64,000 nucleotides of DNA from Litoreibacter janthinus (lineage in GTDB: Bacteria; Pseudomonadota; Alphaproteobacteria; Rhodobacterales; Rhodobacteraceae). The notes below the pieces were generated by a model. That model made no database searches, was not told where the DNA came from, and saw nothing but the letters and a program-made list of their open reading frames with translations. A program made the translations under genes and the position numbers. Shown one piece after another: positions 1 to 64,000 of this stretch; the stretch's first letter is position 1, and each line of letters starts with the position of its first letter. The DNA lies in the NCBI RefSeq assembly GCF_900111945.1, contig NZ_FOYO01000001.1:1185751-1249750 (forward strand), given 5' to 3'.

Positions 1-1139
1 ACGGAGTCTCGGCGCTGCACACTGACCTGATGAAGGAGACGGTCTTTTCCGGTTTGCACGGACTTTATCCTGCACGGGTTTTGAACCAAACCAATGGCGT
101 CACACCGAGACGATGGTTGCGACTATCGAACCCTGCTTTGTCCAAAGTCTTGACCGACACAATTGGTGCCGGATGGGAAAGCGATTTGGCGCGCTTGTCC
201 GAGCTGAACACTTTTGAGGATGACCGCGCCGTGCGGGACGCGATTGGAGCGGCCAAACGGCACAATAAACTCGCGCTGTCGAATTGGGCGTCGGACCGTT
301 TGGGTATCACTCTGAACCCGGACGCCGTGTTCGACGTGCAGATCAAGCGTATGCATGAATACAAGCGCCAGCTTCTGAATGTGTTCGAAACCATCCACCG
401 TTGGTCCGCCATTCGCTCCAACCCGGAAGCAGGCTGGACGCCCCGCGTCAAGATTTTCGGTGGCAAAGCCGCTCCGGGATATTTTGCGGCCAAAGAGATC
501 ATTCGTTTGATAAATGACGTGGCCAATGTTGTTAACAACGATCCGGTCGTGGGAGATCTGCTGAAGGTTGTCTACCCGGCCAACTATAACGTTTCGATGG
601 CAGAACGGCTGATCCCAGCGACGGATCTATCGGAGCAAATTTCGACCGCAGGAAAAGAAGCGTCCGGCACCGGCAATATGAAATTCACGATGAACGGTGC
701 GCTGACGATTGGCACGCTGGACGGGGCCAATGTGGAAATTCGCGAGCAGGTAGGTGCCGAGAATTTCTTCCTATTCGGAATGACCGCCGCCGAAGTCCGC
801 GACCGCTACTTGATCGAGGGCCATGCCCGCACAGCGATATTGGACAGCCCAACTTTGCAAGATGTTTTGCAGATGATTGTCGAGGGACGGTTCAGCCCAG
901 AAGATACCGATAGATACAATGGTCTTGTCGACGCGACTTGGAACCATGATCCGTTTCTGGTTGCTTCGGATTTTGACAGCTACCTTGCAGTACAGGCTGA
1001 AGTGGACCTTGCCTTCGCTGACGAGGACCATTGGAACAGGCTGGCGCTGCGCAACATCGCAGGGTCCGGTTATTTCTCGTCGGACCGCACGATCAAAGGT
1101 TACATGGCCGATATTTGGGACACAAGGAGCCTGCTTTAG
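1..1139 (+). CDS. glgP: Glycogen phosphorylase, C-terminal part (5' end outside window)
   Basis: Pyridoxal-phosphate enzyme that releases glucose-1-phosphate from glycogen. The reading frame is open from the first bases (codons from position 3 read GVSALHTDL before the first ATG at 30), so the gene starts upstream of the window. About 378 residues are visible, roughly the C-terminal half of a family usually near 800 aa. Family signatures are plain: NQTNGVTPRRWL near the start, KRMHEYKRQLLN in the middle, and EASGTGNMKF, whose lysine carries the PLP cofactor in characterised phosphorylases. The stop overlaps the tail of the convergent alpha-glucosidase gene by 4 bp, which suggests a carbohydrate-storage neighbourhood. 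Identity is secure. Confidence 0.97.
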   Translation, partial: GVSALHTDLMKETVFSGLHGLYPARVLNQTNGVTPRRWLRLSNPALSKVLTDTIGAGWESDLARLSELNTFEDDRAVRDAIGAAKRHNKLALSNWASDRLGITLNPDAVFDVQIKRMHEYKRQLLNVFETIHRWSAIRSNPEAGWTPRVKIFGGKAAPGYFAAKEIIRLINDVANVVNNDPVVGDLLKVVYPANYNVSMAERLIPATDLSEQISTAGKEASGTGNMKFTMNGALTIGTLDGANVEIREQVGAENFFLFGMTAAEVRDRYLIEGHARTAILDSPTLQDVLQMIVEGRFSPEDTDRYNGLVDATWNHDPFLVASDFDSYLAVQAEVDLAFADEDHWNRLALRNIAGSGYFSSDRTIKGYMADIWDTRSLL

Positions 1140-2752
1140 ACGGCTATCACGGTGAAATCCTTTCCATGGGAAAGATAGGCGAAGCCGTTTCCGTCTAAGG
1201 TCAATTTCGCCGCATCAAGTTTCGCAGCATTTCCATGCACCAGGTCTGCTTTTCCTTTGAGGTCAAAGTTTTGCGGCGTTACGGACAAATTGAATACGCA
1301 GGTTAGAGTTTCATCATTTGCCGTGCGAGTGAACGCCAAAACCGGCTCTGGCATCCGCAGAAACGTCGTCGATCCGCGGCTCAGTGCAGGACTTTTCTTG
1401 CGGCGCGCAATAGCATCCTTGTAACAGGCCAGAATGCTGCCATCGCCTTGGGTGTCAACGGCTTTTGCAGCTTGTGGGGCCTTGACGGGCAACCATGGCG
1501 TGCCTGTGGAGAAGCCGGCGTTCAGCGCCTCTTTTTCCCAAACCATCGGCGTTCGACAACCGTCGCGGCCTTTAACAGCGGGCCAGAACCGGATCGCAGG
1601 CGGGTCAGTGAGTTCCTCAAATACCAGCTCAGTTTCAGTCTGACCGAGTTCCTCACCTTGATAGATGCCGATCGTGCCCTCAAAAGACATGAGCATCGCG
1701 CAAGCAAGCCGCGCCATGGCATCTTCCGACACTGAGTATTCGGCCCAGCGGGTCACTTGGCGCGGCACGTCGTGGTTGCTGAAGGACCAGTAAGGGTGGC
1801 CGTCCGGTGCACCCCGCTGAAATCCTTCGATACAGTTCTGGAAGTGTTCGGCATTAAAATCAGGGCCCAACATCGCGAAGCTGTAGGCCATATGAAGTCG
1901 GCTGGTTCCTTCGGTATATTTGCCCATGATTTCGATGGACTTGTGGCCCATCTCGCCAACTTCGCCAACCATCATGATGTCGTCATACTGATCTGTGAGC
2001 GCCCGGAGCCGTTCGAGAAAGGCAATATTTTCAGGGCGTGTCTTGTTATAGATGTTGTTCTGCATCCCATACAGGTCGGTGGCCATAACTTGCGACTTGG
2101 CTTGGGCAGGCGGGTTTGAACGCAGTTTCTGGTCGTGGAAATAGTAGTTCACCGTGTCCAACCGGAAGCCGTCGAGCCCTAGGTCGAGCCAGAATTTGCA
2201 GGTCTCAAGGATCGCATCAACGACATCAGGGTTGTGAAAGTTCAAATCGGGCTGTGAGGCGAGAAAGTTGTGCAGGTAGTATTGGCCGCGTTGTGGGTCG
2301 AACTCCCAAGCAGGGCCGCCAAAATGGCTGTGCCAATTCGTCGGTGGCGATCCATCCGGTAGCGGGTCGGCCCAGACATACCAATCGGCTTTGTCATTGT
2401 CCCGACTCAGCCGGGATTGCCTGAACCAGTCGTGTTTTTCAGAGGTGTGAGACAGCACCTGATCGACGATGACTTTCAACCCGCGCGCATGTGCTTCGTT
2501 TATGAGAGTCTCGAAGGCCGCAAGATCGCCAAATAACGGGTCAACAGACAGATAATCGGACACGTCATAGCCCATATCCGCTTGCGGAGATTTAAAGATG
2601 GGCGACAGCCAGATGCAATCGACGCCAAGTTCCGCGATATAATCCAGACGGTTGGTGATGCCCATCAGGTCTCCGACCCCGTCGCCAGTACTGTCCTGAT
2701 AGGATCGAGGATAGACCTGATAAATTACCGCACTGCGCCACCATTCGTTCAT
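1136..2752 (-). CDS. GH13 alpha-glucosidase
   Basis: Cytoplasmic alpha-amylase-family (GH13) hydrolase of 538 aa, without a signal peptide, most like bacterial alpha-glucosidases and oligo-1,6-glucosidases. The N-terminus (WWRSAVIYQVYPRSYQDS) is typical of that subgroup. The catalytic regions are visible: GLDGFRLDTVNYY holds the nucleophile Asp, the EVGE region holds the general acid Glu, and FSNHDVPR holds the transition-state Asp. The start is an ATG. It converges on glgP with a 4-bp tail overlap. Together they could process storage glucan or imported alpha-glucosides. The exact linkage preference (alpha-1,4 or alpha-1,6) cannot be read from the sequence. Confidence 0.93.
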   Translation of the reverse strand: MNEWWRSAVIYQVYPRSYQDSTGDGVGDLMGITNRLDYIAELGVDCIWLSPIFKSPQADMGYDVSDYLSVDPLFGDLAAFETLINEAHARGLKVIVDQVLSHTSEKHDWFRQSRLSRDNDKADWYVWADPLPDGSPPTNWHSHFGGPAWEFDPQRGQYYLHNFLASQPDLNFHNPDVVDAILETCKFWLDLGLDGFRLDTVNYYFHDQKLRSNPPAQAKSQVMATDLYGMQNNIYNKTRPENIAFLERLRALTDQYDDIMMVGEVGEMGHKSIEIMGKYTEGTSRLHMAYSFAMLGPDFNAEHFQNCIEGFQRGAPDGHPYWSFSNHDVPRQVTRWAEYSVSEDAMARLACAMLMSFEGTIGIYQGEELGQTETELVFEELTDPPAIRFWPAVKGRDGCRTPMVWEKEALNAGFSTGTPWLPVKAPQAAKAVDTQGDGSILACYKDAIARRKKSPALSRGSTTFLRMPEPVLAFTRTANDETLTCVFNLSVTPQNFDLKGKADLVHGNAAKLDAAKLTLDGNGFAYLSHGKDFTVIAV

Positions 2753-3201
2753 GGGTCTACTCCTTCTTTGCAGACACTCTATCAGTCAATGTTGTGACGG
2801 AAAGGGCTTGCGAACAGATTGGCTTGGTTTCTGTTCGCTCAAAGCGAAACCCATATTGCGATGGCCTTTAGAGCTTCCGAAAGAACCGAAAACTGTGTCC
2901 GTTGGAGGCCCTCAGAAAGGTCTCTATCGCGAGTTCAGAGACTTCGGATCGCAAAGAGCCGCTTTCCCCTGATCCGACGAGCTTGGACGCTCACGTCGGG
3001 CCGATTGAGTCCAGACTGCCAATCCCTGCGCTCATATTTGCGGCCGCCAACAGTGATCTTCGTCGTGCGCATGGACCTATGCTGCGGAGCTGGGTAGGAT
3101 CGAGGACGGCGCCAATACGCGGCTTCATGTCTTCTTCGAGGTGATGCAACTAAACATGTCGCGCTCTTGCACTAAAGCCAGTGTCAAACTGAAGGATTTC
3201 C
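2753..3201. other. Intergenic region without a recognisable gene
   Basis: About 450 bp between the divergent alpha-glucosidase and DUF202 genes. Several short open frames (70-90 codons) cross it on the plus strand. They overlap each other in different frames, resemble no family I know and have no convincing ribosome-binding site. It presumably holds the promoters of the two flanking genes. No EcfG-type promoter, repeat or RNA gene was seen. Confidence 0.5.
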
Positions 3202-3588
3202 ATGCCCAGCACCGACCTCCCCGAGTCCCCGGATTCCATTGACCTAGCCGACACTCGGACGGCATGGGCAGAGGACAGAACAATGCTAGCCAATGAGAGA
3301 ACTTTCGCCGGATGGATGCGAACAGGGATGGCATGTATCGCGCTGGCGCTTGGATTGAAGGCCGTGTTTCAGGATACCCAATACCCGATGATTGCCAAGG
3401 CCGTGTCAGAGATATTCATTCTCGTAGGGATCATCATATTCTGGGCAGCCGTCACTAAATCCCGAAAAACACGGGCGCGCATGTCCGAGCATGACGTTGC
3501 TGCGCAATCCAACAATCAGATGCTCGTTCTGGCTTCAATCCTCACCATTGCCGCGATCGCGACAGGTGTCATTTTGTGGTTGCTCTAA
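3202..3588 (+). CDS. DUF202 family small membrane protein
   Basis: A 128-residue protein of the DUF202 (YidH-like) family. The signature is the ANERTFAGWMRTGMACIALALG stretch near residues 32-53, which leads into the first membrane helix. Two more helices follow (IFILVGIIIFWAAV and MLVLASILTIAAIATGVIL), so three transmembrane segments are predicted, with the charged N-terminus probably cytoplasmic. The start is supported by AAGGA seven bases upstream. The biochemical function of the family is not established. It stands alone between an empty intergenic region and the convergent phospholipase-D-like gene. Confidence 0.85.
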   Translation: MPSTDLPESPDSIDLADTRTAWAEDRTMLANERTFAGWMRTGMACIALALGLKAVFQDTQYPMIAKAVSEIFILVGIIIFWAAVTKSRKTRARMSEHDVAAQSNNQMLVLASILTIAAIATGVILWLL

Positions 3589-3739
3589 ACGGACGCAGCG
3601 CACCGCTAATGTCGTACCAAGAATCTTGTATCGGATCTGCTTGTATCAGCTGAGCGGGGCCCCATCGATGAACTCGGCTAAAGCTGGCGCGCGTGCCAAG
3701 CTCGCCTGAGACAAGAGTAACTCTTGATTATTCCGTTGC

Positions 3740-5266
3740 TTAGACAAGTTCCTCGGGCACGCCGGGCAGATTTCTACCAAATCGTCTAGGTGGACTCATG
3801 GGGTAAGGAAGTAGAAAGCCCCTGCGATCTGCGGGTGCCGCAGCAAGGTTTGCGATTGCGATGTCCCGGAGTCTGTCAAACGCTCCTTCAAGGTCAGCTG
3901 CGCCATTTTCTGCGGGTCCGCATAGCCAATGGTCAAAGCATCGCGATCGGAGTTTCGCCACATCCGCTTCGTGCGTGATTGCGACGCCGGCCTCGGTATC
4001 CCACCTCATGCTGCGTCCGTTCAAATTGGCCGAAGAGACAATTGCGAGATCATTATCGAAAATGGAAACCTTTGAGTGAACGTAAACAAGGTCGGCACCC
4101 TCCAGCGCGGCACGGTCTGTGGCGCTTGTGGACCGCGCTTGAGCAGCCGCGGCAACAAACAACCGCTGGCCGAAAGCAACGTTCATCTGGTCGATACACT
4201 TCGATTGCAGATACTCGCCGTAACGGGCGTCGCTGCGTTTTGAATTTTCGAATGCGACGTCATCCGGAGCTGCGGGTAAAACGAGTATGACTTTTAGTTC
4301 TGGGTTTGTGCGGGCCGCGTCGCATAATGCTGTCGCCAGGCGTCGATACCGAAAGAACTGCGTTTCGAAATAGATCAGCTTTCGTGCGGTTTTAAACGCC
4401 TCAAGATGCGCGTCCTCGATTTCGTGTAGTATTGTTTTGGGTGACATAAAAAACGGGGCAAGGGCACTCCGCTTGGTTGAATAGGTGCGCAGCAAATTTT
4501 TGGATGGCTGTTGCAGTGCTTTATCATCGCCTGAAGCGAATGCTGTCAGGTACGCGTGAGCTTCTCGCGCCACCGGGCCTTCCAACAAAACCTGAACGTC
4601 GTGCCACGTTTCTTCGCCGGCCTGATCGTGGGACAGCGTGTCGTAACGGCGCTCGTTCAAATCAAGCCCCCCGATATAGAGTTTTTCTGCGTCAAACACA
4701 GCAACCTTTTGGTGGTGGGTAGCTGGGCTTAGACTCGGCGGCGGAAAAATCCGAACGCGCAATGTGTCACCATCTTCGCGTATGAGAGACCGCAAGGCAG
4801 GCATGTTGGACAAGGTTCGTTCACGCTTTTCCGCAGTCATACCGCGCAATTCCCTGATGTGTTTGCGCAATTCGATATATGTCCGCGGCCACAGGAGGAA
4901 TCGGGGCAGCAATCCGGCTTTGGCTGGGTGCAAGTTGGGCTGAACGTCAAGTAACGGGCTGTCACGGACCGCAGTGCGCAGGCGTTTCACCGAAAGATGC
5001 GTGGCGTGATGCAGATCGGAGCCAACGATAGGGTCGAAATCCGAGATGCGCAGAGTGATTTTGACACCTTTTTCGACCACGTGTCGGATCAGGTCCGCCC
5101 ATGTGTCCCCTACAGCCCGCGCCTCGTCCGAGCGCAACCGAGTTGTGGGGTCGAAAACACGAAAGGAAGCAATGACTTCCTTTCGAGCATTGAGAAACGC
5201 CCGCTCAAACGCTGGATAGGCCTCGCTCGCCGTCAGAAAGTAGGTGGCGCCCGGAGCTTCGGCCAT
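3740..5266 (-). CDS. Phospholipase D-like protein (two HKD motifs)
   Basis: A 508-aa member of the PLD superfamily (phospholipase D / cardiolipin synthase fold). Both HxK(x)4D active-site motifs are present: HHQKVAVFD near residues 184-192, followed by a GG-L-D stretch, and VHSKVSIFD near residue 400, followed by SSANLNGRS. There is no signal peptide or clear membrane helix, so it is probably cytoplasmic or peripheral. The ATG at 5266 overlaps the stop of the upstream kinase gene by one base (TGATG), so it is translationally coupled. A TTG one codon earlier is an alternative start. It is the last gene of the nepR-ecfG-kinase transcription unit, which points to a membrane-lipid role in the general stress response. 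Its substrate is unknown. Confidence 0.9.
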   Translation of the reverse strand: MAEAPGATYFLTASEAYPAFERAFLNARKEVIASFRVFDPTTRLRSDEARAVGDTWADLIRHVVEKGVKITLRISDFDPIVGSDLHHATHLSVKRLRTAVRDSPLLDVQPNLHPAKAGLLPRFLLWPRTYIELRKHIRELRGMTAEKRERTLSNMPALRSLIREDGDTLRVRIFPPPSLSPATHHQKVAVFDAEKLYIGGLDLNERRYDTLSHDQAGEETWHDVQVLLEGPVAREAHAYLTAFASGDDKALQQPSKNLLRTYSTKRSALAPFFMSPKTILHEIEDAHLEAFKTARKLIYFETQFFRYRRLATALCDAARTNPELKVILVLPAAPDDVAFENSKRSDARYGEYLQSKCIDQMNVAFGQRLFVAAAAQARSTSATDRAALEGADLVYVHSKVSIFDNDLAIVSSANLNGRSMRWDTEAGVAITHEADVAKLRSRCFDHWLCGPAENGAADLEGAFDRLRDIAIANLAAAPADRRGFLLPYPMSPPRRFGRNLPGVPEELV

Positions 5267-7002
5267 CAATAGTCCAACGCTTCATGTGAAAAGTCGGCAA
5301 TCTTGAACGTGGCATTCACTGCGTATTCGGTTTCGGCGTCTTCAATAGTAATTTGGGCACCAAGCTGAATCGAGAAAGAGCGAATGAGCTTCGATCCCAA
5401 GCCAGTCTGACCATCTTCGTCCGTATCAAGCAGGATCGCGCCCTTCGAGTTTACGACGCGAAGTAATGCCTCTGCTTCGCCGATCTTGGCGAATGTTATG
5501 TCAATCGTGGGGCGACCTTTGGTCGGGGTGCCGACGTACTTCAACGCATTGGTCACAGCTTCCGACGTCAACAACGCAAGCGGCACGGCTTGATCGGGAT
5601 AAAGAGTGATATCCGCTATGTCCCGAGTGATCTTGATGTCAGTCCCCGGCGCGACCCCGACCGAGATCATTTGCCCAACGACATCCGAAAGCATGTTGCC
5701 GGCATTGATATGATTAAGGTTGTCAGTCTGGTATAGATTGCGGTGAACGGCCGACAGTCCAAGGATGCGGTCCTGCAAGCGTCTCAACACCGACTTTGTC
5801 TCTGACGATTTGGCCTTCCTCATGTGCATGTTCATGATTGAAGAGATGAGTTGCAGGTTGTTTTTGACGCGGTGGTGAACCTCCTTGAGCAAGATGTTCT
5901 TCTCGCGCACGGCTTCTTCCATGCTGGCTTCGTCCTGCAATAGAGATTGGGCCATATAAATGAAGTCATCCTCCATTTCGCGCAGTTCCCGAGCCATCGC
6001 CGGACGGGAGGATTGGGCGTCGTCTGGGACTCTTCGTTCCTTGGCGAACAGGCCCATCTGTTTGCGCAAACGTTTGATATGGCTCAGCACCAGCCCGTTG
6101 AGCGACATGTAAGCGACCACCAAACTGGCAAGCCACATCAGCAAAGGGAACAAACTGGCAGGACCATAGAATGTGGCCGCCTCGATGATCTCGGACGTTC
6201 CATCCCAAATGCTAAGCGCGTAAACGCGGTTCTCCAAAATCGGTGTAACGGTATAAATCCGCTTGTGGTCGTTGTCTTCGAACTCTCGAAAGGCGATCGA
6301 GCCTGATCCAGTCAGTGCTTTCAGGCTGCGGTCATGTGGCAGGCGGTCTTCCACGGTTTCTAGGTCAAGACTTGAGGTTAGGACCTCACCTTCGGTGTTG
6401 AAGGTTACGATCTCTAACGGGGCCAAATTCGTGTCGGTGACGTTATCGCTCTCTACGCCTGTGTGAGGGATGGAGATGACGACGTACCCGTCAAATACGT
6501 CGTCCTTGAAGTATGGGTGAAGCACGACGATCACGGATTCTCCGGAGACGCGTCCGTTCGAACGCACGATCAGGAAGGGTTCTTGCTCTTCGAGCATCCG
6601 TTTGAACACAGGGTTGCTCGAGAAGTCGAATGCTCGACCTGCTGAGCTGCATGTCATTTGGCCCTTCGCGTCCGGAAAGCCGATCAACGAAAAACGTGGG
6701 GTTTTCCGCAGATAGTCTGACAAGAGATCGAAGCAGGCCTCTGGATCATCCCTTACCGCCGGCAACACGGCTGAAAGCGCCTCCGCGGCACCCACCGCAC
6801 CTTGGATCAACTCGCGTTCCTGCGTGGCTGCAAGGTCAGTCCACGCAATCAACGACAACTCCAGCCTGTTCTGCGCTTCTTGGGTGACCACGCGGCTTTG
6901 ATTGACGGCGATCAGCCCAATTGGAAGCAAAGCGAGGCTTAGAAAGAACACCACTCGAAACGCGAGTGTGTCGACCTTGTCTCGGAATTTTCGAAGAGTC
7001 AC
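5266..7002 (-). CDS. Sensor histidine kinase, HisKA_2/HWE type, probable PhyR-pathway kinase
   Basis: Membrane sensor kinase of 578 aa. A first helix (about residues 17-34) is followed by an extracytoplasmic sensor of about 240 residues that looks Cache-like, then a second helix (about 285-305), a linker and the kinase core. The histidine lies in EVHHRVKNNLQL near residue 375, the diagnostic HisKA_2 (LovK/Pdt) box, and the C-terminus carries a degenerate HATPase. The start is GTG, with AAAGG eight bases upstream. It lies 14 bp after ecfG and is coupled to the PLD-like gene. HisKA_2/HWE kinases commonly phosphorylate PhyR in alphaproteobacteria, so this is the likely input to the neighbouring PhyR. 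The signal sensed is unknown. Confidence 0.9.
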   Translation of the reverse strand: MTLRKFRDKVDTLAFRVVFFLSLALLPIGLIAVNQSRVVTQEAQNRLELSLIAWTDLAATQERELIQGAVGAAEALSAVLPAVRDDPEACFDLLSDYLRKTPRFSLIGFPDAKGQMTCSSAGRAFDFSSNPVFKRMLEEQEPFLIVRSNGRVSGESVIVVLHPYFKDDVFDGYVVISIPHTGVESDNVTDTNLAPLEIVTFNTEGEVLTSSLDLETVEDRLPHDRSLKALTGSGSIAFREFEDNDHKRIYTVTPILENRVYALSIWDGTSEIIEAATFYGPASLFPLLMWLASLVVAYMSLNGLVLSHIKRLRKQMGLFAKERRVPDDAQSSRPAMARELREMEDDFIYMAQSLLQDEASMEEAVREKNILLKEVHHRVKNNLQLISSIMNMHMRKAKSSETKSVLRRLQDRILGLSAVHRNLYQTDNLNHINAGNMLSDVVGQMISVGVAPGTDIKITRDIADITLYPDQAVPLALLTSEAVTNALKYVGTPTKGRPTIDITFAKIGEAEALLRVVNSKGAILLDTDEDGQTGLGSKLIRSFSIQLGAQITIEDAETEYAVNATFKIADFSHEALDY

Positions 7003-7016
7003 GCGAGGTGCCTTTG

Positions 7017-7574
7017 CTATACCGGCGAGGAGCCATTGGCCGTCAGAACAGCCATTGTTGCATTGTCTGTTAGCTCCAGCGCGTCGTTATCATCCAATTT
7101 CAGCAAAATGGCCAGTTGAGCCCTGCCTCTGTTGACCCGGCTTTTGATGGTGCCGACAGCCACGCCACATGTCTCCGCCGCTTCCTCGTATGAGAAACCA
7201 GAGGCGCCGACGAGAATGAGCGCCTCCCGTTGCTCGTCGTTCAGCTTTGCGAAGGCCGCTTTAAAGTCGGTCATCTGCAAGGCGCCGTCATGGGAGGGTT
7301 TGACCGCAAGTGTCTCGGTGAAGATGCCCTCCCCGTCAGAGACCTCGCGGTTGAGTTTGCGTCTGCTGGAATAAAAGGTGTTGCGCAAAATCGTGAACAG
7401 CCAAGCACGCATATTCGTCCCGGCCTGAAATTTCTCGATGTTGGTCCATGCTTTAACGATGGTGTCTTGCACCATGTCGTCAGCGGTAGACGAGTTGCGC
7501 GTAAGGCTCATGGCGAACGCCCTCAGTGCTGGCAAATGCTCTACCAGCTCGTCGCGTGGGTCAGAACTGCTCAT
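7017..7574 (-). CDS. ecfG: General stress response ECF sigma factor EcfG
   Basis: ECF sigma factor of 185 aa with region 2 (DDMVQDTIVKAW, RAWLFTILRNTFY) and region 4 (LNDEQREALILV, FSYEEAAETCGVAVGTIKSRVNRGR). This matches the EcfG group that directs the alphaproteobacterial general stress response. The start codon overlaps the stop of the 54-codon nepR by 4 bp (ATGA), the classic nepR-ecfG arrangement, and phyR lies divergently next door. NepR should sequester it until phosphorylated PhyR titrates NepR away. An EcfG-type promoter upstream of nepR implies positive autoregulation. Several small genes nearby carry the same promoter motif. Confidence 0.95.
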   Translation of the reverse strand: MSSSDPRDELVEHLPALRAFAMSLTRNSSTADDMVQDTIVKAWTNIEKFQAGTNMRAWLFTILRNTFYSSRRKLNREVSDGEGIFTETLAVKPSHDGALQMTDFKAAFAKLNDEQREALILVGASGFSYEEAAETCGVAVGTIKSRVNRGRAQLAILLKLDDNDALELTDNATMAVLTANGSSPV

Positions 7575-7735
7575 CGGTTGGCGTCCGAGCTGTCTGGCGT
7601 ATCGCCAGACTTCAGCTGCGCCAGAAGCTCTTTAAACCGATCGGGTAACTCTTCGTTGACCACCTCCTCATACACGCGCTTCAGATTCTCGTCGATCTGC
7701 TGCGCGCCTGGTATCTTTTTCTCGTCGCTCGCCAT
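7571..7735 (-). CDS. nepR: Anti-sigma factor NepR (54 aa)
   Basis: Small protein that in this pathway binds and blocks EcfG, and is itself captured by phosphorylated PhyR. The translation is 54 residues. Its core (QIDENLKRVYEEVVNEELPD, then RFKELLAQLK) matches the two conserved helices of the NepR family, with short polar tails on both sides. The start is ATG at 7735. Its stop overlaps the ecfG start by 4 bp, so the two are translationally coupled, which would help keep their amounts matched. The gene is short enough to be missed by routine gene calling. Identification rests on the family motif together with perfect context. Confidence 0.93.
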   Translation of the reverse strand: MASDEKKIPGAQQIDENLKRVYEEVVNEELPDRFKELLAQLKSGDTPDSSDANR

Positions 7736-7773
7736 GAGTCACCACGTCCTTGAATAAAATTTACACATTTTTC

Positions 7774-7799
7774 GGAACCAAACGCGCAAACCATGCGTT
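7774..7799 (+). promoter_or_regulatory. EcfG-type promoter for phyR
   Basis: GGAAC (7774-7778) and CGTT (7796-7799) are separated by 17 bases, an exact match to the alphaproteobacterial general-stress consensus GGAAC-N16/17-CGTT. It reads toward phyR, 34 bp before that gene's start. It overlaps a mirror-image copy on the other strand. Confidence 0.85.
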
Positions 7800-7806
7800 A
7801 GGTTCC
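7781..7806 (-). promoter_or_regulatory. EcfG-type promoter for nepR-ecfG-kinase-PLD
   Basis: On the minus strand GGAAC (7806-7802) and CGTT (7784-7781) are separated by 17 bases, an exact consensus match reading toward nepR. The -35 of each of the two divergent promoters lies just outside the other's -10, so the two occupy the same 33-bp segment. EcfG polymerase probably cannot bind both orientations at once. Confidence 0.85.
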
Positions 7807-7832
7807 GAAAAAACTTTGAATAAGGTAATCAA

Positions 7833-8636
7833 ATGTCTGACAGCATGGATAGATCAATCAGTATCGGAGAGCACCTCCCGTTCTTGCGGCGCTACAGCCG
7901 CGCTTTGACCGGCAGCCAGAGCAGCGGCGACGCGTATGCGATGGCGACCCTTGAGGCCATCTTGCATGATCCAAGTGGTTATGACGAAACGAGCGACCCG
8001 CGTGTTGGCTTGTTCAAAGTCTTCCACGGGATCTGGTCGAGCTCCGGCGCGCCTGTAGAGGTTGAGGAGATCGGGCTGCATGCCGCCGCGCAGGGTCATC
8101 TGGCGAAACTGACTGCGAACACCCGCGAGGCGTTGCTGCTCAACACCATTGAGGGACTGAGCTTTGAGCAAGTGGCCGAGGTCATGGGCGTCGCTCAGGC
8201 CGAAGCGGAAGAGCTGGTAATCATTGCCAACCGCGAAATGTTGGCGAGTGTCACAGGTCGAGTGATGATCATCGAAGACGAGCCGATCATTGCCGACGAT
8301 ATCGAGGCGATCGTCGAGCAGTTGGGCCATGAAGTGGTGGGCATCGCCCGCACACGTGGCGAAGCCGTTAAGTTAGGAAAAGAAGAACAGCCAGATCTAA
8401 TACTCGCTGACATCCAGCTTGCGGATAACTCCTCAGGGATCGACGCAGTGAACGATCTGATTGCCGAGCTTGGAGAAATGCCGGTCATCTTTATCACGGC
8501 GTTCCCAGAGCGGCTTTTGACGGGCGAAAAGCACGAACCAGCTTTCCTGATCACTAAGCCGTTTAGCGACGAGCAAGTCCGATCTGCTGTGAGCCAAGCG
8601 ATGTTCTTTTCTTCAACACAGACCCTTAAGGCCTGA
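7833..8636 (+). CDS. phyR: Stress response regulator PhyR (sigma-like domain plus receiver)
   Basis: A 267-aa two-domain protein. Residues 1-135 resemble an EcfG sigma factor (including LSFEQVAEVMGVAQAEAEELV), and residues 140-265 form a response-regulator receiver (RVMIIEDEPIIADDI, phosphoacceptor in LILADIQLAD, lysine in FLITKPFS). This layout is diagnostic of PhyR. Once phosphorylated, the sigma-like domain binds NepR and frees EcfG. It is divergent from nepR-ecfG with an EcfG-type promoter of its own, giving positive feedback. The neighbouring HisKA_2 kinase is the likely phosphodonor. Confidence 0.96.
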   Translation: MSDSMDRSISIGEHLPFLRRYSRALTGSQSSGDAYAMATLEAILHDPSGYDETSDPRVGLFKVFHGIWSSSGAPVEVEEIGLHAAAQGHLAKLTANTREALLLNTIEGLSFEQVAEVMGVAQAEAEELVIIANREMLASVTGRVMIIEDEPIIADDIEAIVEQLGHEVVGIARTRGEAVKLGKEEQPDLILADIQLADNSSGIDAVNDLIAELGEMPVIFITAFPERLLTGEKHEPAFLITKPFSDEQVRSAVSQAMFFSSTQTLKA

Positions 8637-8648
8637 TCACTACCGAAA

Positions 8649-8671
8649 GCCCCGCCAATCTTTGGCGGGGC
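8649..8671. terminator. Intrinsic terminator between phyR and dps
   Basis: Perfect 10-bp GC-rich stem (GCCCCGCCAA at 8649-8658 paired with 8662-8671) around a 3-base loop, between the convergent phyR and dps genes. The flanking T-runs are short on both sides, so it may act in both directions with moderate strength. Confidence 0.75.
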
Positions 8672-8680
8672 CTTCTCATC

Positions 8681-9178
8681 CTAACTGGCCGAAAGCGCCT
8701 TAAGCATCCAAGCTGCCTTCTCATGAAAAGCGGACCGCTCGGTCGCTAGATCTTCGGTGACCGGATCGTTGTTTTTTCCAGCGATCTCAATCAATGCGTG
8801 AAGGCGGTGCGCGACGCGCTCGTGATCTGCGCTCAGGTCCTCGCACATTTCGCCCGCGCTCGGCGTCTTTTCCAAGTCATTGATCACGGAGTTTTCCGTG
8901 ATTTCACTCATAGACATGGGGGCCAACTGACCAAGCGCGCGTATGCGCTCTGCCAGCTCGTCTGCGGCTGAAAACATGTTCTCGTACTGCTCTTCTGTCA
9001 GATTGTGCAGCGCAAAGAACAGCGGACCCTCCACATTCCAATGATAGGTGTGGGTCTTGAAGGTCAGGCGGTAGGTGTCCGCCAGCACATCACGCAAGCC
9101 CTTGGCGACGGAAACTGCGCTTGTGACGCCGCTGTGGACTTCGGAGTTTTCGGGGACAACTTTAAGGGGCTCAGTCAC
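8681..9178 (-). CDS. dps: Dps-family DNA-binding/ferritin-like protein
   Basis: A 165-aa ferritin-like four-helix protein of the Dps group, which stores iron and protects DNA from oxidative damage. The ferroxidase signature is visible: TFKTHTYHWNVEGPLFFALH around residues 39-58, followed by E and D ligands in LTEEQYENMFSAADELAERIRALG. The start is GTG at 9178, preceded by AAAGGA. Forty-seven bases upstream ends the DUF1328 gene, so both probably come from the EcfG-type promoter near 9450. Dps is a typical member of the alphaproteobacterial general stress regulon. It is convergent with phyR. Confidence 0.93.
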   Translation of the reverse strand: MTEPLKVVPENSEVHSGVTSAVSVAKGLRDVLADTYRLTFKTHTYHWNVEGPLFFALHNLTEEQYENMFSAADELAERIRALGQLAPMSMSEITENSVINDLEKTPSAGEMCEDLSADHERVAHRLHALIEIAGKNNDPVTEDLATERSAFHEKAAWMLKALSAS

Positions 9179-9225
9179 GGGTAGTCCTTTCTGGTAGGGT
9201 CAAGTTCAGGCGACTTTTTGCGTGC

Positions 9226-9390
9226 TCATACCTTGCGGACAAGCCGTACGATCAAGGTCAGCACGAACAGAACGAGGAAGACGAAGAACAAGATTTGTGC
9301 GATGCCAGCGGATGCGCTGGCGATTCCGCCAAAGCCGAAAACACCAGCGATGATCGCAACGATAAAGAAGACGAGGGCCCAGTGTAGCAT
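9226..9390 (-). CDS. DUF1328 (YtjA-like) small membrane protein, 54 aa
   Basis: Small two-helix inner-membrane protein. The translation begins [20 protein letters not shown] and ends in LIVRLVRKV, with the glycine-rich [13 protein letters not shown] turn between the helices, which is the DUF1328 pattern. The function of the family is unknown. AAAGGA stands nine bases before the ATG at 9390. It is first in a probable two-gene unit with dps, and a near-consensus EcfG-type promoter sits 55 bp upstream, so stress induction is expected. Confidence 0.88.
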
Positions 9391-9444
9391 TGTATTTTCC
9401 TTTCGAGATGTGAATTGCGATGAGGTCGCATTTGATACCCTATC

Positions 9445-9469
9445 AACCCCCCATCATGGGGCGGGTTCC
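9445..9469 (-). promoter_or_regulatory. Probable EcfG-type promoter for DUF1328-dps
   Basis: Minus-strand GGAAC (9469-9465), 16-base spacer, then GGTT (9448-9445). One mismatch to the CGTT consensus. It is correctly placed upstream of a small-protein/dps unit. Confidence 0.65.
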
Positions 9470-9492
9470 GAAAGAAATATTTTGATTATCGC

Positions 9493-9517
9493 GGAACGCT
9501 CTGCGCGGCCGTGCGTT
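9493..9517 (+). promoter_or_regulatory. EcfG-type promoter for the DUF883 operon
   Basis: GGAAC (9493-9497), 16-base spacer, CGTT (9514-9517): an exact consensus match, 37 bp before the DUF883 start codon. It lies 23 bp from the divergent promoter of DUF1328-dps. Confidence 0.82.
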
Positions 9518-9554
9518 TGTTGTCGAACGTATCTAGAATGAAAGGACGTCTGAA

Positions 9555-9887
9555 ATGGCACGCGCAACAGCAAAACTCGAAGAAATTTCAACCCCGAACT
9601 CCGAGGATGTCGCCGCCCAACTGGCGACACTGAAATCCGACTTGATCGGGCTTACCGAAATCATAGCCGAAATGAGCAAAGGAAAGGCGGGCGAGATATC
9701 CGAGGTCGCAAAGGCCAAGGCCGAAGCTGCCCGCGCAAGCGGAGCTGAGCAATACGAGAAAGCCAAAGAACGCGCCGCGGATCTTCAAAACCAAGCGAAT
9801 GATTTTGTAATCAAGCAACCTGCAACGTCACTCGCAATCGCTGCGGGCGCCGGGTTCCTGATCGGTTTTCTGAGCAACCGTCGTTAA
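9555..9887 (+). CDS. DUF883 (ElaB/YqjD-like) membrane-anchored protein
   Basis: A 110-aa protein with a charged helical N-terminal region rich in Ala, Glu and Lys (probable coiled coil, about residues 15-80) and a single C-terminal hydrophobic anchor (PATSLAIAAGAGFLIGFLSNRR). This is the DUF883 / ElaB-YqjD architecture. E. coli homologues are stress-induced inner-membrane proteins that bind ribosomes. It is first in a two-gene unit, with only one base separating its stop from the next start, and is preceded by an exact EcfG-type promoter. Confidence 0.88.
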   Translation: MARATAKLEEISTPNSEDVAAQLATLKSDLIGLTEIIAEMSKGKAGEISEVAKAKAEAARASGAEQYEKAKERAADLQNQANDFVIKQPATSLAIAAGAGFLIGFLSNRR

Positions 9888-9888
9888 G

Positions 9889-10221
9889 ATGTTCAAAACT
9901 CTTGAATACAAAGCAAAGTCGGCTGCGCGAGGGTTCGCGCTGTCGGCTTTCGGCGGACTCATGCTAGCAGTTGGTGTTGCTTTCCTGACTGTTGCGGCGT
10001 GGATCTACTTGACCGCGCTGGCGGATACGTTGACCGCGGCCACCGCGATCGGACTGACCTACGTGGGGATCGGATTTGTTGTTATGGCACTGGCTGGGTC
10101 CCGCAAGCAGGCGGATGAAAGCCATGGAACAGTTCATGCGCATCAGCAGCAGTCGTCGCCGCCCTTGATGCAGGCCTTTTTGCAGGGCATGCAGGCCGGT
10201 GCTACTGCGCAACGTCGCTAA
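9889..10221 (+). CDS. Phage-holin-family (DUF1469-like) membrane protein
   Basis: A 110-aa protein with two hydrophobic helices (about residues 18-43 and 50-68) and a polar, glutamine-rich C-terminal tail. The pattern fits the Phage_holin_3_6 / DUF1469 family, which often follows DUF883 proteins in proteobacterial stress operons. The name is historical and does not imply a lysis role. It starts one base after the DUF883 stop. Its last 20 bp overlap the 3' end of the convergent receiver-like gene. Confidence 0.75.
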   Translation: MFKTLEYKAKSAARGFALSAFGGLMLAVGVAFLTVAAWIYLTALADTLTAATAIGLTYVGIGFVVMALAGSRKQADESHGTVHAHQQQSSPPLMQAFLQGMQAGATAQRR

Positions 10222-10561
10222 ACGTCGAGAGAGCCTGCGTCAGCGACTCTGTCGTGAACGGCGCTTTAAGATAGCGACAGTGCAACACTGAACCGGGCTC
10301 GGCGCTAACTTCCTGATCAATGATGATCATGCGGGACTGCGTGCTTGAGACAGCGTCTCCAAGGCCTGACGAAATCACGAGGTCGGCGGAACTGCTGACC
10401 ACAACCGTTGCTGTCGACAGCGTGGTGGTCAGAATTGCTACAGCGTCATCCAAAGTCTCCACCAACCTCACGGATGCGCCATCATCGTAGTCCGCGATGA
10501 TCTCCTGAAGATCGATTGCCACCAACGGGTCGCGTTCAACCACAACGTAAATGTGCTTCAT
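10202..10561 (-). CDS. Receiver-like protein lacking the phosphoacceptor aspartate
   Basis: A 119-aa protein with the size and beta/alpha pattern of a stand-alone response-regulator receiver. The first strand ends in an acidic stretch (VVVERDP, residues 6-12), and a lysine-proline segment (YLKAPF, residues 97-102) fits the conserved Lys of receivers. At the end of the third strand, where the phosphorylated Asp should be (about residues 53-58), the sequence reads VVVSSS. If the fold assignment is right, it is an atypical receiver that cannot be phosphorylated normally. ATG start at 10561. Convergent with the holin-like gene and divergent from the Crp/Fnr gene. Partner unknown. Confidence 0.6.
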   Translation of the reverse strand: MKHIYVVVERDPLVAIDLQEIIADYDDGASVRLVETLDDAVAILTTTLSTATVVVSSSADLVISSGLGDAVSSTQSRMIIIDQEVSAEPGSVLHCRYLKAPFTTESLTQALSTFSDVAQ

Positions 10562-10647
10562 GTTTCAGCATCCTCGAAAGCATACTGTCTGGATCAATTT
10601 CAAATAACGCGCATTAAACTATGACATAGCAATGGGGAAGAAGTCGC

Positions 10648-11376
10648 ATGGTGATCAAGTGCCAAAATTGTCCGCTACGCGGGAAAGATCTGTTCGTCGA
10701 GCTCTCCTCTGACGAAGTAAAATTCATGGAGAAATTCAAATCAGGTGAGCTGAAAATCGACGCGGGCACACCGCTTTTGATGGAAGGATCCAATAGCCCG
10801 CAGCTCTTTACTGCTTTGAGGGGCATGGGCTTGCGTTACAAACTATTGCCTGACGGCCAGCGCCAGGTGATCAATTTCGTGTTCCCCGGTGACTTTATCG
10901 GATTGCAAGCGGGAGTAATGGGGGAAATGGGTCACTCCGTCGAGGCCACAACACAGATGACTCTATGCGTTTTCGATCGCAGCGAGTTCTGGAACTTTTT
11001 TCGCGCCCACCCAGGCCGGGCGTTCGATTTGACATGGATGGCTGCTGTCGAGGAACACTTCTTGGGCGAGGCGATGGCATCTGTGGGTCAACGCAGTGCT
11101 CTTGAAGCCATAGCGTGGGCGCTGGTGCGGATATTCCAGCGTGGCAATGCGCTTGGGCTTGTGAATGGCAACACGATGCCGTTGCCCTATCGGCAACAAG
11201 ACATGGCTGACGCGTTGGGCCTTTCTTTGGTCCACACAAACAAAACGCTCGCAAAGCTGAGGGATCGTCAACTGGCAAGCTGGATGGGGGGCGATCTGCA
11301 AATTAACAATATAGCCAAACTGGCAGAGTTGGCCAAAATGGAGGTTGAGGAAACCCCGAAGAGACCCATTATGTGA
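10648..11376 (+). CDS. Crp/Fnr-family transcriptional regulator
   Basis: A 242-aa regulator with an N-terminal cyclic-nucleotide-binding-type beta-roll (about residues 20-135, including GDFIGLQAG) and a C-terminal winged helix (LPYRQQDMADALGLSLVHTNKTLAKLRDRQL). The two cysteines CxxC at residues 5 and 8 (CQNCPLRG) resemble part of an FNR cluster site, but I do not see the full set of four ligands, so oxygen sensing by a 4Fe-4S cluster is doubtful. It lies among stress genes and ends at a strong terminator. The effector is unknown. Confidence 0.85.
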   Translation: MVIKCQNCPLRGKDLFVELSSDEVKFMEKFKSGELKIDAGTPLLMEGSNSPQLFTALRGMGLRYKLLPDGQRQVINFVFPGDFIGLQAGVMGEMGHSVEATTQMTLCVFDRSEFWNFFRAHPGRAFDLTWMAAVEEHFLGEAMASVGQRSALEAIAWALVRIFQRGNALGLVNGNTMPLPYRQQDMADALGLSLVHTNKTLAKLRDRQLASWMGGDLQINNIAKLAELAKMEVEETPKRPIM

Positions 11377-11411
11377 AAGAGGCGAACCTCACAGGCCCAA
11401 GCGCAAAAAAA

Positions 11412-11438
11412 AAGCCGCCCTAATTGCTTGGGCGGCTT
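11412..11438. terminator. Bidirectional intrinsic terminator
   Basis: Nine-base perfect stem AAGCCGCCC/GGGCGGCTT (11412-11420 with 11430-11438). It is flanked by an A-run on the left (a T-run for the minus strand) and TTTGGTTGTTT on the right. It serves both the Crp/Fnr gene and the convergent PLDc_N gene. Confidence 0.85.
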
Positions 11439-11461
11439 TGGTTGTTTCAATTCAATCGTGT

Positions 11462-11653
11462 TTAAGCGTGGCGCGCCGAGGAGCGGGGCCCGGCAAAGAA
11501 CCAGATGATAAAGCCAAGGATCGGCAGCAGGACAACGAGTAGTGTCCAGCCCACCTTTGCTCCCGTGCTGGCGCGCGATCCAATAATCGAAACGATCGCC
11601 CAAAGGTCGAGGACGAGGACGATGAGGCCGCCTATACCAGAAACTTCTAACAT
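11462..11653 (-). CDS. PLDc_N-domain small membrane protein, 63 aa
   Basis: Two-helix membrane protein matching the PLDc_N pattern (an N-terminal domain of cardiolipin synthases that also occurs alone). Helix 1 is about residues 8-25. It is followed by SRASTGAKVGWTLLVVLLPILGFIIWFFAGPR, with the conserved K..W..L...P..G...W...GP residues. ATG at 11653 with GGAG nine bases upstream. A second copy with the same core lies at 14446. An exact EcfG-type promoter lies about 30 bp upstream. Function unknown, probably envelope stress. Confidence 0.82.
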   Translation of the reverse strand: MLEVSGIGGLIVLVLDLWAIVSIIGSRASTGAKVGWTLLVVLLPILGFIIWFFAGPRSSARHA

Positions 11654-11684
11654 GTCATTTCTCCGTTTATTGCTTATGGCTCCA

Positions 11685-11709
11685 AACGCACGAGCCAAGG
11701 TTTGGTTCC
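11685..11709 (-). promoter_or_regulatory. EcfG-type promoter for the PLDc_N gene
   Basis: Minus-strand GGAAC (11709-11705), 16-base spacer, CGTT (11688-11685). Exact consensus, 32 bp before the start codon. Confidence 0.82.
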
Positions 11710-11768
11710 AAACTGGTCGCGTTGTGGATTCCGTCCCGACCAGCGAATGATGCTCAAGTAGGGTCAGG

Positions 11769-11909
11769 TTACAGATCTTCTTGCACGTCTCGCGCTGTGT
11801 CGCTGACGACCTGTCCTGCTGTGCTGATGTCGCGCCCTGCGCCATCAATGGTTTCGCAAGCGGCCAGCGCTCCGAAAGCAAAAACGGCAGCAATCTTGAT
11901 GATGTTCAT
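11769..11909 (-). CDS. Entericidin-like small lipoprotein, 46 aa
   Basis: Short secreted lipoprotein. A lysine-containing hydrophobic signal ends in the lipobox LAAC (cysteine at residue 18), followed by ETIDGAGRDISTAGQVVSDTA, the glycine/asparagine-poor helical pattern of entericidin A/B proteins. The ATG at 11909 has AAAGGA nine bases upstream. Entericidins are stationary-phase, stress-induced envelope lipoproteins. Here an exact EcfG-type promoter lies about 30 bp upstream, which fits. Confidence 0.87.
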   Translation of the reverse strand: MNIIKIAAVFAFGALAACETIDGAGRDISTAGQVVSDTARDVQEDL

Positions 11910-11938
11910 GACTAGAATCCTTTCAATGTTCGCAGCCC

Positions 11939-11964
11939 AACGACAAAGAGGCAGCATCGGTTCC
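11939..11964 (-). promoter_or_regulatory. EcfG-type promoter for the entericidin gene
   Basis: Minus-strand GGAAC (11964-11960), 17-base spacer, CGTT (11942-11939). Exact consensus. It is back to back with a plus-strand copy, so the two -35 elements form an inverted repeat (GGTTCCA ... TGGAACC). Confidence 0.82.
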
Positions 11965-11976
11965 ATAAGTTGAGAT

Positions 11977-12001
11977 GGAACCAATTTCGCTATGGCACGT
12001 T
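11977..12001 (+). promoter_or_regulatory. EcfG-type promoter for the 24-aa peptide and AI-2E-family gene
   Basis: GGAAC (11977-11981), 16-base spacer, CGTT (11998-12001). Exact consensus, reading toward the microprotein gene 48 bp downstream. Confidence 0.8.
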
Positions 12002-12049
12002 GAGACAGCACTTCCGAAAGCTAACTCAACCAATAGAGGGATCAGAACC

Positions 12050-12124
12050 ATGAACAGAATCATTTACATCGTAGGCCTTGTTGTCGTCGTCCTCGCCATC
12101 CTGTCTTTCATAGGCTTGCGGTAG
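12050..12124 (+). CDS. 24-residue single-helix membrane microprotein
   Basis: The translation is 24 residues, MNRIIYIVGLVVVVLAILSF then IGLR: one membrane-spanning helix with basic residues at both ends. It has a good ribosome-binding site (GAGGGA nine bases upstream) and sits 48 bp behind an exact EcfG-type promoter. The AI-2E-family gene begins 25 bp after its stop. Similar tiny membrane peptides occur in related genomes as far as I recall, but I cannot search for them here. Function unknown. Confidence 0.65.
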   Translation: MNRIIYIVGLVVVVLAILSFIGLR

Positions 12125-12148
12125 TCGACTTTCTTGAGGGGGCGCTCA

Positions 12149-13228
12149 ATGGACGATGACCTGAAGTCGATCCGCAGAAGCTTGGTGCTTCTTAGCGTGC
12201 TGGCCGTCTTCGTCGTTGCTTACTTCGCGCGCGAGCTGGTTCTGCCAGTCATGTTGGGCGCCCTGATCGCGCTGACCCTCAGTCCCGCAAACCGTGCGCT
12301 CCAGCGCATCGGAATGTCCGCTGGGATCGGGGCGGCGTTGCTCATGACCGGCGCGACGTTGGCCATTGCACTGGCGGTTTTCTTTGCCAGCGGGACAATC
12401 AGCGAGTGGACCAGTGACGCCCCAGCCATTGCCAAGCAACTTCGTCAGAAACTAAGCGGAGTGAACGAGGCGCTGGAGGTCGTTAAAAAGGCGTCCAAGG
12501 ACATCGAAGAGATGGCCGGAGATACGTCTGACATAAGTCAGCCCGTCGTCGTCCAGCCGCCCACCTTGCTAAACTCTGCCGTGACGATTGCGGCAAGTAC
12601 CCTTACGACAATCGGCGTCGCACTGATTTTGGCGCTCTTTTTACTTGCTTCGGGTGATCTGTTTTACCGTAAGCTCATCGCCGCCTTCACGTCACTAGGC
12701 GACAAAAAGCGCGCGCTGAGCACGGTGTATGACATCGAGCGGCAGGTTTCGGTCTATCTTTTGACAATCACGCTTATCAACGCCGCCCTTGGCCTTAGTG
12801 TTACGCTTGCTTTGTGGGCGCTAGGGCTGGAATACGCATATGTTTGGGGAATTGTTGCGTTTCTCCTGAATTATCTCCCCGTGCTGGGCGGGATCATCGG
12901 AACGCTACTTGTCGCAGCATATGCAATCGTGACTTTCGATAGCCTCAGTTATGCCCTGCTGGCGCCCTTGACCTATCAGGTTTTGACGTCCTCAGAAGCG
13001 CAGTTCGTCACGCCTTACATTGTCGGTCGACGGATGGAGCTGAACATCGTGGCGGTTTTCCTGACAGTTGTGCTGTGGGGGTGGTTGTGGGGTATCGCAG
13101 GCGCAATTGTCGCGGTTCCATTCCTGCTCGTCTTCAAGGTCGTGTGTGACCACGTAGAGAGTTTGAAAACATTCGGCACGTTCTTGTCACCTACCGATCA
13201 ATCGACAGGGGTGGCAAATAACAGTTAG
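12149..13228 (+). CDS. AI-2E family transporter (TqsA/PerM-like)
   Basis: A 359-aa polytopic inner-membrane protein of the AI-2E transporter family. Two N-terminal helices (about residues 10-50) contain the typical FARELVLPVMLGALIALTLSP segment. A soluble helical region with low-complexity DTSDISQPVVVQPPT follows, then a C-terminal bundle with NYLPVLGGIIG and the E-A-Q-FVTPYIVGRRM-LN motif. The ATG at 12149 follows GAGGGGGC; a TTG five codons earlier is unlikely. Members export small molecules or handle osmotic stress, and the substrate is not predictable. It probably shares the EcfG-type promoter of the microprotein upstream. Confidence 0.88.
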   Translation: MDDDLKSIRRSLVLLSVLAVFVVAYFARELVLPVMLGALIALTLSPANRALQRIGMSAGIGAALLMTGATLAIALAVFFASGTISEWTSDAPAIAKQLRQKLSGVNEALEVVKKASKDIEEMAGDTSDISQPVVVQPPTLLNSAVTIAASTLTTIGVALILALFLLASGDLFYRKLIAAFTSLGDKKRALSTVYDIERQVSVYLLTITLINAALGLSVTLALWALGLEYAYVWGIVAFLLNYLPVLGGIIGTLLVAAYAIVTFDSLSYALLAPLTYQVLTSSEAQFVTPYIVGRRMELNIVAVFLTVVLWGWLWGIAGAIVAVPFLLVFKVVCDHVESLKTFGTFLSPTDQSTGVANNS

Positions 13229-13431
13229 CGATATGCAAAATATTGCCCAGTGACGCCTGACATCCCGAGGAAGCTGAGAGCATATAGCAGGTGAGTTGCA
13301 ACTTTAGCTGCAACGAGAATGCCGATGAAAGCTCCGAAATGCTTCGTTTACCTCACACGGTTTAATCGCGTGGGGCTTTAGTCGTTCCGACCTTAAGCAT
13401 TTGTTTTATAATATTTTTGTTCGAAATTTCA

Positions 13432-13456
13432 GGAACTTTTGTCCAGTAGAATAGTT
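13432..13456 (+). promoter_or_regulatory. Possible EcfG-type promoter for the PRC-barrel gene
   Basis: GGAAC (13432-13436), 16-base spacer, AGTT (13453-13456). One mismatch in the -10 element. Located 50 bp before the start codon, so placement is right. Weaker than the exact copies nearby. Confidence 0.5.
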
Positions 13457-13506
13457 GTGTTCCCAGAGCGTCTCAGCATGGACGCGTAATCAGAAAGGAA
13501 CAGAAT

Positions 13507-14298
13507 ATGAAACATTTTCTTACTTCAACCGCCGCCGCTTTGGTCTTGAGCACCGCAGCCTTTGCAGACGGTCATATGGCCGCATTCAATGCGCTGAAAT
13601 TTGACGAAAGCGTCAACCTGAATGCATCTGAGCTAATCGGAATGCGCGTCTACGCGACCGAGGCCGATATCAACAACGATACCCCAGTCGCCGCAGATGG
13701 CGAGAAGGAATGGGACGACATCGGCGAGATCAACGAGATCGTTCTTACCCGTGGGGGTGACGTTCAGGCCATCATCGTAGGTGTCGGTGGATTCGTCGGC
13801 ATCGGTGAAAAAGATGTTGCCATTGACATGTCGCAGCTGAAATTCGTGAGCGACGGCGAAGATGCAGATGACTACTTCCTGGTGGTTAGTGCAAGCGCTG
13901 CGGGCGTGAAAGAAGCTCCAACCTACGAGGGAGCAATGGCGGGCCACTCCACTGATGCTTCCATGGATCGCCCGATGTTCACGGCTCCGACCATGACGCG
14001 TGAAGGTTACGCGAACGTCGAGCGTGACGACCTGACAACCGAAGATCTGACAGGCGCGCGAGTGTATGGTCCGAATGACGAAGACATCGGTGAGGTGAGC
14101 ATGTTGCTGCTGACCGACGACGGCAAGCTGGATCGTGCAGTCATCGACGTGGGCGGGTTCCTTGGCTTGGGTGAACGCTCTGTAGCCGTAACACTGGACG
14201 AGCTACAAATCGTCCGCTCTGCCGAGGAGGACACTGTGCGCGTCTATATTGATGCGACCCAAGAGGCGCTCGAACAGCAGCCTGCGTACGACGGCTAA
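13507..14298 (+). CDS. Periplasmic protein with two PRC-barrel domains
   Basis: A 263-aa exported protein with a signal peptide (MKHFLTSTAAALVLSTAAFA, cleavage after residue 20 or so). Two PRC-barrel-like repeats follow, about residues 40-120 and 175-250, each with the pattern GARVYGxxDEDIGEV ... AVIDVGGFLGLGERSVAV. The repeats resemble each other clearly, so an internal duplication is likely. AAAGGA precedes the ATG. PRC-barrel proteins of this type are common in alphaproteobacterial stress regulons. Molecular role unknown. It ends at a strong terminator. Confidence 0.87.
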   Translation: MKHFLTSTAAALVLSTAAFADGHMAAFNALKFDESVNLNASELIGMRVYATEADINNDTPVAADGEKEWDDIGEINEIVLTRGGDVQAIIVGVGGFVGIGEKDVAIDMSQLKFVSDGEDADDYFLVVSASAAGVKEAPTYEGAMAGHSTDASMDRPMFTAPTMTREGYANVERDDLTTEDLTGARVYGPNDEDIGEVSMLLLTDDGKLDRAVIDVGGFLGLGERSVAVTLDELQIVRSAEEDTVRVYIDATQEALEQQPAYDG

Positions 14299-14307
14299 AA
14301 CGCAAAG

Positions 14308-14331
14308 AGGGGCGGGACGAGTTCCGCCCCT
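14308..14331 (+). terminator. Intrinsic terminator of the PRC-barrel gene
   Basis: Eight-base stem AGGGGCGG/CCGCCCCT (14308-14315 with 14324-14331), followed by TTTT. Confidence 0.85.
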
Positions 14332-14445
14332 TTTTCCAAATCCTCGGCAGCTCAGTGACAAGACCGGACCATAGGTGCGGTCGACTAGGCAGCGCCACCG
14401 CCGCGCGACGACCTCGCGATGGCAATTTCATAAGGAGTTAAGACA

Positions 14446-14631
14446 ATGGAATATGGACTTCTGGGCCTCGTGGTCCTGATCGCAAACGTTTATGCAATCA
14501 TCCAGATCATCTCGAGCGGAGCCTCAACGGGAACCAAAGTGCTTTGGACGTTGCTGGTGCTGGTATTGCCAGTCGTAGGCGTTATTGCGTGGCTGATCGC
14601 TGGTCCGCGCGGCGGCACAGCGTCCGTTTGA
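14446..14631 (+). CDS. PLDc_N-domain small membrane protein, 61 aa (second copy)
   Basis: Two-helix membrane protein with the same core as the gene at 11462: SSGASTGTKVLWTLLVLVLPVVGVIAWLIAGPR against SRASTGAKVGWTLLVVLLPILGFIIWFFAGPR there, so the two are paralogues. AAGGAG stands nine bases before the ATG. I found no GGAAC element upstream, so this copy may be regulated differently. It converges on the anti-sigma gene. Confidence 0.82.
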   Translation: MEYGLLGLVVLIANVYAIIQIISSGASTGTKVLWTLLVLVLPVVGVIAWLIAGPRGGTASV

Positions 14632-14731
14632 CGCTACAACGCGCACAGTCGCCTTTCGCTGATCAGTTCAGTCGGGGCGACTGTCGTCTTCGGATGAGCA
14701 GTCTTGCCTCTAAGCTCGTTCAAAAGCGATT

Positions 14732-15433
14732 TCAGACTTCGCTGACCTGTCCGACCGCCAACACAGCGCCCGTGGGTGCACCTGTGGTTGAGCCCCCATC
14801 AGGTTCGTCAGAGATTGCGAGAACCGCTTCCCCCAAAGAAGCCCGAAGTGCTTCTGGAAGCTCGATTTCGCTGCTTTCATCGTCAGTCAGAACCCCAAGA
14901 GATACCGGCGCGTTGTCGCCAACGATTGCCCAAAGCTCAAAGTCGCGGCCTCCAGCGGCTTGGCCGGCTGTCCGGGTCAAACGCAAATCGCCGGTTGCGC
15001 TGTCATACACAGCCAAAACGCGCAGGCTGTCGTCTTCTGCGGCAATCTCGCTCACGAACATCTGACCTGCGGTAGGGACTTCAGGGACTGGCTGTATAAC
15101 GAGCATCACAGCCATAACGGCTGCAGCTGCAGTAGCGGTGAGTGAAATTCCTTGCCACAAACCAAGCCGCGCCCAGATCGAGGCGGGTTTCTCGGGCGCC
15201 CCGAACAGGTCAGCCGTCAGCCGCGCCTTCAACGCCTTGGGAGGCGCGACAGAGGCAAACTCGTCAGCGAGAGGTTCGAAATGCGCCACCCATTCAGCGA
15301 CATCATTCTCTAGGTCACGGTCTTCGGCAAGGCGTGACTCAAAGGCGCGTTCGTCTTCGGGACTCATCAAGCGCAGAACGTACTCTGCGGCGAGGGCGCG
15401 GCTCTCTTCTTCTGGGGTCAGATCATCTGTCAT
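14732..15433 (-). CDS. Membrane-anchored anti-sigma factor, RskA-like
   Basis: A 233-aa protein. The N-terminal cytoplasmic part (ALAAEYVLRLMSPEDERAFE, residues 13-32) is the zinc-less anti-sigma domain seen in RskA-type proteins. A membrane helix follows near residues 93-112 (LTATAAAAVMAVMLVIQ), then an extracytoplasmic anti-sigma-K (RskA C-terminal) domain with GGRDFELWAIVGDNAPVSLGVL. The ATG at 15433 overlaps the stop of the sigma gene by 4 bp. Upstream in-frame starts exist but lie inside the sigma gene. It should hold the neighbouring sigma factor at the membrane. The releasing signal is unknown. Confidence 0.9.
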   Translation of the reverse strand: MTDDLTPEEESRALAAEYVLRLMSPEDERAFESRLAEDRDLENDVAEWVAHFEPLADEFASVAPPKALKARLTADLFGAPEKPASIWARLGLWQGISLTATAAAAVMAVMLVIQPVPEVPTAGQMFVSEIAAEDDSLRVLAVYDSATGDLRLTRTAGQAAGGRDFELWAIVGDNAPVSLGVLTDDESSEIELPEALRASLGEAVLAISDEPDGGSTTGAPTGAVLAVGQVSEV

Positions 15434-15972
15434 TGGGTCATGCATTCCCGCAAAGCCAAAAGTGAGCGGCGCAGCCATGTGCGCATCGTGTTCAGCGGAA
15501 CGTCAAATTTCGCCGCAAGATCGGCGTAGCTTTCCCCCTCCAGATAGGCACCGCGAACGGCTGCACGGCGGTCGCCCGGCAACTCTTCCAAGCACCCGAC
15601 GATACGTCTCGCCTCGGACCCTGCCACGGCGGATTGCTCGGGCGTAGGTCCGGGTGCCGCCATGCGATCCTCGACATCGGCGATGTCGGAGGTCTGCTTG
15701 GTGGCCCGCAGCCTATCAATGGCTGTGTTTCGGGCAATTGTAATTAGCCAGGTCATCGGGCTCATTCCATTGCTTGCGTATCTATCTGCGTAGCGCCAAA
15801 CCTTCATGTATGTCTCTTGCAGAACATCCTCGGCATTGGCGGTATTGTTCAACACACGCAGCGCCACCCCGAAAAGTTTCGCGGAAGTTGCATCATAGAG
15901 TTGAGAAAACGCAGTTCGGTCCCCGAGGGCGACCCGCGATATCATGCGATCAATGTCAGATGGTGTCGTCAT
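15430..15972 (-). CDS. ECF sigma factor, SigK-like
   Basis: A 180-aa ECF sigma factor with region 2 (FSQLYDATSAKLFGVALRVL, DVLQETYMKVW, WLITIARNTAIDRLR) and region 4 (LEGESYADLAAKFDVPLNTMRTWLRRSL). The T-M-R-T-W-L-R-R variant of region 4.2 is typical of SigK-like factors paired with RskA. It is translationally coupled to the anti-sigma gene by an ATGA overlap. It differs clearly from EcfG at 7017. Likely targets include the downstream exported proteins, but I could not define its promoter. Confidence 0.92.
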   Translation of the reverse strand: MTTPSDIDRMISRVALGDRTAFSQLYDATSAKLFGVALRVLNNTANAEDVLQETYMKVWRYADRYASNGMSPMTWLITIARNTAIDRLRATKQTSDIADVEDRMAAPGPTPEQSAVAGSEARRIVGCLEELPGDRRAAVRGAYLEGESYADLAAKFDVPLNTMRTWLRRSLLALRECMTQ

Positions 15973-16135
15973 ATCATTCCAATTCGGTGCCTATGCACTG
16001 CTAAGGAATACTGACCTGCATACTCAGTAAGTCAAAGGCTTATCCGCACTCTGCACGTTATTTCGATATCGCTGAAACTTTTGCGAGGCATGGGACGTGA
16101 GTTCTATCGGGGCTGGAAAACAAACATGGAGTTTG

Positions 16136-16282
16136 ATGATGAAACAGCTTTTGATCCGCCTTTCAAAGCCCTTGAACAGGTCTGACTTTCCGGAGTCTGT
16201 TGCGCGTGCTGACAGCAAACTGTCGCTATCCCGTAGTGAGATCGAGACGCTATTTGCACGCGAGCTTGGGCGGCTGGCATAG
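16136..16282 (+). CDS. Possible small protein, 48 aa
   Basis: Open frame MMKQLLIRLSKPLNRSDFPE... ending in LFARELGRLA, with GGAG five bases before tandem ATGs. Basic N-terminus and charged helical C-terminus. No family is recognised. It lies in the short space between two clear genes and could equally be chance. Included because the ribosome-binding site and codon usage look reasonable. Confidence 0.35.
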   Translation: MMKQLLIRLSKPLNRSDFPESVARADSKLSLSRSEIETLFARELGRLA

Positions 16283-16335
16283 TCTCGCGCACCTTGTGGG
16301 CGCTGTCGTATAGAAAAAATCTTCGCCACTCGCAC

Positions 16336-16352
16336 GAAAGTTTGAAACTTTC
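16336..16352. promoter_or_regulatory. Perfect palindrome upstream of the DUF7282-like gene
   Basis: GAAAGTTTGAAACTTTC is an exact inverted repeat with 8-base arms around a single G, ending 68 bp before the start of the exported-protein gene. It could be an operator, or part of a promoter for the nearby SigK-like sigma factor. No protein can be assigned from sequence alone. Confidence 0.4.
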
Positions 16353-16420
16353 CCGTTTTGGCCTTCGTGACTGAAAGGATGGCTGCAAAACGCAGCCTGA
16401 ACACAACGGAGAAATATGAT

Positions 16421-16834
16421 ATGAAACAGTTGATCCTTGCAGCCGCCCTGTCACTTACAGCGACCGCCACATTCGCAGATGGCCACGCTGCACCGATGGT
16501 CATGGCCGCCGACCAATCTGTCGCAAATGGTATCGTCAGCGCCGACAAGATCATGGCTGGCGAAAACGGCTGGCTGGTCGTTCACCGCACTGACGCTGCA
16601 ATGAAGCCTGGCCCTGTTGTTGGCTACGCTCCAATTCGTGCAGGCGAGACATCTGACGTCGCAGCGATCCTGACCGAAGAGGTCAAACCAGGCGAAATGC
16701 TGATGCTGATGGTTCACTCCGAAGCGGGCGGGATGGCTACCGGTGTCTTCGAATACACGCTGGGTGCCAAGGAAGACGGCCCGATCAAGCCCGATGGCAA
16801 GCTGGTGATGACCGTTATCACCGCACAGGAGTAA
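16421..16834 (+). CDS. Exported DUF7282-like protein
   Basis: A 137-aa secreted protein with a clean signal peptide (MKQLILAAALSLTATATFADG). A single small beta-rich domain follows, with VMAADQSVANGIVSADKIMA, GWLVVHRTDAAMKPGPVVGYAPI and a Met-rich GEMLMLMVHSEAGGM. This matches the DUF7282 type found with haloarchaeal and alphaproteobacterial secreted proteins. CGGAG lies about ten bases before the ATG at 16421, and an upstream in-frame start at 16358 lacks a signal-like sequence. Terminator directly downstream. Function unknown. Proximity to sigK-rskA suggests envelope stress. Confidence 0.75.
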   Translation: MKQLILAAALSLTATATFADGHAAPMVMAADQSVANGIVSADKIMAGENGWLVVHRTDAAMKPGPVVGYAPIRAGETSDVAAILTEEVKPGEMLMLMVHSEAGGMATGVFEYTLGAKEDGPIKPDGKLVMTVITAQE

Positions 16835-16860
16835 CGCACAAACGCGTAAGGAAATGTGAG

Positions 16861-16885
16861 GGGCGGCCCGCAAGCCGGGCTGCCC
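16861..16885 (+). terminator. Intrinsic terminator of the DUF7282-like gene
   Basis: Ten-base stem GGGCGGCCCG/CGGGCTGCCC (16861-16870 with 16876-16885, one G-U pair), followed by TTTTT. Confidence 0.88.
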
Positions 16886-16899
16886 TTTTTCGCCTTGGG

Positions 16900-17357
16900 C
16901 AAAGTGGTGAATATGGTGGTGTTCGAAAGACAACTTGCATCTGCCGTAGCGTAAACAAACCCGCAACTCAGCTAGACGTCTCAGGACCTAAGAGGCGACG
17001 TTGCGTAACCACACAGAAAATGCGCTCGTTCTGAACATTGCCAGCGCCCACTTGCGCCAGAGATTTCAGCCTTTGGGGTCAAATCCTACAGGAGTTCGCT
17101 GAATCAGTAACATGACGCTGTATGAACGTCGAAAGTGTAATTGTTTAATAAAAATAATAAGTTGCGGATTCTCTAAGAGACTCTTGTGCGATTATATGAA
17201 GGGTCAGTGCGCTCCGCAGTACGAATTCCTTCGTTAGAATGGCATGTCGAGCGTGGCGCTTTTAAACTACATCAGTCAGCCGGATCCGTGACATATTTTA
17301 GCCATTATTGTTGCCAATTCTTCAACAATGTAAGATGCAGTTGATAGGAGATTTATT
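16900..17357. other. Intergenic region without a recognisable gene
   Basis: About 450 bp before the LuxR-type gene, AT-rich around 17140-17160 (TTGTTTAATAAAAATAATAA). I see no credible open frame, tRNA, repeat or EcfG-type promoter. The A/T-rich stretch may be the promoter region of the downstream regulator, which has AGGAG shortly before its ATG. Confidence 0.45.
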
Positions 17358-17909
17358 ATGTCGCGTATTTGGGTTTTGGGGCTTGCTGCGGTGCTTGCAA
17401 TTGCTGCGATTAAGACCTTCGTCGTTGTGAGATTCGTCTTGCGGCCCGAGCAAATCGATCAGGCTTTAGTGTCCGGCCTTTTCGCGCTCTTCTTCGGACT
17501 AACGGCGGCGGTCGCCTACTTCAGCTTCACCCAGTTGCGCGCCTATCTGGACCGCCAGCGCAAAGAAAAACTGGCGCCAGGTGTGAGTGAGCCAGTTGCT
17601 AAAGAAACCGTCATTTTGCGAAATGCTCGCGATTGGGGACTGTCGCAGGCCGAAGCGGACGTTGCCATTTTCGTTGTGAAAGGGTTCTCCAACAGCGAGA
17701 TCGCCGAAATGCGCGGTTGTGCAGTTGCGACAGTCAAATCACAGCTTGGAAAAATCTATCAGAAATCCGGGTTGGAATCGCGGTATCAGCTAATCGCGTT
17801 CGTAACGGATGAAGTCTGCGCGATGGTAAAAGAGCCCGAGGACGACAATGTGCAGCGGTCGACACAGGCCTCCTTGCCGCTGGCGGGCCGTATGCCTCGC
17901 GCATCGTAA
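17358..17909 (+). CDS. Membrane-bound LuxR-type HTH regulator
   Basis: A 183-aa protein with two N-terminal membrane helices (residues 5-25 and 38-60). A cytoplasmic linker and a LuxR/GerE helix-turn-helix follow (LSQAEADVAIFVVKGFSNSEIAEMRGCAVATVKSQLGKIYQKSGLESRYQL about residues 95-150, with motifs GFSNSEIA and KSQLGKIY). No receiver or ligand-binding domain is present, so any signal must come through the membrane part. It stands alone with its own terminator, next to the tad locus in convergent orientation. Target genes unknown; regulation of the pilus genes is a guess. Confidence 0.85.
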   Translation: MSRIWVLGLAAVLAIAAIKTFVVVRFVLRPEQIDQALVSGLFALFFGLTAAVAYFSFTQLRAYLDRQRKEKLAPGVSEPVAKETVILRNARDWGLSQAEADVAIFVVKGFSNSEIAEMRGCAVATVKSQLGKIYQKSGLESRYQLIAFVTDEVCAMVKEPEDDNVQRSTQASLPLAGRMPRAS

Positions 17910-17936
17910 GAGCATTGTTAAACCTTACGTGATCCG

Positions 17937-17969
17937 AAAAAGGGTCGGCCTCATCAGGCCGGTCCTTTT
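17937..17969. terminator. Intrinsic terminator after the LuxR-type gene
   Basis: Long stem of about 14 bp (AAAAGGGTCGGCCT with AGGCCGGTCCTTTT, including wobble pairs) around the loop CATC. A-run before and T-run after, so it can stop transcription from both sides. Confidence 0.85.
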
Positions 17970-18006
17970 GCTTTCGTTATCCCTGCGCGGGACGCGCCGA
18001 ATTTCG

Positions 18007-19794
18007 TCAAAGCGCTAAACGAATGGGTTCACAGTGATGTCCTGTCAGACTCAATTCCCCTGCGCCAAGCGACACGCCTAGATCCGACAATACTGCATCC
18101 AACACCCCGTCTACGGGTGTCGTTGCTGCTAAGAGCAGTTGCGCCGGAAGCGTCTGCAAAAGACTAGATACGACAGGGCCAGCGAGGTCGCCTATTAGGT
18201 CATCTTGCCCAGGTTTTACGCGAAACACAGTATTCTCGGGGGACAGCAAGTCGCCCACAGCGCTCGACAACAGGTTGCCTGATCCGAAAGTCTTTGTCGT
18301 CGCGCCACGGGAGATTTCATCTTGCGTGAAAGTAATCACGTCTGTCCGCGATTGACCGACGGCGACATGCGAACGGGCCTGAATGGTGATGCCAGAGATC
18401 GTGATGTCTGGCAGAAGCGGCAGATCGATAACGACGGAGACGTCCAACACGTCCGCAAACTCTAGCTCCTGCGGGTCGATTGCTCCAACTTGGCCGTCGG
18501 GGAGCGTGCCAAGATACAGAGCTGCGACGGAGGTTCCGTTGGCAGGATTCAAGGCAGAGTGTGCAGTCGAGAAAGAAGCTGCGATGTCGTTCGGCATGGC
18601 AATGTTGCAGCTCAGTTCCTCCAGCGTCGCCGATGATCCAGCCATCTCGGTGTAGATCGGCAAGTTGAGCTTCGCGACCTTAACTGTTGCGCCAAGACCG
18701 CTCAGAAGGTTGGGCTCTAACGTTAAATCCGTGCTTAGGCGTACGGCAGCACGGTGCAGTTGAACGCCTTCCTCGCCAAGTGCGATCCAGCCAGATTGCG
18801 CAGGTGGCTCTCCAGCGGTCAGCGAGGCCTCCAGGTCGATGACGCCGGTAACGGCGACATTGGTGTCGAGGGTCAGGGCCTGGCCGGGTACCTCAACCGC
18901 TACAAGTGCGCGGATCACATCCAAGGCCGATATCTCGATCTCGCCCAAAAACTCGGTTGCGGTCAGGCCAAGGTCGGTGTCGATGCCGCCGATCAGATCA
19001 GCGATTGCAACGGGCGCACTACCTGCGGCACCAGACAGAGCCCCAAGGCGGTTAGCGGCACCGGCGGGCAGTACCGATTGAAGCGCTGCAAGAATTTCAC
19101 CAGCGGTGGTGCTCGCGTTCAATATCACTGCAGGATTACGGCTGTCTGAGCCGATTTGCGTATCCAAGGCCTCTAGAAGCGAACCAAGATCAATTTTTGC
19201 GTCGGCGAGCGCTTGCATGTCGCCTGCACTCAGCTCTGCGGATGCGCCGTAACTTGTGGTTAAGGCTTGGTTCAGGCCCGCGGTGTCGAGGGACGCAATA
19301 TGGCTGTCCAACTCGAAACTCGCCGCGCCTGTGCGAGTGGCAAGAGCAGTACGCGCGAGGCTCACGTGGGAGTGATCTGCAAAAACCTTTGCGAAGTACA
19401 ATGGCGCGTCATTTTGCAATGTAACGCTAACAGCGTTGATGCCGGGGCTGCCAGATGGAAGGGCGGTGAAGCGATCCTCTGGTGCAATTGCGGGGTTGCG
19501 CAAGAAACGACCCGTTTGCAGTGCATTAACCGCACTGTTGGGGACTGAGTTGCGGGCGATCACGCTGTGCGCGCGGCCCGCTGCATCGTCGGGCTGTGCC
19601 ATCGCGCTGAGCGCGGTGACGTCGCTGACGGATTGCAATAGTGCGCGCTCGCGATACAGCGCGGCCACGTCGATGCCGAGCGCGACAAAGCCGAAAATCA
19701 CCGTCAGCATCAAGGACACTGTGACGGCGACTGTCCCATTTTCTTGCGAGCCGAAGTCTTTGATTCGATTAGTAAGCAAGGTAGGCACTCCCAT
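18007..19794 (-). CDS. TadG-like pilus-assembly protein
   Basis: A 595-aa protein with a hydrophobic N-terminal anchor (NGTVAVTVSLMLTVIFGFVALGIDVAALY, about residues 19-47) of the TadG/DUF2134 type. A large extracytoplasmic region follows, rich in Ala, Leu, Ser and Thr, with no further domain I recognise. TadG-like proteins belong to the pseudopilin-related set of tight-adherence (Flp) pilus loci. It is last in the tad operon. Its start lies 26 bp inside the end of the TadE-like gene. The large C-terminal part lacks an evident von Willebrand A motif, unlike some TadG proteins. Confidence 0.82.
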   Translation of the reverse strand: MGVPTLLTNRIKDFGSQENGTVAVTVSLMLTVIFGFVALGIDVAALYRERALLQSVSDVTALSAMAQPDDAAGRAHSVIARNSVPNSAVNALQTGRFLRNPAIAPEDRFTALPSGSPGINAVSVTLQNDAPLYFAKVFADHSHVSLARTALATRTGAASFELDSHIASLDTAGLNQALTTSYGASAELSAGDMQALADAKIDLGSLLEALDTQIGSDSRNPAVILNASTTAGEILAALQSVLPAGAANRLGALSGAAGSAPVAIADLIGGIDTDLGLTATEFLGEIEISALDVIRALVAVEVPGQALTLDTNVAVTGVIDLEASLTAGEPPAQSGWIALGEEGVQLHRAAVRLSTDLTLEPNLLSGLGATVKVAKLNLPIYTEMAGSSATLEELSCNIAMPNDIAASFSTAHSALNPANGTSVAALYLGTLPDGQVGAIDPQELEFADVLDVSVVIDLPLLPDITISGITIQARSHVAVGQSRTDVITFTQDEISRGATTKTFGSGNLLSSAVGDLLSPENTVFRVKPGQDDLIGDLAGPVVSSLLQTLPAQLLLAATTPVDGVLDAVLSDLGVSLGAGELSLTGHHCEPIRLAL

Positions 19795-20200
19795 CGATTG
19801 TGGTCAGCCCAAGGCCCAGAAACCCGTTTGCAATGTCAAGGAGGGAGCCGTCGATGTCATAGCTTACATTCACGGTAATCCCTGCCTGCGCACCGCCATC
19901 AAAGATAACGTCTGGCGTCACTTCGGTTTGCACCAATAACGGGTAGTGTTGGCCTGCTTGAGATAAATAGGCGTCCGCAAGTTCCGAGCGCTCAGTCTCG
20001 TCCAATCCTGCTACAGAGGCACGAGCGGCACCCGCAGCCAACTGATGAACGGAGTGGCTGACGCCGATGAAATAGCCCAGCGTGATAATGCCGAACAACA
20101 AGGTCAGGAGCAGGGGCGCGATGAGGACAAATTCAATCGCGACCGCCCCGGATGGGTCGCGCTGGAAGCGGCGGAGTTGGCTGACTACAGTTCTGGGCAT
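19769..20200 (-). CDS. TadE-like pseudopilin
   Basis: A 143-aa protein starting MPRTVVSQLRRF. Just after a short basic leader comes DPSGAVAIEFVLIAPLLLTLLFGII, with the A-x-E-F/pseudopilin pattern and a single membrane helix, as in TadE/TadF proteins. The remainder is a small extracytoplasmic domain. The ATG at 20200 is preferred over earlier in-frame starts, which fall inside the TadC-like gene. Its 3' end overlaps the TadG-like gene by 26 bp, suggesting coupled translation. Confidence 0.85.
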   Translation of the reverse strand: MPRTVVSQLRRFQRDPSGAVAIEFVLIAPLLLTLLFGIITLGYFIGVSHSVHQLAAGAARASVAGLDETERSELADAYLSQAGQHYPLLVQTEVTPDVIFDGGAQAGITVNVSYDIDGSLLDIANGFLGLGLTTIDGSAYLAY

Positions 20201-20205
20201 TGAAC

Positions 20206-21177
20206 TCAACCTCCGGCGATGATGTTGTCGAAAACACTGAGAGCAGCCGGCCCGATCAGCACGACGAAGACGGCAGGCATGATGCAAAAGATAAGCGGAA
20301 TGGTCATGATCACCGGCAAGCGTGCGGCCTTTTCCTCGACCGCCATCAAGCGGTTGGCGCGTTGCTCGTTGATCAGCGTGCGCATCGCGCGAGAAAACGG
20401 TGTGCCGTAGGTGTCAGATTGATCAAGTGTCTGGGTGAAGACGCTTATCTCAGGCAATGGCACGCGGATGCCGAGCTTTTGGTAGGCACCGCGACGGTCA
20501 TTTGTCATGCGCATTTCAGACACCATTTGCAGTATTTCTTGCGCAAGCTCGGAGCTGGTTGCGGCCAGCTCTTTTGCGACGCGGTGCAAGGCGGGCTGCG
20601 GGCCAAGACCTGCTTCGGACGAAATTACGAGAAGCTCCAACATGTCCGGAAAGCCCCTGCGGATACGAGCTAGGCGTTTGGAGCGGGTAGCGTCTACAAC
20701 CATGTCGACGCCTTTGGACAGCGCGAGCGCTGCGGCGATTACAGTTGCGCCGGGCACCATCATTTCCAGACCGATCGGTGTTGTCGCCAGCACCCAAGCC
20801 ACGCCAGCTATTACAGCGGCAAGGGGCAGCACGGTTTTGAGGAACGCATAGATCAACAATGCATCACGGCTTCTATACCCCGCGGAAGCAAGGTGGGCTG
20901 CGGTGCTATGAGCCTCGCCGCCCAAGACGACAGAAAGCCGCTCGCCCATCTGGGCAATGACCCGGCGCAGGCGCATGCGAGCATGCAACAGACTGCCACG
21001 CGCCGATGCAGCGGTCTGCGAATTGCGTGATGGACCAGTGCCAATCGCACGGCTTAGACGGGCCGACAGTTTGGAACGCTGGCGCTCGTTCTGAAGCAAT
21101 GCGGCGAAGCCAACCATAGAAAGAACGAGGCTAGAGAAGGTGAGCCAGAAGACGGTTTGAGCGAAAGTATCAGACAT
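20206..21177 (-). CDS. tadC: Flp pilus assembly inner-membrane protein TadC
   Basis: A 323-aa type II secretion F-domain protein with three to four membrane helices. The T2SSF domain core GFPDMLELLVISSEAGLGPQPALHRVAKEL lies near residues 170-200, and a C-terminal pair of helices (IPLIFCIMPAVFVVLIG) completes it. With TadB it forms the inner-membrane platform of the Flp pilus motor. The start overlaps the tadB end by 8 bp. Assignment as TadC rather than TadB rests on gene order and sequence style. Confidence 0.9.
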   Translation of the reverse strand: MSDTFAQTVFWLTFSSLVLSMVGFAALLQNERQRSKLSARLSRAIGTGPSRNSQTAASARGSLLHARMRLRRVIAQMGERLSVVLGGEAHSTAAHLASAGYRSRDALLIYAFLKTVLPLAAVIAGVAWVLATTPIGLEMMVPGATVIAAALALSKGVDMVVDATRSKRLARIRRGFPDMLELLVISSEAGLGPQPALHRVAKELAATSSELAQEILQMVSEMRMTNDRRGAYQKLGIRVPLPEISVFTQTLDQSDTYGTPFSRAMRTLINEQRANRLMAVEEKAARLPVIMTIPLIFCIMPAVFVVLIGPAALSVFDNIIAGG

Positions 21178-22108
21178 CGAGCTTCCCCATTTGCGCCATC
21201 AAGAACACCCCTGCGGCGATGCTGGTTACAGCCACGACGGACATGACTTGACCACGTGGGTCGGTATAGAGTGGCTCCAGATAAGCGCCGTTCAGGGCGG
21301 CCAGCAGGAAAGCGACTGCGAAAGGCAGCGACGCGAGGATAACCGCGCTCGCTCGGGCCTCTGACGACAAGGCGCGCGCTTTTTTACGCAGCTTGCGGCG
21401 CTCGCGCAGCTGGTTGGCGAGACCTTCCATAGTCTCGATCAGGTTGCCGCCGGTTTCGGCTTGCAAGGACGTCGCCACAGCGAAGAAGCTGACTTCTGGT
21501 GTCGGAATGCGGGCCTCTAGGCGACCAAGAGTATCGGGCAGGGTGGTGCCCATGCGCATCTCATCGCGGCAGCGAGTGAACTCTGTTTGGATCGGCCCCT
21601 TTGCGTTTTCGACAACGATTGCCAGCGAATCCGAAACCGGGCGTCCCGCCCGCAATCCGCGTGCAAAGACATCCAGCGCTTCTGGCAGTTCCGACGTAAA
21701 TGCAGTCCGATAGCGGTTCTTTGCGATGCGAAGGATCAAAAGTGCTGCCAGAACGGGGAGGACAATAGAGGCGGGCAAAGCGATAAGCGGGTGAAGGTCC
21801 AAAACCAGAACGGCCACAGCGTAGAGGCCCAGCATAGCAAGCGACAATTGCGCCAACAGCTCCGGAATGCTGACCCGCAGGCTAGTCTGCACGAGCTGTC
21901 GCTCAATACGTGCGGTCAGGCTTTGGCTCTCGTCACCAGTCTTGATGCGTTTGGTGGGCTTAAGTGGTGTTTCAAGAACGTCTGAACGCACACGAAGCAA
22001 CCGAGCGCGGTGTGCGCGTCGCGTGCGGTCAGCGCGGATCAATAGAAACAGGGCCAGACCTGCGAAAACTGCGAAACTTGCGGCAAATAAGAGAAGAATA
22101 TCTGACAT
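21170..22108 (-). CDS. tadB: Flp pilus assembly inner-membrane protein TadB
   Basis: A 312-aa T2SSF-domain protein with an N-terminal helix, a middle pair and a C-terminal pair. The core LPEALDVFARGLRAGRPVSDSLAIV followed by PEVSFFAVATSLQAETGGNL is typical of TadB. It starts four bases after the cpaF stop, and its end overlaps tadC by 8 bp. It is part of the pilus assembly platform in the inner membrane. Confidence 0.92.
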   Translation of the reverse strand: MSDILLLFAASFAVFAGLALFLLIRADRTRRAHRARLLRVRSDVLETPLKPTKRIKTGDESQSLTARIERQLVQTSLRVSIPELLAQLSLAMLGLYAVAVLVLDLHPLIALPASIVLPVLAALLILRIAKNRYRTAFTSELPEALDVFARGLRAGRPVSDSLAIVVENAKGPIQTEFTRCRDEMRMGTTLPDTLGRLEARIPTPEVSFFAVATSLQAETGGNLIETMEGLANQLRERRKLRKKARALSSEARASAVILASLPFAVAFLLAALNGAYLEPLYTDPRGQVMSVVAVTSIAAGVFLMAQMGKLDV

Positions 22109-22111
22109 CGA

Positions 22112-23662
22112 TTAGCTCCCCAACAATGCGTCAAGCTCGTCGCCTACGCCATATTCTGCTGCGCGCTTGGCAAATTTCGGGCGGTAACCAGAATAGCGAA
22201 ATTCGCCTTTGACTTCAGTGCGTGTACTGCTTGGGTCTGTCTCGAATGTGAACAGATCCTGCAAAGTTACGGTATCGCCTTCAAGCCCAGCGATTTCAGA
22301 GATTGAGGTGATCCGGCGTTTGCCATCGCGCATGCGCGAGACTTGAACAATTAGGTGTACGGCGTCGGTCAATTGCCGGCGTACTACGCCGTTGCCAGGC
22401 GCGAACCCTGCTAGGGCGGCCATGCTCTCGACCCGCGTTAGAGCCTCGCGCGGAGAATTGGCGTGAAGGGTGCTCATCGAGCCGTCATGGCCTGTGTTCA
22501 TGGCCTGCAACAGATCTAGAACTTCGTCGCCGCGAATTTCCCCGATGATGATGCGGTCGGGGCGCATCCGAAGCGCATTACGGACAAGGGTCCGCATAGT
22601 GACCTCGCCGGTGCCTTCTACATTCGGGGGGCGGGTTTCGAACCTCACGACATGCGGCTGCTGAAAGCGCAGTTCGGCGGCGTCTTCGATGGTGACAAGG
22701 CGCTCGCCCGCAGGGATGAATTGCGACATAGCGTTCATCAGGGTCGTCTTGCCAGAGCCTGTTCCCCCCGAGACCAAGATGTTGAGCCGCAACAGGGCTG
22801 CCAGTCCGAGGAAAGCCGCCATCTGCGACGTCATGCTTCCACCTTGCACGAGTGCATCGAGCTTGACGGGGTTGGACGGAAACTTGCGGATTGTGATGGT
22901 GGGGCCGTCAATGGCCAACGGCGGCACAGTGACGTTCACTCGGCTGCCGTCTTTGAGACGGGCGTCCACCATCGGCTGTGCTTCATCGATGCGGCGGCCA
23001 ACGGCGGCGACAATACGGCTGGCGATTGCAAAGACGTGTGCGTTATCGCGAAACTGAATGCGCGTTAGCTCAAGTTTGCCGGACCGTTCCACATAGACTT
23101 GCTTGTGGCCATTGACCATGATGTCGGTCACACGGTCATCGGCCAACAACGCCTCCAATGGACCAAGCCCGAGCATATCGGCAAGCACCGCGTTCACAAG
23201 GTTCGCGACCTCGCTTCCGTTCAGATGCAATTTGCGCTTCTCAGATAGCGTGCGGATACTGTCGCAGATTACACTTTCCTGCTCGTCACGCGGTTGTCCC
23301 GCCAAGTCGGAAAAGTCAAGAATTTCGGTCAGATCGCGGATGACCTCATTGGCAAGGTTCATCAGATCGGCGGAGGCTTCGGCCGCCACTGGTTTTGCGG
23401 GCTCGCGTGGTGGCAGCTTCGGTTGCGCCGCCGGCACGACCGACTGCGCGGGTGTCTCGCCGCTTAAAGCGTGTGTTGCTTTCGCGAGGATTTCGCGTTG
23501 CAACGCCAACGGCCAGGGGGAGGCAGACCTCTCCAATGCGTAGGTCACGGCAACGTTTGCCCGCTCCGCTGCGGATAGACGTGTGCCGTCAATCTGCTTG
23601 GCGATCTCCAGAACTTGAGCCAGCGCGTGGGCCATGGATAGCTGAGGGATATGAACGGTCAT
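22112..23662 (-). CDS. cpaF: Flp pilus assembly ATPase CpaF/TadA
   Basis: A 516-aa secretion ATPase that powers Flp pilus assembly. Walker A is [14 protein letters not shown] (near residue 305). Asp-box and Walker B regions follow, with [13 protein letters not shown], a [35 protein letters not shown] segment, and the His box [12 protein letters not shown]. The N-terminal domain contains [12 protein letters not shown]. Its start overlaps the cpaE stop by 4 bp (ATGA). The N-terminal 100 residues are longer and less conserved than usual for CpaF, with a proline/alanine-rich linker. Confidence 0.95.
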
Positions 23663-24864
23663 CCGAAAATCCTTCTGGCCAGCGACTGTCGCGCTGGTGT
23701 GCGAGGCGCAGGTGCGCCCGCGACTGCCGCGTTCCAGATTTTTTGAGTGGCCTTTGCGTAAGAACCGCGTGGTTGTGCCTCGATCAAAGGCCGCGCCGCG
23801 CGGTGGGCGCGCAAGATCGCGGCGTCCGAGCGGGGCAGGACGGCGATGATCTTGTGGCCTAGCGTTGAGGCGACATCTTTCTGAGACAGACCAGCATCGC
23901 GACGCAACTCAGACAGGACAGGCAAAATACGGACATCAGGGGACTGAGCTTTGATGCGCTCGATTAGGCGGTTTGCGGCATTCACCCCAGCAAATCCGGC
24001 TGGAATAACGACAACCAAAGTATCCAAATGCGAGATCACATCTGGCTGTTGCATGACGACGCGCCGCGGCAGGTCGGTCACAACAGCGCTAAACTCGGCG
24101 CGAAGGGGTTCGAAAATCTGCGGTAGTCCCGCCTCGAAGGACTGCCCGTCTTGGCCAATTCTGACTTGATGGGAATAGAGGGACAATTGCTCATGCAAGT
24201 TGTCCATGGTCGCCCCGATATAAGTCGCGTCAAGACGGTTGGGTGCTTTGAGCGCTTCGAACAGACCCGGCGTTTCGTCACGATCAAGATCAATCGCCTG
24301 CGAGCCAAACAGGAGGTCTGCGTCCAAAAGAGCAGTCCGCAAATTGGCACCTTTTGGCGCGGCTGCATGGAAGGCCAGGTTTTGCGCAAAAAGGCTGGCC
24401 CCGACGCCGCCATTGCTACCCATCACCGCGATGGACGGGCTCTTAACGGGCGCAGGGGTTGCAGGAATTGTTACGGCTGGTGCTGTAGGTTGGACCGACA
24501 AAATGTCTTCGGCACGCACAGGGAAAGTAAAGAACTCCAGCGCACCGGCTTTGCGCAGGGCACGGTAGGTTTCGATGTCGGTTTGTTGACCCAGTACGAT
24601 GACGTTTGCCCCCGTGCGGCAGATTTCAGTGACACACTCGCAGGCCAAGTCGATCGGGATGTTTCCGAATTCCGTCAGAAGCGTCTGGGCTTCTGGTGTC
24701 TCAGCACAAAGTCGCGCTGCGCCGCTAAGCCCGCCGCCATGCAGTGACGAGATGTCGCCGCCGCTTTGCTCGATCACGGATCGTGCCAGTGCTGCGCCTT
24801 GATCGGTGCAAACGTAAGCGGCGAACCGAGCGGTGGTGGTCGCGGATGCGGAATCGAATGGCAT
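23659..24864 (-). CDS. cpaE: CpaE/TadZ-like ParA-family pilus localisation protein
   Basis: A 401-aa protein with an N-terminal receiver-like domain (about residues 1-120) and a C-terminal MinD/ParA-type ATPase (about 145-380). The deviant Walker A is GSNGGVGASLFAQNLA, as in CpaE proteins, where the usual GK[ST] lysine is absent, and DADLLFGSQAIDLDRD follows. CpaE/TadZ positions the Flp pilus apparatus at the cell pole. The ATG at 24864 follows AAGGACA and gives MPFDSASATTT; an earlier TTG is unlikely. It lies between flp and cpaF. Confidence 0.9.
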   Translation of the reverse strand: MPFDSASATTTARFAAYVCTDQGAALARSVIEQSGGDISSLHGGGLSGAARLCAETPEAQTLLTEFGNIPIDLACECVTEICRTGANVIVLGQQTDIETYRALRKAGALEFFTFPVRAEDILSVQPTAPAVTIPATPAPVKSPSIAVMGSNGGVGASLFAQNLAFHAAAPKGANLRTALLDADLLFGSQAIDLDRDETPGLFEALKAPNRLDATYIGATMDNLHEQLSLYSHQVRIGQDGQSFEAGLPQIFEPLRAEFSAVVTDLPRRVVMQQPDVISHLDTLVVVIPAGFAGVNAANRLIERIKAQSPDVRILPVLSELRRDAGLSQKDVASTLGHKIIAVLPRSDAAILRAHRAARPLIEAQPRGSYAKATQKIWNAAVAGAPAPRTPARQSLARRIFG

Positions 24865-24944
24865 TGGGAGTGTCCTTGGTTTTGGGGTGGCCTCAAGTGG
24901 TGCGCACGGGCAGGCCGTGCGCACCAACTTCCGGGTCGCTTCGT

Positions 24945-25157
24945 TTAGCTTGTCTCTTCGACGGGCTTGTTGTCCTGCAAGGCCTTCTCCATCGTTGCAA
25001 AACCTGCTTTGGTTTCGGTCCCGAGGGAAGCGACTGTGCCGACGATCACAGCGCCCACGAGGGCTGCGAACAGGCCGTATTCAATTGCGGTCGCGCCGTC
25101 TTCGTCTTTGCAGAAGGTGCGAAGGACAGTTTTGAGTGCTTTGCGTGTCAGGTTCAT
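24945..25157 (-). CDS. flp: Flp-type prepilin (major pilin)
   Basis: A 70-aa class IVb prepilin. A basic leader (MNLTRKALKTVLRTFCKDEDG) ends in the prepilin cleavage site G/ATAIEYGLFAALVG after residue 21, with the conserved Glu at position +5, followed by one hydrophobic helix. It is cut by a TadV/CpaA-type peptidase, for which no gene is present in this window. The ATG at 25157 is preceded by a purine-rich AAAGCGAGAC stretch. It is first gene of the tad cluster. Confidence 0.92.
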   Translation of the reverse strand: MNLTRKALKTVLRTFCKDEDGATAIEYGLFAALVGAVIVGTVASLGTETKAGFATMEKALQDNKPVEETS

Positions 25158-25449
25158 GGTGTGGTCTCGCTTTCGTGTAAGAGGGGTCGGAAGTGACCCG
25201 GATAAAAACAAAACTGAATGAGGTGTTGGAAATCCGGTATCCGCCCATGGTCGCAAAGTACCATCTACAACCCGAGGTTTGAGCTGTTTCATACCAAGGT
25301 CGTACGGGTTCTAGACCGCTTTGTGGCAGGCCCCGGATTGGAATGTGGCAGCGGTGGGGCAGGGTTAGTTCACCCGCCGATTCTTGTTGCCTAATGCGAG
25401 TTGTCTGCCCCAGAGATAACGAGCGGGGGTCGGCTGCAAAGAATCAAAT

Positions 25450-26472
25450 TTATGATTCAGGAACGTTTTCAGGCGTCAGCACCTGAACCGTCGAAACCGA
25501 TACTGATGCGGGTTCGGCTAAGAGCTGATGGAATGCCAAAAAGGCGTTGAAGGCATTGCCAATGTCGATCTTCAGATCGTGATGCAGGACGAAATCCAGC
25601 CGCCGTTCCAGCAACAGCCTCTTGTTTTCTTGGTCGAGGTCGTGCGCCACAAACACTTTCGGCTTCAAGCCATGCCCCTCAAGAGTATCCAAGATTGACC
25701 TGTTGCCACCTCCCATAGAATACACGGCCCGCAGGTCGAGAATACTATCCATCGCTTTCAATAGAATTTTAGACGTCTCGAAACTAACTCCGCCACCACC
25801 TTCGACTGAAACGATCCGCAGCTTAGGACAGCGGTTTGCCAAAGCTTCGGCAAAAGCCGATTTCCGTTCCTCTTCTCCTAAAAAGCGTTCATGGCTACGT
25901 GTCGCCAAGACCGTGCCGGAGGCATTTCCAACTGTCTGGGCAACAAGGTAGGCGGCAGTGCGGCCTGCGCCTGCGTTGTCCAACCCCACATAGGCAAGCC
26001 GATTGGTGCCAGCAATATCTGTCACAAGGGTGATAACGGGAATCTTGGCAGACGCTAACGCATTCACCGCATCCCTGATTTTGGGCGTGTCGCGCGCCTT
26101 GAGGCAAACACCATGACTACCGCGCTTCAAGATGCGTTTGAGGGCGCCGACGACCTCTTGTTCCTCCATGATCTCTTGCAACAGAAATCTTGGTCGGCAA
26201 ACCGCCGTCCCGATCTGCGGTAGGATTGCATCTACGGCGGCTTTTACTTCCCGACTGAACCGGCTTGGTGCCTCTATAACAAAATCAAAGAAAAGGCGCC
26301 TGCCACGGGCGGCGAGCTGAGACTCCTGTGCCACCAACTCTTTTATCGCCGCAGTCACACGTAGCTTAGTCTGCGGACTGACATGTGCTCGATCGTTCAG
26401 AGCCCTGTCCACGGTTGCTGTACTCAACCCTGCCTGACGGGCAATCTCTTTTATCGGAAAGCGATGGGTCAT
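25450..26472 (-). CDS. LacI-family transcriptional regulator
   Basis: A 340-aa regulator with an N-terminal LacI helix-turn-helix (PIKEIARQAGLSTATVDRALN, where the usual VSRVLN is VDRALN, as in the sugar/inositol-type subgroup). A periplasmic-binding-protein-like effector domain follows. Its gene is divergent from the PhyH-family oxygenase, with about 50 bp between the two, so it probably controls that gene. The effector is probably a sugar or related polyol, but the sequence does not say which. Confidence 0.9.
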   Translation of the reverse strand: MTHRFPIKEIARQAGLSTATVDRALNDRAHVSPQTKLRVTAAIKELVAQESQLAARGRRLFFDFVIEAPSRFSREVKAAVDAILPQIGTAVCRPRFLLQEIMEEQEVVGALKRILKRGSHGVCLKARDTPKIRDAVNALASAKIPVITLVTDIAGTNRLAYVGLDNAGAGRTAAYLVAQTVGNASGTVLATRSHERFLGEEERKSAFAEALANRCPKLRIVSVEGGGGVSFETSKILLKAMDSILDLRAVYSMGGGNRSILDTLEGHGLKPKVFVAHDLDQENKRLLLERRLDFVLHHDLKIDIGNAFNAFLAFHQLLAEPASVSVSTVQVLTPENVPES

Positions 26473-26523
26473 TTGATGTATTTTTGATGTGTTTCCTCAG
26501 CCATTGCAATCTTGAACCCCCTT

Positions 26524-27735
26524 ATGGTGGCGATGAAGATGAGAGGACCTGTTGTGCAAGATACCGTTGAGAATTCCGCCCCGTACTACGATCCAGACGC
26601 TTGCGACTTAAGGGAGTTCACGGCACTCATTGATCAAACCACCAGTGCAGAGCATGTGCCTCATGCAGTTGCGATCGAAAAAAACATTCCGATCTATCAT
26701 ATGGAGGACCTGCGACCAGCTCTAATGGAAGGTCGACCCCGCAGGGAGATCATGGCGGAGTGGGCGCGCGTTCTGCGCAGCGGAGCTGGAGTAGTGGTTC
26801 TAAAGCAATCATACACTGATACTGCAGTACTAGATGAAGCGACCCGCATCTACGAACGTATCATCGCTGCGGAAAAACTAGCCTCTGGTGGAGGAGCGGA
26901 TCACTTTGCGGCCGCTGGTGCAAATGACCGGGTATGGAACTCGCTTCAGAAGCTGTGCGAAGCCTCTCCGGATGTGTTTTTGCGCTATTTTGCCAATGTC
27001 GCCATTGCCGCCGTCAGCGAAGCTTGGTTGGGACCCAACTATCAGATGACCGCGCAGGTGAACCTTGTACATCCGGGTGCCTCCCCTCAACAGCCTCATC
27101 GCGACTACCATCTGGGTTTTCAGCCCGCAGAGGTTTGTGCATCGTACCCAGCACATGTCCATGATATTTCGCCCATACTAACGCTTCAGGGCGCCATCGC
27201 GCATTGCGACATGCCCTTGGAAAGTGGCCCGACAAAGTTGCTGCCGTTCTCCCAAGCGTATCGCCCAGGATACGCGGCATGGCGTCGCGAGGATTTTCGG
27301 GCGCTGTTTGAAGAGCGTTACGTGCAGTTGCCGCTTTCCAAGGGAGATACGATCTTTTTCAACCCGGCTCTGTTTCATGCCGCTGGAGCGAACACGAGCC
27401 AAGGCATTCACCGTTTTGCCAACCTGCTGCAGGTTTCTTCTGCATTCGGTCGCGCTTTGGAAGCGATTGATCGAGACAAGATGTGTAGGCTGCTGTTTCC
27501 CCATGCTATTCGGGCGCATGATGAAAAGACACTGAGTGTCGCAGAACTATCTGCGGCAATTGCTGCAACCGCTGAAGGTTATCCGTTCCCGACAAATCTT
27601 GATCGCGACCCTCCCATCAACGGGCTGGCGCCAGAGACGCAAGCAGCGTTCCTACATCGCGCGTTGTCCGAAAGCATGCGCGAAGACGATTTTTGCAAGC
27701 ATTTGGATCATATGAATAGCGTTCGCTTGGCTTAG
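26524..27735 (+). CDS. Phytanoyl-CoA dioxygenase (PhyH) family oxygenase
   Basis: About 403 aa. Fe(II)/2-oxoglutarate oxygenase of the PhyH family. The metal-binding HxD is in QQPHRDYHLGF (about residue 190), the distal His in NPALFHAAGANTS, and an Arg in IHRFANLLQ fits 2-oxoglutarate binding. Hydroxylation of a small substrate using O2 is expected, but the substrate is unknown. The start is uncertain: in-frame ATGs at 26524, 26533 and 26539 and a TTG at 26512 all lack a strong ribosome-binding site. Divergent from the LacI gene. The C-terminal 90 residues after the jelly-roll look like an extra helical domain. Confidence 0.83.
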   Translation: MVAMKMRGPVVQDTVENSAPYYDPDACDLREFTALIDQTTSAEHVPHAVAIEKNIPIYHMEDLRPALMEGRPRREIMAEWARVLRSGAGVVVLKQSYTDTAVLDEATRIYERIIAAEKLASGGGADHFAAAGANDRVWNSLQKLCEASPDVFLRYFANVAIAAVSEAWLGPNYQMTAQVNLVHPGASPQQPHRDYHLGFQPAEVCASYPAHVHDISPILTLQGAIAHCDMPLESGPTKLLPFSQAYRPGYAAWRREDFRALFEERYVQLPLSKGDTIFFNPALFHAAGANTSQGIHRFANLLQVSSAFGRALEAIDRDKMCRLLFPHAIRAHDEKTLSVAELSAAIAATAEGYPFPTNLDRDPPINGLAPETQAAFLHRALSESMREDDFCKHLDHMNSVRLA

Positions 27736-27832
27736 AGCGTCGGATCTTTACGGACGCGGGACTTGCCCGGACTGAAAAAATGCTTCGGCAAAGCTACGAC
27801 AGGAAACGACCGCTTGCTTGTGCCGAAGGTTC

Positions 27833-28966
27833 CTAAGGCAGTGTTCGCTTGGCATTGCGACCGGCGATCTCGGCAATCTCCACCGCGCGATGCTCCTTCA
27901 TGGAAAGTTGCGCAGCCATGCCCATGATGACGGATATCATTCCGTCATCTAGGCTTACATCGGCTGCTTCCCGTTTCCCGCGCACCAGTTCGACGAAACC
28001 TTGATGCTGGTAGAATGTCGATCCGTTGTGATCGCCTGCAACTAGTATGGTCGGGTCGACTGGGATGTCGCGGGCACGAGGCCCCTTCGGGTTGCGTGGG
28101 CTTACAATGACTTGCGGGACAGGTGGTGCACCAAGATGATCAGGCCAGAAACGTCCAGGCCCGGGCACAAGGGCCTCGATCTTACCCCTTGGACCGACGG
28201 CGGAGATTTCCTCTTGGTAGCGCGCACCCTCGGCAAACATGCAGAGTTCCAGAACAGAGCGGGCGCCCGACGCGAAATCAACGATGACATATCCATTGTC
28301 GAAGATGTCCGGCGTCTCTCCATTGTAGGATTCTTCAAGGTGGTTCACGTCTTGGCCACCCGATGCCATGATGCGCACGGGTTCTGACTGGATAACCAGC
28401 CGCATCAGGTCGAAGAAGTGGCAGCATTTCTCTACGAACGTGCCGCCGGTGTTGCGGTTAAAGCGGTTCCAGTCGCCGACCTTTGGCAGGAACGGAAAGC
28501 GATGTTCGCGGATCGTCAGCATTTTAACCCCGCCTGTCGCCTCTGCTGCTTCGCTCAGGAAAGTCGCGATCGGCGGCATGTAGCGGTATTCCATCGCAAC
28601 CCAGACAGGCGCGGGGTAGTTCAGGCGAAATGCCTCTACGCGTTCGACATCCTGAGGATCAGTGAACAGCGGCTTTTCGACCAACACAGGAAGGGCGCGT
28701 TTTTGTGCCAAGGCTTCCAGCTGCTCGACATGGCGGAAATTGGGGCTGACGATCAGGATGCAATCTAGGTCCGCGATTTCCAGCAAGGCGTCGACGCTGT
28801 CGACCAATGTCGCCTCTGGCGCATATGCCAAAGCCTGTGCGGCCATGTCGGTGTCCGGTTCGAAGATTGCAGACACGCGCGTGTCGGGCAGAAGGGCGAT
28901 ATTGCGAAGGTGCTCCTGACCCATCATCCCACATCCGATGACGCCGTAATTGACCTGTTGAGGCAT
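27833..28966 (-). CDS. Gfo/Idh/MocA family oxidoreductase
   Basis: A 377-aa NAD(P)-dependent dehydrogenase. The N-terminal Rossmann fold is YGVIGCGMMGQEHLRNIALLPD (about residues 7-28), with the family motif LVEKPLF near residue 96, whose Lys is catalytic in relatives. The C-terminal alpha/beta domain includes GGTFVEKCCHFFDLMRLV, with the conserved His. Substrates of the family are sugars, inositols and related polyols. It is ten bases from the gntR gene and transcribed with it (gntR first), facing the monooxygenase/TRAP operon, so it may act on the same compound. Confidence 0.9.
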   Translation of the reverse strand: MPQQVNYGVIGCGMMGQEHLRNIALLPDTRVSAIFEPDTDMAAQALAYAPEATLVDSVDALLEIADLDCILIVSPNFRHVEQLEALAQKRALPVLVEKPLFTDPQDVERVEAFRLNYPAPVWVAMEYRYMPPIATFLSEAAEATGGVKMLTIREHRFPFLPKVGDWNRFNRNTGGTFVEKCCHFFDLMRLVIQSEPVRIMASGGQDVNHLEESYNGETPDIFDNGYVIVDFASGARSVLELCMFAEGARYQEEISAVGPRGKIEALVPGPGRFWPDHLGAPPVPQVIVSPRNPKGPRARDIPVDPTILVAGDHNGSTFYQHQGFVELVRGKREAADVSLDDGMISVIMGMAAQLSMKEHRAVEIAEIAGRNAKRTLP

Positions 28967-28975
28967 GCCGTATTC

Positions 28976-29686
28976 CTATTTTAACCGTTGCACATAACGT
29001 GCGGTTTCAGTGTCAAACCATGTTCGGGAGTATTCGACCGGGTGCGGTTTTTGCTCCCAGCTCAAGCGTTCGATGAACCCTGTGGGCGAGCCTGCGGGCT
29101 GACGGAAATCGGGCGGGGCCCAGTCCGGTGTTTTACCGATGCTGACATAGTCCTCGGCGCGCGCGATCCAGAACCCAAGCTTCACCTGATAATAGCGATA
29201 CAGGGAATCAGATACCTCATCGGCGCACACTGTTCCGCAATTTGCATCGAGCCATATCTCTTCTACCGCGACCGGCACCTTGTTCAGGAATCGCAATCGC
29301 CGCATACGCGTGCCCCGATTGGATGTCCCAAAGTCTGGCAGGTCCGTCGGCTTTTCGCAGTCGCGAATGTCGAGAAACTTTGCCGTCGGGAGCCCCCCGC
29401 CGGCCAGCAATTCAATGCGAAACATCGAGTAAATGCTCTGCGCGGTCGGATTGGATCTGACGTAATTCCCGGAACCTTGGATGCGTTCAAGAAGCCCCTT
29501 ATCCTCAAGAATTTTGAGAGATTTTCGAAGGGTGCGAACGGTCACTTGATGCGACGCTGCTAGTTGGCGTTCAGGGGGCAAGCGTTGCCCGTCGGCCAGT
29601 CTTCCGGCGGCGATTTCACGGATCAAAACTTCACTGACTTGGGCATAGATGGGAAGGGCAGCAGGAGTGTCATGTCGCTCATACAT
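28976..29686 (-). CDS. GntR-family regulator with UTRA domain (HutC-type)
   Basis: A 236-aa regulator. N-terminal winged helix (PIYAQVSEVLIREIAAGRLADGQRLPPERQLA, then VTVRTLRKSLKILEDKGLLERIQGSGNYV), followed by a C-terminal UTRA effector domain (about residues 85-230). The ATG at 29686 follows AAAGG and is preferred over a TTG 66 bp upstream. It is the first gene of a gntR-gfo unit and divergent from the LLM/AKR/flavin-reductase/TRAP operon. It probably represses that operon until its ligand appears. Confidence 0.9.
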   Translation of the reverse strand: MYERHDTPAALPIYAQVSEVLIREIAAGRLADGQRLPPERQLAASHQVTVRTLRKSLKILEDKGLLERIQGSGNYVRSNPTAQSIYSMFRIELLAGGGLPTAKFLDIRDCEKPTDLPDFGTSNRGTRMRRLRFLNKVPVAVEEIWLDANCGTVCADEVSDSLYRYYQVKLGFWIARAEDYVSIGKTPDWAPPDFRQPAGSPTGFIERLSWEQKPHPVEYSRTWFDTETARYVQRLK

Positions 29687-29722
29687 GCGCTGGCCTTTCC
29701 GCCTCGAAAAATTGATACCCCA

Positions 29723-29736
29723 TTGATCTACATCAA
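29723..29736. promoter_or_regulatory. Perfect FNR-type box or GntR operator
   Basis: TTGATCTACATCAA matches TTGAT-N4-ATCAA, the FNR/Anr consensus, exactly. It is 51 bp before the monooxygenase start and 37 bp before the gntR start. It may be a binding site for an FnrL-like regulator. Because it is a palindrome between a GntR gene and its divergent operon, it could instead be the GntR operator. Confidence 0.5.
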
Positions 29737-29786
29737 AGACACGGCTACGCAAGTAGAAATTGCGACGGGGTTTTGGGAGGAATCAC

Positions 29787-30941
29787 ATGACAGTTGTTCC
29801 GGTGACATCACCAGATTTGGACGCGGCTGAGGTCTCTTGGTTTTCGGCGCTTTGTTCCGACGACTACCAGTTTTTGGGTGTGCCTGACGGCAACCTTAGA
29901 TCTTCCTGGGCGCATTGCTCTGACATCGTGAAGGTTGCAGAGGCGGAGGGGTTCCGCAATATCCTGTGCCCGTCCTCCTATCAGGTTGGCCAAGACACCT
30001 TAAGCTTCGTTGCTGGCTGTGCGCCGATTACCTCCAAGATCAATTTGCTGGCCGCCGTGCGGTGCGGGGAGATGCAGCCAATCATGCTGGCACGCACGCT
30101 GGCGACGCTGGATCACATGTTGGAAGGGCGTCTGACGGTCAACATCATCTCGTCCGACTTCCCCGGACAGACAGAGCCGAGCCCCTATCGCTATCAGCGT
30201 TCCCGCGAGGTTGTTCAGATCCTCAAGCAGGCGTGGACGCAGGATGAGATTAATCACGCCGGCGAAATCTATGACTTCAAAGGACTGACGACAGACCCTG
30301 TGCGCCCATATCAGACCGGCGGGCCGATGCTGTATTTCGGCGGTTACTCCCCCGACGCGTTGGAGCTGTGTGGCGAGTATTGCGACGTCTACCTGATGTG
30401 GCCGGAAAAGGTCGATGAGCTTGCGGGTCGGATGAAGGCCGCGAATGAAGCCGCCGCGCGCCACAACCGCACGCTGGATTACGGCCTGCGCACGCACGTC
30501 ATCGTGCGCGACACCGAGGCCGAGGCAAAGGAATACGCCGAGTATATCGTCTCCAAGCTGGATGACGATCAGGGTGCTAACATTCGTAACCGGGCCTTGG
30601 ATGCAAAGTCCTTAGGTGTCAGTCACCAAGCCAAGAACCGCGACGTCGCAGATGACCACGGCTACATTGAACCGCATATGTGGACCGGCGTTGGTCGCGC
30701 ACGTTCTGGCTGTGGCGCGGCGATTGTTGGGTCGACCGATCAGGTTCTCAGCAAGTTAGAGGCCTATCAAAAGATGGGTATCCGCGCATTCATCCTGTCT
30801 GGTTACCCGCATATCGACGAGGCAAAGCACGTTGGCTCTCGCGTGTTGCCGCAGATGAAAACCTGTTCGCTCCCCGAAGCCTATGGTCGCGTGCCATCGC
30901 AGCCCCCAGCAACCCCCCTTGCCGCAGGAGTGCGCCGCTGA
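29787..30941 (+). CDS. LLM-class flavin-dependent monooxygenase (SsuD/SmoC-like)
   Basis: A 384-aa luciferase-like (LLM) monooxygenase of the alkanesulfonate monooxygenase type, which uses reduced FMN from a partner reductase. Family features include FRNILCPSSYQVGQDTLSFVAG, LDHMLEGRLTVNIISSDFPG, and C-terminal GSTDQVLSKLEAYQKMGIRAFILSGYP. The ATG at 29787 has GGGAGG seven bases upstream. It is first in an operon with an aldo/keto reductase, a flavin reductase and a TRAP transporter. That set matches the three enzymes of oxidative sulfoquinovose degradation (SmoC, SmoB, SmoA). A sulfonate substrate is thus likely; sulfoquinovose itself is an inference. Confidence 0.9.
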   Translation: MTVVPVTSPDLDAAEVSWFSALCSDDYQFLGVPDGNLRSSWAHCSDIVKVAEAEGFRNILCPSSYQVGQDTLSFVAGCAPITSKINLLAAVRCGEMQPIMLARTLATLDHMLEGRLTVNIISSDFPGQTEPSPYRYQRSREVVQILKQAWTQDEINHAGEIYDFKGLTTDPVRPYQTGGPMLYFGGYSPDALELCGEYCDVYLMWPEKVDELAGRMKAANEAAARHNRTLDYGLRTHVIVRDTEAEAKEYAEYIVSKLDDDQGANIRNRALDAKSLGVSHQAKNRDVADDHGYIEPHMWTGVGRARSGCGAAIVGSTDQVLSKLEAYQKMGIRAFILSGYPHIDEAKHVGSRVLPQMKTCSLPEAYGRVPSQPPATPLAAGVRR

Positions 30942-31831
30942 TGGATCGCGTATCACTCACCCCAGATTTGTCGTTTAGCCGCCTTGTCTATGGCATGTGG
31001 CGGGTCGCAGAGGACGAGAATACGACTCCTTCGCATGTAGAGGCCAAAATTCAGTCCTGCCTGGATCAAGGGATTAGCACCTTCGATCAAGCGGACATCT
31101 ACGGTGGTTATGTCGCTGAGGGCGTTCTCGGGGCAGCTTTGAAGGCAAACCCCGCACTACGTCCGAAGATGGAGATCGTCACGAAATGCGATATCGTAGC
31201 GCCGGCTGGTCGCTATGCGGACAAGCGGGTGAAGTATTACGACACATCGCGCGCGCATATCGAATACTCCGTGGACTGCTCGCTGCGTGACATGGGGCTG
31301 GACCATATCGACATGCTATTGATCCACCGCCCTGATCCTTTGATGGATCATCAAGAGACAGGGGCCGCTCTGGATGATCTGGTCAAAAGCGGCAAGGTGC
31401 GCGCAGTTGGAGTGTCAAATTTCCGGCCTTATGACTGGGAGCTTCTACAGTCCGGTATGAAGACACGGCTAGCGACCAATCAGATCGAGATTTCTCTGGC
31501 TGAAGTGGCGCCTTTCACAAATGGCGACATGGCTTTCCATCAGCGTTTGGGGCATCCAATGATGGCGTGGTCCCCATTGGGTGGCGGGGAGCTCATGACT
31601 GGCAAAGGCGATATTGCAGATCGTTTGGACGCCATCGCGTCAGAGCAAGGCGTAGACCGGGCGGCTGTGGCTGTGGCGTTTTTGTTGCGCCATCCTTCGA
31701 AGATCCTGCCAGTGCTCGGCACCAACAATCTGGACCGGATCGCCAAGATCTCTGACGCGCTGAAAGTCCAGCTTGATCGCGAGACTTGGTTTGCATTGTA
31801 CGAGGCCGCTCTGGGGCGGGAGGTCGCGTAA
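30941..31831 (+). CDS. Aldo/keto reductase (YdhF/SmoB-like)
   Basis: A 296-aa NAD(P)H-dependent TIM-barrel reductase. Catalytic residues of the family are visible: Asp and Tyr in TFDQADIYGGY, Lys in IVTKCDI, His in MLLIHRPDP. GVSNFRPYDW and the MAWSPLGGGELMTG segment complete the fold. The ATG overlaps the monooxygenase stop by one base (TGATG), and its own stop overlaps the next start. In the sulfo-SMO pathway an enzyme of this type reduces the aldehyde left after desulfonation (6-oxo-glucose) to glucose. The tight coupling to the monooxygenase supports a similar role here. Confidence 0.88.
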   Translation: MDRVSLTPDLSFSRLVYGMWRVAEDENTTPSHVEAKIQSCLDQGISTFDQADIYGGYVAEGVLGAALKANPALRPKMEIVTKCDIVAPAGRYADKRVKYYDTSRAHIEYSVDCSLRDMGLDHIDMLLIHRPDPLMDHQETGAALDDLVKSGKVRAVGVSNFRPYDWELLQSGMKTRLATNQIEISLAEVAPFTNGDMAFHQRLGHPMMAWSPLGGGELMTGKGDIADRLDAIASEQGVDRAAVAVAFLLRHPSKILPVLGTNNLDRIAKISDALKVQLDRETWFALYEAALGREVA

Positions 31832-32349
31832 TGTCGCTGCATCCGAGAGCCTCTTCAGATGTGTTCGTTCCGGACGAAAGCAACACCCGACTGCTGCGCG
31901 ATGCCTTCGGGCGATTTGCGACGGGAGTGACCATTGTAACCGCTGCGGCGGAGAACGGCGTGGCCGCGATCACCGCGAACAGCTTTTCGTCAGTGTCACT
32001 CTCGCCGCCTTTGGTGTTGTGGTCACCGGACAAGAAATCTCGGAGGTTCTCGTATTTCGAAGCTGCGACGCATTATTCGGTCCATGTCTTGTCAGCTGAT
32101 CAGGATGATCTTTGCTGGGCCGTTGCGAAAGATGTGTATGCTTTGAATGACAGGGGCTTACATTTGAACGCAGAAGGTGTGCCGGTGCTTGAGAATTGTC
32201 TGGCGCGCTTTGAATGCACGAAGACGGCCGTCTATGAAGGTGGCGACCACGTGATAATGCTAGGACAGGTGAACCGCGCGCAGATGCGCGAAGAGGGTGA
32301 TCCGCTCGCCTTCTTTAAAGGGCAGATGGGGCGATTTACGACGCGCTGA
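31831..32349 (+). CDS. Flavin reductase (FMN reductase partner, SmoA-like)
   Basis: A 172-aa flavin reductase-domain protein. FRDAFGRFATGVTIVTA-type start (RDAFGRFATGVTIVTAAAENG), AITANSFSSVSLSPPLVLWS (the flavin-binding SF-S-SL-PP-L motif) and a late GGDHVIMLGQV are diagnostic. It supplies reduced FMN to the LLM monooxygenase. The ATG overlaps the upstream stop by one base, with GGGAGG in front; an earlier in-frame GTG lies inside the aldo/keto reductase gene. Confidence 0.9.
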   Translation: MSLHPRASSDVFVPDESNTRLLRDAFGRFATGVTIVTAAAENGVAAITANSFSSVSLSPPLVLWSPDKKSRRFSYFEAATHYSVHVLSADQDDLCWAVAKDVYALNDRGLHLNAEGVPVLENCLARFECTKTAVYEGGDHVIMLGQVNRAQMREEGDPLAFFKGQMGRFTTR

Positions 32350-32394
32350 GGTCTGAGCGACGAGGAGGTCGCGAAGTTCTTTTGGGAGGGAAAG

Positions 32395-32991
32395 ATGCAG
32401 ATTTTGTTGGCGGCCGCTGGCCTGCTGCATTGGGTCAATAGCCGCATCTTGGCGATTGGTCGCTGGATTGGAATCATCGCCTTGGCGATTATGGTCTGTC
32501 TGATCCTCGGACAGGTCTTTTTCCGTTACGCCCTGAACGACGCGCCAAACTGGACCGAGGAAGGCGCGCGCTTTGGCATGCTGTGGATGACGGGGTTGGT
32601 GGCCCCGCTCGCCTACCGGATGGGTGGGTTCGTTGCCATCGATATGCTGGAGGCTGCATTGCCTAAGCTGTTGGCCGGTCTGCTGGGCGTAGTGTTGCTG
32701 GGCATTTCGTTGTGGGTTCTGTTCATCGCTTGGGATCGCGGCCTTAACAACCACGTGGACACACTGTCCGGGCGCGGATGCTCGTCATCATTGCGGTGGC
32801 CTTTTGGCATCGAGATCGGGAAATGCGGCGCGAAGTTTCAGAACAATTACCAGTACTCCGCGCTTTGGGTCGGCGTGAACCTACTGATCCTGGTGAACAT
32901 CGAGCTAATCATCCGTCAGGTCGTGACATTGCTGGGGCAGGGTGACCGACTGCCAGTGATCAGGCATAACGCCTTGGCAGGGGCTGACTGA
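32395..32991 (+). CDS. TRAP transporter small membrane subunit (DctQ)
   Basis: A 198-aa DctQ-type protein with four membrane helices (about residues 22-44, 60-82, 92-116, 148-168). GQVFFRYALNDAPNWTEEGARFGMLWMTGLVA is the family core. The loop between helices 3 and 4 is longer than usual and carries two cysteines. GGGAGGGAAAG precedes the ATG. It pairs with DctM, whose start overlaps its stop by one base. Confidence 0.92.
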   Translation: MQILLAAAGLLHWVNSRILAIGRWIGIIALAIMVCLILGQVFFRYALNDAPNWTEEGARFGMLWMTGLVAPLAYRMGGFVAIDMLEAALPKLLAGLLGVVLLGISLWVLFIAWDRGLNNHVDTLSGRGCSSSLRWPFGIEIGKCGAKFQNNYQYSALWVGVNLLILVNIELIIRQVVTLLGQGDRLPVIRHNALAGAD

Positions 32992-34520
32992 TGCTGCTTT
33001 GGTTCCTTCCGATCTTCTTGCTTCTGATCATGATCGGTTTGCCGGTGATCTTTGCGCTTTTGGCCTCGCCAATTGCCCTGATCATGCTGGAAGGGGACCA
33101 ACGCAATGTCGTCGCCGGTTTGTATCGCAACCTCTATAACGGCATGGATAGCTTCCCGCTGATGGCACTGCCGTTCTTTATGCTGGCGGGTGAAATTATG
33201 AACCGCGGTGGCATCACGCTGCGATTGGTCGAGTTCTCCCAAGCCTTCATGGGGCACCTACGCGGAGGGTTGGCGCACGTGAATATCTTGGCTTCGATCT
33301 TGTTCGCAGGTTTGTCGGGGTCGGCAGTGGCGGACACCTCTGCTCTCGGTTCGACGCTTATCCCCGCGATGGAAAAGAACGGCTACACCCGCAAATTCGC
33401 GGCGGCTATCACTGCGGCAAGCTCTGTCATTGGCCCGATCATTCCTCCGTCGGGCATTATGATTATTTACGCCTACGTCATGGGAGAAAGCGTGGCTGCG
33501 TTGTTCCTTGCGGGCATCGTGCCAGGTGTTCTTGTCGGCGTAGGCCTAATGGTTATGGTGCGCCTGATGGCGGACCGTTACGACCTGCCCAAGGCAGAGC
33601 GCATCGTGCGCAAGGACCAGACCATCACCCCGCTGGAATCCGCCGTCAGTTTCGTGCTGATCCGCATCAATATCGCAGCGGTTCTGTATGCTGTTTCGGG
33701 CTTGGTGACTTGGATTGTTCCGATGGCGGTGAACGGTTGGCTGATCTTCGGATTGGCGCTGCCAATTGCGCACGCCATCGCCCAAGCGACCAAGGCGCGC
33801 GTGTCGAAGGACTTCCGTTTGGTCTGCAAAAAGGCGGTCGCGCCTTTGCAAACCCCAATCATTATTCTGGGGGGAATCTTGATCGGGGTTTTCACCCCAA
33901 CTGAGGCATCTGCCGTCGCCGTTGCCTATGCGCTGATCATTAGCTTCTTTGTTCTGCGGTCGATGAACGGGCGCGACCTGATCGATGTGCTGACGCGCTC
34001 CGCCCTATCCACCTCTGCGGTGTTGCTGCTTGTTGGCGCGGCGGTATCGTTCAAGACAGTGGTGTCGTTGTCATATGCGCCGCAAATCCTGTCGGATTAC
34101 ATCTTGTCACTGTCTGAAAACCCGCTGGTCCTGCTGTTCCTGATCAACGTCTTGCTGTTCATCGTGGGGATGTTTCTCGATGCTGGCCCGGCAATCATCA
34201 TTCTCGGGCCGATCCTTGGGCCGATCTTCGTTGACCTTGGCGTACACCCTGTTCATTTCGCGATCATCATGTCGGTCAACCTGACCGTTGGACTTGCGAC
34301 GCCGCCCATGGGGTTGGTTCTATTCGTGGCCTCGTCAGTTTCGGGCGAGAAGGTCGAAACCATTTCCAGAGCCATTTTGCCGTTTTTGGCAGTAGAAGTG
34401 ATCGTGATATTCTTAATTACCTATGTCCCCGCCATTTCAATGACGGTGCCATATCTTGCCGGTTTTCTGGGCTGTGGCCCTGAGGTCGGCTTCTTGGCTT
34501 GCATAAGCCCAACACCGTGA
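32991..34520 (+). CDS. TRAP transporter large membrane subunit (DctM)
   Basis: A 509-aa polytopic permease with about 12-13 membrane helices. DctM signatures include MALPFFMLAGEIMNRGGIT, the ILFAGLSGSAVADTSALGSTLIPAM segment and IGPIIPPSGIMIIYAYVMGESVAALFLAGIVPG. It moves a carboxylate- or sulfonate-like anion using the sodium gradient, fed by the DctP protein encoded next. The last 30 residues are an unusual hydrophilic tail with Cys and Gly. Length is somewhat above the usual 425-430, because of an insert near residues 200-270. Confidence 0.93.
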   Translation: MLLWFLPIFLLLIMIGLPVIFALLASPIALIMLEGDQRNVVAGLYRNLYNGMDSFPLMALPFFMLAGEIMNRGGITLRLVEFSQAFMGHLRGGLAHVNILASILFAGLSGSAVADTSALGSTLIPAMEKNGYTRKFAAAITAASSVIGPIIPPSGIMIIYAYVMGESVAALFLAGIVPGVLVGVGLMVMVRLMADRYDLPKAERIVRKDQTITPLESAVSFVLIRINIAAVLYAVSGLVTWIVPMAVNGWLIFGLALPIAHAIAQATKARVSKDFRLVCKKAVAPLQTPIIILGGILIGVFTPTEASAVAVAYALIISFFVLRSMNGRDLIDVLTRSALSTSAVLLLVGAAVSFKTVVSLSYAPQILSDYILSLSENPLVLLFLINVLLFIVGMFLDAGPAIIILGPILGPIFVDLGVHPVHFAIIMSVNLTVGLATPPMGLVLFVASSVSGEKVETISRAILPFLAVEVIVIFLITYVPAISMTVPYLAGFLGCGPEVGFLACISPTP

Positions 34521-34586
34521 ACACGGTATACCTGACCACTACGGTGCGCATATCCGCGCCCGGACAGCATCCATAGGGAGGATACA

Positions 34587-35642
34587 ATGCTGAAGACCTT
34601 AACCAAAGCGGCAGCAGTTGCCGCGCTTCTGGCGACACCGCTGGCCGCGTGGGCGCAGGATTTTACGATCCGTGCGACCGCTAATTCCAACGAGAACGAT
34701 GAGGACTATGACGGTCTCGTCGTTTTCAAAAACTACGTTGAGGCGGCGTCCAACGGTCGTATCGCGGTGGAATTGTTCATCGGCACTCAACTTTGCGCAA
34801 CCGGGGCGGAATGCCTCGAAGGCGTAGCTGAAGGCTCGATTGATGTTTATATCTCCACCTCTGGTGGGGCTGCGGGCATCTTCCCCTACGTGCAGGTGCT
34901 GGATCTGCCTTACCTGATGGCCAATGATCGCGTTGCCGAAGCGGTGCTGACAGGCGACTTCACCCGCAAGATGCGTGACATGGCACTGGAAACCTCGGAC
35001 GGCTCGATCCGTCTGATGACCATTGGCAATACCGGCGGCTGGCGCAACTTTGCCAACACCAAACGCCGCGTGGCCAAGCCGTCCGATATGGAAGGCCTGA
35101 AGATCCGCACCGTTGTGGCGGACCTTCCGCAAGAGTTGGTCAAAGCACTCGGCGCGTCGCCTACACCAATCCCATGGCCGGAGCTGTTCACGTCATTCCA
35201 AACCGGCGTCGTTGAAGGTTCCAAAAATGGAATCACCGACATCATGGGCATGAAGTTCCCAGATGCTGGTTTGCAATATGTGACACTAGACGGTCACGCC
35301 TATATGGGCGCGTTGTGGTGGATGTCGAATGCAAGCTTTATGGCAATGCCAGAAGACTTGCGCCGCGTTGTCGTGGACGGCTTTAGCCAACTGCAGCAAG
35401 CGACGTTCGCGTCGCCAAAGCGTAAGTCCATTGCGGCCTATGAAGCCTTCGTTGCTGGAGGCGGCGATCTCTACGTGCCGTCTCCGGACGAGAAAGCAGC
35501 GTTCGCCGAAGCCGCTGCTCCTGTGCAGGACTGGTTCCGCAACAATGTTGACGGTGGTGGCGAAATTCTCGACGCCTTGGTTGCTGCGGTCGGCGAGGCT
35601 GAGGCCGATCTGTCCGCAGGCTACGAGCGCGACCTGAACTAA
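34587..35642 (+). CDS. TRAP transporter periplasmic binding protein (DctP)
   Basis: A 351-aa solute-binding protein with a signal peptide (MLKTLTKAAAVAALLATPLAAWAQ). The DctP fold is evident: EGVAEGSIDVYIST, YVQVLDLPYLMANDRVAEAV, GNTGGWRNFANTKRRVAKPSDMEGLKIRT and PTPIPWPELFTSFQTGVVEGSKNG. GLKIRT holds the arginine that binds the anionic group of the ligand in relatives. The ligand is unknown; operon context suggests a sulfonate or sulfo-sugar. Preceded by AGGGAGG. A strong terminator follows. Confidence 0.93.
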   Translation: MLKTLTKAAAVAALLATPLAAWAQDFTIRATANSNENDEDYDGLVVFKNYVEAASNGRIAVELFIGTQLCATGAECLEGVAEGSIDVYISTSGGAAGIFPYVQVLDLPYLMANDRVAEAVLTGDFTRKMRDMALETSDGSIRLMTIGNTGGWRNFANTKRRVAKPSDMEGLKIRTVVADLPQELVKALGASPTPIPWPELFTSFQTGVVEGSKNGITDIMGMKFPDAGLQYVTLDGHAYMGALWWMSNASFMAMPEDLRRVVVDGFSQLQQATFASPKRKSIAAYEAFVAGGGDLYVPSPDEKAAFAEAAAPVQDWFRNNVDGGGEILDALVAAVGEAEADLSAGYERDLN

Positions 35643-35647
35643 AATCT

Positions 35648-35682
35648 ATCGTAGCAGCGCAGTCCAAATGCGCTGCTACGAT
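35648..35682. terminator. Bidirectional terminator between dctP and Sel1 gene
   Basis: Perfect 14-base stem (ATCGTAGCAGCGCA at 35648-35661 with 35669-35682) around a 7-base loop, just after dctP and directly before the stop of the convergent Sel1 gene. Confidence 0.8.
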
Positions 35683-36150
35683 TTACCTGAACGGGTACAT
35701 CCAGACCTTATAGTCGGCGACGAGTATATGCGCTTTCTTGATCATCTCAGGGGTCATCTTCTTGACTACTTCCTCAAGGCTGATCGCTGCATCGGGATCG
35801 CCTCCAATGGCCGAGAGTGTGTACCACATGTAAGCGCGGGTCAGATCGGGCGCAGGCAATCCCCGTCCGACTTCGTAATACCAACCAATTGCAGATTGCG
35901 AGCCGGGGTGCCCCTTCATGGAACTGCGAAGATACCATTCAAACGCCCGTTCGTCGTCGCGTTCCACCCCCAAACCCATCGCATACATGATGCCGATAAG
36001 CTCCTCCGCATCTGCATTTCCAGCCTTCGCCGCTGGCACAAGTTCTGCGTAGGCCTGCTCAAATTGATTGCTCTCCATGAGGTCGCGGGCGGTTTCAATA
36101 TCCGCGAACGCCGGAGAGACGCTCAGAAGCAAGGCAATCAGGTTTCTCAT
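35683..36150 (-). CDS. Secreted Sel1-repeat protein
   Basis: A 155-aa protein with a signal peptide (MRNLIALLLSVSPAFA) and Sel1/TPR-like repeats, for example NADAEELIGIMYAMGLGVERDDERAFEWYLRSSMKGHPGSQSAIGWYYEVGRG in residues 45-97, with the A-x-x-x-L-G-x-x-Y/G pattern. Such repeats bind other proteins. The ATG at 36150 has AGAAGGG upstream. An upstream in-frame extension would run into the divergent peroxidase and is rejected. Role unknown. Confidence 0.85.
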   Translation of the reverse strand: MRNLIALLLSVSPAFADIETARDLMESNQFEQAYAELVPAAKAGNADAEELIGIMYAMGLGVERDDERAFEWYLRSSMKGHPGSQSAIGWYYEVGRGLPAPDLTRAYMWYTLSAIGGDPDAAISLEEVVKKMTPEMIKKAHILVADYKVWMYPFR

Positions 36151-36171
36151 TGGGGTCACGCCCTTCTTGTG

Positions 36172-37467
36172 ATGTTTGGGGTGGCGCCAGCAATGGTCTT
36201 TGCCGAGGCCCTTCCAGCCGCATTGACAGGGGCTGATTTTCATCCAGTGGACCGCGAACAAGCGGCGCTTGGTCAGCTATTGTTCTACGACAAAATCCTG
36301 TCCGGAAACAAGAATATCAGCTGTGGCACTTGTCATCATCCAAAGTTCGGCACGTCTGATGGATGGTCCTTAGGGGTCGGAGAGGGTGGCGTTGGTCTTG
36401 GCACCGAACGTAACGCTGGCACTGGCCATTCGCGCATAGAGCGCCGCGTTCCGCGCAATGCCACCGGCTTGTGGAATCTTGGCGCGCGGGAAGTGCATAC
36501 ACTAATGCATGACGGCCGCATAAGTTCTGCGAACACCTATGGTAACAGCTTCAACACGCCCGCTGAGGAATGGCTACCAGATGGAATAGATAGCGTGTTG
36601 GCTGCGCAGGCGTTCTTCCCGCTGACCTCCGAGACTGAAATGGCAGGCGGCACGGGCGAGAACGAGGTCTCGGGCGCGGTGACCGACCGCATCGACAATG
36701 GCTGGCCAATTATCGCGAAACGTGTCCGGACGATCCCGGAATACGGCCAGAAGTTCGTCGACGCGTTTGACCACATCAACGCCCCCGAGGAGGTCACGGT
36801 CGTTGAGATCGCCAATGCGCTTGCGGCCTTTCAGGCTCTTGAGTTCCAGAGCATAGATAGTCCTTTCGATCAGTATCTGGCGGGAAATGAAACTGCGCTT
36901 AGCGGTGACCAGAAACGTGGACTTGATCTTTTCTATGGCAAAGGTAACTGCAACGCTTGCCACAGCGGCTCGCTGCTGTCGGACCAGAAATTCCATGCCA
37001 TTGGAGTCCCGCCCTTCGGCCCCGGTCGAACGCGCCGTTTCGACCTGATCGCGCGCGATGTTGGGCGGCTGGGAGAAAGCGACCGGCTCGAGGACGCCTA
37101 TAAGTTCCGCACGCCGATGTTGCGCAACGTGGCTCTAACAGCGCCCTACGGTCATAACGGGGCCTACAATACCCTAGAGGATATGATCCGTCAGCACTTG
37201 GAACCGGCTGCAATGTTCGCGGCTTGGACACCTGCGAAGGCGAAGCTACCCGAGGTTGCTTGGCTTCAAAATACTGATCTTCTGATATGGCAGGACCGGT
37301 CCGAAATGGCGCGACAAGCGCGTGTTTTTGCGCCAACTGGCCCGCGCCTGACCGATAGCGAGATTGCGCAGCTGGTGGCCTTTATGAATGCCCTAACTGG
37401 GACGTCGCTTGATACGCCAGTTTTTGGAGTGCCGGAACGCGTTCCAAGTGGTCTTGCTGTCGATTGA
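36172..37467 (+). CDS. MauG-like di-heme cytochrome c peroxidase; start uncertain
   Basis: About 431 aa from ATG 36172. Two CxxCH haem sites (CGTCHH and CNACHSG) and the family stretches LGQLLFYDKILSGNKN, FQSIDSPFDQYLAG, RTPMLRNVALTAPYGHNGAYNTLEDM place it in the CCP/MauG family. Electrons would come from a periplasmic cytochrome. The N-terminus reads MFGVAPAMVFAEA, only part of a signal peptide, and no better start was found: the open frame continues upstream, but through the antisense Sel1 gene. The two divergent start codons are only 21 bp apart. A longer signal beginning at a rare codon, or a rearranged 5' end, are both possible. Confidence 0.8.
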   Translation: MFGVAPAMVFAEALPAALTGADFHPVDREQAALGQLLFYDKILSGNKNISCGTCHHPKFGTSDGWSLGVGEGGVGLGTERNAGTGHSRIERRVPRNATGLWNLGAREVHTLMHDGRISSANTYGNSFNTPAEEWLPDGIDSVLAAQAFFPLTSETEMAGGTGENEVSGAVTDRIDNGWPIIAKRVRTIPEYGQKFVDAFDHINAPEEVTVVEIANALAAFQALEFQSIDSPFDQYLAGNETALSGDQKRGLDLFYGKGNCNACHSGSLLSDQKFHAIGVPPFGPGRTRRFDLIARDVGRLGESDRLEDAYKFRTPMLRNVALTAPYGHNGAYNTLEDMIRQHLEPAAMFAAWTPAKAKLPEVAWLQNTDLLIWQDRSEMARQARVFAPTGPRLTDSEIAQLVAFMNALTGTSLDTPVFGVPERVPSGLAVD

Positions 37468-37501
37468 GGGGGGCGGTGGCTGCGGGACGTGCCGATTGAA
37501 G

Positions 37502-37529
37502 AGCCCCACCAGATCGTTCTGGTGGGGCT
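37502..37529. terminator. Terminator between convergent peroxidase and icd genes
   Basis: Perfect 12-base stem (AGCCCCACCAGA with TCTGGTGGGGCT) around TCGT, followed by TTTTG. Confidence 0.9.
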
Positions 37530-37538
37530 TTTGTCGTT

Positions 37539-39746
37539 TTAGCCAATGATGCTGTTCAGCGTCTCAGAGGGGCGCATGACAGCAGCGGTTTTCGCGGGGT
37601 CAGAATGATAATAGCCCCCGATATCAGCCGCTTTGCCTTGCGCGGCAGCTAGATCGGCAACGATTTTTGCCTCGTTATCTGCCAGCTCTTTTGCCAGCGG
37701 CTCAAACTCGGTCGCCATTTCGGCGTCATCAGTTTGTGCGGCCAAGGCCTGAGCCCAATACAGTGCAAAATAGAAGTGGCTGTCACGGTTGTCCGGTTGG
37801 CCAACCTTGCGGCCCGGGGATTTGTCGTGATCTAGAATGCCTTGGGTGGCGACGTCGACAGCCTTGCCCAAAACCATTGCCTTGGTATTGCCTTTGACCT
37901 GAGCAAGGTACTTAAGGCTTTCTCCCAACGCGCAGAACTCGCCGAGTGAATCCCAGCGGAGGTGGTTCTCTTCGACCAACTGTTGGACGTGCTTCGGCGC
38001 GGAGCCACCTGCGCCCGTTTCAAACAGACCGCCGCCCTGCATCAGTTTGACGATCGATAGCATCTTGGCCGAAGTTCCCAACTCAAGGATCGGGAAAAGG
38101 TCGGTTAGATAATCGCGCAGCACGTTGCCGGTGACTGCAATCGACGTGTCGCCTTTGCGGATTGTGTTGAAGGACAGGGCAGTCGCTTCACGCGGAGCGA
38201 GGATCTGGAATTTGTTCGCAACGCCAGCTTTATCAAGCAACGGACGAACATATTTCAGGAGTTCCGCGTCATGTGCGCGCGTTTCGTCTAGCCAGAAAAT
38301 GGCTTGGCAGTTTTCCAACGCCTGACGGTCGATCGCCAATTGCACCCAATCCTCGATAGGAGCCTGACGGGTGGACGCGGAGCGCCAGATGTCACCGGCC
38401 TCGACCTCGTGAGCGTGCAGCACTTCGCCGGAGTCCAGAACCATGCGAACGGTGCCGTCGGCGGGAATTTCGAATGTGGTTGGGTGGGAGCCGTATTCCT
38501 CGGCCTTTTGCGCCATAAGCCCGACGTTCTGCACTGTGCCCGCGGTTGACGGGTCGAGCGCGCCATTGGCTTTGCAGTTCTTGATGGCTTCATCATATAC
38601 GGCAGCGTAAGAGCTATCCGGAATAACGCAATTGGTGTCTGCCTCCGCCCCGTCGGGGCCCCAGCCTTTACCACCAGCGCGGATCAGTGCGGGAATGGAA
38701 GCGTCGATGATGACATCAGACGGAACATGCAGGTTGCTGATGCCCTTGTCGGAGTTCACCATATAAAGCGGTGGGTTGTCGGCAATCACCGCGGCAATTG
38801 CCTTCTGGATCTCTGCTGCCTTCGGCGACGTCGCAACGACATCCAGCATAGCACCGAGTCCCGAGTTCGGGTTGGCACCAGCGGCGGCCAGATCATCGCC
38901 GTATTGGTCAAATACTGGCTTCAAGAAGGCTTTGACTGCATGGCCGAAAATGATCGGGTCCGAGACCTTCATCATCGTGGCTTTGAGGTGGATTGAGAAT
39001 AGAACGCCCGAAGCCTTGGTCGCAGCAACTTGTTCCAGCAGAAACGCGCCAAGCGCCTTTGCCGACATGAACGTCGCGTCGACTACTGTTCCAGCAGGAT
39101 AGGAAACCGCATCTTTCAGAACAGTGACGCTGCCGTCTTTGGCGACAAGCTCGATCCGCGCAGTTGCAGCCTTAGCCAATGTCGCGGATTTCTCGTTCGA
39201 CCGGAAATCGTTTGCCGACATGGTTGCGACCGATGTCTTGCTGTCGGCGGACCAGACGCCCATCCGGTGTGGGTTGGCCTGTGCATAATTCTTTACGGCG
39301 ACTGCGGCGCGGCGATCGGAGTTCCCTTCGCGCAGCACGGGGTTCACGGCGGACCCTTTGATGGCATCGTAGCGTGCGCGAATGGCGTTTTCTGCGTCGG
39401 TCTCTGGGTTTTCTGGGTAGTCAGGCAGATCGTAGCCTTGCGACTGCAACTCCGAGATGGCCGCCGCCAATTGCGGAACTGAGGCGGAAATGTTTGGCAA
39501 TTTGATTACGTTGGCTTCTGGTGTCTTAACCAATTCACCCAAATGCGCGAGATCATCCGTCTGGCGCTGCGCTTCTGTCAGATTTTCGGGGAAGGTCGCG
39601 ATGATACGTCCGGCCAACGAAATATCGCGGGTGCCGATTGTGACGTCAGCCGCCGCGGCGAACCGCCGAATGATCGGCAAAAACGAAGCAGAGGCCAATT
39701 CCGGCGCTTCATCGACTTTCGTGTAAACGATATCAGGATTTTCCAT
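37539..39746 (-). CDS. icd: Monomeric NADP-dependent isocitrate dehydrogenase (IDH-II)
   Basis: A 735-aa enzyme of the large monomeric isocitrate dehydrogenase family, which converts isocitrate to 2-oxoglutarate with NADP in the citric acid cycle. Characteristic segments are [81 protein letters not shown] and [13 protein letters not shown] [14 protein letters not shown]. Length is in the usual 735-745 range. ATG 39746 ([10 protein letters not shown]) is preferred; an ATG four codons earlier is possible but has GAGG directly adjoining it. Single gene, no operon partners. Confidence 0.95.
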
Positions 39747-39758
39747 GGGGTTTCGCAT

Positions 39759-40279
39759 CCTCAGCTTTGATCTGTTGCGCTTGCCATATCCAACTCTGCG
39801 TTCAACGTCTACTCAAAGCAGTCCAATACTGTATAGAACAGGTGCGCTTCTTTGCCGCCATCGGTTTTGAGGAGGCGATACGATCAGAGAAGTAAAGCAG
39901 CCCCGGGGTTGCTATGGTGAGCGCACGACATCATTAGCTGAGCGGTCGTTGAGACTAAACCTTTAGGCATTACATGCCGCAGCTTCTGTTCTCTGCCACG
40001 CGAGCTTTTCGGAAACCCTTTCGACCGGAGTTTTCGCGAGATGGTTGGTGCGAGTGCAGGTCAGCGCCCCGAATTGCAGAGCCTGCATGCTGGCTAAAAT
40101 GGCGGAAGAAATCGCACTGCGATTGAAAAGCCAGCGTCGTCAAAGCTAACCGGGTCGCGGTGCGCATGAGTGGACTGGGCAGGGATCACGAAGCTGTGGG
40201 AGGCCTTTTCGTGTGTCCCGCTTGAATTATACTTCTCACCAGAGTTGTTGATGCCAACCATCCGATAGGAGGCAATCCA
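39759..40279. other. Intergenic region without a recognisable gene
   Basis: About 520 bp between the divergent icd and intradiol-dioxygenase-like genes. A 65-codon minus-strand frame and a longer one overlapping the next gene look like chance. I see no tRNA, repeat or consensus promoter. The 3' end holds the AGGAGG ribosome-binding site of the next gene. Confidence 0.45.
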
Positions 40280-40768
40280 ATGAGAAAAGACTTGATTACA
40301 CGCCGATCGCTTCTGGTCGCTGGTGCTGCCGTAGTGACGACAGGCGCGTCGTCCCTCGTGACACCGGTCGAAGCTCAAGCGATCGCTCCAACAAAATCTA
40401 TGCGCGGCGGGGCCAATAACTACATTCCCGGAGCACCCATCGTGGAACGCATTGGCGGGGGTGGGTTCTGGATGACAGGTACCGTTCGCCGCGCTGGCGA
40501 TGGTGCACCGCTTGCGGGTCAACGAATCCAAATCTGGGCCCATACGACCGAAGGGCATGAGCGCGATCCGCAAAGCCATGGGGCGACGCTGACAGACAAG
40601 AATGGTGAGTTCCGCTTAGAGATGCCCCAGATCGTTCCCGCATTTGGCCAACCACATGCTCACCTTGCCTATGACAGCGGTGATTTTGAAACGGTTTTCC
40701 TGCGTCCGATCATGCCGAGTTCCAAAGACACCAGACTTGAAGCACACTTCGTCCTTAAGTCGGCCTGA
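40280..40768 (+). CDS. Tat-exported intradiol-dioxygenase-like protein
   Basis: A 162-aa protein with a twin-arginine signal (TRRSLLVAGAAVVTTGASS). The domain resembles the catalytic core of intradiol ring-cleavage dioxygenases: a beta-sandwich (FWMTGTVRRAGDGAPLAGQRIQIW), a TLTDKNGEFRLEMP stretch, and the HxH pair in GQPHAHLAY that binds iron in the family. The two iron-binding tyrosines are not both obvious, so catalysis is uncertain. AGGAGG precedes the ATG. The next gene, 9 bp on, encodes a ferric-reductase-like membrane protein, and the two probably act together in the periplasm. Confidence 0.7.
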   Translation: MRKDLITRRSLLVAGAAVVTTGASSLVTPVEAQAIAPTKSMRGGANNYIPGAPIVERIGGGGFWMTGTVRRAGDGAPLAGQRIQIWAHTTEGHERDPQSHGATLTDKNGEFRLEMPQIVPAFGQPHAHLAYDSGDFETVFLRPIMPSSKDTRLEAHFVLKSA

Positions 40769-40777
40769 TAGACATTG

Positions 40778-41380
40778 ATGGAAGTCACACGAGCGACATT
40801 GATTTGGGTAGCCTTCGGTGTTGCACTTGTCGTGCCTGTGGCCTTTGCATTTGCAAGCCCTCTGCTGGCGTGGCGTGATCCGATCTATGTCGGGGCGGGT
40901 TTCGCTGGGGTCATCGCGATAGCACTATTGTTGATCCAACCTGTGCTTGCCTCGGGGGTCTTGCCCGGGGTGTCTGCGCTCCGTTGGCGACGGCTTCACC
41001 GTTTATTTGGTGGGTTGTTGGTTGTGGCGGTCATCGCCCACGTTGCTGGCCTTTGGATCACGAGTCCGCCTGACGTAGTGGATGCACTGATGTTCGTCTC
41101 ACCAACACCGTTTTCGGCGTGGGGTGTGCTTGCCATGTGGGCGATATTTGGGACTGCTCTTCTGGCAGTGTTGCGCCGGCCGCTGCGCCTTCGCTGGCAG
41201 GTATGGCAACTGTGCCATGCTACTTTGGCGGTCGTGATCGTGTCGGGCAGTGTAGTGCATGGAATTTTGATTGAAGGCACGATGGAGACTGTCTCGAAAA
41301 CGGTACTCTGCGCACTGGTGATCGCGGCAACAATCAAGGCCATCTCTGGCCTTAAGGTCTTTACTGGACGCGCGCGTTAG
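40778..41380 (+). CDS. Ferric-reductase-like transmembrane protein
   Basis: A 200-aa membrane protein with about five to six helices and the ferric-reductase/cytochrome-b-type pattern. Histidines sit in the membrane segments (RLHRLFGGLLVVAVIAHVAGLW and LCHATLAVVIVSGSVVHGILI), spaced as for two b-type haems. No FAD/NAD module is attached, as in the YedZ-like and other haem-only members. Start ATG 40778 (a TTG one codon earlier is possible); the ribosome-binding site is weak, so coupling to the upstream gene is likely. Confidence 0.8.
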   Translation: MEVTRATLIWVAFGVALVVPVAFAFASPLLAWRDPIYVGAGFAGVIAIALLLIQPVLASGVLPGVSALRWRRLHRLFGGLLVVAVIAHVAGLWITSPPDVVDALMFVSPTPFSAWGVLAMWAIFGTALLAVLRRPLRLRWQVWQLCHATLAVVIVSGSVVHGILIEGTMETVSKTVLCALVIAATIKAISGLKVFTGRAR

Positions 41381-41395
41381 GTGCGACGCGCCAGT

Positions 41396-42538
41396 TCAGC
41401 GCGGATCGTCGCCGAGACTGTTGAGAAACTGAATTAAGTCACTTGATTCACGCTCTGACAACCCGAGCGGGGCCAAAATCGCCTCTCCATCGGCATGAAG
41501 GCGCTCCAGATCTATCGTGTTGTAGTGCTGTACGACTGCTTGAAGGTCGGCGAGGCTTCCGTTGTGCATATACGGCGCGGTGTTGGCTGCTCCCCGCAAA
41601 CTTGGAACGCGAAAAGTCCCGAAGTCTGAATGCTGGGGCCGCACTTGCCGAATTGCCCAAGCGCCACGTTTCAACGGGTCATCGGAAAATGTTCCTGCAA
41701 GGGTGAATGGGCTAGTGCTCAACGCTTGCAGGCCCCCATATCGTCCTGTGTCGACGCGGGTTTCAGTCACGAAATAGGGCACGCCTGCGTCGTGAAACTC
41801 ACCATTAGTGAAAGCAGGCCCTGAATGGCAGAACGCGCAATTCCCACGCCCAAGGAAAAGCTGCAATCCGCGTTGCGCAGACAGCGGATACTGAGACGCA
41901 CTTGCAAGGTCACCGGCTTCCAAAGCGTCGCGGAACCTGTCGAAGGATGTGGGGCCCGTTATCAACGTCTCCTGATAGGCCGCCAGAGCTTTGGAGATAT
42001 TCACCACGACGTCGTCTGCGCTTTGCTCCGAGATCGAACCAAACACACCGACATATCGGTCTGAGATGGCGCTGTTCTCTAGCGCGGCTTTGAGGTCCGC
42101 GGGATCGAACCCCATTTCGTCACTGCTTAGAATTGGCGTGAGGCTTTGCGCCCAAAGATTGTCTGTATCTCCTGCCCACCCAAACCACCGATGCACGCGT
42201 ACATTCACGACGGAAGGCGTGTTGCGGTCCAAGAGAGAATTCCCGATTGCACGAGCGCGGGGTTCGGCAAAACCGTGTTCGAGATCGTGACAACTGGCGC
42301 AAGACATCTTCCTGTCACGCGACAGGACCGGGTCGAAAAACAGGGTTTCACCTAGGGCAATTGCAGCAGCAAGACCGGAAACGCGGTTGCTGGGATCAGG
42401 CTCGAATGCGGGCGGCCATGGTCCGTGCGACAGCGTCATGGCGATTTCCTCGCCTGACAACAGGACTTGCGCAAGTGCAGAAGACGTTGCCGTGCCAACA
42501 AGTGAAATGACGAGCAGGAGGGCGGAAGGCCTGATCAT
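41396..42538 (-). CDS. MauG-like di-heme cytochrome c peroxidase
   Basis: A 380-aa secreted protein with a signal peptide (MIRPSALLLVISLVGTATSSALA) and two CxxCH haem sites (CASCHD in region 1, CAFCHS in region 2). Family signatures are LGETLFFDPVLSRDRKMSC, TPSVVNV and RVPSLRGAANTAPYMHNGSLADL. It is third in an operon with an amidohydrolase and a YtkA-like protein, with 4-bp ATGA overlaps between all three. A related peroxidase lies at 36172. Electron donor and true substrate are unknown. Confidence 0.9.
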   Translation of the reverse strand: MIRPSALLLVISLVGTATSSALAQVLLSGEEIAMTLSHGPWPPAFEPDPSNRVSGLAAAIALGETLFFDPVLSRDRKMSCASCHDLEHGFAEPRARAIGNSLLDRNTPSVVNVRVHRWFGWAGDTDNLWAQSLTPILSSDEMGFDPADLKAALENSAISDRYVGVFGSISEQSADDVVVNISKALAAYQETLITGPTSFDRFRDALEAGDLASASQYPLSAQRGLQLFLGRGNCAFCHSGPAFTNGEFHDAGVPYFVTETRVDTGRYGGLQALSTSPFTLAGTFSDDPLKRGAWAIRQVRPQHSDFGTFRVPSLRGAANTAPYMHNGSLADLQAVVQHYNTIDLERLHADGEAILAPLGLSERESSDLIQFLNSLGDDPR

Positions 42539-42927
42539 TTGATCTCAACATCCAAGGTGAAAAATCTTGGCTCACCCTCCCCGAACACTGTGACCTGCAC
42601 CTGCCAAGATCCGGGCATATGAAATACCATGCCAGAGACGGAAAATTGCCCGTCCGTCGACGGGTTCACAACCGGTGTATAATTCATCCCATGCTGATGC
42701 GCTGGCATGATGGCGTCGATGCTGACACGCTTAACCGCTTCGGCCTCTTCGCCACAAAAAGCCAATTGCATCACGAAAGTCTGTGACACGGTCATCGGGC
42801 TAAGTCTGGCAAAAGCACGAAGCGGTTCTGGAACTTCTGCGACTAACTCGCGGTCGCCCTCCACAGGGGCACACGCAAGTGCAGGAGCTGAAAAAAGGAC
42901 TGCGGCAATCGCTGCAAAGAGCTTCAT
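42535..42927 (-). CDS. Secreted YtkA-like beta-sandwich protein
   Basis: A 130-aa protein with a signal peptide (MKLFAAIAAVLFSAPALACA). A short domain follows with the pattern MPAHQHGMNYTPVV ... GMVFHMPGSWQVQVTVF, the YtkA/FixH-like Ig fold with a His-containing H-x-H-G-M segment that may bind metal. It overlaps both neighbours by 4 bp. Likely acts with the di-heme peroxidase. Function unknown. Confidence 0.72.
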   Translation of the reverse strand: MKLFAAIAAVLFSAPALACAPVEGDRELVAEVPEPLRAFARLSPMTVSQTFVMQLAFCGEEAEAVKRVSIDAIMPAHQHGMNYTPVVNPSTDGQFSVSGMVFHMPGSWQVQVTVFGEGEPRFFTLDVEIK

Positions 42928-43730
42928 TTTGTGGCCAACATTACCTCGGCATTCTCGAATGCAATCTTGCGCGCAATATCCTTCGGCAAGGCGGATAGCC
43001 AACTGCGCGAATACTCCGCATGTGGCCCGACGTAGTACCACCGTTCTGGCGCGAATGTGTCCGTCCCAACCATGAAGCGATCGGGATGCGCCGTGAAGAC
43101 TGTACGCCACTCGGGGTTAAGCCCTTGCGAACCCGACATATCGGAGCGGTATGCCAGATCGGACCAAAGACGAGGATGAGTTGCCAGAGCGTCTGCAATT
43201 TCGTCGGGGCGTTCGAAGCCCGAATGCGCCCACAGCACACGGGCCTCTGGCCAGCTTTCGAAAATCAGATCAAGCGCCTCACGGTCGCCGTGGTGGTGCA
43301 GCAGCAGGTTGCGCTCTTGTGCGAGTTCTATCATCCGTTGGACAACGTCAGTTCTGATGTCGTCACCAAACGCGTGAAACTCTCCAATTGCTTCATAGTC
43401 GAACTGTGATAGGCGAGTTTCGATATAGGTGATGACAGCGGGATCGTGCATCCACGTGCTAGTCTCGCCGCGTCTCCGGTAAGGCCGAAGCGCTGGTACG
43501 ACGATTTCAGGTGCTGCCGCCTTGAGCTTTTGTGTGCCATCATCGTCAGAGCTAGAGACCAGTGCCTTCTTAATGCCTGCCTCGCGTAGAATTTTGGCCA
43601 CTTGAGCAGGTGGAACCTGAGTGACCGCGTCGTGACTGTAGTGGATATGCGCGTCAAATATCGGCAAGTCCTGCGCATTGGCAGCGGCGCAGGTCAAAAT
43701 CAAAGCAGATGCGGCAAGGCGGCGAAGCAT
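42924..43730 (-). CDS. Periplasmic amidohydrolase-family protein
   Basis: A 268-aa protein with a signal peptide (MLRRLAASALILTCAAANAQ) and an amidohydrolase_2-type TIM barrel: FDAHIHYSH (metal-binding HxH near residue 28-33), LLLHHHGDREALD, VLWAHSGFERPDE and FMVGTDTFAP with the conserved Asp. Most relatives hydrolyse or decarboxylate small organic acids. It is unusual for this group to be exported. First in a three-gene coupled operon with the YtkA-like and peroxidase genes. Confidence 0.82.
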   Translation of the reverse strand: MLRRLAASALILTCAAANAQDLPIFDAHIHYSHDAVTQVPPAQVAKILREAGIKKALVSSSDDDGTQKLKAAAPEIVVPALRPYRRRGETSTWMHDPAVITYIETRLSQFDYEAIGEFHAFGDDIRTDVVQRMIELAQERNLLLHHHGDREALDLIFESWPEARVLWAHSGFERPDEIADALATHPRLWSDLAYRSDMSGSQGLNPEWRTVFTAHPDRFMVGTDTFAPERWYYVGPHAEYSRSWLSALPKDIARKIAFENAEVMLATK

Positions 43731-43742
43731 ACGAGTAATCCC

Positions 43743-44840
43743 TCATTGGGTAAGTAAATTTGCGCTCTCAAGTTTGTCCCAGTCGAATGTAACGCCCGTT
43801 CCAGCATTGTCAGGTGCGACGGCTAGATGGCCTTCCACCACCAATGGACGCGTCGTGTATTGATCAATTGGGAAGGAGTGCACCTCGATCCAGCCTGCGT
43901 TCTCTTGCGCTGAGACGAGGCTGACATGCAATTCCTGCATGCCGTGGCTACACACTGGCACGCCATATTTCGATGCGAGTTTAGCAACCTGCAAAAAGCC
44001 AGTGATCCCGCCGCAGTTCGACGCATCGGGTTGTATGAAGCTCAGCTTGGATTGATCGAGAGCATAGCCGAATTCGTGAATGGTGTGCAGGTTTTCCCCC
44101 ATTGCGAGCGGCATTCCGGTGGCTGCGGCAATCTTGGCATAACCGGCATAATCATCTGGAATCGTCGGCTCTTCGAACCAAAGCAGGTCGTAGGGTTTGA
44201 AGGCCTCGGCTGCCGCGATCGCCTCATCGATGCTCATGGAGTAATTGGCATCAACCATGAATGCGATGTCGGGGCCGATGAGATCGCGAACGGCTTTCAC
44301 ACGTGCAATGTCCTCTTCCAGCGTAGGTTGGCCGATTTTGATTTTTACGCCGTTGAAGCCGCGATCAAGATAGCCTCGAATACTCGCGAGAAGTTTGGGC
44401 AGATCAAAGCCTAGATCAATGCCGCCGCAATAAGCCTTGCACTTAGAAGCTGCGCCACCGGCCATCGTCCAAAGCGACTTATCCAGTTGTTTGCCCCGCA
44501 AGTCCCAGAGCGCAATGTCTACGGCAGAAATTGCGAACGACGCCACGCCACCCCGCGCGACGTAATGCACATGCCATTGCATAGCGTCGTACAATGCCTC
44601 GACATCTTGGGCCGATTTCCCGATCAAGAATGGGGCAAGGTCATGCTCGATCATAGCCGCGATAGCATGACCCCCCTTGCCGCCCGTATAGGTATACCCC
44701 GTGCCTTCAGAGCCGTCCTCCAGTCTAACTGTTGCGGTGATCAGCTCAAAGAAATGGTGATCGCCATGTTTAGCGTCGACCAGTACCTCTGCCAGCGGGA
44801 TGTGAAAAAGGCGTATGTCGATGGCGGTGATCAGGCTCAC
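43743..44840 (-). CDS. Enolase-superfamily (mandelate racemase/MLE-type) enzyme
   Basis: A 365-aa enzyme of the enolase superfamily. KIKIGQP supplies the catalytic Lys-x-Lys pair, DANYSM and [10 protein letters not shown] and MGENLHT supply the metal ligands Asp, Glu, Glu, and CSHGMQELH supplies the opposite His. This residue set is that of mandelate-racemase-type dehydratases acting on sugar acids. The GTG at 44840 follows AAGGGAG and is preferred over upstream starts. Twelve bases separate it from the amidohydrolase gene, so it may lead that operon. Substrate unknown. Confidence 0.85.
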
Positions 44841-45025
44841 GTCACAGCTCCCTTGGATTTGCGTGACTGCATCATCAGAGCTTGGAAGCCGATCCTCGTG
44901 ATCAGGACTCTGCCTCAACGGTTTAAACCGACTCGCGCTTGAGTTGGTGGAGCCGAGCTCAATTCCGAACCGATGATATTGTGCATCTCTACAAGGGGCA
45001 ACAATTTCGACAGTGCTGCAAAGGA

Positions 45026-46693
45026 CTAGCTAGAATTTTTTCTGGAGGCGGGCGCACCGACGGGCAGCAAGCTGCTAAAGGGCTTGCCAGCAACCGTCTC
45101 ATAGTCGTCTTCATCCCAAAAGCCGATCAGGATGCCAACTTCTGTGGCGTTGTCCTGACAGGCCAATATCTCCGGCGTCGCCGTAATTCGGGAGTGGTGT
45201 TGCGTGGCCCATGACAGGAGCGCTTGTTCCATATCTTTGCGAACCTGAACGTGCACTGCAATATCGCTCGCTCCCAGATCGATGAACTCATGCGGGTCAC
45301 TTTCCAAATCAAAAAGAATAGGGCGAAAACCCTCGCAGCGTATGTACTTCCAGCGGCCATCAAAAATCATGACAGTGCGCGCATTCTCTTGCGAGACATT
45401 CAAAGCGCGAGCCATCTCAAAGCTGGAGTAGTCATGCTCACTTATTACAAAGCGGCGGGAAAAGCCGTCTTTGCCATGTAAGATGCTCATCAGATCGCGG
45501 CCCTCTACAATATGAGGCTTTGGGGCGCAGCCCATCACGCCCATAAAGGTCGGCGCTAGGTCTATCATTTCAATCAATGCGTCAGAGGTGGTCCCGCGAG
45601 TGACGTTAGCAACCGGACGAGGGTCGGCGATAACCAACGGCACCTTCACCGCGGAATCGTGATAGAAATCCTTATCGCCCATCCAGTGGTCCCCCATGTA
45701 GTCCCCGTGGTCGGAGGTGAAGGCGATGATTGTATTCTCGGTCAGCCCTTTGGCGTCCATCCATGCGAAAAGCCGTCCCAAATTGTCGTCCAGTTGTTTG
45801 ATCAATCCCATATACGCAGGGATGACATGCTCACGGACATGATCTTGCGAGAAGGTGCGACAGACGCGGGCCTGCTGGTAGGCGCGCAGCAACGGGTGAT
45901 CGGTTTCCTTTTCTGCCAGTGACCGGATCGGGTCCACGATATGCTCCGGGCCATACATGTCGTGGTAAGGTGCTGGAACGATATAGGGCCAATGGGGCTT
46001 GATGTAACTCAGGTGGCAAAGCCATGGTTTGTCGTCTGATATCGCTTCTTCCATGAACGCCATCGCTCGATTGGTCAGATAAGCCGTTTCGGAATGCTCC
46101 TCTGGTACATTGGCGGGCAGGCGCGAATTTTTCAGCAGCCATGCCGACATCAGCTTGCCGTCGGGGTCGACGCCCGAGTTTGCAAAGTCTTCCCAAGGAT
46201 TGTCGGAGACATATCCCAAGCTGACGAGGTAGTCGTCATAGGCCGACCATTTCTGCGCTACACTGTCAGGGTGCAGGCCATCATCACGCTCAAAGGCCTC
46301 AAACCCGCATTCTGACACACGCACGCCGATCTCGCTTTTCGGATCAATCCCGAGCCATGCCATTCCATCAAGGTCGGCAATCATGTGCGTCTTGCCCACA
46401 AGAACGGCCCGAGCACCGACATCACGAAGGTGGTCGCCTAAGGTTGGCTCGCCCACGCGCAAGGGGATCCCATTCCACGTAGAGCCGTGGCTTCGTACAT
46501 AGCGCCCTGTATAGGCAGACATTCTGGAGGGGCCGCACACAGGCGATTGGACATAGGTGTTGGTAAATCGGACACCCCGCGCTGCAAGAGCATCGATATG
46601 AGGCGTGTTAAGATGCGGGTGTCCGTAGCAACTTAGGTAGTCGAACCGTAGTTGGTCGGCCATGATCCACAACACGTTCGGCGTATCGGTCAT
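45026..46693 (-). CDS. Sulfatase family hydrolase
   Basis: A 555-aa type I sulfatase. The modification motif C-x-P-S-R ([13 protein letters not shown], about residues 52-64) has the Cys that is converted to formylglycine. Metal-binding and family motifs are [13 protein letters not shown] and [19 protein letters not shown]. There is no signal peptide, so it is cytoplasmic and needs a cytoplasmic formylglycine-generating system. A sulfate ester or phosphonate ester is the likely substrate. Together with the sulfonate-type genes at 30 kb it hints at organosulfur use, but it is 12 kb away and not in the same operon. Confidence 0.88.
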
Positions 46694-46980
46694 TCGGCAA
46701 AGGACCCTTTCAAGCCTACATAGGTCGATCGATTGTCGCGCAGATTGGCCGAAAGATCACTGAATTAGTCCGGCTTTGTGCGCATCGAATAGGCACCGAG
46801 AAAGGGTTCAACACAAGTCCTTAGCGCTTCGGCAATCGGTTCCACAGAAACCGGCGCTGAGGCTTGCGCAATTCCGCAGGACTGGCGTCGCGACGGACTT
46901 ACTGGCGGTGAAAGCTCTAGCCGCGCCGAATTGGCCGGACATACTCGGCTAGATGTCAAGCGCTCTGCCGACTGGCCGGT

Positions 46981-47616
46981 TCAATCCTTCCAGCGCGGGG
47001 CAAGGTCAGTGTGAATGTTCATGGCATCGAGCCAGCGGCCAACCTGATGATTCACCAGATCATCTATCGAATTGGTTTTCATATAAAAAGCGGGCATCGG
47101 CGGGGCGATTATCGCACCCATTTCGGTCGCCGCGGTCATGTTTCGCAGATGACCCAGATGCAACGGTGTCTCGCGGACCCCCAAAATCAGTGGCCGCCGT
47201 TCCTTCAATGTGACATCGGCGGCACGAGTCATCAAACTGCTGCCAATTCCGTTTGCAATTTCAGCTAAGGTTTTGACGCTGCAAGGCGCAATAATCATAC
47301 CATGTGCACGAAACGACCCGGACGCAATACCTGCACCGATGTCACCATTAGAATGAACATGATCGGCCAGCGAGCGCACCAATTCCGGCGAATAATCCGT
47401 CTCAACCGCCAATGTTTGAATGGCGGGTTTCGTCATTATCAGGTGTGTTTCAACAGACAGCCCTTGCAGAACCTCGAGCAACCGAACCGCGTAAGGCATT
47501 CCAGACGCTCCTGAAAGACCTACAATGATGCGACACCTGACTTCCTGCCCGCCTGACGTAGTCTGCAGGCTTGGTTGTGTTGTCACTGGCCTGTCGGAAT
47601 TTTTATACATCTGCAT
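46981..47616 (-). CDS. UbiX-like flavin prenyltransferase
   Basis: A 211-aa flavoprotein. GLSGASGMPYAVRLLEVL (flavin-binding N-terminal motif), APCSVKTLAEIANGIGSSLMTRAADVTLKERRPLILGVRETPLHLGHLRNM and MGAIIAPPMPAFY are in the UbiX pattern. UbiX makes the prenylated FMN cofactor used by UbiD-type decarboxylases. It carries a 27-residue N-terminal extension over a typical UbiX. No UbiD partner is seen in this window. It is divergent from the response-regulator gene at 47728. Confidence 0.88.
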   Translation of the reverse strand: MQMYKNSDRPVTTQPSLQTTSGGQEVRCRIIVGLSGASGMPYAVRLLEVLQGLSVETHLIMTKPAIQTLAVETDYSPELVRSLADHVHSNGDIGAGIASGSFRAHGMIIAPCSVKTLAEIANGIGSSLMTRAADVTLKERRPLILGVRETPLHLGHLRNMTAATEMGAIIAPPMPAFYMKTNSIDDLVNHQVGRWLDAMNIHTDLAPRWKD

Positions 47617-47679
47617 GTCTTTCTAAAAAATATTTTTGCGATTATGGTGACGCCGCAAACCTATCGGTGCCGGTTAAGA

Positions 47680-47691
47680 ATTACATGTAAT
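47680..47691. promoter_or_regulatory. Palindrome upstream of response regulator
   Basis: ATTACATGTAAT is a perfect 12-base palindrome 36 bp before the response-regulator start codon. A TTACAT half-site repeats at about 47709. It may be an operator. No factor can be assigned. Confidence 0.35.
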
Positions 47692-47727
47692 TTTTTATGC
47701 TATTTTTTTACATTAGAGGCGACAATA

Positions 47728-48501
47728 ATGATTCAAGTTCTTTTGATCGACGATGACGTTGAGCTTGCCGAGCTCATGCGCGACGTTCTTACAAAATACA
47801 GTATCGAGTTAACCGCGGTTCACACCCCCAACGAGGGCTTCGAAGCGCTTGAAAACAAAAAATTTGATCTCGTTCTGCTGGATGTGATGCTGCCGCAATT
47901 AAACGGTCTGCAGATGTGCAGCAAGATCCGCTACAGCAACGCCGCATACAAAGATATTTCGATCATTATTCTGACGGCGCGAACGGAGCTGACCGATATG
48001 GTCGTGGGTCTTGAGACCGGCGCTGATGACTACGTTAAAAAACCATTCGAGCCCCGTGAGCTTGTCGCACGAATCAACGCAATTCTTCGACGGGCAAACG
48101 CTCCCGAGGAAGCCACAGCGGCTCAGCTTCCCGTTTTGGACGCCGGCTCCGTTAGCACTCGAAGCGGGCTGTGCGTTGAAGTTGCACTCGAAGGAAATAT
48201 TCTACAGATCGAGACACAGCGCGCCCAAGTCCGCGTGAATGGCGAAAAGCTGGTGATTACATCGATGGAATTTGAACTGATTGCGGCTCTTGCTCAGCGA
48301 CCTGGCGAGATTTTGAATCGGGATGACCTTTTGGACGAGGTGCATGGCACTAGTGGTATCTACACACGCAGCATTGACGCATTGATTTACAGGCTTCGGA
48401 CCAAAATCAGAGAGGCTGGTGCCTCATCAGATTTCATTCGTACAGTGCGTGGCCGCGGCTACTCCCTTGTCGGGCAGGTTAATAGCCTTACCAGCACCTA
48501 A
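47728..48501 (+). CDS. OmpR-family response regulator
   Basis: A 257-aa two-domain regulator. Receiver domain (IQVLLIDDDVELAEL, phospho-Asp52 in LVLLDVMLPQLNG, Thr in IIILTAR, Lys in DDYVKKPFEP). Winged-helix C-terminal domain (SMEFELIAALAQRPGEILNRDDLLDEV, then RSIDALIYRLRTKI). The ATG at 47728 is preceded by AGAGGCGA. An upstream in-frame extension has no support. It starts one base before the phosphopantetheinyl transferase gene and is the first gene of the putative biosynthetic cluster. No histidine kinase gene adjoins it; the kinase at 55165 might serve it. Confidence 0.93.
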   Translation: MIQVLLIDDDVELAELMRDVLTKYSIELTAVHTPNEGFEALENKKFDLVLLDVMLPQLNGLQMCSKIRYSNAAYKDISIIILTARTELTDMVVGLETGADDYVKKPFEPRELVARINAILRRANAPEEATAAQLPVLDAGSVSTRSGLCVEVALEGNILQIETQRAQVRVNGEKLVITSMEFELIAALAQRPGEILNRDDLLDEVHGTSGIYTRSIDALIYRLRTKIREAGASSDFIRTVRGRGYSLVGQVNSLTST

Positions 48502-48502
48502 G

Positions 48503-49117
48503 ATGTCCGGCCAAGCGCTGTGTGTTATGGCTGACGCTTTGCCTGATAACACTGGAGGGCAGGGCCGGCGGCTCGCTATCTACGCAGCCGCGCGGATGAG
48601 TGGTTTTCCTATGTCCACTCATTCGCTCCATCGGACGCAGCTCAAGCAGCCATTTATCCGGATGCCCGATGGGGTATTGCCTTGCTCGATTTCGCATGTT
48701 GCAGGCATCGTTGTTGCGGCTGCTGCGACGCCAGGCTTTTCCGTCGGGGTAGATGTAGAGCAGGTGAGCCGGTTCGAAACGATGACGGAGAGTTTGGTTG
48801 GGGCAATTCTGTCACCCGCCGAGCAGGCGCTTCGCAAGGTTTGGACCCCTGAATCGCTTCTTGTGGTGTGGAGCCTCAAGGAAGCGTTTCTCAAGGCTGA
48901 AGGAACGGGATTTCAGGACCGCCCAAACAAATACGAGTTAGCGCACCTCACACCGGATTGCCTACATGATCTTGGCGACGGGCGCTTCTGGCTTCATAAG
49001 CGATTCTTGATAAAGCAAGGTACGTGGATCACGCTTGGTGTGCTGGGAACCAGCCATGATGCTGTTGCAGAGTGTGCGTTTGGTTACCAAGTAATTCAAA
49101 GCAGTGAAATACCGTGA
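48503..49117 (+). CDS. 4'-phosphopantetheinyl transferase (Sfp-type)
   Basis: A 204-aa transferase that loads coenzyme-A-derived phosphopantetheine onto carrier proteins. The family motifs are GVDVEQVSRFE (about residues 82-92) and WSLKEAFLKAEGTGF (about 123-137). The ATG at 48503 comes two bases after the regulator stop, so the two are coupled. The likely target is the carrier protein at 62867 in the same cluster. Such a dedicated transferase is a strong sign of secondary-metabolite assembly. Confidence 0.93.
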   Translation: MSGQALCVMADALPDNTGGQGRRLAIYAAARMSGFPMSTHSLHRTQLKQPFIRMPDGVLPCSISHVAGIVVAAAATPGFSVGVDVEQVSRFETMTESLVGAILSPAEQALRKVWTPESLLVVWSLKEAFLKAEGTGFQDRPNKYELAHLTPDCLHDLGDGRFWLHKRFLIKQGTWITLGVLGTSHDAVAECAFGYQVIQSSEIP

Positions 49118-49259
49118 CACAAAGTCATAGTTTCTCATAAATGCACCAATTATCGATTTTTATCGAATGATATGGGCACCCATTTCTTTTGAAAACACCG
49201 CCGCTTAAGCTTGAGGAGCGGGCCTGCGCTCGCGGTCGCCAACAACTCGAGAGTTTATC

Positions 49260-49784
49260 ATGCCCCGTACTTCATTATTCCTGTGCCTCGTGCCTCTCGT
49301 CCTTTTTGGGGCCATAGGCGGGTTCTTCTACGCGTATTCGGTCTCGGTCATGCAGGGGCTGAACAACCTGTCCGACAGCGCCGCAATTCAGGCAATGCAA
49401 GAGTTGAACCGAGGGACGCGAAACGCTGTTTTCTTGGTTACCTTCCTTTTCACTCCTATCGTGTCCGTGCTGTGCGCCGCAGTTCTGTACTGGAAAGGCG
49501 ATCGTGCGACCGGGGTATTATTATTGGCAGCTTCAGCGGTCTATTTTTTGGGATCCTTCCTGCCAACAGTGAATATCAACGTGCCTTTGAACCATGAAAT
49601 CGAAGCGTTGAACGCAACGATGTTGAGCTCATCAGAAGCCGCGAGTGTCTGGGCCGAATATAGCGCGACCTGGACCTATTGGAATACGATCCGTGCCGTG
49701 ATGGCGTTGATTGGACTGGCTCTGGCAGGTAGCGCAGTCTACGCCCTCAAACGTCAACCCGCACCCGTTGCAGTAGGCGCCTGA
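49260..49784 (+). CDS. DUF1772 (anthrone-oxygenase family) membrane protein
   Basis: A 174-aa membrane protein with four helices (residues 7-27, 55-78, 83-103, 145-165). LNRGTRNAVF, LPTVNINVPLNHEIEALN and YWNTIRA fit the DUF1772 family, which includes enzymes that act on anthrones in fungal and bacterial polyketide pathways. Many bacterial members are of unknown function. Its place between the phosphopantetheinyl transferase and the ABC exporter suggests a tailoring step or a membrane role. Confidence 0.8.
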   Translation: MPRTSLFLCLVPLVLFGAIGGFFYAYSVSVMQGLNNLSDSAAIQAMQELNRGTRNAVFLVTFLFTPIVSVLCAAVLYWKGDRATGVLLLAASAVYFLGSFLPTVNINVPLNHEIEALNATMLSSSEAASVWAEYSATWTYWNTIRAVMALIGLALAGSAVYALKRQPAPVAVGA

Positions 49785-49818
49785 GGGCGAATTAGCCCAG
49801 CCCTCGATTCGCCCTGTG

Positions 49819-49847
49819 CCGAATGCGTTTAGATCAGACGCATTCGG
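49819..49847 (+). terminator. Intrinsic terminator after the DUF1772 gene
   Basis: Ten-base stem CCGAATGCGT/ACGCATTCGG (49819-49828 with 49838-49847), then TATTTTTCG. Confidence 0.82.
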
Positions 49848-50036
49848 TATTTTTCGTATTTGTGACCGTCGAACGCAAATCATACGCGGAAAAATATTCG
49901 TCATAATACGTCGTTCATTTGTGACACCCCGCCATTTTAAAGCGTCTAAAAACCATCCTTTGTTGTTTGTTTTGAAGGGGTCGAAACTCGTAAGTTTGGA
50001 TCAGAAAAAATAAACTGAGCCATAAGGAATGGACGC

Positions 50037-50780
50037 GTGAACAGTATTAACACCCATCGGTCTTTTCAGCCTGAGAACCACCTTCAGCCTGTGGACCATT
50101 CGCAAACCGGCGCTTCTGTGGTCCGGTTCAACAATATCTGCAAATCCTACACGATGGATCGAGTCGAGGTGAACGCCCTGCTCGATGTATCAGGCGAAAT
50201 CGCACGCCGGGAGACGACTTTCATTACTGGCCCTTCCGGCAGCGGTAAGTCGACCTTGCTCAACATCATGGGGCTGATCGATCAACCGACTTCCGGCGAG
50301 CTGATTATCCTTGATCAGGACGTGACAAACCTCAGCGACAAGGCGGCGGCCGACTTTCGGTCCGAGCACATCGGGTTCATCTTCCAATCGTTCAACTTAA
50401 TCCCGGTTTTGACAGTTGGCGAGAATGTTGAATTTCCGTTGCTGCGCCGGATCAAATCTGCGTCCAAGCGGCGCGAGAAGGCGAAGCAATACCTGGATGC
50501 AGTGGGCCTTGCCGACTTGTTTGATCGACGTCCTGGAGAGATTTCCGGCGGCCAACGTCAACGTGTGGCGATTGCCCGCGCTCTGGTAACTGAGCCGACG
50601 CTGATCATCGCTGATGAACCTACCGCAAACCTCGACTCGCAAACCTCTCGTGAGATCATCGCACTGCTGGACCATATGAAGTCCGAGTTCGACACCTCTG
50701 TGGTGATCTGCACGCACGACACCAGCCTGATTACTCAGGGCAGTGCCACGATCAACATCATCGACGGCCGGACGGCCTAG
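50037..50780 (+). CDS. ABC transporter ATP-binding protein (LolD/MacB-type)
   Basis: A 247-aa ATPase. Walker A GPSGSGKSTLLNIMG, Q-loop GFIFQSFNLIPVLTV, signature ISGGQRQRVAIARAL, Walker B LIIADEPTANLDS and H-loop CTHD are all intact. Similar to LolD/MacB ATPases, with a 30-residue N-terminal extension. GTG start with AAGGAA 9 bases upstream. The permease begins ten bases after its stop. It energises the exporter of the cluster. Confidence 0.93.
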   Translation: MNSINTHRSFQPENHLQPVDHSQTGASVVRFNNICKSYTMDRVEVNALLDVSGEIARRETTFITGPSGSGKSTLLNIMGLIDQPTSGELIILDQDVTNLSDKAAADFRSEHIGFIFQSFNLIPVLTVGENVEFPLLRRIKSASKRREKAKQYLDAVGLADLFDRRPGEISGGQRQRVAIARALVTEPTLIIADEPTANLDSQTSREIIALLDHMKSEFDTSVVICTHDTSLITQGSATINIIDGRTA

Positions 50781-50790
50781 GAGCAGAACA

Positions 50791-52176
50791 ATGATTTGGA
50801 AAATCGCATTTAGAAATCTGACAAAAAACGCACGGCGGTCTGTGACAACAGCGCTGGCCATCGGCATAGGCGGCTTCGCGGCGCTCTTGTTCGGGGGGTT
50901 TGTGACTTCGATTTGGTTCGGAGTTCAGACTTCCATGATCCAAGAACAGGGCAACCTTCAGATTTACCGTGACGGATATCTGGAGTTCGGCGCAGCCAAC
51001 CCTGATGACTATACCATCAAAAATTGGGATGAAGTTGCAAAGCTTCTCTCGAGCGACCCGGTGCTGAACAAGCAACTGGCTGTCATCACCCCGCGTATTG
51101 ATCTGGCCGGTGTGGCCGGTAATGCGCAGACCGGCAACTCAAAGACCTTTATCGGGTCTGGTGTCGTGCCTTCGAATGTTGACCGGATGCGCCAGTGGGA
51201 TGGTTGGTCCATCGGGCAGGTATCGCCGGCTTCCGGCCTCGGAGATCAGGTGCTTGATGGCGTCGTCATTGGCCTTGGTATGGCGAGGATGATGGGGATG
51301 TGTGGTCCGCTGAATGTAGCAGATTGCCAAGACCGCCCGGTTGAAGACGAAGCGCTGAATTCAGCAGAAACCGATTTTACCGCATTGGTGAATGATGAAG
51401 CTGAACTGACTGATCTGCGAGAAGCAGGTGCCGAGCGCCCACAGCTAAACTTGATGGCCGCAACATCGTCCGGAGTGCCGAATATCGCTCGTGTGGGAAT
51501 TGAGTCCGCTCAACCACAAGCAATCCGCGCCATCGACAACGCCTTCGTCATGATGCACTTCGAGCAGGCACGCAGCCTTCTTTACGGTGACAGCCAGGAA
51601 GCAACGACGTTGATGCTGCAGGTTAACAATCCTGATCAAGTGGATACGGTTAAAACGCGCATCGAAGAAGTTCTGAACCGCGCTGGCCTGGATCTGAAGG
51701 TCTATCACTTCACCGAAGTGGACCCGACCTTCGATCGAATCTTCGGCATGTTCACCTTTATGTTCATCGTAGTGTCTGTGGTGCTGTCGATCGTCATCGT
51801 CTTCACCATCGTGAACACGGTCTCGATGAACGTAATGGAACGCGTCAAAGAGATTGGCACAATTCGCGCACTAGGCTTCCGTAAAGGGTTTGTGCGGGCC
51901 TTGTTCCTGACCGAGAGCGCCCTGATCGGCCTGTTCGGTGCGCTGATAGCACTGGGCGCGGCAGTGATCATTGCCAACCTCATCAACTCCGCCGGTGTCC
52001 AATGGACGCCACCATCGAATGCCACCCCGCTGACGGTCCAGCTGATGGTCCTCGACAACCCGATCTTCGCGATAAGCGTGGTTGCCTTGCTGATCATTAT
52101 CTCCGTCGTCGCCTCTGTGATCCCCACGTTCAAGGCAGCCCGCCTGAACATCGTAGAGAGCCTGCAACGCGCTTGA
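50791..52176 (+). CDS. ABC transporter permease (LolE/MacB/FtsX-type)
   Basis: A 461-aa permease with the MacB/FtsX topology. One N-terminal helix (about residues 18-45), a large periplasmic domain (about 50-320), and three C-terminal helices (about 330-460) with VSMNVMERVKEIGTIRALGFRKGFVRALFLTESALIGLFGALIALG. The start has TAGGAG in front. This type moves lipids or lipoproteins out of the inner membrane or powers efflux. Together with the LolA-like protein and beta-barrel downstream it suggests a route across the envelope. Confidence 0.92.
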   Translation: MIWKIAFRNLTKNARRSVTTALAIGIGGFAALLFGGFVTSIWFGVQTSMIQEQGNLQIYRDGYLEFGAANPDDYTIKNWDEVAKLLSSDPVLNKQLAVITPRIDLAGVAGNAQTGNSKTFIGSGVVPSNVDRMRQWDGWSIGQVSPASGLGDQVLDGVVIGLGMARMMGMCGPLNVADCQDRPVEDEALNSAETDFTALVNDEAELTDLREAGAERPQLNLMAATSSGVPNIARVGIESAQPQAIRAIDNAFVMMHFEQARSLLYGDSQEATTLMLQVNNPDQVDTVKTRIEEVLNRAGLDLKVYHFTEVDPTFDRIFGMFTFMFIVVSVVLSIVIVFTIVNTVSMNVMERVKEIGTIRALGFRKGFVRALFLTESALIGLFGALIALGAAVIIANLINSAGVQWTPPSNATPLTVQLMVLDNPIFAISVVALLIIISVVASVIPTFKAARLNIVESLQRA

Positions 52177-52215
52177 TCGCGCACAACAAAACACTGAACC
52201 GAAAGGAACGATACA

Positions 52216-53007
52216 ATGGAACTCCAACGTCGTGAATTTACACAGCTCTTGTTTGGTGGCGCAGCTGCCGCCGGTCTAACCTCTCTGGGACTGCCAGCGT
52301 TCGCCGCCGGAAGCGCCAATAGCATCCTGACCAAAGCGGATGCGATCCGGAACCCTCAGACCTCCTTTGCAGTAGACGTGACCCTGTCTGCATACGAACG
52401 GGGCAAGCTGAAAGACCAGACCAAGGTAACAACCTACTCGCGTGCCAGCGGCCGCCAATTCCAAACGCTGGTCCATATCAACGCGCCAAGTGCAGACCGC
52501 GGTAAGATTTTGCTCAGAAACGGCAACATCTTGTGGCTCTATGACCCTGCTTCAAAGGCGTCGGTCCGTATTTCGCCGCGCCAACGTCTGCTGGGCAACG
52601 CTTCCAACGGCGATGTCGTCAGCTCAAATCTGGTCGGTGACTATTCCGCGAGCCTGCAAGGTCAGGAAACCATCGCGGATGGCGATAAGAAGAACCGCAG
52701 CTGTCACAAACTGCATCTAACCGCCGCTGCGAAATCAGCACCCTACAGTGCAGTGGATTTCTGGGTGGATGAACGCAACAACAGCCCCATCAAAGGCAAG
52801 TATTTCACCAAGAGCGGTCAACTGATCAAAGTTGCTTGGTATCGGAAGTGGAAGAACCAGATGGGCGCAAGCCGTCCAACTGAAGTTGTGATCGCTGATG
52901 GCTTCGACCCAAACAAGGTGACCGTGATGACCATGGGCAACTTCCGGGCAAAGAAGCTGCCGGAATCATGGTTCAACAAAGAATGGCTGCCAAACTTCAA
53001 GGTATAA
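52216..53007 (+). CDS. LolA-like outer-membrane lipoprotein-sorting protein
   Basis: A 263-aa exported protein. The N-terminus has a twin-arginine-like signal (QRREFTQLLFGGAAAAGLTSLG). The mature part has the LolA/LolB-type half-barrel pattern of the outer membrane lipoprotein-sorting family (DVTLSAYERGKLKDQTKVTTYSRASGRQFQTL, DRGKILLRNGNILWLYDP). It shuttles a hydrophobic molecule across the periplasm. AAAGGAACG lies upstream of the ATG. Located between the ABC permease and the beta-barrel gene, in the same transcription unit. Confidence 0.86.
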   Translation: MELQRREFTQLLFGGAAAAGLTSLGLPAFAAGSANSILTKADAIRNPQTSFAVDVTLSAYERGKLKDQTKVTTYSRASGRQFQTLVHINAPSADRGKILLRNGNILWLYDPASKASVRISPRQRLLGNASNGDVVSSNLVGDYSASLQGQETIADGDKKNRSCHKLHLTAAAKSAPYSAVDFWVDERNNSPIKGKYFTKSGQLIKVAWYRKWKNQMGASRPTEVVIADGFDPNKVTVMTMGNFRAKKLPESWFNKEWLPNFKV

Positions 53008-53022
53008 TAAGGAGCCTTTGAG

Positions 53023-54408
53023 ATGAAAAATCTTCTGACATACACCGTCGCAGCGACCCTTGGCTTGGTCAACTTGCCAGCTCATGCGCAAGACTTCGAC
53101 CTTCCGCCCGACCTCGTAATTTCGGGGCAGGAAAGTGTTCTAACCCAAGAGGACACGGTCGAGACGACTGGTGTGTCAGAAGAAAAAGCGCGCAGTGCCA
53201 CATTGGCAACCGAGTTTCGTGCCTTTCACTTCGACGAACTTTCGGGCGGCAACAGTGCGGCATTGCGCGTCTCTGCACATTATTTTGGGACTTTCGAACT
53301 AAGCGACCGGGCAAGCCTCTTGTTCAACTTGCGCGGTCGGATCGAACGTGCCGAAGGACAAACTTTTAGCTTGGACCAAAGCGTCAACTTGGACGTGCAA
53401 GAATTGGCGATAAGCTACACGGTATCACCGCAGGTTTCATTGCAGTTCGGCCGGATCAACATTCGAAACGGCGTTGCCGTTGGCTTCAATCCAACTGACT
53501 GGTTCAAAGACAACAGCCTTGTTACAGCCGAAAGCGCCGCACCAGCGGATCGCCGCCGCGAGCGCCTAGGTGTATTCGCGGTGACGGGCACCGCGACAGT
53601 TGGCAACACGCTATTGCAGATGGGGTACCGACCGAAAATCAGCGCCAGCACTGGCTCGGTTTTCTCCGACATGGACAGCATTGGACTGGGGCTTGATAGA
53701 ACCAACCCGAGCGACGCGTTTTTCATCAAGGCGACCCCGCAATTCGGGTCCAATTTGTCGGTCACGGGCAACTTCTTGCTGAATGACGGCGATCCGGGCT
53801 TAGGCTTTGAGGTTAGCGGCACAATCGGGGATAACCTCGTTCTATACGGCGAGGCTTTCGCCGAAAAACGACTCTCGATTGCATCTGAAGCCCTCGCGGG
53901 GGGTCTTGGCTCCGCGGCGTTTCAACAAGGGCTTGGCGTGAGCAACCAGAAGGATTGGGAATTGACTGCAGCTTTGGGACTGAACTGGGCCCTGCCGCAG
54001 TCCTTTGTCGGCGCACGCGATATTTCGGTAGTGCTGGAGTACCATCTCAACACTGCGGGGCTGACGGGCTCACAGATCGACACACTGGCCAGCGCTACCG
54101 GCGCAGACGGACTTGCTGCGGGCGCGGTGTACGGTACCGCATCGCGGCGCCAGGAACCGTTGGCGCGGAACCAGATTTTCACTCGGATTGCATGGAACGA
54201 TTTTTGGGGCGACAGCGATCTTTCGGCTCTAGGATTTTATGTCCCTGCGGACGGCAGCGGCTTGGCGCAAATCTCTGTCGATGTTCCGATTGGCCAGAAT
54301 GCGACACTAAATTTGCGCGGCATTTCTACCTTTGGGAGTAGCACTTCAATCTATGGTGCAAACCCGACGCGGAGATCGCTTCAGCTGGGAATGACATACG
54401 TATTTTAA
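53023..54408 (+). CDS. Outer-membrane beta-barrel protein
   Basis: A 461-aa protein with a signal peptide (MKNLLTYTVAATLGLVNLPAHAQ), then alternating polar/apolar strands and a C-terminal LQLGMTYVF. The aromatic last residue is the outer-membrane insertion signal. No named family is recognised. It follows the LolA-like gene after 15 bp with AAGGAG before the ATG. It is the likely outer-membrane endpoint of the export route. Confidence 0.8.
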   Translation: MKNLLTYTVAATLGLVNLPAHAQDFDLPPDLVISGQESVLTQEDTVETTGVSEEKARSATLATEFRAFHFDELSGGNSAALRVSAHYFGTFELSDRASLLFNLRGRIERAEGQTFSLDQSVNLDVQELAISYTVSPQVSLQFGRINIRNGVAVGFNPTDWFKDNSLVTAESAAPADRRRERLGVFAVTGTATVGNTLLQMGYRPKISASTGSVFSDMDSIGLGLDRTNPSDAFFIKATPQFGSNLSVTGNFLLNDGDPGLGFEVSGTIGDNLVLYGEAFAEKRLSIASEALAGGLGSAAFQQGLGVSNQKDWELTAALGLNWALPQSFVGARDISVVLEYHLNTAGLTGSQIDTLASATGADGLAAGAVYGTASRRQEPLARNQIFTRIAWNDFWGDSDLSALGFYVPADGSGLAQISVDVPIGQNATLNLRGISTFGSSTSIYGANPTRRSLQLGMTYVF

Positions 54409-54454
54409 AGAGTTCATTTCTTAGACTTGAGGCTTTCAATACAGGACAACTAAA

Positions 54455-55162
54455 TTGCACGTTTTGATACTAGATGATGACGAAGAACTTGGTGAGATAA
54501 TGCAGCCGGTCCTTGCCAAATATGGCATGGACCTAAAGCTGGCCTTCACGCCAACCAGCGCTTTTGAGCAGCTTGAAAAAGACAGGTTCGACGTGCTTTT
54601 GCTTGATATGATGCTGCCCGAGCTGGATGGCATGACGGTTTGCCGTACCATTCGAGCGAGTGACAAACCCTATGCACAAATTCCGATCGTGGCGCTTACT
54701 GCGCGTGCGGAGTTGACCGAAAGGATCGTGGCGCTAGAAAGCGGCATTGATGACTTTGTGGCCAAACCGGTTGAAATGCGAGAGCTGGTGGCGCGATTGG
54801 GTGCCGTTGTGCGTAGACGCCGGGCAGAGGCCGTTCAGGATGTAGCAGTGCCAGATGTAGCGGTCTCAGCGACTGCGGAGTTGGAATTGTCTGCCGCCCA
54901 AATGACCGCACGGTTTGCCGGATATGTTGTCAATCTGACCGAACTTGAGATGCAAATTGTTAAAGTGCTTGCGGACGCTCACGGGAAAACTGTTAGTCGC
55001 GCGGAAATACTTGAGCAAATCGGCTATGCGCAACAAAACGATCCCGCTATGATCGACACAATTATTTACCGGGTCCGTCAAAAGTTTCGTGATCAAGGGC
55101 TGCAACCCGATTTTATTAAGACTCTGCGCAGCCAAGGCTACCGCATTGAGACAAGGAATTAG
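54455..55162 (+). CDS. OmpR-family response regulator (TTG start)
   Basis: A 235-aa regulator similar to the one at 47728. Receiver with HVLILDDDEELGE, phospho-Asp51 in VLLLDMMLPELDG, Thr in IVALTARAEL, Lys in DDFVAKPVEM. Winged helix with LTELEMQIVKVLADAHGKTVSRAEILEQI and DTIIYRVRQKF. A Val/Ala-rich repeat (QDVAVPDVAVS) links the domains. TTG appears to be the start codon, with AGGAC shortly upstream, because there is no ATG upstream in frame. The kinase gene follows after two bases, making a regulator-kinase pair. Confidence 0.92.
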   Translation: MHVLILDDDEELGEIMQPVLAKYGMDLKLAFTPTSAFEQLEKDRFDVLLLDMMLPELDGMTVCRTIRASDKPYAQIPIVALTARAELTERIVALESGIDDFVAKPVEMRELVARLGAVVRRRRAEAVQDVAVPDVAVSATAELELSAAQMTARFAGYVVNLTELEMQIVKVLADAHGKTVSRAEILEQIGYAQQNDPAMIDTIIYRVRQKFRDQGLQPDFIKTLRSQGYRIETRN

Positions 55163-55164
55163 AC

Positions 55165-56478
55165 ATGTCGCGGTTAATCGAAAAGATTGCGCTTTGGATA
55201 CGAACGCGCTCGGTTTTCAGTCATTTGCTATGGGCCACATTGCTGTCGACTGCTTTGTTAAGCTTAGTTTTAATTCTGTCTTTGCAAAGAGTGGCTGACG
55301 AGCACCCGCGTCGCTATCTTGCGCGAGCATTGTTTGATGCGTTTGCACAAAGCGCGTTGAATCCGGAAAGCGACATCACAATAATCGGTGGCGCTCCGAT
55401 GGTTTTTATGACGCCGGAAGAAGCTGACGCGTCAGAATACGCAAAACTGTATCAAGCCGCGGCAAATGACAAAGACGGGATCGCAATTGACCGTCTGGGT
55501 GGCCGCTATGCCGCTGTTTCTGTTAGGGGCCAGAAAGTCGCGATTCTTCCGCAGTTTGGGCAGCCGATCTCGGCTTTCGCACTGATGCTGGTCGGGCTGG
55601 TTGTTGTCGCGATCTTGCTGACAATCACAGCGATCTACTTTCTAATCTGGCGGCTCACTCTGCCGTTCGACGAATTGACGACCGGCATTACAAGGGTTGA
55701 GGACGGGGATCTGAACTACCAGATCCCTCTCGACAAGACCTTTGGCGAATATCGAAAATTCGCTGAGGGCTTCAACACTATGGTGGCAGAGCTTCAACAT
55801 ATCCACGAAAGCCGCCGGCATATGCTTTTGGCGTTGCCCCACGAAATTCTAACACCGCTCTCGCGCCTTAAGGTGCGAAAAGACCTGGTTCAAGACGCCA
55901 ATCTGCGCGACCAAATTAGCCGAGATATATCTGTGGTTGAGGAAATTCTTTCCTCAATTTTGGCTGCAGAGAAGCGCAATTCCGGTCAAGCACAGGCAGA
56001 ATTTGTTGATATCGAGCCCTATGCAGCCGAGCAGATTGCACAGCTTGTCGATAAAGGCATCGACATTTCCATTAGCAATGAAACCAATAGTAAAACGGCT
56101 TACTTCGACCCGTTCTTGACAAGCGTTCTGCTGAAGAATTTTGTTAGCAACGCTGTGCGCTACGGGCGTGGAAATCCGATCTCGGTCAAATTTTCCGCAG
56201 TCGAAGGATCTGATGGCGACATGCGGATTTCGGTCAAAGACCGCGGTCTCGGCATTGCGCCAGACCAATTGAAGTACTTGATGGAGCCGTTTTGGCGCGC
56301 AGATGAGTCGCGCGGCCGGGCCTCCGGCGGTTACGGGCTTGGCCTGTATCTTTGCAAGACAATCGCCACTGGTCTGAATGGCCGGATTGACGTCGAAAGC
56401 ACGCTCGACGTTGGCACCGAGATTAGCGTGATTTTGCCAGAGGCGCTGTGTACGAGCCTGGAGGATATTTCAGAATGA
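55165..56478 (+). CDS. Sensor histidine kinase
   Basis: A 437-aa kinase. Two membrane helices (about residues 20-40 and 138-162) frame a small periplasmic sensor of about 95 residues. A HAMP-like linker, the phospho-acceptor His226 in LPHEILTPLSRL, and the ATPase boxes NFVSNAVRYGRGN, DRGLGIAPDQ and GGYGLGLYLCK follow. The box reads HEILTP instead of the usual HELRTP. It partners with the regulator two bases upstream. Its last bases overlap the transglutaminase-like gene. Confidence 0.93.
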   Translation: MSRLIEKIALWIRTRSVFSHLLWATLLSTALLSLVLILSLQRVADEHPRRYLARALFDAFAQSALNPESDITIIGGAPMVFMTPEEADASEYAKLYQAAANDKDGIAIDRLGGRYAAVSVRGQKVAILPQFGQPISAFALMLVGLVVVAILLTITAIYFLIWRLTLPFDELTTGITRVEDGDLNYQIPLDKTFGEYRKFAEGFNTMVAELQHIHESRRHMLLALPHEILTPLSRLKVRKDLVQDANLRDQISRDISVVEEILSSILAAEKRNSGQAQAEFVDIEPYAAEQIAQLVDKGIDISISNETNSKTAYFDPFLTSVLLKNFVSNAVRYGRGNPISVKFSAVEGSDGDMRISVKDRGLGIAPDQLKYLMEPFWRADESRGRASGGYGLGLYLCKTIATGLNGRIDVESTLDVGTEISVILPEALCTSLEDISE

Positions 56479-57134
56479 TACCAACTACTTTAGCGGAAAC
56501 CGAGTTCTTTGATTTTTCCGATCCTGCTGTGGAACGGTTTGCAAAACGCGCCTTGAAATCCGGAAGCGCCGACAAAAGAGTGCAAGCTATCGAGCTCTTT
56601 TACGCAGTTCGCGACGGATTGTTTTACGAGATCTACAATGCAGATTTTGCCCGAGAAAAAATGTCAGCGAGCGCAATTTTGCGCAAGGGGTCTGGGCTCT
56701 GTATTCATAAGTCGATCGTCTACACCGCGCTTTTGCGTAAGATCGGCATCCCGGCAAAGCTATGGATTACCGATGTGAAGAACCATTTGTGTTCACCTCA
56801 GCTGGCCAAATTGATGGGCAGTAATGTCTTCCACTACCATGTTCTGGTTTCTTTGCAGCTAGACGGGAAATGGATCAAGGCAACGCCCGTTTTCAATGCC
56901 CGCTTGTGCCAGCTCTACCGTATGACGCCCCTTGAGTTTGACGGGGTCGAGGACTGCGTGAATCACGCGTATGACACAGATGGCAACAACTACATGGAAA
57001 TCACACATGAGCATGGCGAGTATAGCGATCTGCCTTATGAAATGGTGCTGAATGGGTTGCGCCAAAAACACGCTTCAATGTTTGAAACAGAAACAAAATT
57101 TCGGTCAGGTTCCTTGGTCGGAGACCTCGTCTAG
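56475..57134 (+). CDS. Transglutaminase-like protein
   Basis: A 219-aa cytoplasmic protein of the transglutaminase-like fold. The likely catalytic Cys76 is in SGLCIHKSIVYTALLRKIGIPAKLW, and His122 in NVFHYHVLVSLQLDGKW. The third residue, usually Asp in a later LDPT segment, is not seen (KATPVFN instead), so activity is uncertain. Such proteins act as peptidases, acyltransferases or amidases in biosynthetic clusters. ATGA overlap with the kinase gene, so it belongs to the regulatory unit. A terminator follows. Confidence 0.78.
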   Translation: MIPTTLAETEFFDFSDPAVERFAKRALKSGSADKRVQAIELFYAVRDGLFYEIYNADFAREKMSASAILRKGSGLCIHKSIVYTALLRKIGIPAKLWITDVKNHLCSPQLAKLMGSNVFHYHVLVSLQLDGKWIKATPVFNARLCQLYRMTPLEFDGVEDCVNHAYDTDGNNYMEITHEHGEYSDLPYEMVLNGLRQKHASMFETETKFRSGSLVGDLV

Positions 57135-57158
57135 ATCAACCCAAACCGCTTCTTTTGG

Positions 57159-57188
57159 AAGGCCGCTTTCGAATCAGAAGGCGGCCTT
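57159..57188 (+). terminator. Intrinsic terminator after the transglutaminase-like gene
   Basis: AAGGCCGCTTTC (57159-57170) pairs with GAAGGCGGCCTT (57177-57188) with one mismatch, followed by TTTTTT. It ends the upstream unit and isolates the biosynthetic operon. Most of the region 57135-57465 that remains holds a possible operator and an AT-rich promoter region. Confidence 0.82.
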
Positions 57189-57323
57189 TTTTGCATGCGA
57201 TGAGATGTTTAAGCGCTCATCTCTATATTATTGAATATATGTGATAAATTTTTTGTGACCTAACGTAAATCTTGGAGCAATTACCCGTGATTCTGACGTT
57301 ATAATCGAGGTGATTTTGAACAA

Positions 57324-57354
57324 TTTGTGCGATTCATAATTCTTTTCGCACAAA
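57324..57354. promoter_or_regulatory. Inverted repeat upstream of the biosynthetic operon
   Basis: TTTGTGCGA (57324-57332) and TCGCACAAA (57346-57354) are an exact 9-base inverted repeat with 13 bases between, in an AT-rich stretch 112 bp before the ectoine-synthase-like start codon. It may be an operator for one of the cluster regulators. It could also be a weak hairpin without function. Confidence 0.45.
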
Positions 57355-57465
57355 ACACCAAACTATCCACAAATTGGCTGTCCTATACTGAATTTACATC
57401 AGGCGAACACAACGACTTAGAGTTGGGGGAGCTTGGTCCAAATTAACATTTAGAGAGCCAAGAAA

Positions 57466-57846
57466 ATGATTATCAATTCCATCGACAAAATCACCGACAC
57501 CGAGCGTGATATCGCGTGGGGAAACGGGAAGAGCCGCCGTCTTCTGATTGAAAAAGACAACATGGGCTATTCGCTTACCGATACCATTATCGATGCCGGT
57601 ACGTCCTCTTTGCTGGAATACAAAAACCACCTTGAAGCCTGCTATTGCATTGAAGGCGACGGCGAGGTTGTGGACGAGCAAACTGGTGAAGTTCATCGCA
57701 TCACCCCCGGCACCATGTATGCCTTGGACAAGAACGACAAACATTGGCTGACCGCCAAAGAGACCCTGCGTCTTGTTTGTGTCTTCAATCCTCCGCTGAA
57801 GGGCGATGAAGTTCACTCGTTGGGTGGCGGCAGCTCGGCTTACTAA
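57466..57846 (+). CDS. Orphan ectoine-synthase (EctC)-like protein
   Basis: A 126-aa cupin-fold protein resembling EctC, which closes the ring of ectoine from N-gamma-acetyl-diaminobutyrate. The residues that bind iron in characterised EctC are kept: Glu57 in HLEACYCIEGDGE, Tyr85 in TMYALD, His93 in DKHWL. The C-terminal tail is shorter than usual. No ectA, ectB or ectD lies in this window; instead ketoacyl synthases follow. That context suggests a different cyclisation, perhaps of a carrier-bound or released intermediate. The ATG at 57466 has AGAGAGCCAAGAA upstream. Confidence 0.88.
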   Translation: MIINSIDKITDTERDIAWGNGKSRRLLIEKDNMGYSLTDTIIDAGTSSLLEYKNHLEACYCIEGDGEVVDEQTGEVHRITPGTMYALDKNDKHWLTAKETLRLVCVFNPPLKGDEVHSLGGGSSAY

Positions 57847-57899
57847 GCCCTCCCTTTTCCTCCCTCTGTCTCCCCAGCTAACCAAAGGTTGTATCTGTC

Positions 57900-58886
57900 A
57901 TGAAAGACAGCGTCATTGTCTCAGCAGCATGCGCGGATCTCGCGCCCGGTGGTCCCCTCCCTGCCACCCGGCCTAGTGCGGATGCAACCTTTGGTTCTTT
58001 TAACGTCAATTTCTTGGATCATTCCGATTTTGAGGCGCACAGGACGGCGGAACGCGGACGGCACACTCGAGTATCCTTCCGGATGGGCCAAATGATCGAA
58101 AAGCTCCTAAAGGAAGCGGGTCTCACAAAAGAAGAGGTGTCCGGCCCTCGAACTGCGCTCATTTCAGGGTCAAAATACGGGTGCTCGCAGGTGTTTGAAA
58201 TTCACCGCCGCTTGCGCAAACATGGACCCCGCGGGATCGACGCGGTCAGGTTTGCCCAGGCGACGCATAACTTTCCAGTTTCCACATGCGCTATTGAGTA
58301 CGGATTGATGGGGCCATGTCTGGCGATTGTCAGCACCGAGACCGCTGGCATGGATGCGCTGCTTTGCGCACATGACTGGATTACCGACGACCGCTGCGAC
58401 AGAGCCATCGTGGTTGGCTTCGAGGATTTCTCCTCGCCAACCGGAGAGCACGTTTGCGCGCAAGCAAAAGACGCGCCATCCGGTCAGTCGGTTAGCGAGG
58501 CCATGGTCATGGTTTTGTTGGAGCGTCAATCATGCGCCAAAGCGCGCGGCGTTTCCTCCGAGATGCCGCAGATCACAGGCATGGCAACGACTCATGTAAA
58601 CGCTGCCGCTACAGACGCCGCCCGAGTTCGCGCCAAGCTGGCGTGCCCGACGGCCACACATGAACAGATTTCTTTCCTCACCACGCATCGCTTAGGGCTC
58701 TGCGGCGAAGAGGGTAACGACACGGATTACCTTGGTGCCGGCGGATTGCTGGAAATCGCACACCTGCTGAAAAGCCCGAATGCGGGCCAGCGAGGGCAGC
58801 AACACTGGCAGATCAGCGCAATGTCGCAAGGCGGCAACGGCGTGACGGCTGGCATCAAGGTAACACAAATGGAATACGCCTTATGA
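57900..58886 (+). CDS. Ketoacyl-synthase homologue with Cys-to-Glu active site (chain-length-factor-like)
   Basis: A 328-aa thiolase-fold protein. Without gaps, GLMGPCLAIVSTETAGMDAL here lines up with GLHGPLSSFSCACASSIGAL of the next gene, so the catalytic Cys is Glu. The first His is kept (FLTTHRLGL) but the second is not (TDYLGAGG instead of GHLLGSAG). It is 80 residues shorter than a normal synthase. It most resembles the non-catalytic partner (KS-beta / chain length factor) of type II polyketide and aryl-polyene systems. Its stop overlaps the active synthase start by 4 bp, so equimolar production is likely. Confidence 0.8.
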   Translation: MKDSVIVSAACADLAPGGPLPATRPSADATFGSFNVNFLDHSDFEAHRTAERGRHTRVSFRMGQMIEKLLKEAGLTKEEVSGPRTALISGSKYGCSQVFEIHRRLRKHGPRGIDAVRFAQATHNFPVSTCAIEYGLMGPCLAIVSTETAGMDALLCAHDWITDDRCDRAIVVGFEDFSSPTGEHVCAQAKDAPSGQSVSEAMVMVLLERQSCAKARGVSSEMPQITGMATTHVNAAATDAARVRAKLACPTATHEQISFLTTHRLGLCGEEGNDTDYLGAGGLLEIAHLLKSPNAGQRGQQHWQISAMSQGGNGVTAGIKVTQMEYAL

Positions 58887-60121
58887 GCCGCTCAGTTGTT
58901 GTAACCGGTATGGGCGTCGTCTCGCGCGACGTCATCGGAATTCCCGCATTTTGTCGTCTGCTCTCAGATGGCAGCCCGGTTCCCGGACGGCCCACTCAGT
59001 TCGATTCAGACCGCTTCCGCGCCAAAAACGCCTATGCCACTGATCCTGATGTCACGTTAGCTGCCCTACGTCGCGCGCTTTCGCGCAGCAGCAAGCGGCT
59101 AGGTCTAACGGAAATGACAGAGCCCGAGATGAATTGTGCGGGCTATAGTATGCTCGCAGCGATTGAAGCGGTTGAGCAGGCTGGACTTACCTCCGATATT
59201 CTAAGTACGGCGGGTTGCTCGATTGCGACAACAAGCGGCGGCATGATGGATCGCTTTACTGACGCCCTTGAAGAGGGCGATCATAGTGTGGAATTTCAAG
59301 AGCTTGTTAGCCCAGGAAGCGCAGCCGTGGTGCTTCAACGAGTGCTGGGTCTACATGGGCCGCTCAGCAGTTTTTCTTGCGCATGTGCCAGCAGCATTGG
59401 CGCGTTGTCTTACGCATTTATGCGGATTCGCAACGGAGATGCCCCAGTAATGCTGGTCGGCGGAAATGACCGTATCCGTGAAGCAGATTTTGCAGGCTTC
59501 AATGCGCTACGAGCAATGGACCGAGAGCGGTGCCGACCCTTTGATGTCGACCGCCGCGGGATGATAATTGGTGACGGCGCAGCGATCCTTGTGGTTGAGG
59601 ACGAAGAGCACGCTCGCGCCCGGGGGGCGCAGCCTCTGGCGAAAGTGTCGAGCATTGCCCTTTCCACAGACTCCCACCACATCACCTGCCCTAAACCAGA
59701 CGGTTTGACGCGTGCCATGGGACAAGCCTTGGAGCGAGCGAACCTAAGCGCGGATGCGGTCGGCTACGTGAATTGCCATGGCACGGGGACACAGATCAAC
59801 GATGAAGCCGAAGCGATAGCGCTGGAGGCTGTATTCGGCGGGTCAGTAAAACGCCCGATTGTCAGCTCGACCAAAGGAACAACAGGTCACTTGTTGGGCA
59901 GTGCTGGTGCAATCGAAGCAGTTGCTACCATTTTAGCGCTGCGCGCCGGTGAGGCGCCGCAGATGACATCGACGATTAACCCCGAAGACATCCCGTTCAC
60001 GATGCCCGTAAAGGGCCAAGACCGGACCATTCGTACAAATGTCGCCATGAGCAATTCCCTTGGATTTGGCGGCCTGAACGGGAGCGTGATCTTTGCGCTG
60101 CCCGAAACTGGAGACATCTAA
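58883..60121 (+). CDS. Beta-ketoacyl-ACP synthase (FabF-like), intact
   Basis: A 412-aa condensing enzyme. Active-site residues are present: Cys in SFSCACASSIGAL, His in NCHGTGTQINDEAE, and His in STKGTTGHLLGSAG, with the C-terminal NSLGFGGLNGSVIF. It catalyses carbon-carbon bond formation by decarboxylative condensation on a carrier protein. It forms a coupled pair with the Cys-less homologue (ATGA overlap) and overlaps the dehydrogenase start by one base (TAATG). No ketoreductase, dehydratase or acyltransferase is visible downstream in this window, so few reductive steps are likely encoded here. Confidence 0.93.
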   Translation: MSRSVVVTGMGVVSRDVIGIPAFCRLLSDGSPVPGRPTQFDSDRFRAKNAYATDPDVTLAALRRALSRSSKRLGLTEMTEPEMNCAGYSMLAAIEAVEQAGLTSDILSTAGCSIATTSGGMMDRFTDALEEGDHSVEFQELVSPGSAAVVLQRVLGLHGPLSSFSCACASSIGALSYAFMRIRNGDAPVMLVGGNDRIREADFAGFNALRAMDRERCRPFDVDRRGMIIGDGAAILVVEDEEHARARGAQPLAKVSSIALSTDSHHITCPKPDGLTRAMGQALERANLSADAVGYVNCHGTGTQINDEAEAIALEAVFGGSVKRPIVSSTKGTTGHLLGSAGAIEAVATILALRAGEAPQMTSTINPEDIPFTMPVKGQDRTIRTNVAMSNSLGFGGLNGSVIFALPETGDI

Positions 60122-61302
60122 TGCGCACGATCCGCAACCTTTCCCGCACCACCGACGCAGGCACCTATCGCACTGATCTCGTTGAAACGCTCGCAGAGGC
60201 TCTTGACCAATGGGCACCACTGCTGAACGAGGGGTGGCAGGCCGATGATCAGGCCTCCACTTTTGGGGACAGCCGCTGGCGCGCCATGGTCGATGCGGGC
60301 CTGACAGGTCTTTCCACCAGCGAAGAGCATGGCGGCATGGCACTCAGCGTCGCAGAACTTACGGACGTTCTGGTGCATTTGGGCTATGTCTGCGAAGACT
60401 CAGGCCTAGGGTTTTCGCTGGCAACCCATCTTTGCAGCACGTGCATTCCAATCCAGCATTTCGGCGGCGACGAGCTCAAATCAGACCTGCTTCCCCAACT
60501 GGCGGCGGCCGAGGTGGTCGGCGCGCATGCGATCACCGAACCAGACAGCGGTTCAGACGCCTTTGCGATGAAAACCCACGCTATCAAAGACGGGAATGAC
60601 TACATCCTTTCGGGCGAAAAGTGCTACATTTCAAATGCTCCAATTGCCGACATCTGCGTCGTGTATGCGCGCACCCACCCAGAGAAGGGCGCGCTTGGCG
60701 GCTTCTCGGCTTTCGCGGTGGACTGCAATGCCGACGGTTTTACCATCGGCAAGTCGCGCAAAAAGATGGGCTTGCGCACTGCTCCAATGGCTGACCTGTA
60801 TTTCGATGATGTGCGTGTCCCCGAAAGCCGCCTGATCGGGCGCGAAGGGCAGGGCTTTTCTATCCTCGACTATGTGATGAAATGGGAAATCCTCTGCGTT
60901 TTCGCGCTGCAAGTTGGCGAAATGCGCCGACAGCTGGAACGCTGCATTTCCTTCGCGAAATCCCGCCAACAGTTCGGTGCCGCGATCGGTAGTTACCAGG
61001 CCATTTCCCACCGTGTGAGCGATATGCATATCCGGCTTGAAAACGCTCGCAATTGGCTCGGTCGCGCTGTCAATGCGATGGAAGGCGGTGGGCAAGCGTC
61101 GCTTGAGATCGCGTCCGCCAAGTTGGCAATTTCGGAAGCGCATGTCGCCAATTCGATGGACGCTGTCACGCTTCACGGCGGTGCTGGATACATGCTGGAA
61201 ACTGGCATCGAAAGCCATCTGCGCAATGCAATCGGGGGGCTGATCTACTCCGGCAGCTCGGACATCCAAAAAAACCGCATCTCTGCGATGCTTGGCCTTT
61301 AG
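60121..61302 (+). CDS. Acyl-CoA dehydrogenase family, probably acting on a carrier-bound aminoacyl group
   Basis: A 393-aa flavoprotein with the family fold: GLTGLSTSEEHGGMALSVAEL, the AHAITEPDSGSDAFAMKT FAD/substrate motif, and FAKSRQQFGAAIGSYQAISHRVSDM. The segment YVMKWEILCVFALQVGEMRRQLERCISF resembles the W-E-R-A/C pattern of PltE/RedW/PigA-type prolyl-carrier-protein oxidases. Immediate neighbours are an adenylation enzyme and a carrier protein, so an oxidation of a carrier-tethered amino acid is the likely reaction. The C-terminal base region is IGGLIYSGSSDIQKN. Confidence 0.88.
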   Translation: MRTIRNLSRTTDAGTYRTDLVETLAEALDQWAPLLNEGWQADDQASTFGDSRWRAMVDAGLTGLSTSEEHGGMALSVAELTDVLVHLGYVCEDSGLGFSLATHLCSTCIPIQHFGGDELKSDLLPQLAAAEVVGAHAITEPDSGSDAFAMKTHAIKDGNDYILSGEKCYISNAPIADICVVYARTHPEKGALGGFSAFAVDCNADGFTIGKSRKKMGLRTAPMADLYFDDVRVPESRLIGREGQGFSILDYVMKWEILCVFALQVGEMRRQLERCISFAKSRQQFGAAIGSYQAISHRVSDMHIRLENARNWLGRAVNAMEGGGQASLEIASAKLAISEAHVANSMDAVTLHGGAGYMLETGIESHLRNAIGGLIYSGSSDIQKNRISAMLGL

Positions 61303-61317
61303 AACGAGGAAATTGAA

Positions 61318-62844
61318 ATGTTACTGCAAACGAATTTTCAGGTTTCCGAGACGCGCGCATTTTTTGAAATGCTACGTGAGGAAATGCAAAAAACGCCGGA
61401 AGCCGAGGTCGGAACCCTCACCGAAACAGCGAGCTTTACCAAGATTCTGGATATCGCCGATATTATCCGCGCTCAACTCCACGATATCGGAAGCGACCGC
61501 GATGCAGTCGTCGCCATCTGTGCCGAGAAAAGCCCGCATAGTGTTGCAGCAATTCTGGGCGTGCTGTCGAGCGGACTGGCCTACGCGCCGCTGGACCCAA
61601 GCCATCCCGATACACGGTTGACCAGCATTCTGGACGATCTGGCTCCACCTGTACTGATCGTGGATGACGCAACCCGCAGCCGGTTCGAAGTTTGGGCCCG
61701 ACGGAGTGGAACGCAGTTGCTGACTTTTTCCGAGCTGCCCAAAACTGTGCCGCCCGTACCAGTGGCTTCGGGTGCTCAACGGTCATTGGCTGCTGTTTTG
61801 CACACGTCTGGCTCGACTGGAAAACCCAAGCGCGTTTTGATCGAGGCCCCTGCGCTCGACGCGTTTCAAAGCTGGGTTGTTGGTGAGATCAGCATCGACA
61901 TCGACGACTGTGTTCTCAGCCATGCACCCTTTGCGTTCGATCTGTCTTTCCTCGACATTTTCGCATCCCTTGCAGGAGGAGCCTGCCTAGCTCTGGCAGA
62001 CACAAAAACTGCCCGCAACGGCCCGAAACTGGTCGAGATGATGCAGCAGCACAATGTCACCATCTGGCACTCTGCCCCTTCTGCCTTAAAACTGGTGGCC
62101 GAGGCCGCATGCGAACTCACATTGCCTCAAGTGCGTTGCGTTTTGTTTGCTGGCGAACCGATGCAGAGCCGCCTCCTCAGGCAGCTGTTCCGCATCTTTC
62201 CGAATGCTCGGTTTATCAACATCTACGGATGCACCGAGACCAACGACACCTTCTTTTACGACGTGCCGCGTATCGACACGCCTGACCCGCTGCCGCTCGG
62301 CCGCAAGCTTCCCTATGTCGACTATATTCTCGTGGACAATGCTGACATGCCCGTTTCCGGCGAAGGGCAGGGCGAGCTATGGGTGCGTTGCCCGACCATG
62401 ATGCGCGGCTATAGCGATCAACAACTGACCGCGAAGGCGACAGGGTGGCGCGATGGCGTAGGATACTACCGCACTGGCGATATGGTCCGCCGCGATGCGA
62501 ATGGCATGGTCCACTTCATCGGTCGTAACGACACGATTGTAAAACTAAGCGGCGTGCGTGTGGATCTGAACGAAATCGAGGCCTGCTTGCAGGCCCACCC
62601 CTTAGTTGATGAGGCAGCTGCCTATGTCGATAAATCCGGGGACACGGCGGTACTGAACGCTTTTGTCTCAAGCAAATCTGATGAGCTCAACAGTATCGAT
62701 CTGCGGCTCTATCTGATGAAGCGGCTTCCGACGGCCGCCATCCCACGAAAGTTCACGATCTCCATTCAGGAGGTTCCGAAAAACTCTAACGGGAAGGCAT
62801 GCAGACGCATGCTGGAACAACAACTCGTCGAAACCCAAACATAG
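61318..62844 (+). CDS. Stand-alone adenylation enzyme (amino-acid:carrier-protein ligase)
   Basis: A 508-aa AMP-forming ligase with NRPS adenylation-domain motifs: A3 LHTSGSTGKPKRV (about residue 162), A4 APFAFDLSFLDIF, A5 NIYGCTETN, A7 YYRTGDMVRRD, A8 GRNDTIVKLSGVRVDLNEIE, A10 NSNGKACRR with Lys. The Asp of the FDLS segment fits binding of an alpha-amino group, so an amino acid is the likely substrate. It should load the carrier protein encoded next. Similar to PltF/RedM/PigI-type prolyl ligases in size and neighbours. The specificity pocket cannot be assigned reliably by eye. Preceded by AACGAGGAAA. Confidence 0.88.
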   Translation: MLLQTNFQVSETRAFFEMLREEMQKTPEAEVGTLTETASFTKILDIADIIRAQLHDIGSDRDAVVAICAEKSPHSVAAILGVLSSGLAYAPLDPSHPDTRLTSILDDLAPPVLIVDDATRSRFEVWARRSGTQLLTFSELPKTVPPVPVASGAQRSLAAVLHTSGSTGKPKRVLIEAPALDAFQSWVVGEISIDIDDCVLSHAPFAFDLSFLDIFASLAGGACLALADTKTARNGPKLVEMMQQHNVTIWHSAPSALKLVAEAACELTLPQVRCVLFAGEPMQSRLLRQLFRIFPNARFINIYGCTETNDTFFYDVPRIDTPDPLPLGRKLPYVDYILVDNADMPVSGEGQGELWVRCPTMMRGYSDQQLTAKATGWRDGVGYYRTGDMVRRDANGMVHFIGRNDTIVKLSGVRVDLNEIEACLQAHPLVDEAAAYVDKSGDTAVLNAFVSSKSDELNSIDLRLYLMKRLPTAAIPRKFTISIQEVPKNSNGKACRRMLEQQLVETQT

Positions 62845-62866
62845 CTTTACTTACAGGAGATTACCT

Positions 62867-63121
62867 ATGTCTTACACAACTCTACGCTCGTTCATTTCCG
62901 AGGAATTTGCACCGGATATTAGCCCGGAAAATCTGTCTGACGATCTTGATCTGATCGAAACTGGGATCGTCGACAGCCTCGGCGTGCTCAAGCTGATCGC
63001 CTTTCTGGAAGGCGAGTTCGACCTGAATATTACGCCGGATGAATTGGACGCGGACCTGTATCGTACGATCGGTCTGATCGAGGCCATGATCACCAGCAAG
63101 CAGATGAAAGTGGCCGTCTAA
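62867..63121 (+). CDS. Peptidyl/acyl carrier protein
   Basis: An 84-aa carrier protein. The phosphopantetheine attachment serine is Ser37 in LIETGIVDSLGVLKLIAFLEGEF, with the D-S-L motif. Similar in size and pattern to stand-alone prolyl carrier proteins (PltL/RedO type). CAGGAG stands nine bases before the ATG. Expected to be loaded by the transferase at 48503 and charged by the adenylation enzyme 22 bp upstream. Confidence 0.92.
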   Translation: MSYTTLRSFISEEFAPDISPENLSDDLDLIETGIVDSLGVLKLIAFLEGEFDLNITPDELDADLYRTIGLIEAMITSKQMKVAV

Positions 63122-63155
63122 GCAGACCACATGCCAACATAAAGGAGCGAAGGCC

Positions 63156-64000
63156 ATGAAACCTGACCAAACCGCTGCCGCGGTGATCGCGGGCAACCGT
63201 CCCGCTGAAGCAGACATGATTGCGTATTGGGAGGTCACGGATTCCGGCCTTCGCCCCAAAGCTGAAACTGTGGCCGTTCTGGCTGCACTTTCAGCGAATA
63301 CAAGCAACGTCGAGATGATGCGTAGCTTTGTAAGCTATATTCGAAAAACTTACCCACCGATTGCTCTCGACGGCTCTCCCCGTGCCGTGAATATCGTTGG
63401 CACCGGTGGCGGTAGGTCTACCTTCAACATCTCTACCACTGCCGCCTTCGTTGTGGCAGCCGCCGGTGGACGGGTGCTAAAATCGGGCTCGTCCGCCTAT
63501 TCCAGTTCCGTTGGTTCTGGTGATATTCTCAGCGCATTGGGCCTTGCCGGGTCTTCATGCGATGCCTTTACCGAAGACATGCTTGGCCACACTGGCATGG
63601 CTTTTGCATCCGCCACACGTTACGCGCCAATCTGCAAAAGGCTCGCGATCGCGGCGATGCCTTTGAACTTCAAAATAATCGGGCGATTTGTGAATGCTCT
63701 TGGGCCGATGATTTGCCCCTACGAAGTGCGCGGTAGCGTTGTAGGGACCTCAACTCTGGGGTTGTTCGATCATATGCACAAAATCTCCAGCAGCCTTGGG
63801 ATCGGGTCTTTGATCGTTCATTCCGAAGAGGGCGTGGATGAGTTGTTGAGCGTCGGAACAAACCGGTTTGTCAGCTCCGACAGCTCCGAGCCGCAAATGC
63901 TCTATCCCACGGACTTGGGGTTGCAGGACGGCGATATCGATGCCCTGACCGGGGGCGACTTACACATCAATCTGGCCATTATGAAAGATATTCTGCGCGG
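63156..64000 (+). CDS. TrpD-like phosphoribosyltransferase (partial, runs off window)
   Basis: About 281 residues are visible and the frame stays open to the end of the window. The fold family is that of anthranilate phosphoribosyltransferase: NIVGTGGGRSTFNISTTAAF (about residues 79-98) and FKIIGRFVNALGPMICP. Residues that bind the ribose-phosphate donor in TrpD are altered: GTGGD is GTGGG, and KHGNRS-type sequence is KSGSSAY. It may thus transfer another group or use another acceptor. AAAGGAG precedes the ATG, 34 bp after the carrier-protein stop, so it belongs to the same operon. Confidence 0.82.
   Translation, partial: MKPDQTAAAVIAGNRPAEADMIAYWEVTDSGLRPKAETVAVLAALSANTSNVEMMRSFVSYIRKTYPPIALDGSPRAVNIVGTGGGRSTFNISTTAAFVVAAAGGRVLKSGSSAYSSSVGSGDILSALGLAGSSCDAFTEDMLGHTGMAFASATRYAPICKRLAIAAMPLNFKIIGRFVNALGPMICPYEVRGSVVGTSTLGLFDHMHKISSSLGIGSLIVHSEEGVDELLSVGTNRFVSSDSSEPQMLYPTDLGLQDGDIDALTGGDLHINLAIMKDILR

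What the first reader, a model, noticed from the sequence alone, without database searches (positions are those of the whole stretch)
46981..64000. Unrecognised biosynthetic gene cluster built around orphan EctC, a KS pair and an adenylation/dehydrogenase/carrier trio
Seen: a phosphopantetheinyl transferase, a DUF1772 protein, an ABC/LolA-like/beta-barrel set, two OmpR-type regulators with one kinase, and an operon EctC-like, Cys-less KS, KS, acyl-CoA dehydrogenase, adenylation enzyme, carrier protein, TrpD-like. Each part has a known family, but I do not know a described pathway with this set. Inference: an amino acid is loaded on the carrier, oxidised, extended by the KS pair, cyclised (EctC-like) and exported through the dedicated envelope route. 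The cluster continues past the end of the window.
Basis: partly seen in the sequence, partly recalled or inferred. Interest (0 to 1): 0.92.

Follow-up and report, generated by a model that had tools for sequence, protein, structure and literature searches.

The report
Glutamine-ribose pyrrolopyrrole gene cluster
A block of about 28 neighbouring genes, whose core keeps its order in ten other alphaproteobacterial genomes and recurs in several Streptomyces, is predicted to build a rare two-ring nitrogen unit, likely from glutamine and a ribose sugar, for a still unknown compound that is likely exported.

Summary
The operon is real and continues about 11 kb past the window, where it adds TrpC, TrpA and TrpF of a second, divergent tryptophan-type set, an AfsA hotdog protein, a flavin oxidase, MFS and MMPL exporters and a UbiD; a UbiX sits at the left edge. 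The core keeps its order in ten other alphaproteobacterial genomes. Eight core genes (EctC, acyl-CoA dehydrogenase, adenylation enzyme, carrier, TrpD, TrpF, TrpC, TrpA) form one operon in five of six Streptomyces regions opened. Signatures are shared across phyla: a proline-type adenylation pocket with an added Asp, an altered EctC substrate site, a TrpD without the anthranilate motif. The TrpD of Micromonospora okii TP-A0468, the kosinostatin producer (recalled), falls in the same clade. I infer that EctC cyclises glutamine to the amidine ADPC, which is loaded, aromatised to 5-aminopyrrole-2-carbonyl-carrier and annulated by the Trp-like enzymes to a pyrrolopyrrole, as proposed for kosinostatin (paper recalled, not held). 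The KS pair, AfsA-like, oxidase and UbiD/UbiX would elaborate it. No chemistry was tested, and a recalled nicotinic-acid feeding result conflicts with glutamine. Best call: a new, Gram-negative variant of a kosinostatin-type cassette.

The parts
46981..47616 (-). UbiX-type flavin prenyltransferase (likely partner of the UbiD beyond the window)
   Evidence: PF02441 146 bits; NCBIfam NF004685 262 bits, over cut-off 188
47725..48501 (+). OmpR-type response regulator 1
   Evidence: sequence; clear orthologues in 7 of 10 relatives; in the two Gemmobacter loci only the paralogue RR2 was hit
48419..49117 (+). 4'-phosphopantetheinyl transferase
   Evidence: PF01648 44 bits; orthologue found in 1 of 10 relatives
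49260..49784 (+). DUF1772 / anthrone-oxygenase-family protein
   Evidence: PF08592 54.7 bits; orthologue in 6 of 10 relatives
50037..50780 (+). ABC transporter ATPase
   Evidence: PF00005
50788..52176 (+). FtsX-like permease
   Evidence: PF02687
52216..53007 (+). LolA-like outer-membrane sorting protein 1
   Evidence: PF17131 127.7 bits
   Evidence: no Pfam match; conserved in 9 of 10 relatives; barrel nature not tested
54455..55162 (+). OmpR-type response regulator 2
   Evidence: sequence; orthologues in 9 of 10 relatives
55165..56478 (+). HAMP sensor histidine kinase
   Evidence: PF02518, PF00672
56475..57134 (+). transglutaminase-like protein; candidate acyl transferase or off-loading enzyme
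   Evidence: PF01841 40 bits; 48% identical protein inside the S. xanthii cassette
57466..57846 (+). EctC-type cupin cyclase, orphan WGNG subtype; inferred glutamine-to-ADPC cyclase
   Evidence: PF06339 165.6 bits; residue tables; only EctC match in the genome, no EctA match
57900..58886 (+). Cys-less KS-fold partner (chain-length or cyclisation factor type)
   Evidence: PF00109 N-terminal domain only; KS fold by model and Foldseek; weak hit to AmcG, 21.7 bits, cut-off 80
58883..60121 (+). beta-ketoacyl synthase with AC-SS, HGTGT and TGHLLGS motifs
   Evidence: PF00109, PF02801; motif conservation in 11 sequences
60121..61302 (+). acyl-CoA-dehydrogenase-family oxidase nearest to prolyl-carrier dehydrogenases
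   Evidence: PDB top hit L-prolyl-[PCP] dehydrogenase 258 bits; PigA 359 bits, cut-off 500 not reached
61318..62844 (+). stand-alone adenylation enzyme, pocket D L L H L A I D T
   Evidence: PF00501; residue alignment of the Litoreibacter orthologue with L-proline ligase 6o6e; code table
62867..63121 (+). carrier protein with DSLG serine
   Evidence: PF00550; DSLG invariant in 10 sequences
63156..64000 (+). TrpD-like phosphoribosyltransferase without the anthranilate motif (KSGS in place of KHGN); cut by the window end, stops 199 bases later
   Evidence: PF00591 152 bits

Best explanation
The region is the left part of a conserved biosynthetic gene cluster whose core is likely a kosinostatin-type pyrrolopyrrole cassette, predicted to turn glutamine and phosphoribosyl pyrophosphate into a carrier-bound two-ring nitrogen unit. 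Proposed steps (all inferred from family and residue evidence, none assayed): (1) the EctC-type cupin cyclises glutamine to the cyclic amidine ADPC (5-amino-3,4-dihydro-2H-pyrrole-2-carboxylate), a reported side reaction of true EctC; (2) the proline-type adenylation enzyme, with an extra Asp for the amidinium, loads ADPC on the carrier, and its ATP use would pull the unfavourable cyclisation forward; (3) the prolyl-carrier-dehydrogenase-type oxidase aromatises it to 5-aminopyrrole-2-carbonyl-carrier; (4) TrpD-like adds phosphoribose to the exocyclic amine, TrpF-like makes the Amadori ketone, TrpC-like closes the second pyrrole ring on C4 and TrpA-like releases glyceraldehyde-3-phosphate, giving pyrrolo[2,3-b]pyrrole-2-carbonyl-carrier (C5N2 from glutamine plus C2 from ribose); (5) the KS and its Cys-less partner would extend and perhaps cyclise this unit, with AfsA-like, flavin oxidase, Anthrone_oxy, UbiD/UbiX and transglutaminase-like enzymes finishing and releasing it; (6) MFS, ABC/FtsX/LolA-like and MMPL proteins would move the product to the envelope under two-component control.
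For: Shown by calls: the core genes stay together in 10 other alphaproteobacterial genomes and as one operon (A, PCP, TrpD, TrpA, EctC, acyl-CoA dehydrogenase, TrpF, TrpC) in five of the six Streptomyces regions opened, out of 11 Streptomyces plasmid records with a matching TrpD. Proline pocket with V to D and C to T against L-proline ligase 6o6e; D at that place in 15 of 15 cassette A-domains that could be read there. EctC keeps the Fe ligands E57, Y84, H92 but has T for N38 in 17 of 17 cassette-group proteins and 0 of 30 others; E for W51 in 17 of 17, though also in 5 of the 30 others. No EctA match in the genome, so no known source of the normal EctC substrate. TrpD keeps GTGG and DE but has KSGS/KTGS instead of KHGN and lacks the HHPA and R-ELG stretch; 25 cassette-like TrpDs are separated from 21 housekeeping ones with support 100/100, and Micromonospora okii (motif KTGA) falls among the 25; NCBI taxonomy returns M. 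okii for TP-A0468. Housekeeping TrpC, TrpD and TrpA exist elsewhere in the genome. ADPC formation by EctC, with the equilibrium on the glutamine side, is reported in PMC5924519 and PMC6344544 (passages).
Against: No reaction was tested. From recall, feeding work on kosinostatin reported nicotinic acid and ribose as precursors, which does not fit glutamine simply. The reported EctC conversion of glutamine has very low efficiency (PMC5924519), and the orphan EctC of Pseudomonas syringae could make ectoine in a Halomonas ectC mutant (same paper, passage), so an orphan EctC need not be a glutamine cyclase. S. albogriseolus has PCP, TrpD and EctC but none of the other five core genes within the 12-kb flanks, even with S. 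xanthii queries. TrpD and TrpA pass the NCBIfam cut-offs for the ordinary tryptophan enzymes (201 of 199 and 128 of 102 bits). The oxidase, KS and partner miss their nearest NCBIfam cut-offs. TrpC-like lost about 40 N-terminal residues and has SASG for SESG, so its reaction may differ. I could not compare gene by gene with the kosinostatin cluster; only a TrpD of the producer species was reached. The EctC cassette clade has modest support (82/39).
Confidence: 0.6

Rival explanations
1. Plain proline-to-pyrrole pathway: the adenylation enzyme loads proline, the oxidase makes pyrrole-2-carbonyl-carrier as in prodigiosin or pyoluteorin, the KS pair extends it, and EctC and the Trp-like enzymes act later on a different amine.
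For: Oxidase nearest to prolyl-carrier dehydrogenases; the adenylation enzyme's specificity region is nearest to L-proline ligase 6o6e.
Against: The proline pocket is altered at the V and C positions (D, and T or S) in all 15 readable members in two phyla. A plain pyrrole has no amine for a TrpD-type enzyme. EctC sits inside the compact operon in Streptomyces.
Confidence: 0.12
2. EctC makes a cyclic amidine other than ADPC (for example from an N-acylated diamino acid or a nicotinic-acid-derived precursor), which is then loaded and annulated by the same Trp-like logic.
For: A substrate residue of the EctC is changed; recalled nicotinic acid labelling of kosinostatin; an orphan EctC of P. syringae can make ectoine (PMC5924519 passage).
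Against: No EctA match in the genome and no dedicated diamine or acyl supply gene recognised in the core; glutamine needs no extra gene and its C5N2 plus C2 of ribose fits a pyrrolopyrrole carboxylate exactly (inference).
Confidence: 0.16
3. The Trp-like set is a second indole supply line: anthranilate to indole, with indole joined to a pyrrole or polyketide made by the other genes.
For: TrpD, TrpC, TrpF and TrpA families all present; TrpD and TrpA pass NCBIfam cut-offs.
Against: The TrpD anthranilate site is lost across the group; housekeeping copies exist in the genome and 20 of 21 housekeeping TrpDs read KHGN; no TrpE or TrpG was recognised among the cluster ORFs (by eye; not searched).
Confidence: 0.06
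4. Ordinary or chance neighbourhood without a joint product.
For: Nearly every single part belongs to a known family.
Against: Conserved order of the core in 10 genomes and recurrence in Actinomycetota.
Confidence: 0.01

Closest known systems
Kosinostatin (quinocycline B) pyrrolopyrrole assembly, Micromonospora TP-A0468 (Ma et al. 2013, recalled; not found in the library)
   Same: Recalled: bicyclic amidine built by a process similar to tryptophan biosynthesis, with a discrete adenylation enzyme and carrier. Tested here: a TrpD of that species is in the same clade.
   Different: Here no anthracycline-type type II PKS was seen; instead a KS with a Cys-less partner, AfsA-like, UbiD/UbiX and Gram-negative envelope export. 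Recalled precursor nicotinic acid versus glutamine proposed here.
Streptomyces cassettes (NBC_00209, NBC_01351, NBC_00536, S. xanthii, S. clavuligerus plasmids)
   Same: Eight core genes in one operon, EctC 57-60% and oxidase 47-48% identical, same signature residues; S. xanthii also has the transglutaminase-like gene.
   Different: Neighbouring genes: KASIII, MaoC, SDR, methyltransferase, aminotransferases, or a KS/CLF/ACP set in S. xanthii. S. albogriseolus has only three of the eight.
Prolyl-to-pyrrolyl carrier trio (RedW/PigA type)
   Same: Stand-alone adenylation enzyme, carrier and acyl-CoA-dehydrogenase-type oxidase.
   Different: Substrate pocket carries D and T/S in place of V and C; oxidase below equivalog cut-offs.
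AmcF-AmcG KS-CYF pair of cispentacin (PMC10698177, passages read)
   Same: KS with Cys next to a shorter KS-fold partner without functional motifs; AmcF is the fifth-ranked and AmcG the sixth and last NCBIfam hit.
   Different: Both below cut-off (207 of 325 and 21.7 of 80 bits). The FabF-type families rank higher for both proteins.
Canonical ectoine synthase EctC
   Same: Cupin fold family and metal ligands.
   Different: N38 to T, W51 to E, shifted Trp; no EctA match in the genome.

Membership tests
Kosinostatin-type pyrrolopyrrole cassette | Discrete adenylation enzyme and carrier protein (feature recalled) | tested here: met
   also in the Streptomyces operons
Kosinostatin-type pyrrolopyrrole cassette | TrpD, TrpF, TrpC and TrpA-like set (tryptophan-like logic, recalled) | tested here: met
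   no TrpB seen among the cluster ORFs by eye, not searched for
Kosinostatin-type pyrrolopyrrole cassette | Homology of the TrpD with one of the kosinostatin producer | tested here: met
   P0176 [Micromonospora okii] inside the 100/100 clade; that it lies in the kosinostatin cluster was not tested
Kosinostatin-type pyrrolopyrrole cassette | Gene-by-gene match to the published kst cluster | not tested
   paper not found; cluster record not reached
Kosinostatin-type pyrrolopyrrole cassette | Pyrrolopyrrole in the product | not testable with these tools
   needs chemistry
Canonical ectoine synthase | Fe ligands E57, Y84, H92 | tested here: met
Canonical ectoine synthase | N38 (substrate contact in P. 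lautus EctC, PMC6344544) | tested here: not met
   T in 17 of 17 cassette-group EctCs. Most of the 30 others have H there, so N itself is not general in this sample
Canonical ectoine synthase | EctA present to supply N-acetyl-diaminobutyrate | tested here: not met
   no TIGR02406 match at E <= 0.001 in the genome
Prolyl-to-pyrrolyl carrier trio | Proline specificity residues as in 6o6e | tested here: not met
   D L L H L A I D T against D L L Y L A L V C
Prolyl-to-pyrrolyl carrier trio | Prolyl-carrier dehydrogenase | tested here: inconclusive
   best families PigA/RedW 359 bits but cut-offs 500 and 650
KS-CYF pair (AmcF-AmcG) | NCBIfam cut-offs of AmcF and AmcG | tested here: not met
   207 of 325 and 21.7 of 80 bits
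Anthranilate phosphoribosyltransferase | Anthranilate site (KHGN motif, HHPA, R-ELG; roles recalled) | tested here: not met
   KSGS, RYAP and PLNFK instead; housekeeping rows KHGN in 20 of 21, KHGG in one. The NCBIfam trpD cut-off is nevertheless just passed (201.3 of 199.05)

The most novel reading that the evidence does not exclude
Orphan EctC proteins of this subtype are glutamine cyclases: they make ADPC as the committed precursor of all kosinostatin-type pyrrolopyrroles. Rhodobacterales use the cassette for a new, envelope-exported pyrrolopyrrole polyketide, possibly a dark pigment (two carriers are named Gemmobacter caeruleus and Fertoeibacter niger).
Probability: 0.4. Interest if true: 0.86.

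Novelty: new variant of a known kind. Interest (0 to 1): 0.76.

Why it matters
It offers a concrete function for a group of orphan EctC proteins whose role PMC6344544 calls not yet clear (passage), and a simple two-precursor origin (glutamine plus ribose) for the unusual bicyclic amidine of kosinostatin-type antibiotics. It extends that chemistry from actinomycetes to alphaproteobacteria in a different genetic setting with a KS pair, UbiD/UbiX and lipid-like export. The first three steps can be tested with a few purified proteins. The A-domain Asp, the EctC Thr and Glu, and the KSGS/KTGS TrpD motif give sequence tags for mining further clusters.

Tried and rejected
Glaukothalin (Rheinheimera blue pigment) was considered as the product; the paper (two of three text parts read) describes halves with five sp2 carbons, one NH and two oxygens, which does not fit. 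An indole supply role of the Trp-like set was rejected on the TrpD residues. Plain proline loading was rejected on the pocket. Other EctC neighbourhoods: 29 other EctC loci had no cluster gene (tblastn E <= 1e-3) within the flanks held, about 1.5 kb each side. In six wider regions (12 kb each, WGNG-type orphans) no carrier, oxidase, KS or Trp-like match was found; two of the six did have an adenylation-type match: a two-hit NRPS-like ORF in L087 about 0.6 kb from the EctC, and a weak ligase hit in L085 (24% identity) about 3 kb away. Naming the host through its plasmids failed. Pigmentation of Litoreibacter could not be settled. The cassette TrpD is rare: apart from the window's own genome no hit in 398 phylum genomes at E <= 1e-50 with the Raoultella query or in 385 class genomes at E <= 1e-60 with the window's TrpD. 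Residue numbers and roles for TrpA, TrpC, TrpD and TrpF and the GrsA numbering of the adenylation pocket are recalled. One search was a pattern search with an ill-chosen codon and told nothing.
Full report
Where it lies. The window is bases 1185751-1249750 of the 3.57-Mb contig C1 of a 3.75-Mb, four-contig genome. Reading beyond the window (L002) completes the cluster. After TrpD come TrpC (L002 6944-7657) and a 145-aa receiver-like protein without a Pfam match. On the other strand follow MFS (8079-9281), a flavin amine oxidase (9278-10582), an AfsA hotdog protein (10595-11470), TrpA (11467-12276) and TrpF (12273-12944). Then, forward, a second LolA-like protein (13325-14227), an MMPL/RND exporter (14310-16751) and a UbiD (16735-18135) (Pfam). 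With UbiX at 46981-47616 this is about 28 genes over 28 kb, ending about 11 kb past the window.

Conservation. A protein search with the Cys-less KS partner found 18 proteins, the window's own included, in a database of 5.8 billion. In 394 genomes of the same family only five, the window's own included, had a match with E below 1e-50. A scan of the species-genome collection gave 10 loci. Nine of them hold the core in the same order as far as their contigs or my flanks reach: Litoreibacter sp., Primorskyibacter aestuariivivens, Fertoeibacter niger, Pacificoceanicola onchidii, uncultured Roseobacter, Gemmobacter caeruleus, a Gemmobacter MAG, a Rhodobiaceae MAG and a Rhodobacteraceae MAG (5.4-kb contig). 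The tenth (Abditibacteriaceae, E 4e-7) does not. Departures: the two Gemmobacter loci show no match to regulator 1, the DUF1772 protein or the MFS gene; in the Rhodobiaceae MAG regulator 1 lies after TrpC; in Primorskyibacter the AfsA-oxidase-MFS part lies upstream. The PPTase was found in one of ten relatives. Eight Aliiroseovarius crassostreae plasmid records carry the TrpD and KS; the one region I opened shows the cluster.

The same core in another phylum. A second protein search, with TrpD, returned 44 proteins at E <= 1e-60, among them a Raoultella protein. Searching plasmids with that one led to Streptomyces replicons. Their annotated operon reads KS, MaoC, AMP-binding, PCP, TrpD-like, TrpA, ectoine synthase, acyl-CoA dehydrogenase, TrpF, TrpC. 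S. xanthii has the same eight genes plus a transglutaminase-like gene, about 8 kb from a KS/CLF/ACP set. S. clavuligerus, unannotated in this collection, has the eight genes by tblastn. S. albogriseolus does not: only PCP, TrpD and EctC are within the 12-kb flanks, even with S. xanthii proteins as queries; its nearest adenylation-type gene lies about 10 kb away and is of another type. So five of six regions opened have all eight; TrpD relatives were found in 19 plasmid records in all, 11 Streptomyces and 8 Aliiroseovarius. Identities to the window's proteins are 57-60% for EctC, 47-48% for the oxidase and 30-46% for the other six.

Residue evidence. (a) Adenylation enzyme: a direct alignment of the Litoreibacter orthologue with L-proline ligase 6o6e gives D L L Y L A L V C there and D L L H L A I D T here (GrsA numbering recalled). 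Asp in the eighth place is present in 15 of 17 rows; the other two are a truncated MAG protein (gap) and the unrelated S. albogriseolus enzyme. (b) EctC: metal ligands are kept. N38 is T in 17 of 17 cassette-group EctCs and in 0 of 30 others; W51 is E in 17 of 17 and in 5 of the 30 others. PMC6344544 (passages) gives W21, R25, N38, T40, Y52 and E57 as substrate contacts, and says that the Trp is shifted by two residues in some orphans, as it is here. The 17 EctCs form one group (support 82/39) inside a WGNG group that is well separated from the rest (100/99). (c) TrpD: GTGG and DE are kept, the anthranilate site is not. Motif counts: KSGS in 41 of 44 hits (three not read by the pattern) and K(S/T)GS in 113 of the 120 listed of 790 hits; the M. 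okii protein reads KTGA. Of 21 housekeeping copies 20 have KHGN and one KHGG. The tree separates 25 from 21 with support 100/100. (d) TrpA keeps Glu49 and Asp60, TrpF its Cys7, TrpC its AEIK or AEVK, RKDF and NN(R/K) motifs (roles recalled); the TrpF Arg of the HPR motif is N in the two Gemmobacter proteins. The cluster copies are 31-34% identical to the genome's own housekeeping TrpD, TrpC and TrpA.

Reading. EctC of Halomonas can cyclise glutamine to ADPC with very low efficiency and an equilibrium on the glutamine side (PMC5924519, passages; PMC6344544). ADPC is a proline-like cyclic amidine. An enzyme with a proline pocket plus an added Asp, next to an EctC in a genome without an EctA match, is what one would expect for loading it. 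The prolyl-carrier-dehydrogenase-type oxidase would make 5-aminopyrrole, whose amine is the acceptor that a TrpD-type enzyme needs and which has no ortho carboxylate, in line with the lost anthranilate site. TrpF, TrpC and TrpA-type steps then add two ribose carbons. The atom count, C5N2 from glutamine plus C2, gives pyrrolo[2,3-b]pyrrole-2-carboxylate (C7N2). This is inference. Against it: the orphan EctC of P. syringae could make ectoine in a Halomonas mutant (PMC5924519), so orphan EctCs are not all glutamine cyclases.

Link to known chemistry. I reached the pyrrolopyrrole from the enzyme logic and then recalled that kosinostatin has one, described by Ma et al. (2013, Chemistry and Biology) as a bicyclic amidine built by a process similar to tryptophan biosynthesis with a discrete adenylation enzyme and PCP, from nicotinic acid and ribose. 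I saw nothing of that paper here. What was tested: NCBI taxonomy returns Micromonospora okii for 'Micromonospora sp. TP-A0468', the producer strain by recall, and a TrpD named from M. okii (P0176) sits inside the actinobacterial part of the cassette clade. Whether that TrpD lies in the kosinostatin cluster was not tested. The nicotinic acid result is against a glutamine origin unless the label passed through central metabolism.

Later steps. The KS and its Cys-less partner resemble in layout AmcF-AmcG, which carries out one C2 extension and a five-ring closure (PMC10698177, passages), but miss those families' cut-offs, and FabF-type families rank higher for both. AfsA-like, flavin oxidase, Anthrone_oxy, UbiD/UbiX and transglutaminase-like enzymes are assigned only by family; their order is unknown. 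ABC/FtsX/LolA-like and LolA-like/MMPL sets suggest export of a lipophilic product to the outer membrane. A pigment is a lead only: two species names mean blue and black, and I could not read the descriptions.

Literature limits. Ten paper searches were made. In those aimed at the gene set (38, 66, 85) I saw no description of it in the listings; I did not open the listed genome papers for this, and the library lacks most subscription papers.

Noticed in passing
A proline-like EctC product such as ADPC would make this pairing sensible.
   Followed up: partly
   Followed up: no
P0057 (Raoultella ornithinolytica, 116 contigs): A KSGS-type TrpD-like protein in an enterobacterium, 41% identical to the window's; a further cassette may exist there.
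   Followed up: partly
L102 (Aliiroseovarius crassostreae plasmid): The cluster is plasmid-borne in this species; the TrpD is found in eight plasmid records.
   Followed up: partly
L106 11741-13458 (S. albogriseolus plasmid): A reduced set, PCP-TrpD-EctC only, without the other five core genes nearby.
   Followed up: partly
L002 16735-18135 and orthologues: UbiD-like protein: in the stretch where other UbiD enzymes have AE-IVLEG (recalled) the three orthologues read VLHG, so its catalysis may be unusual.
   Followed up: no
L104 2967-5813 (S. xanthii plasmid): The cassette sits about 8 kb from a KS, chain-length factor and ACP set, so this strain may be a quinocycline-type producer.
   Followed up: no
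window 32001-34000: Marked strand asymmetry (AT skew -0.196, GC skew +0.10), the strongest AT skew of the 32 windows of 2 kb.
   Followed up: no
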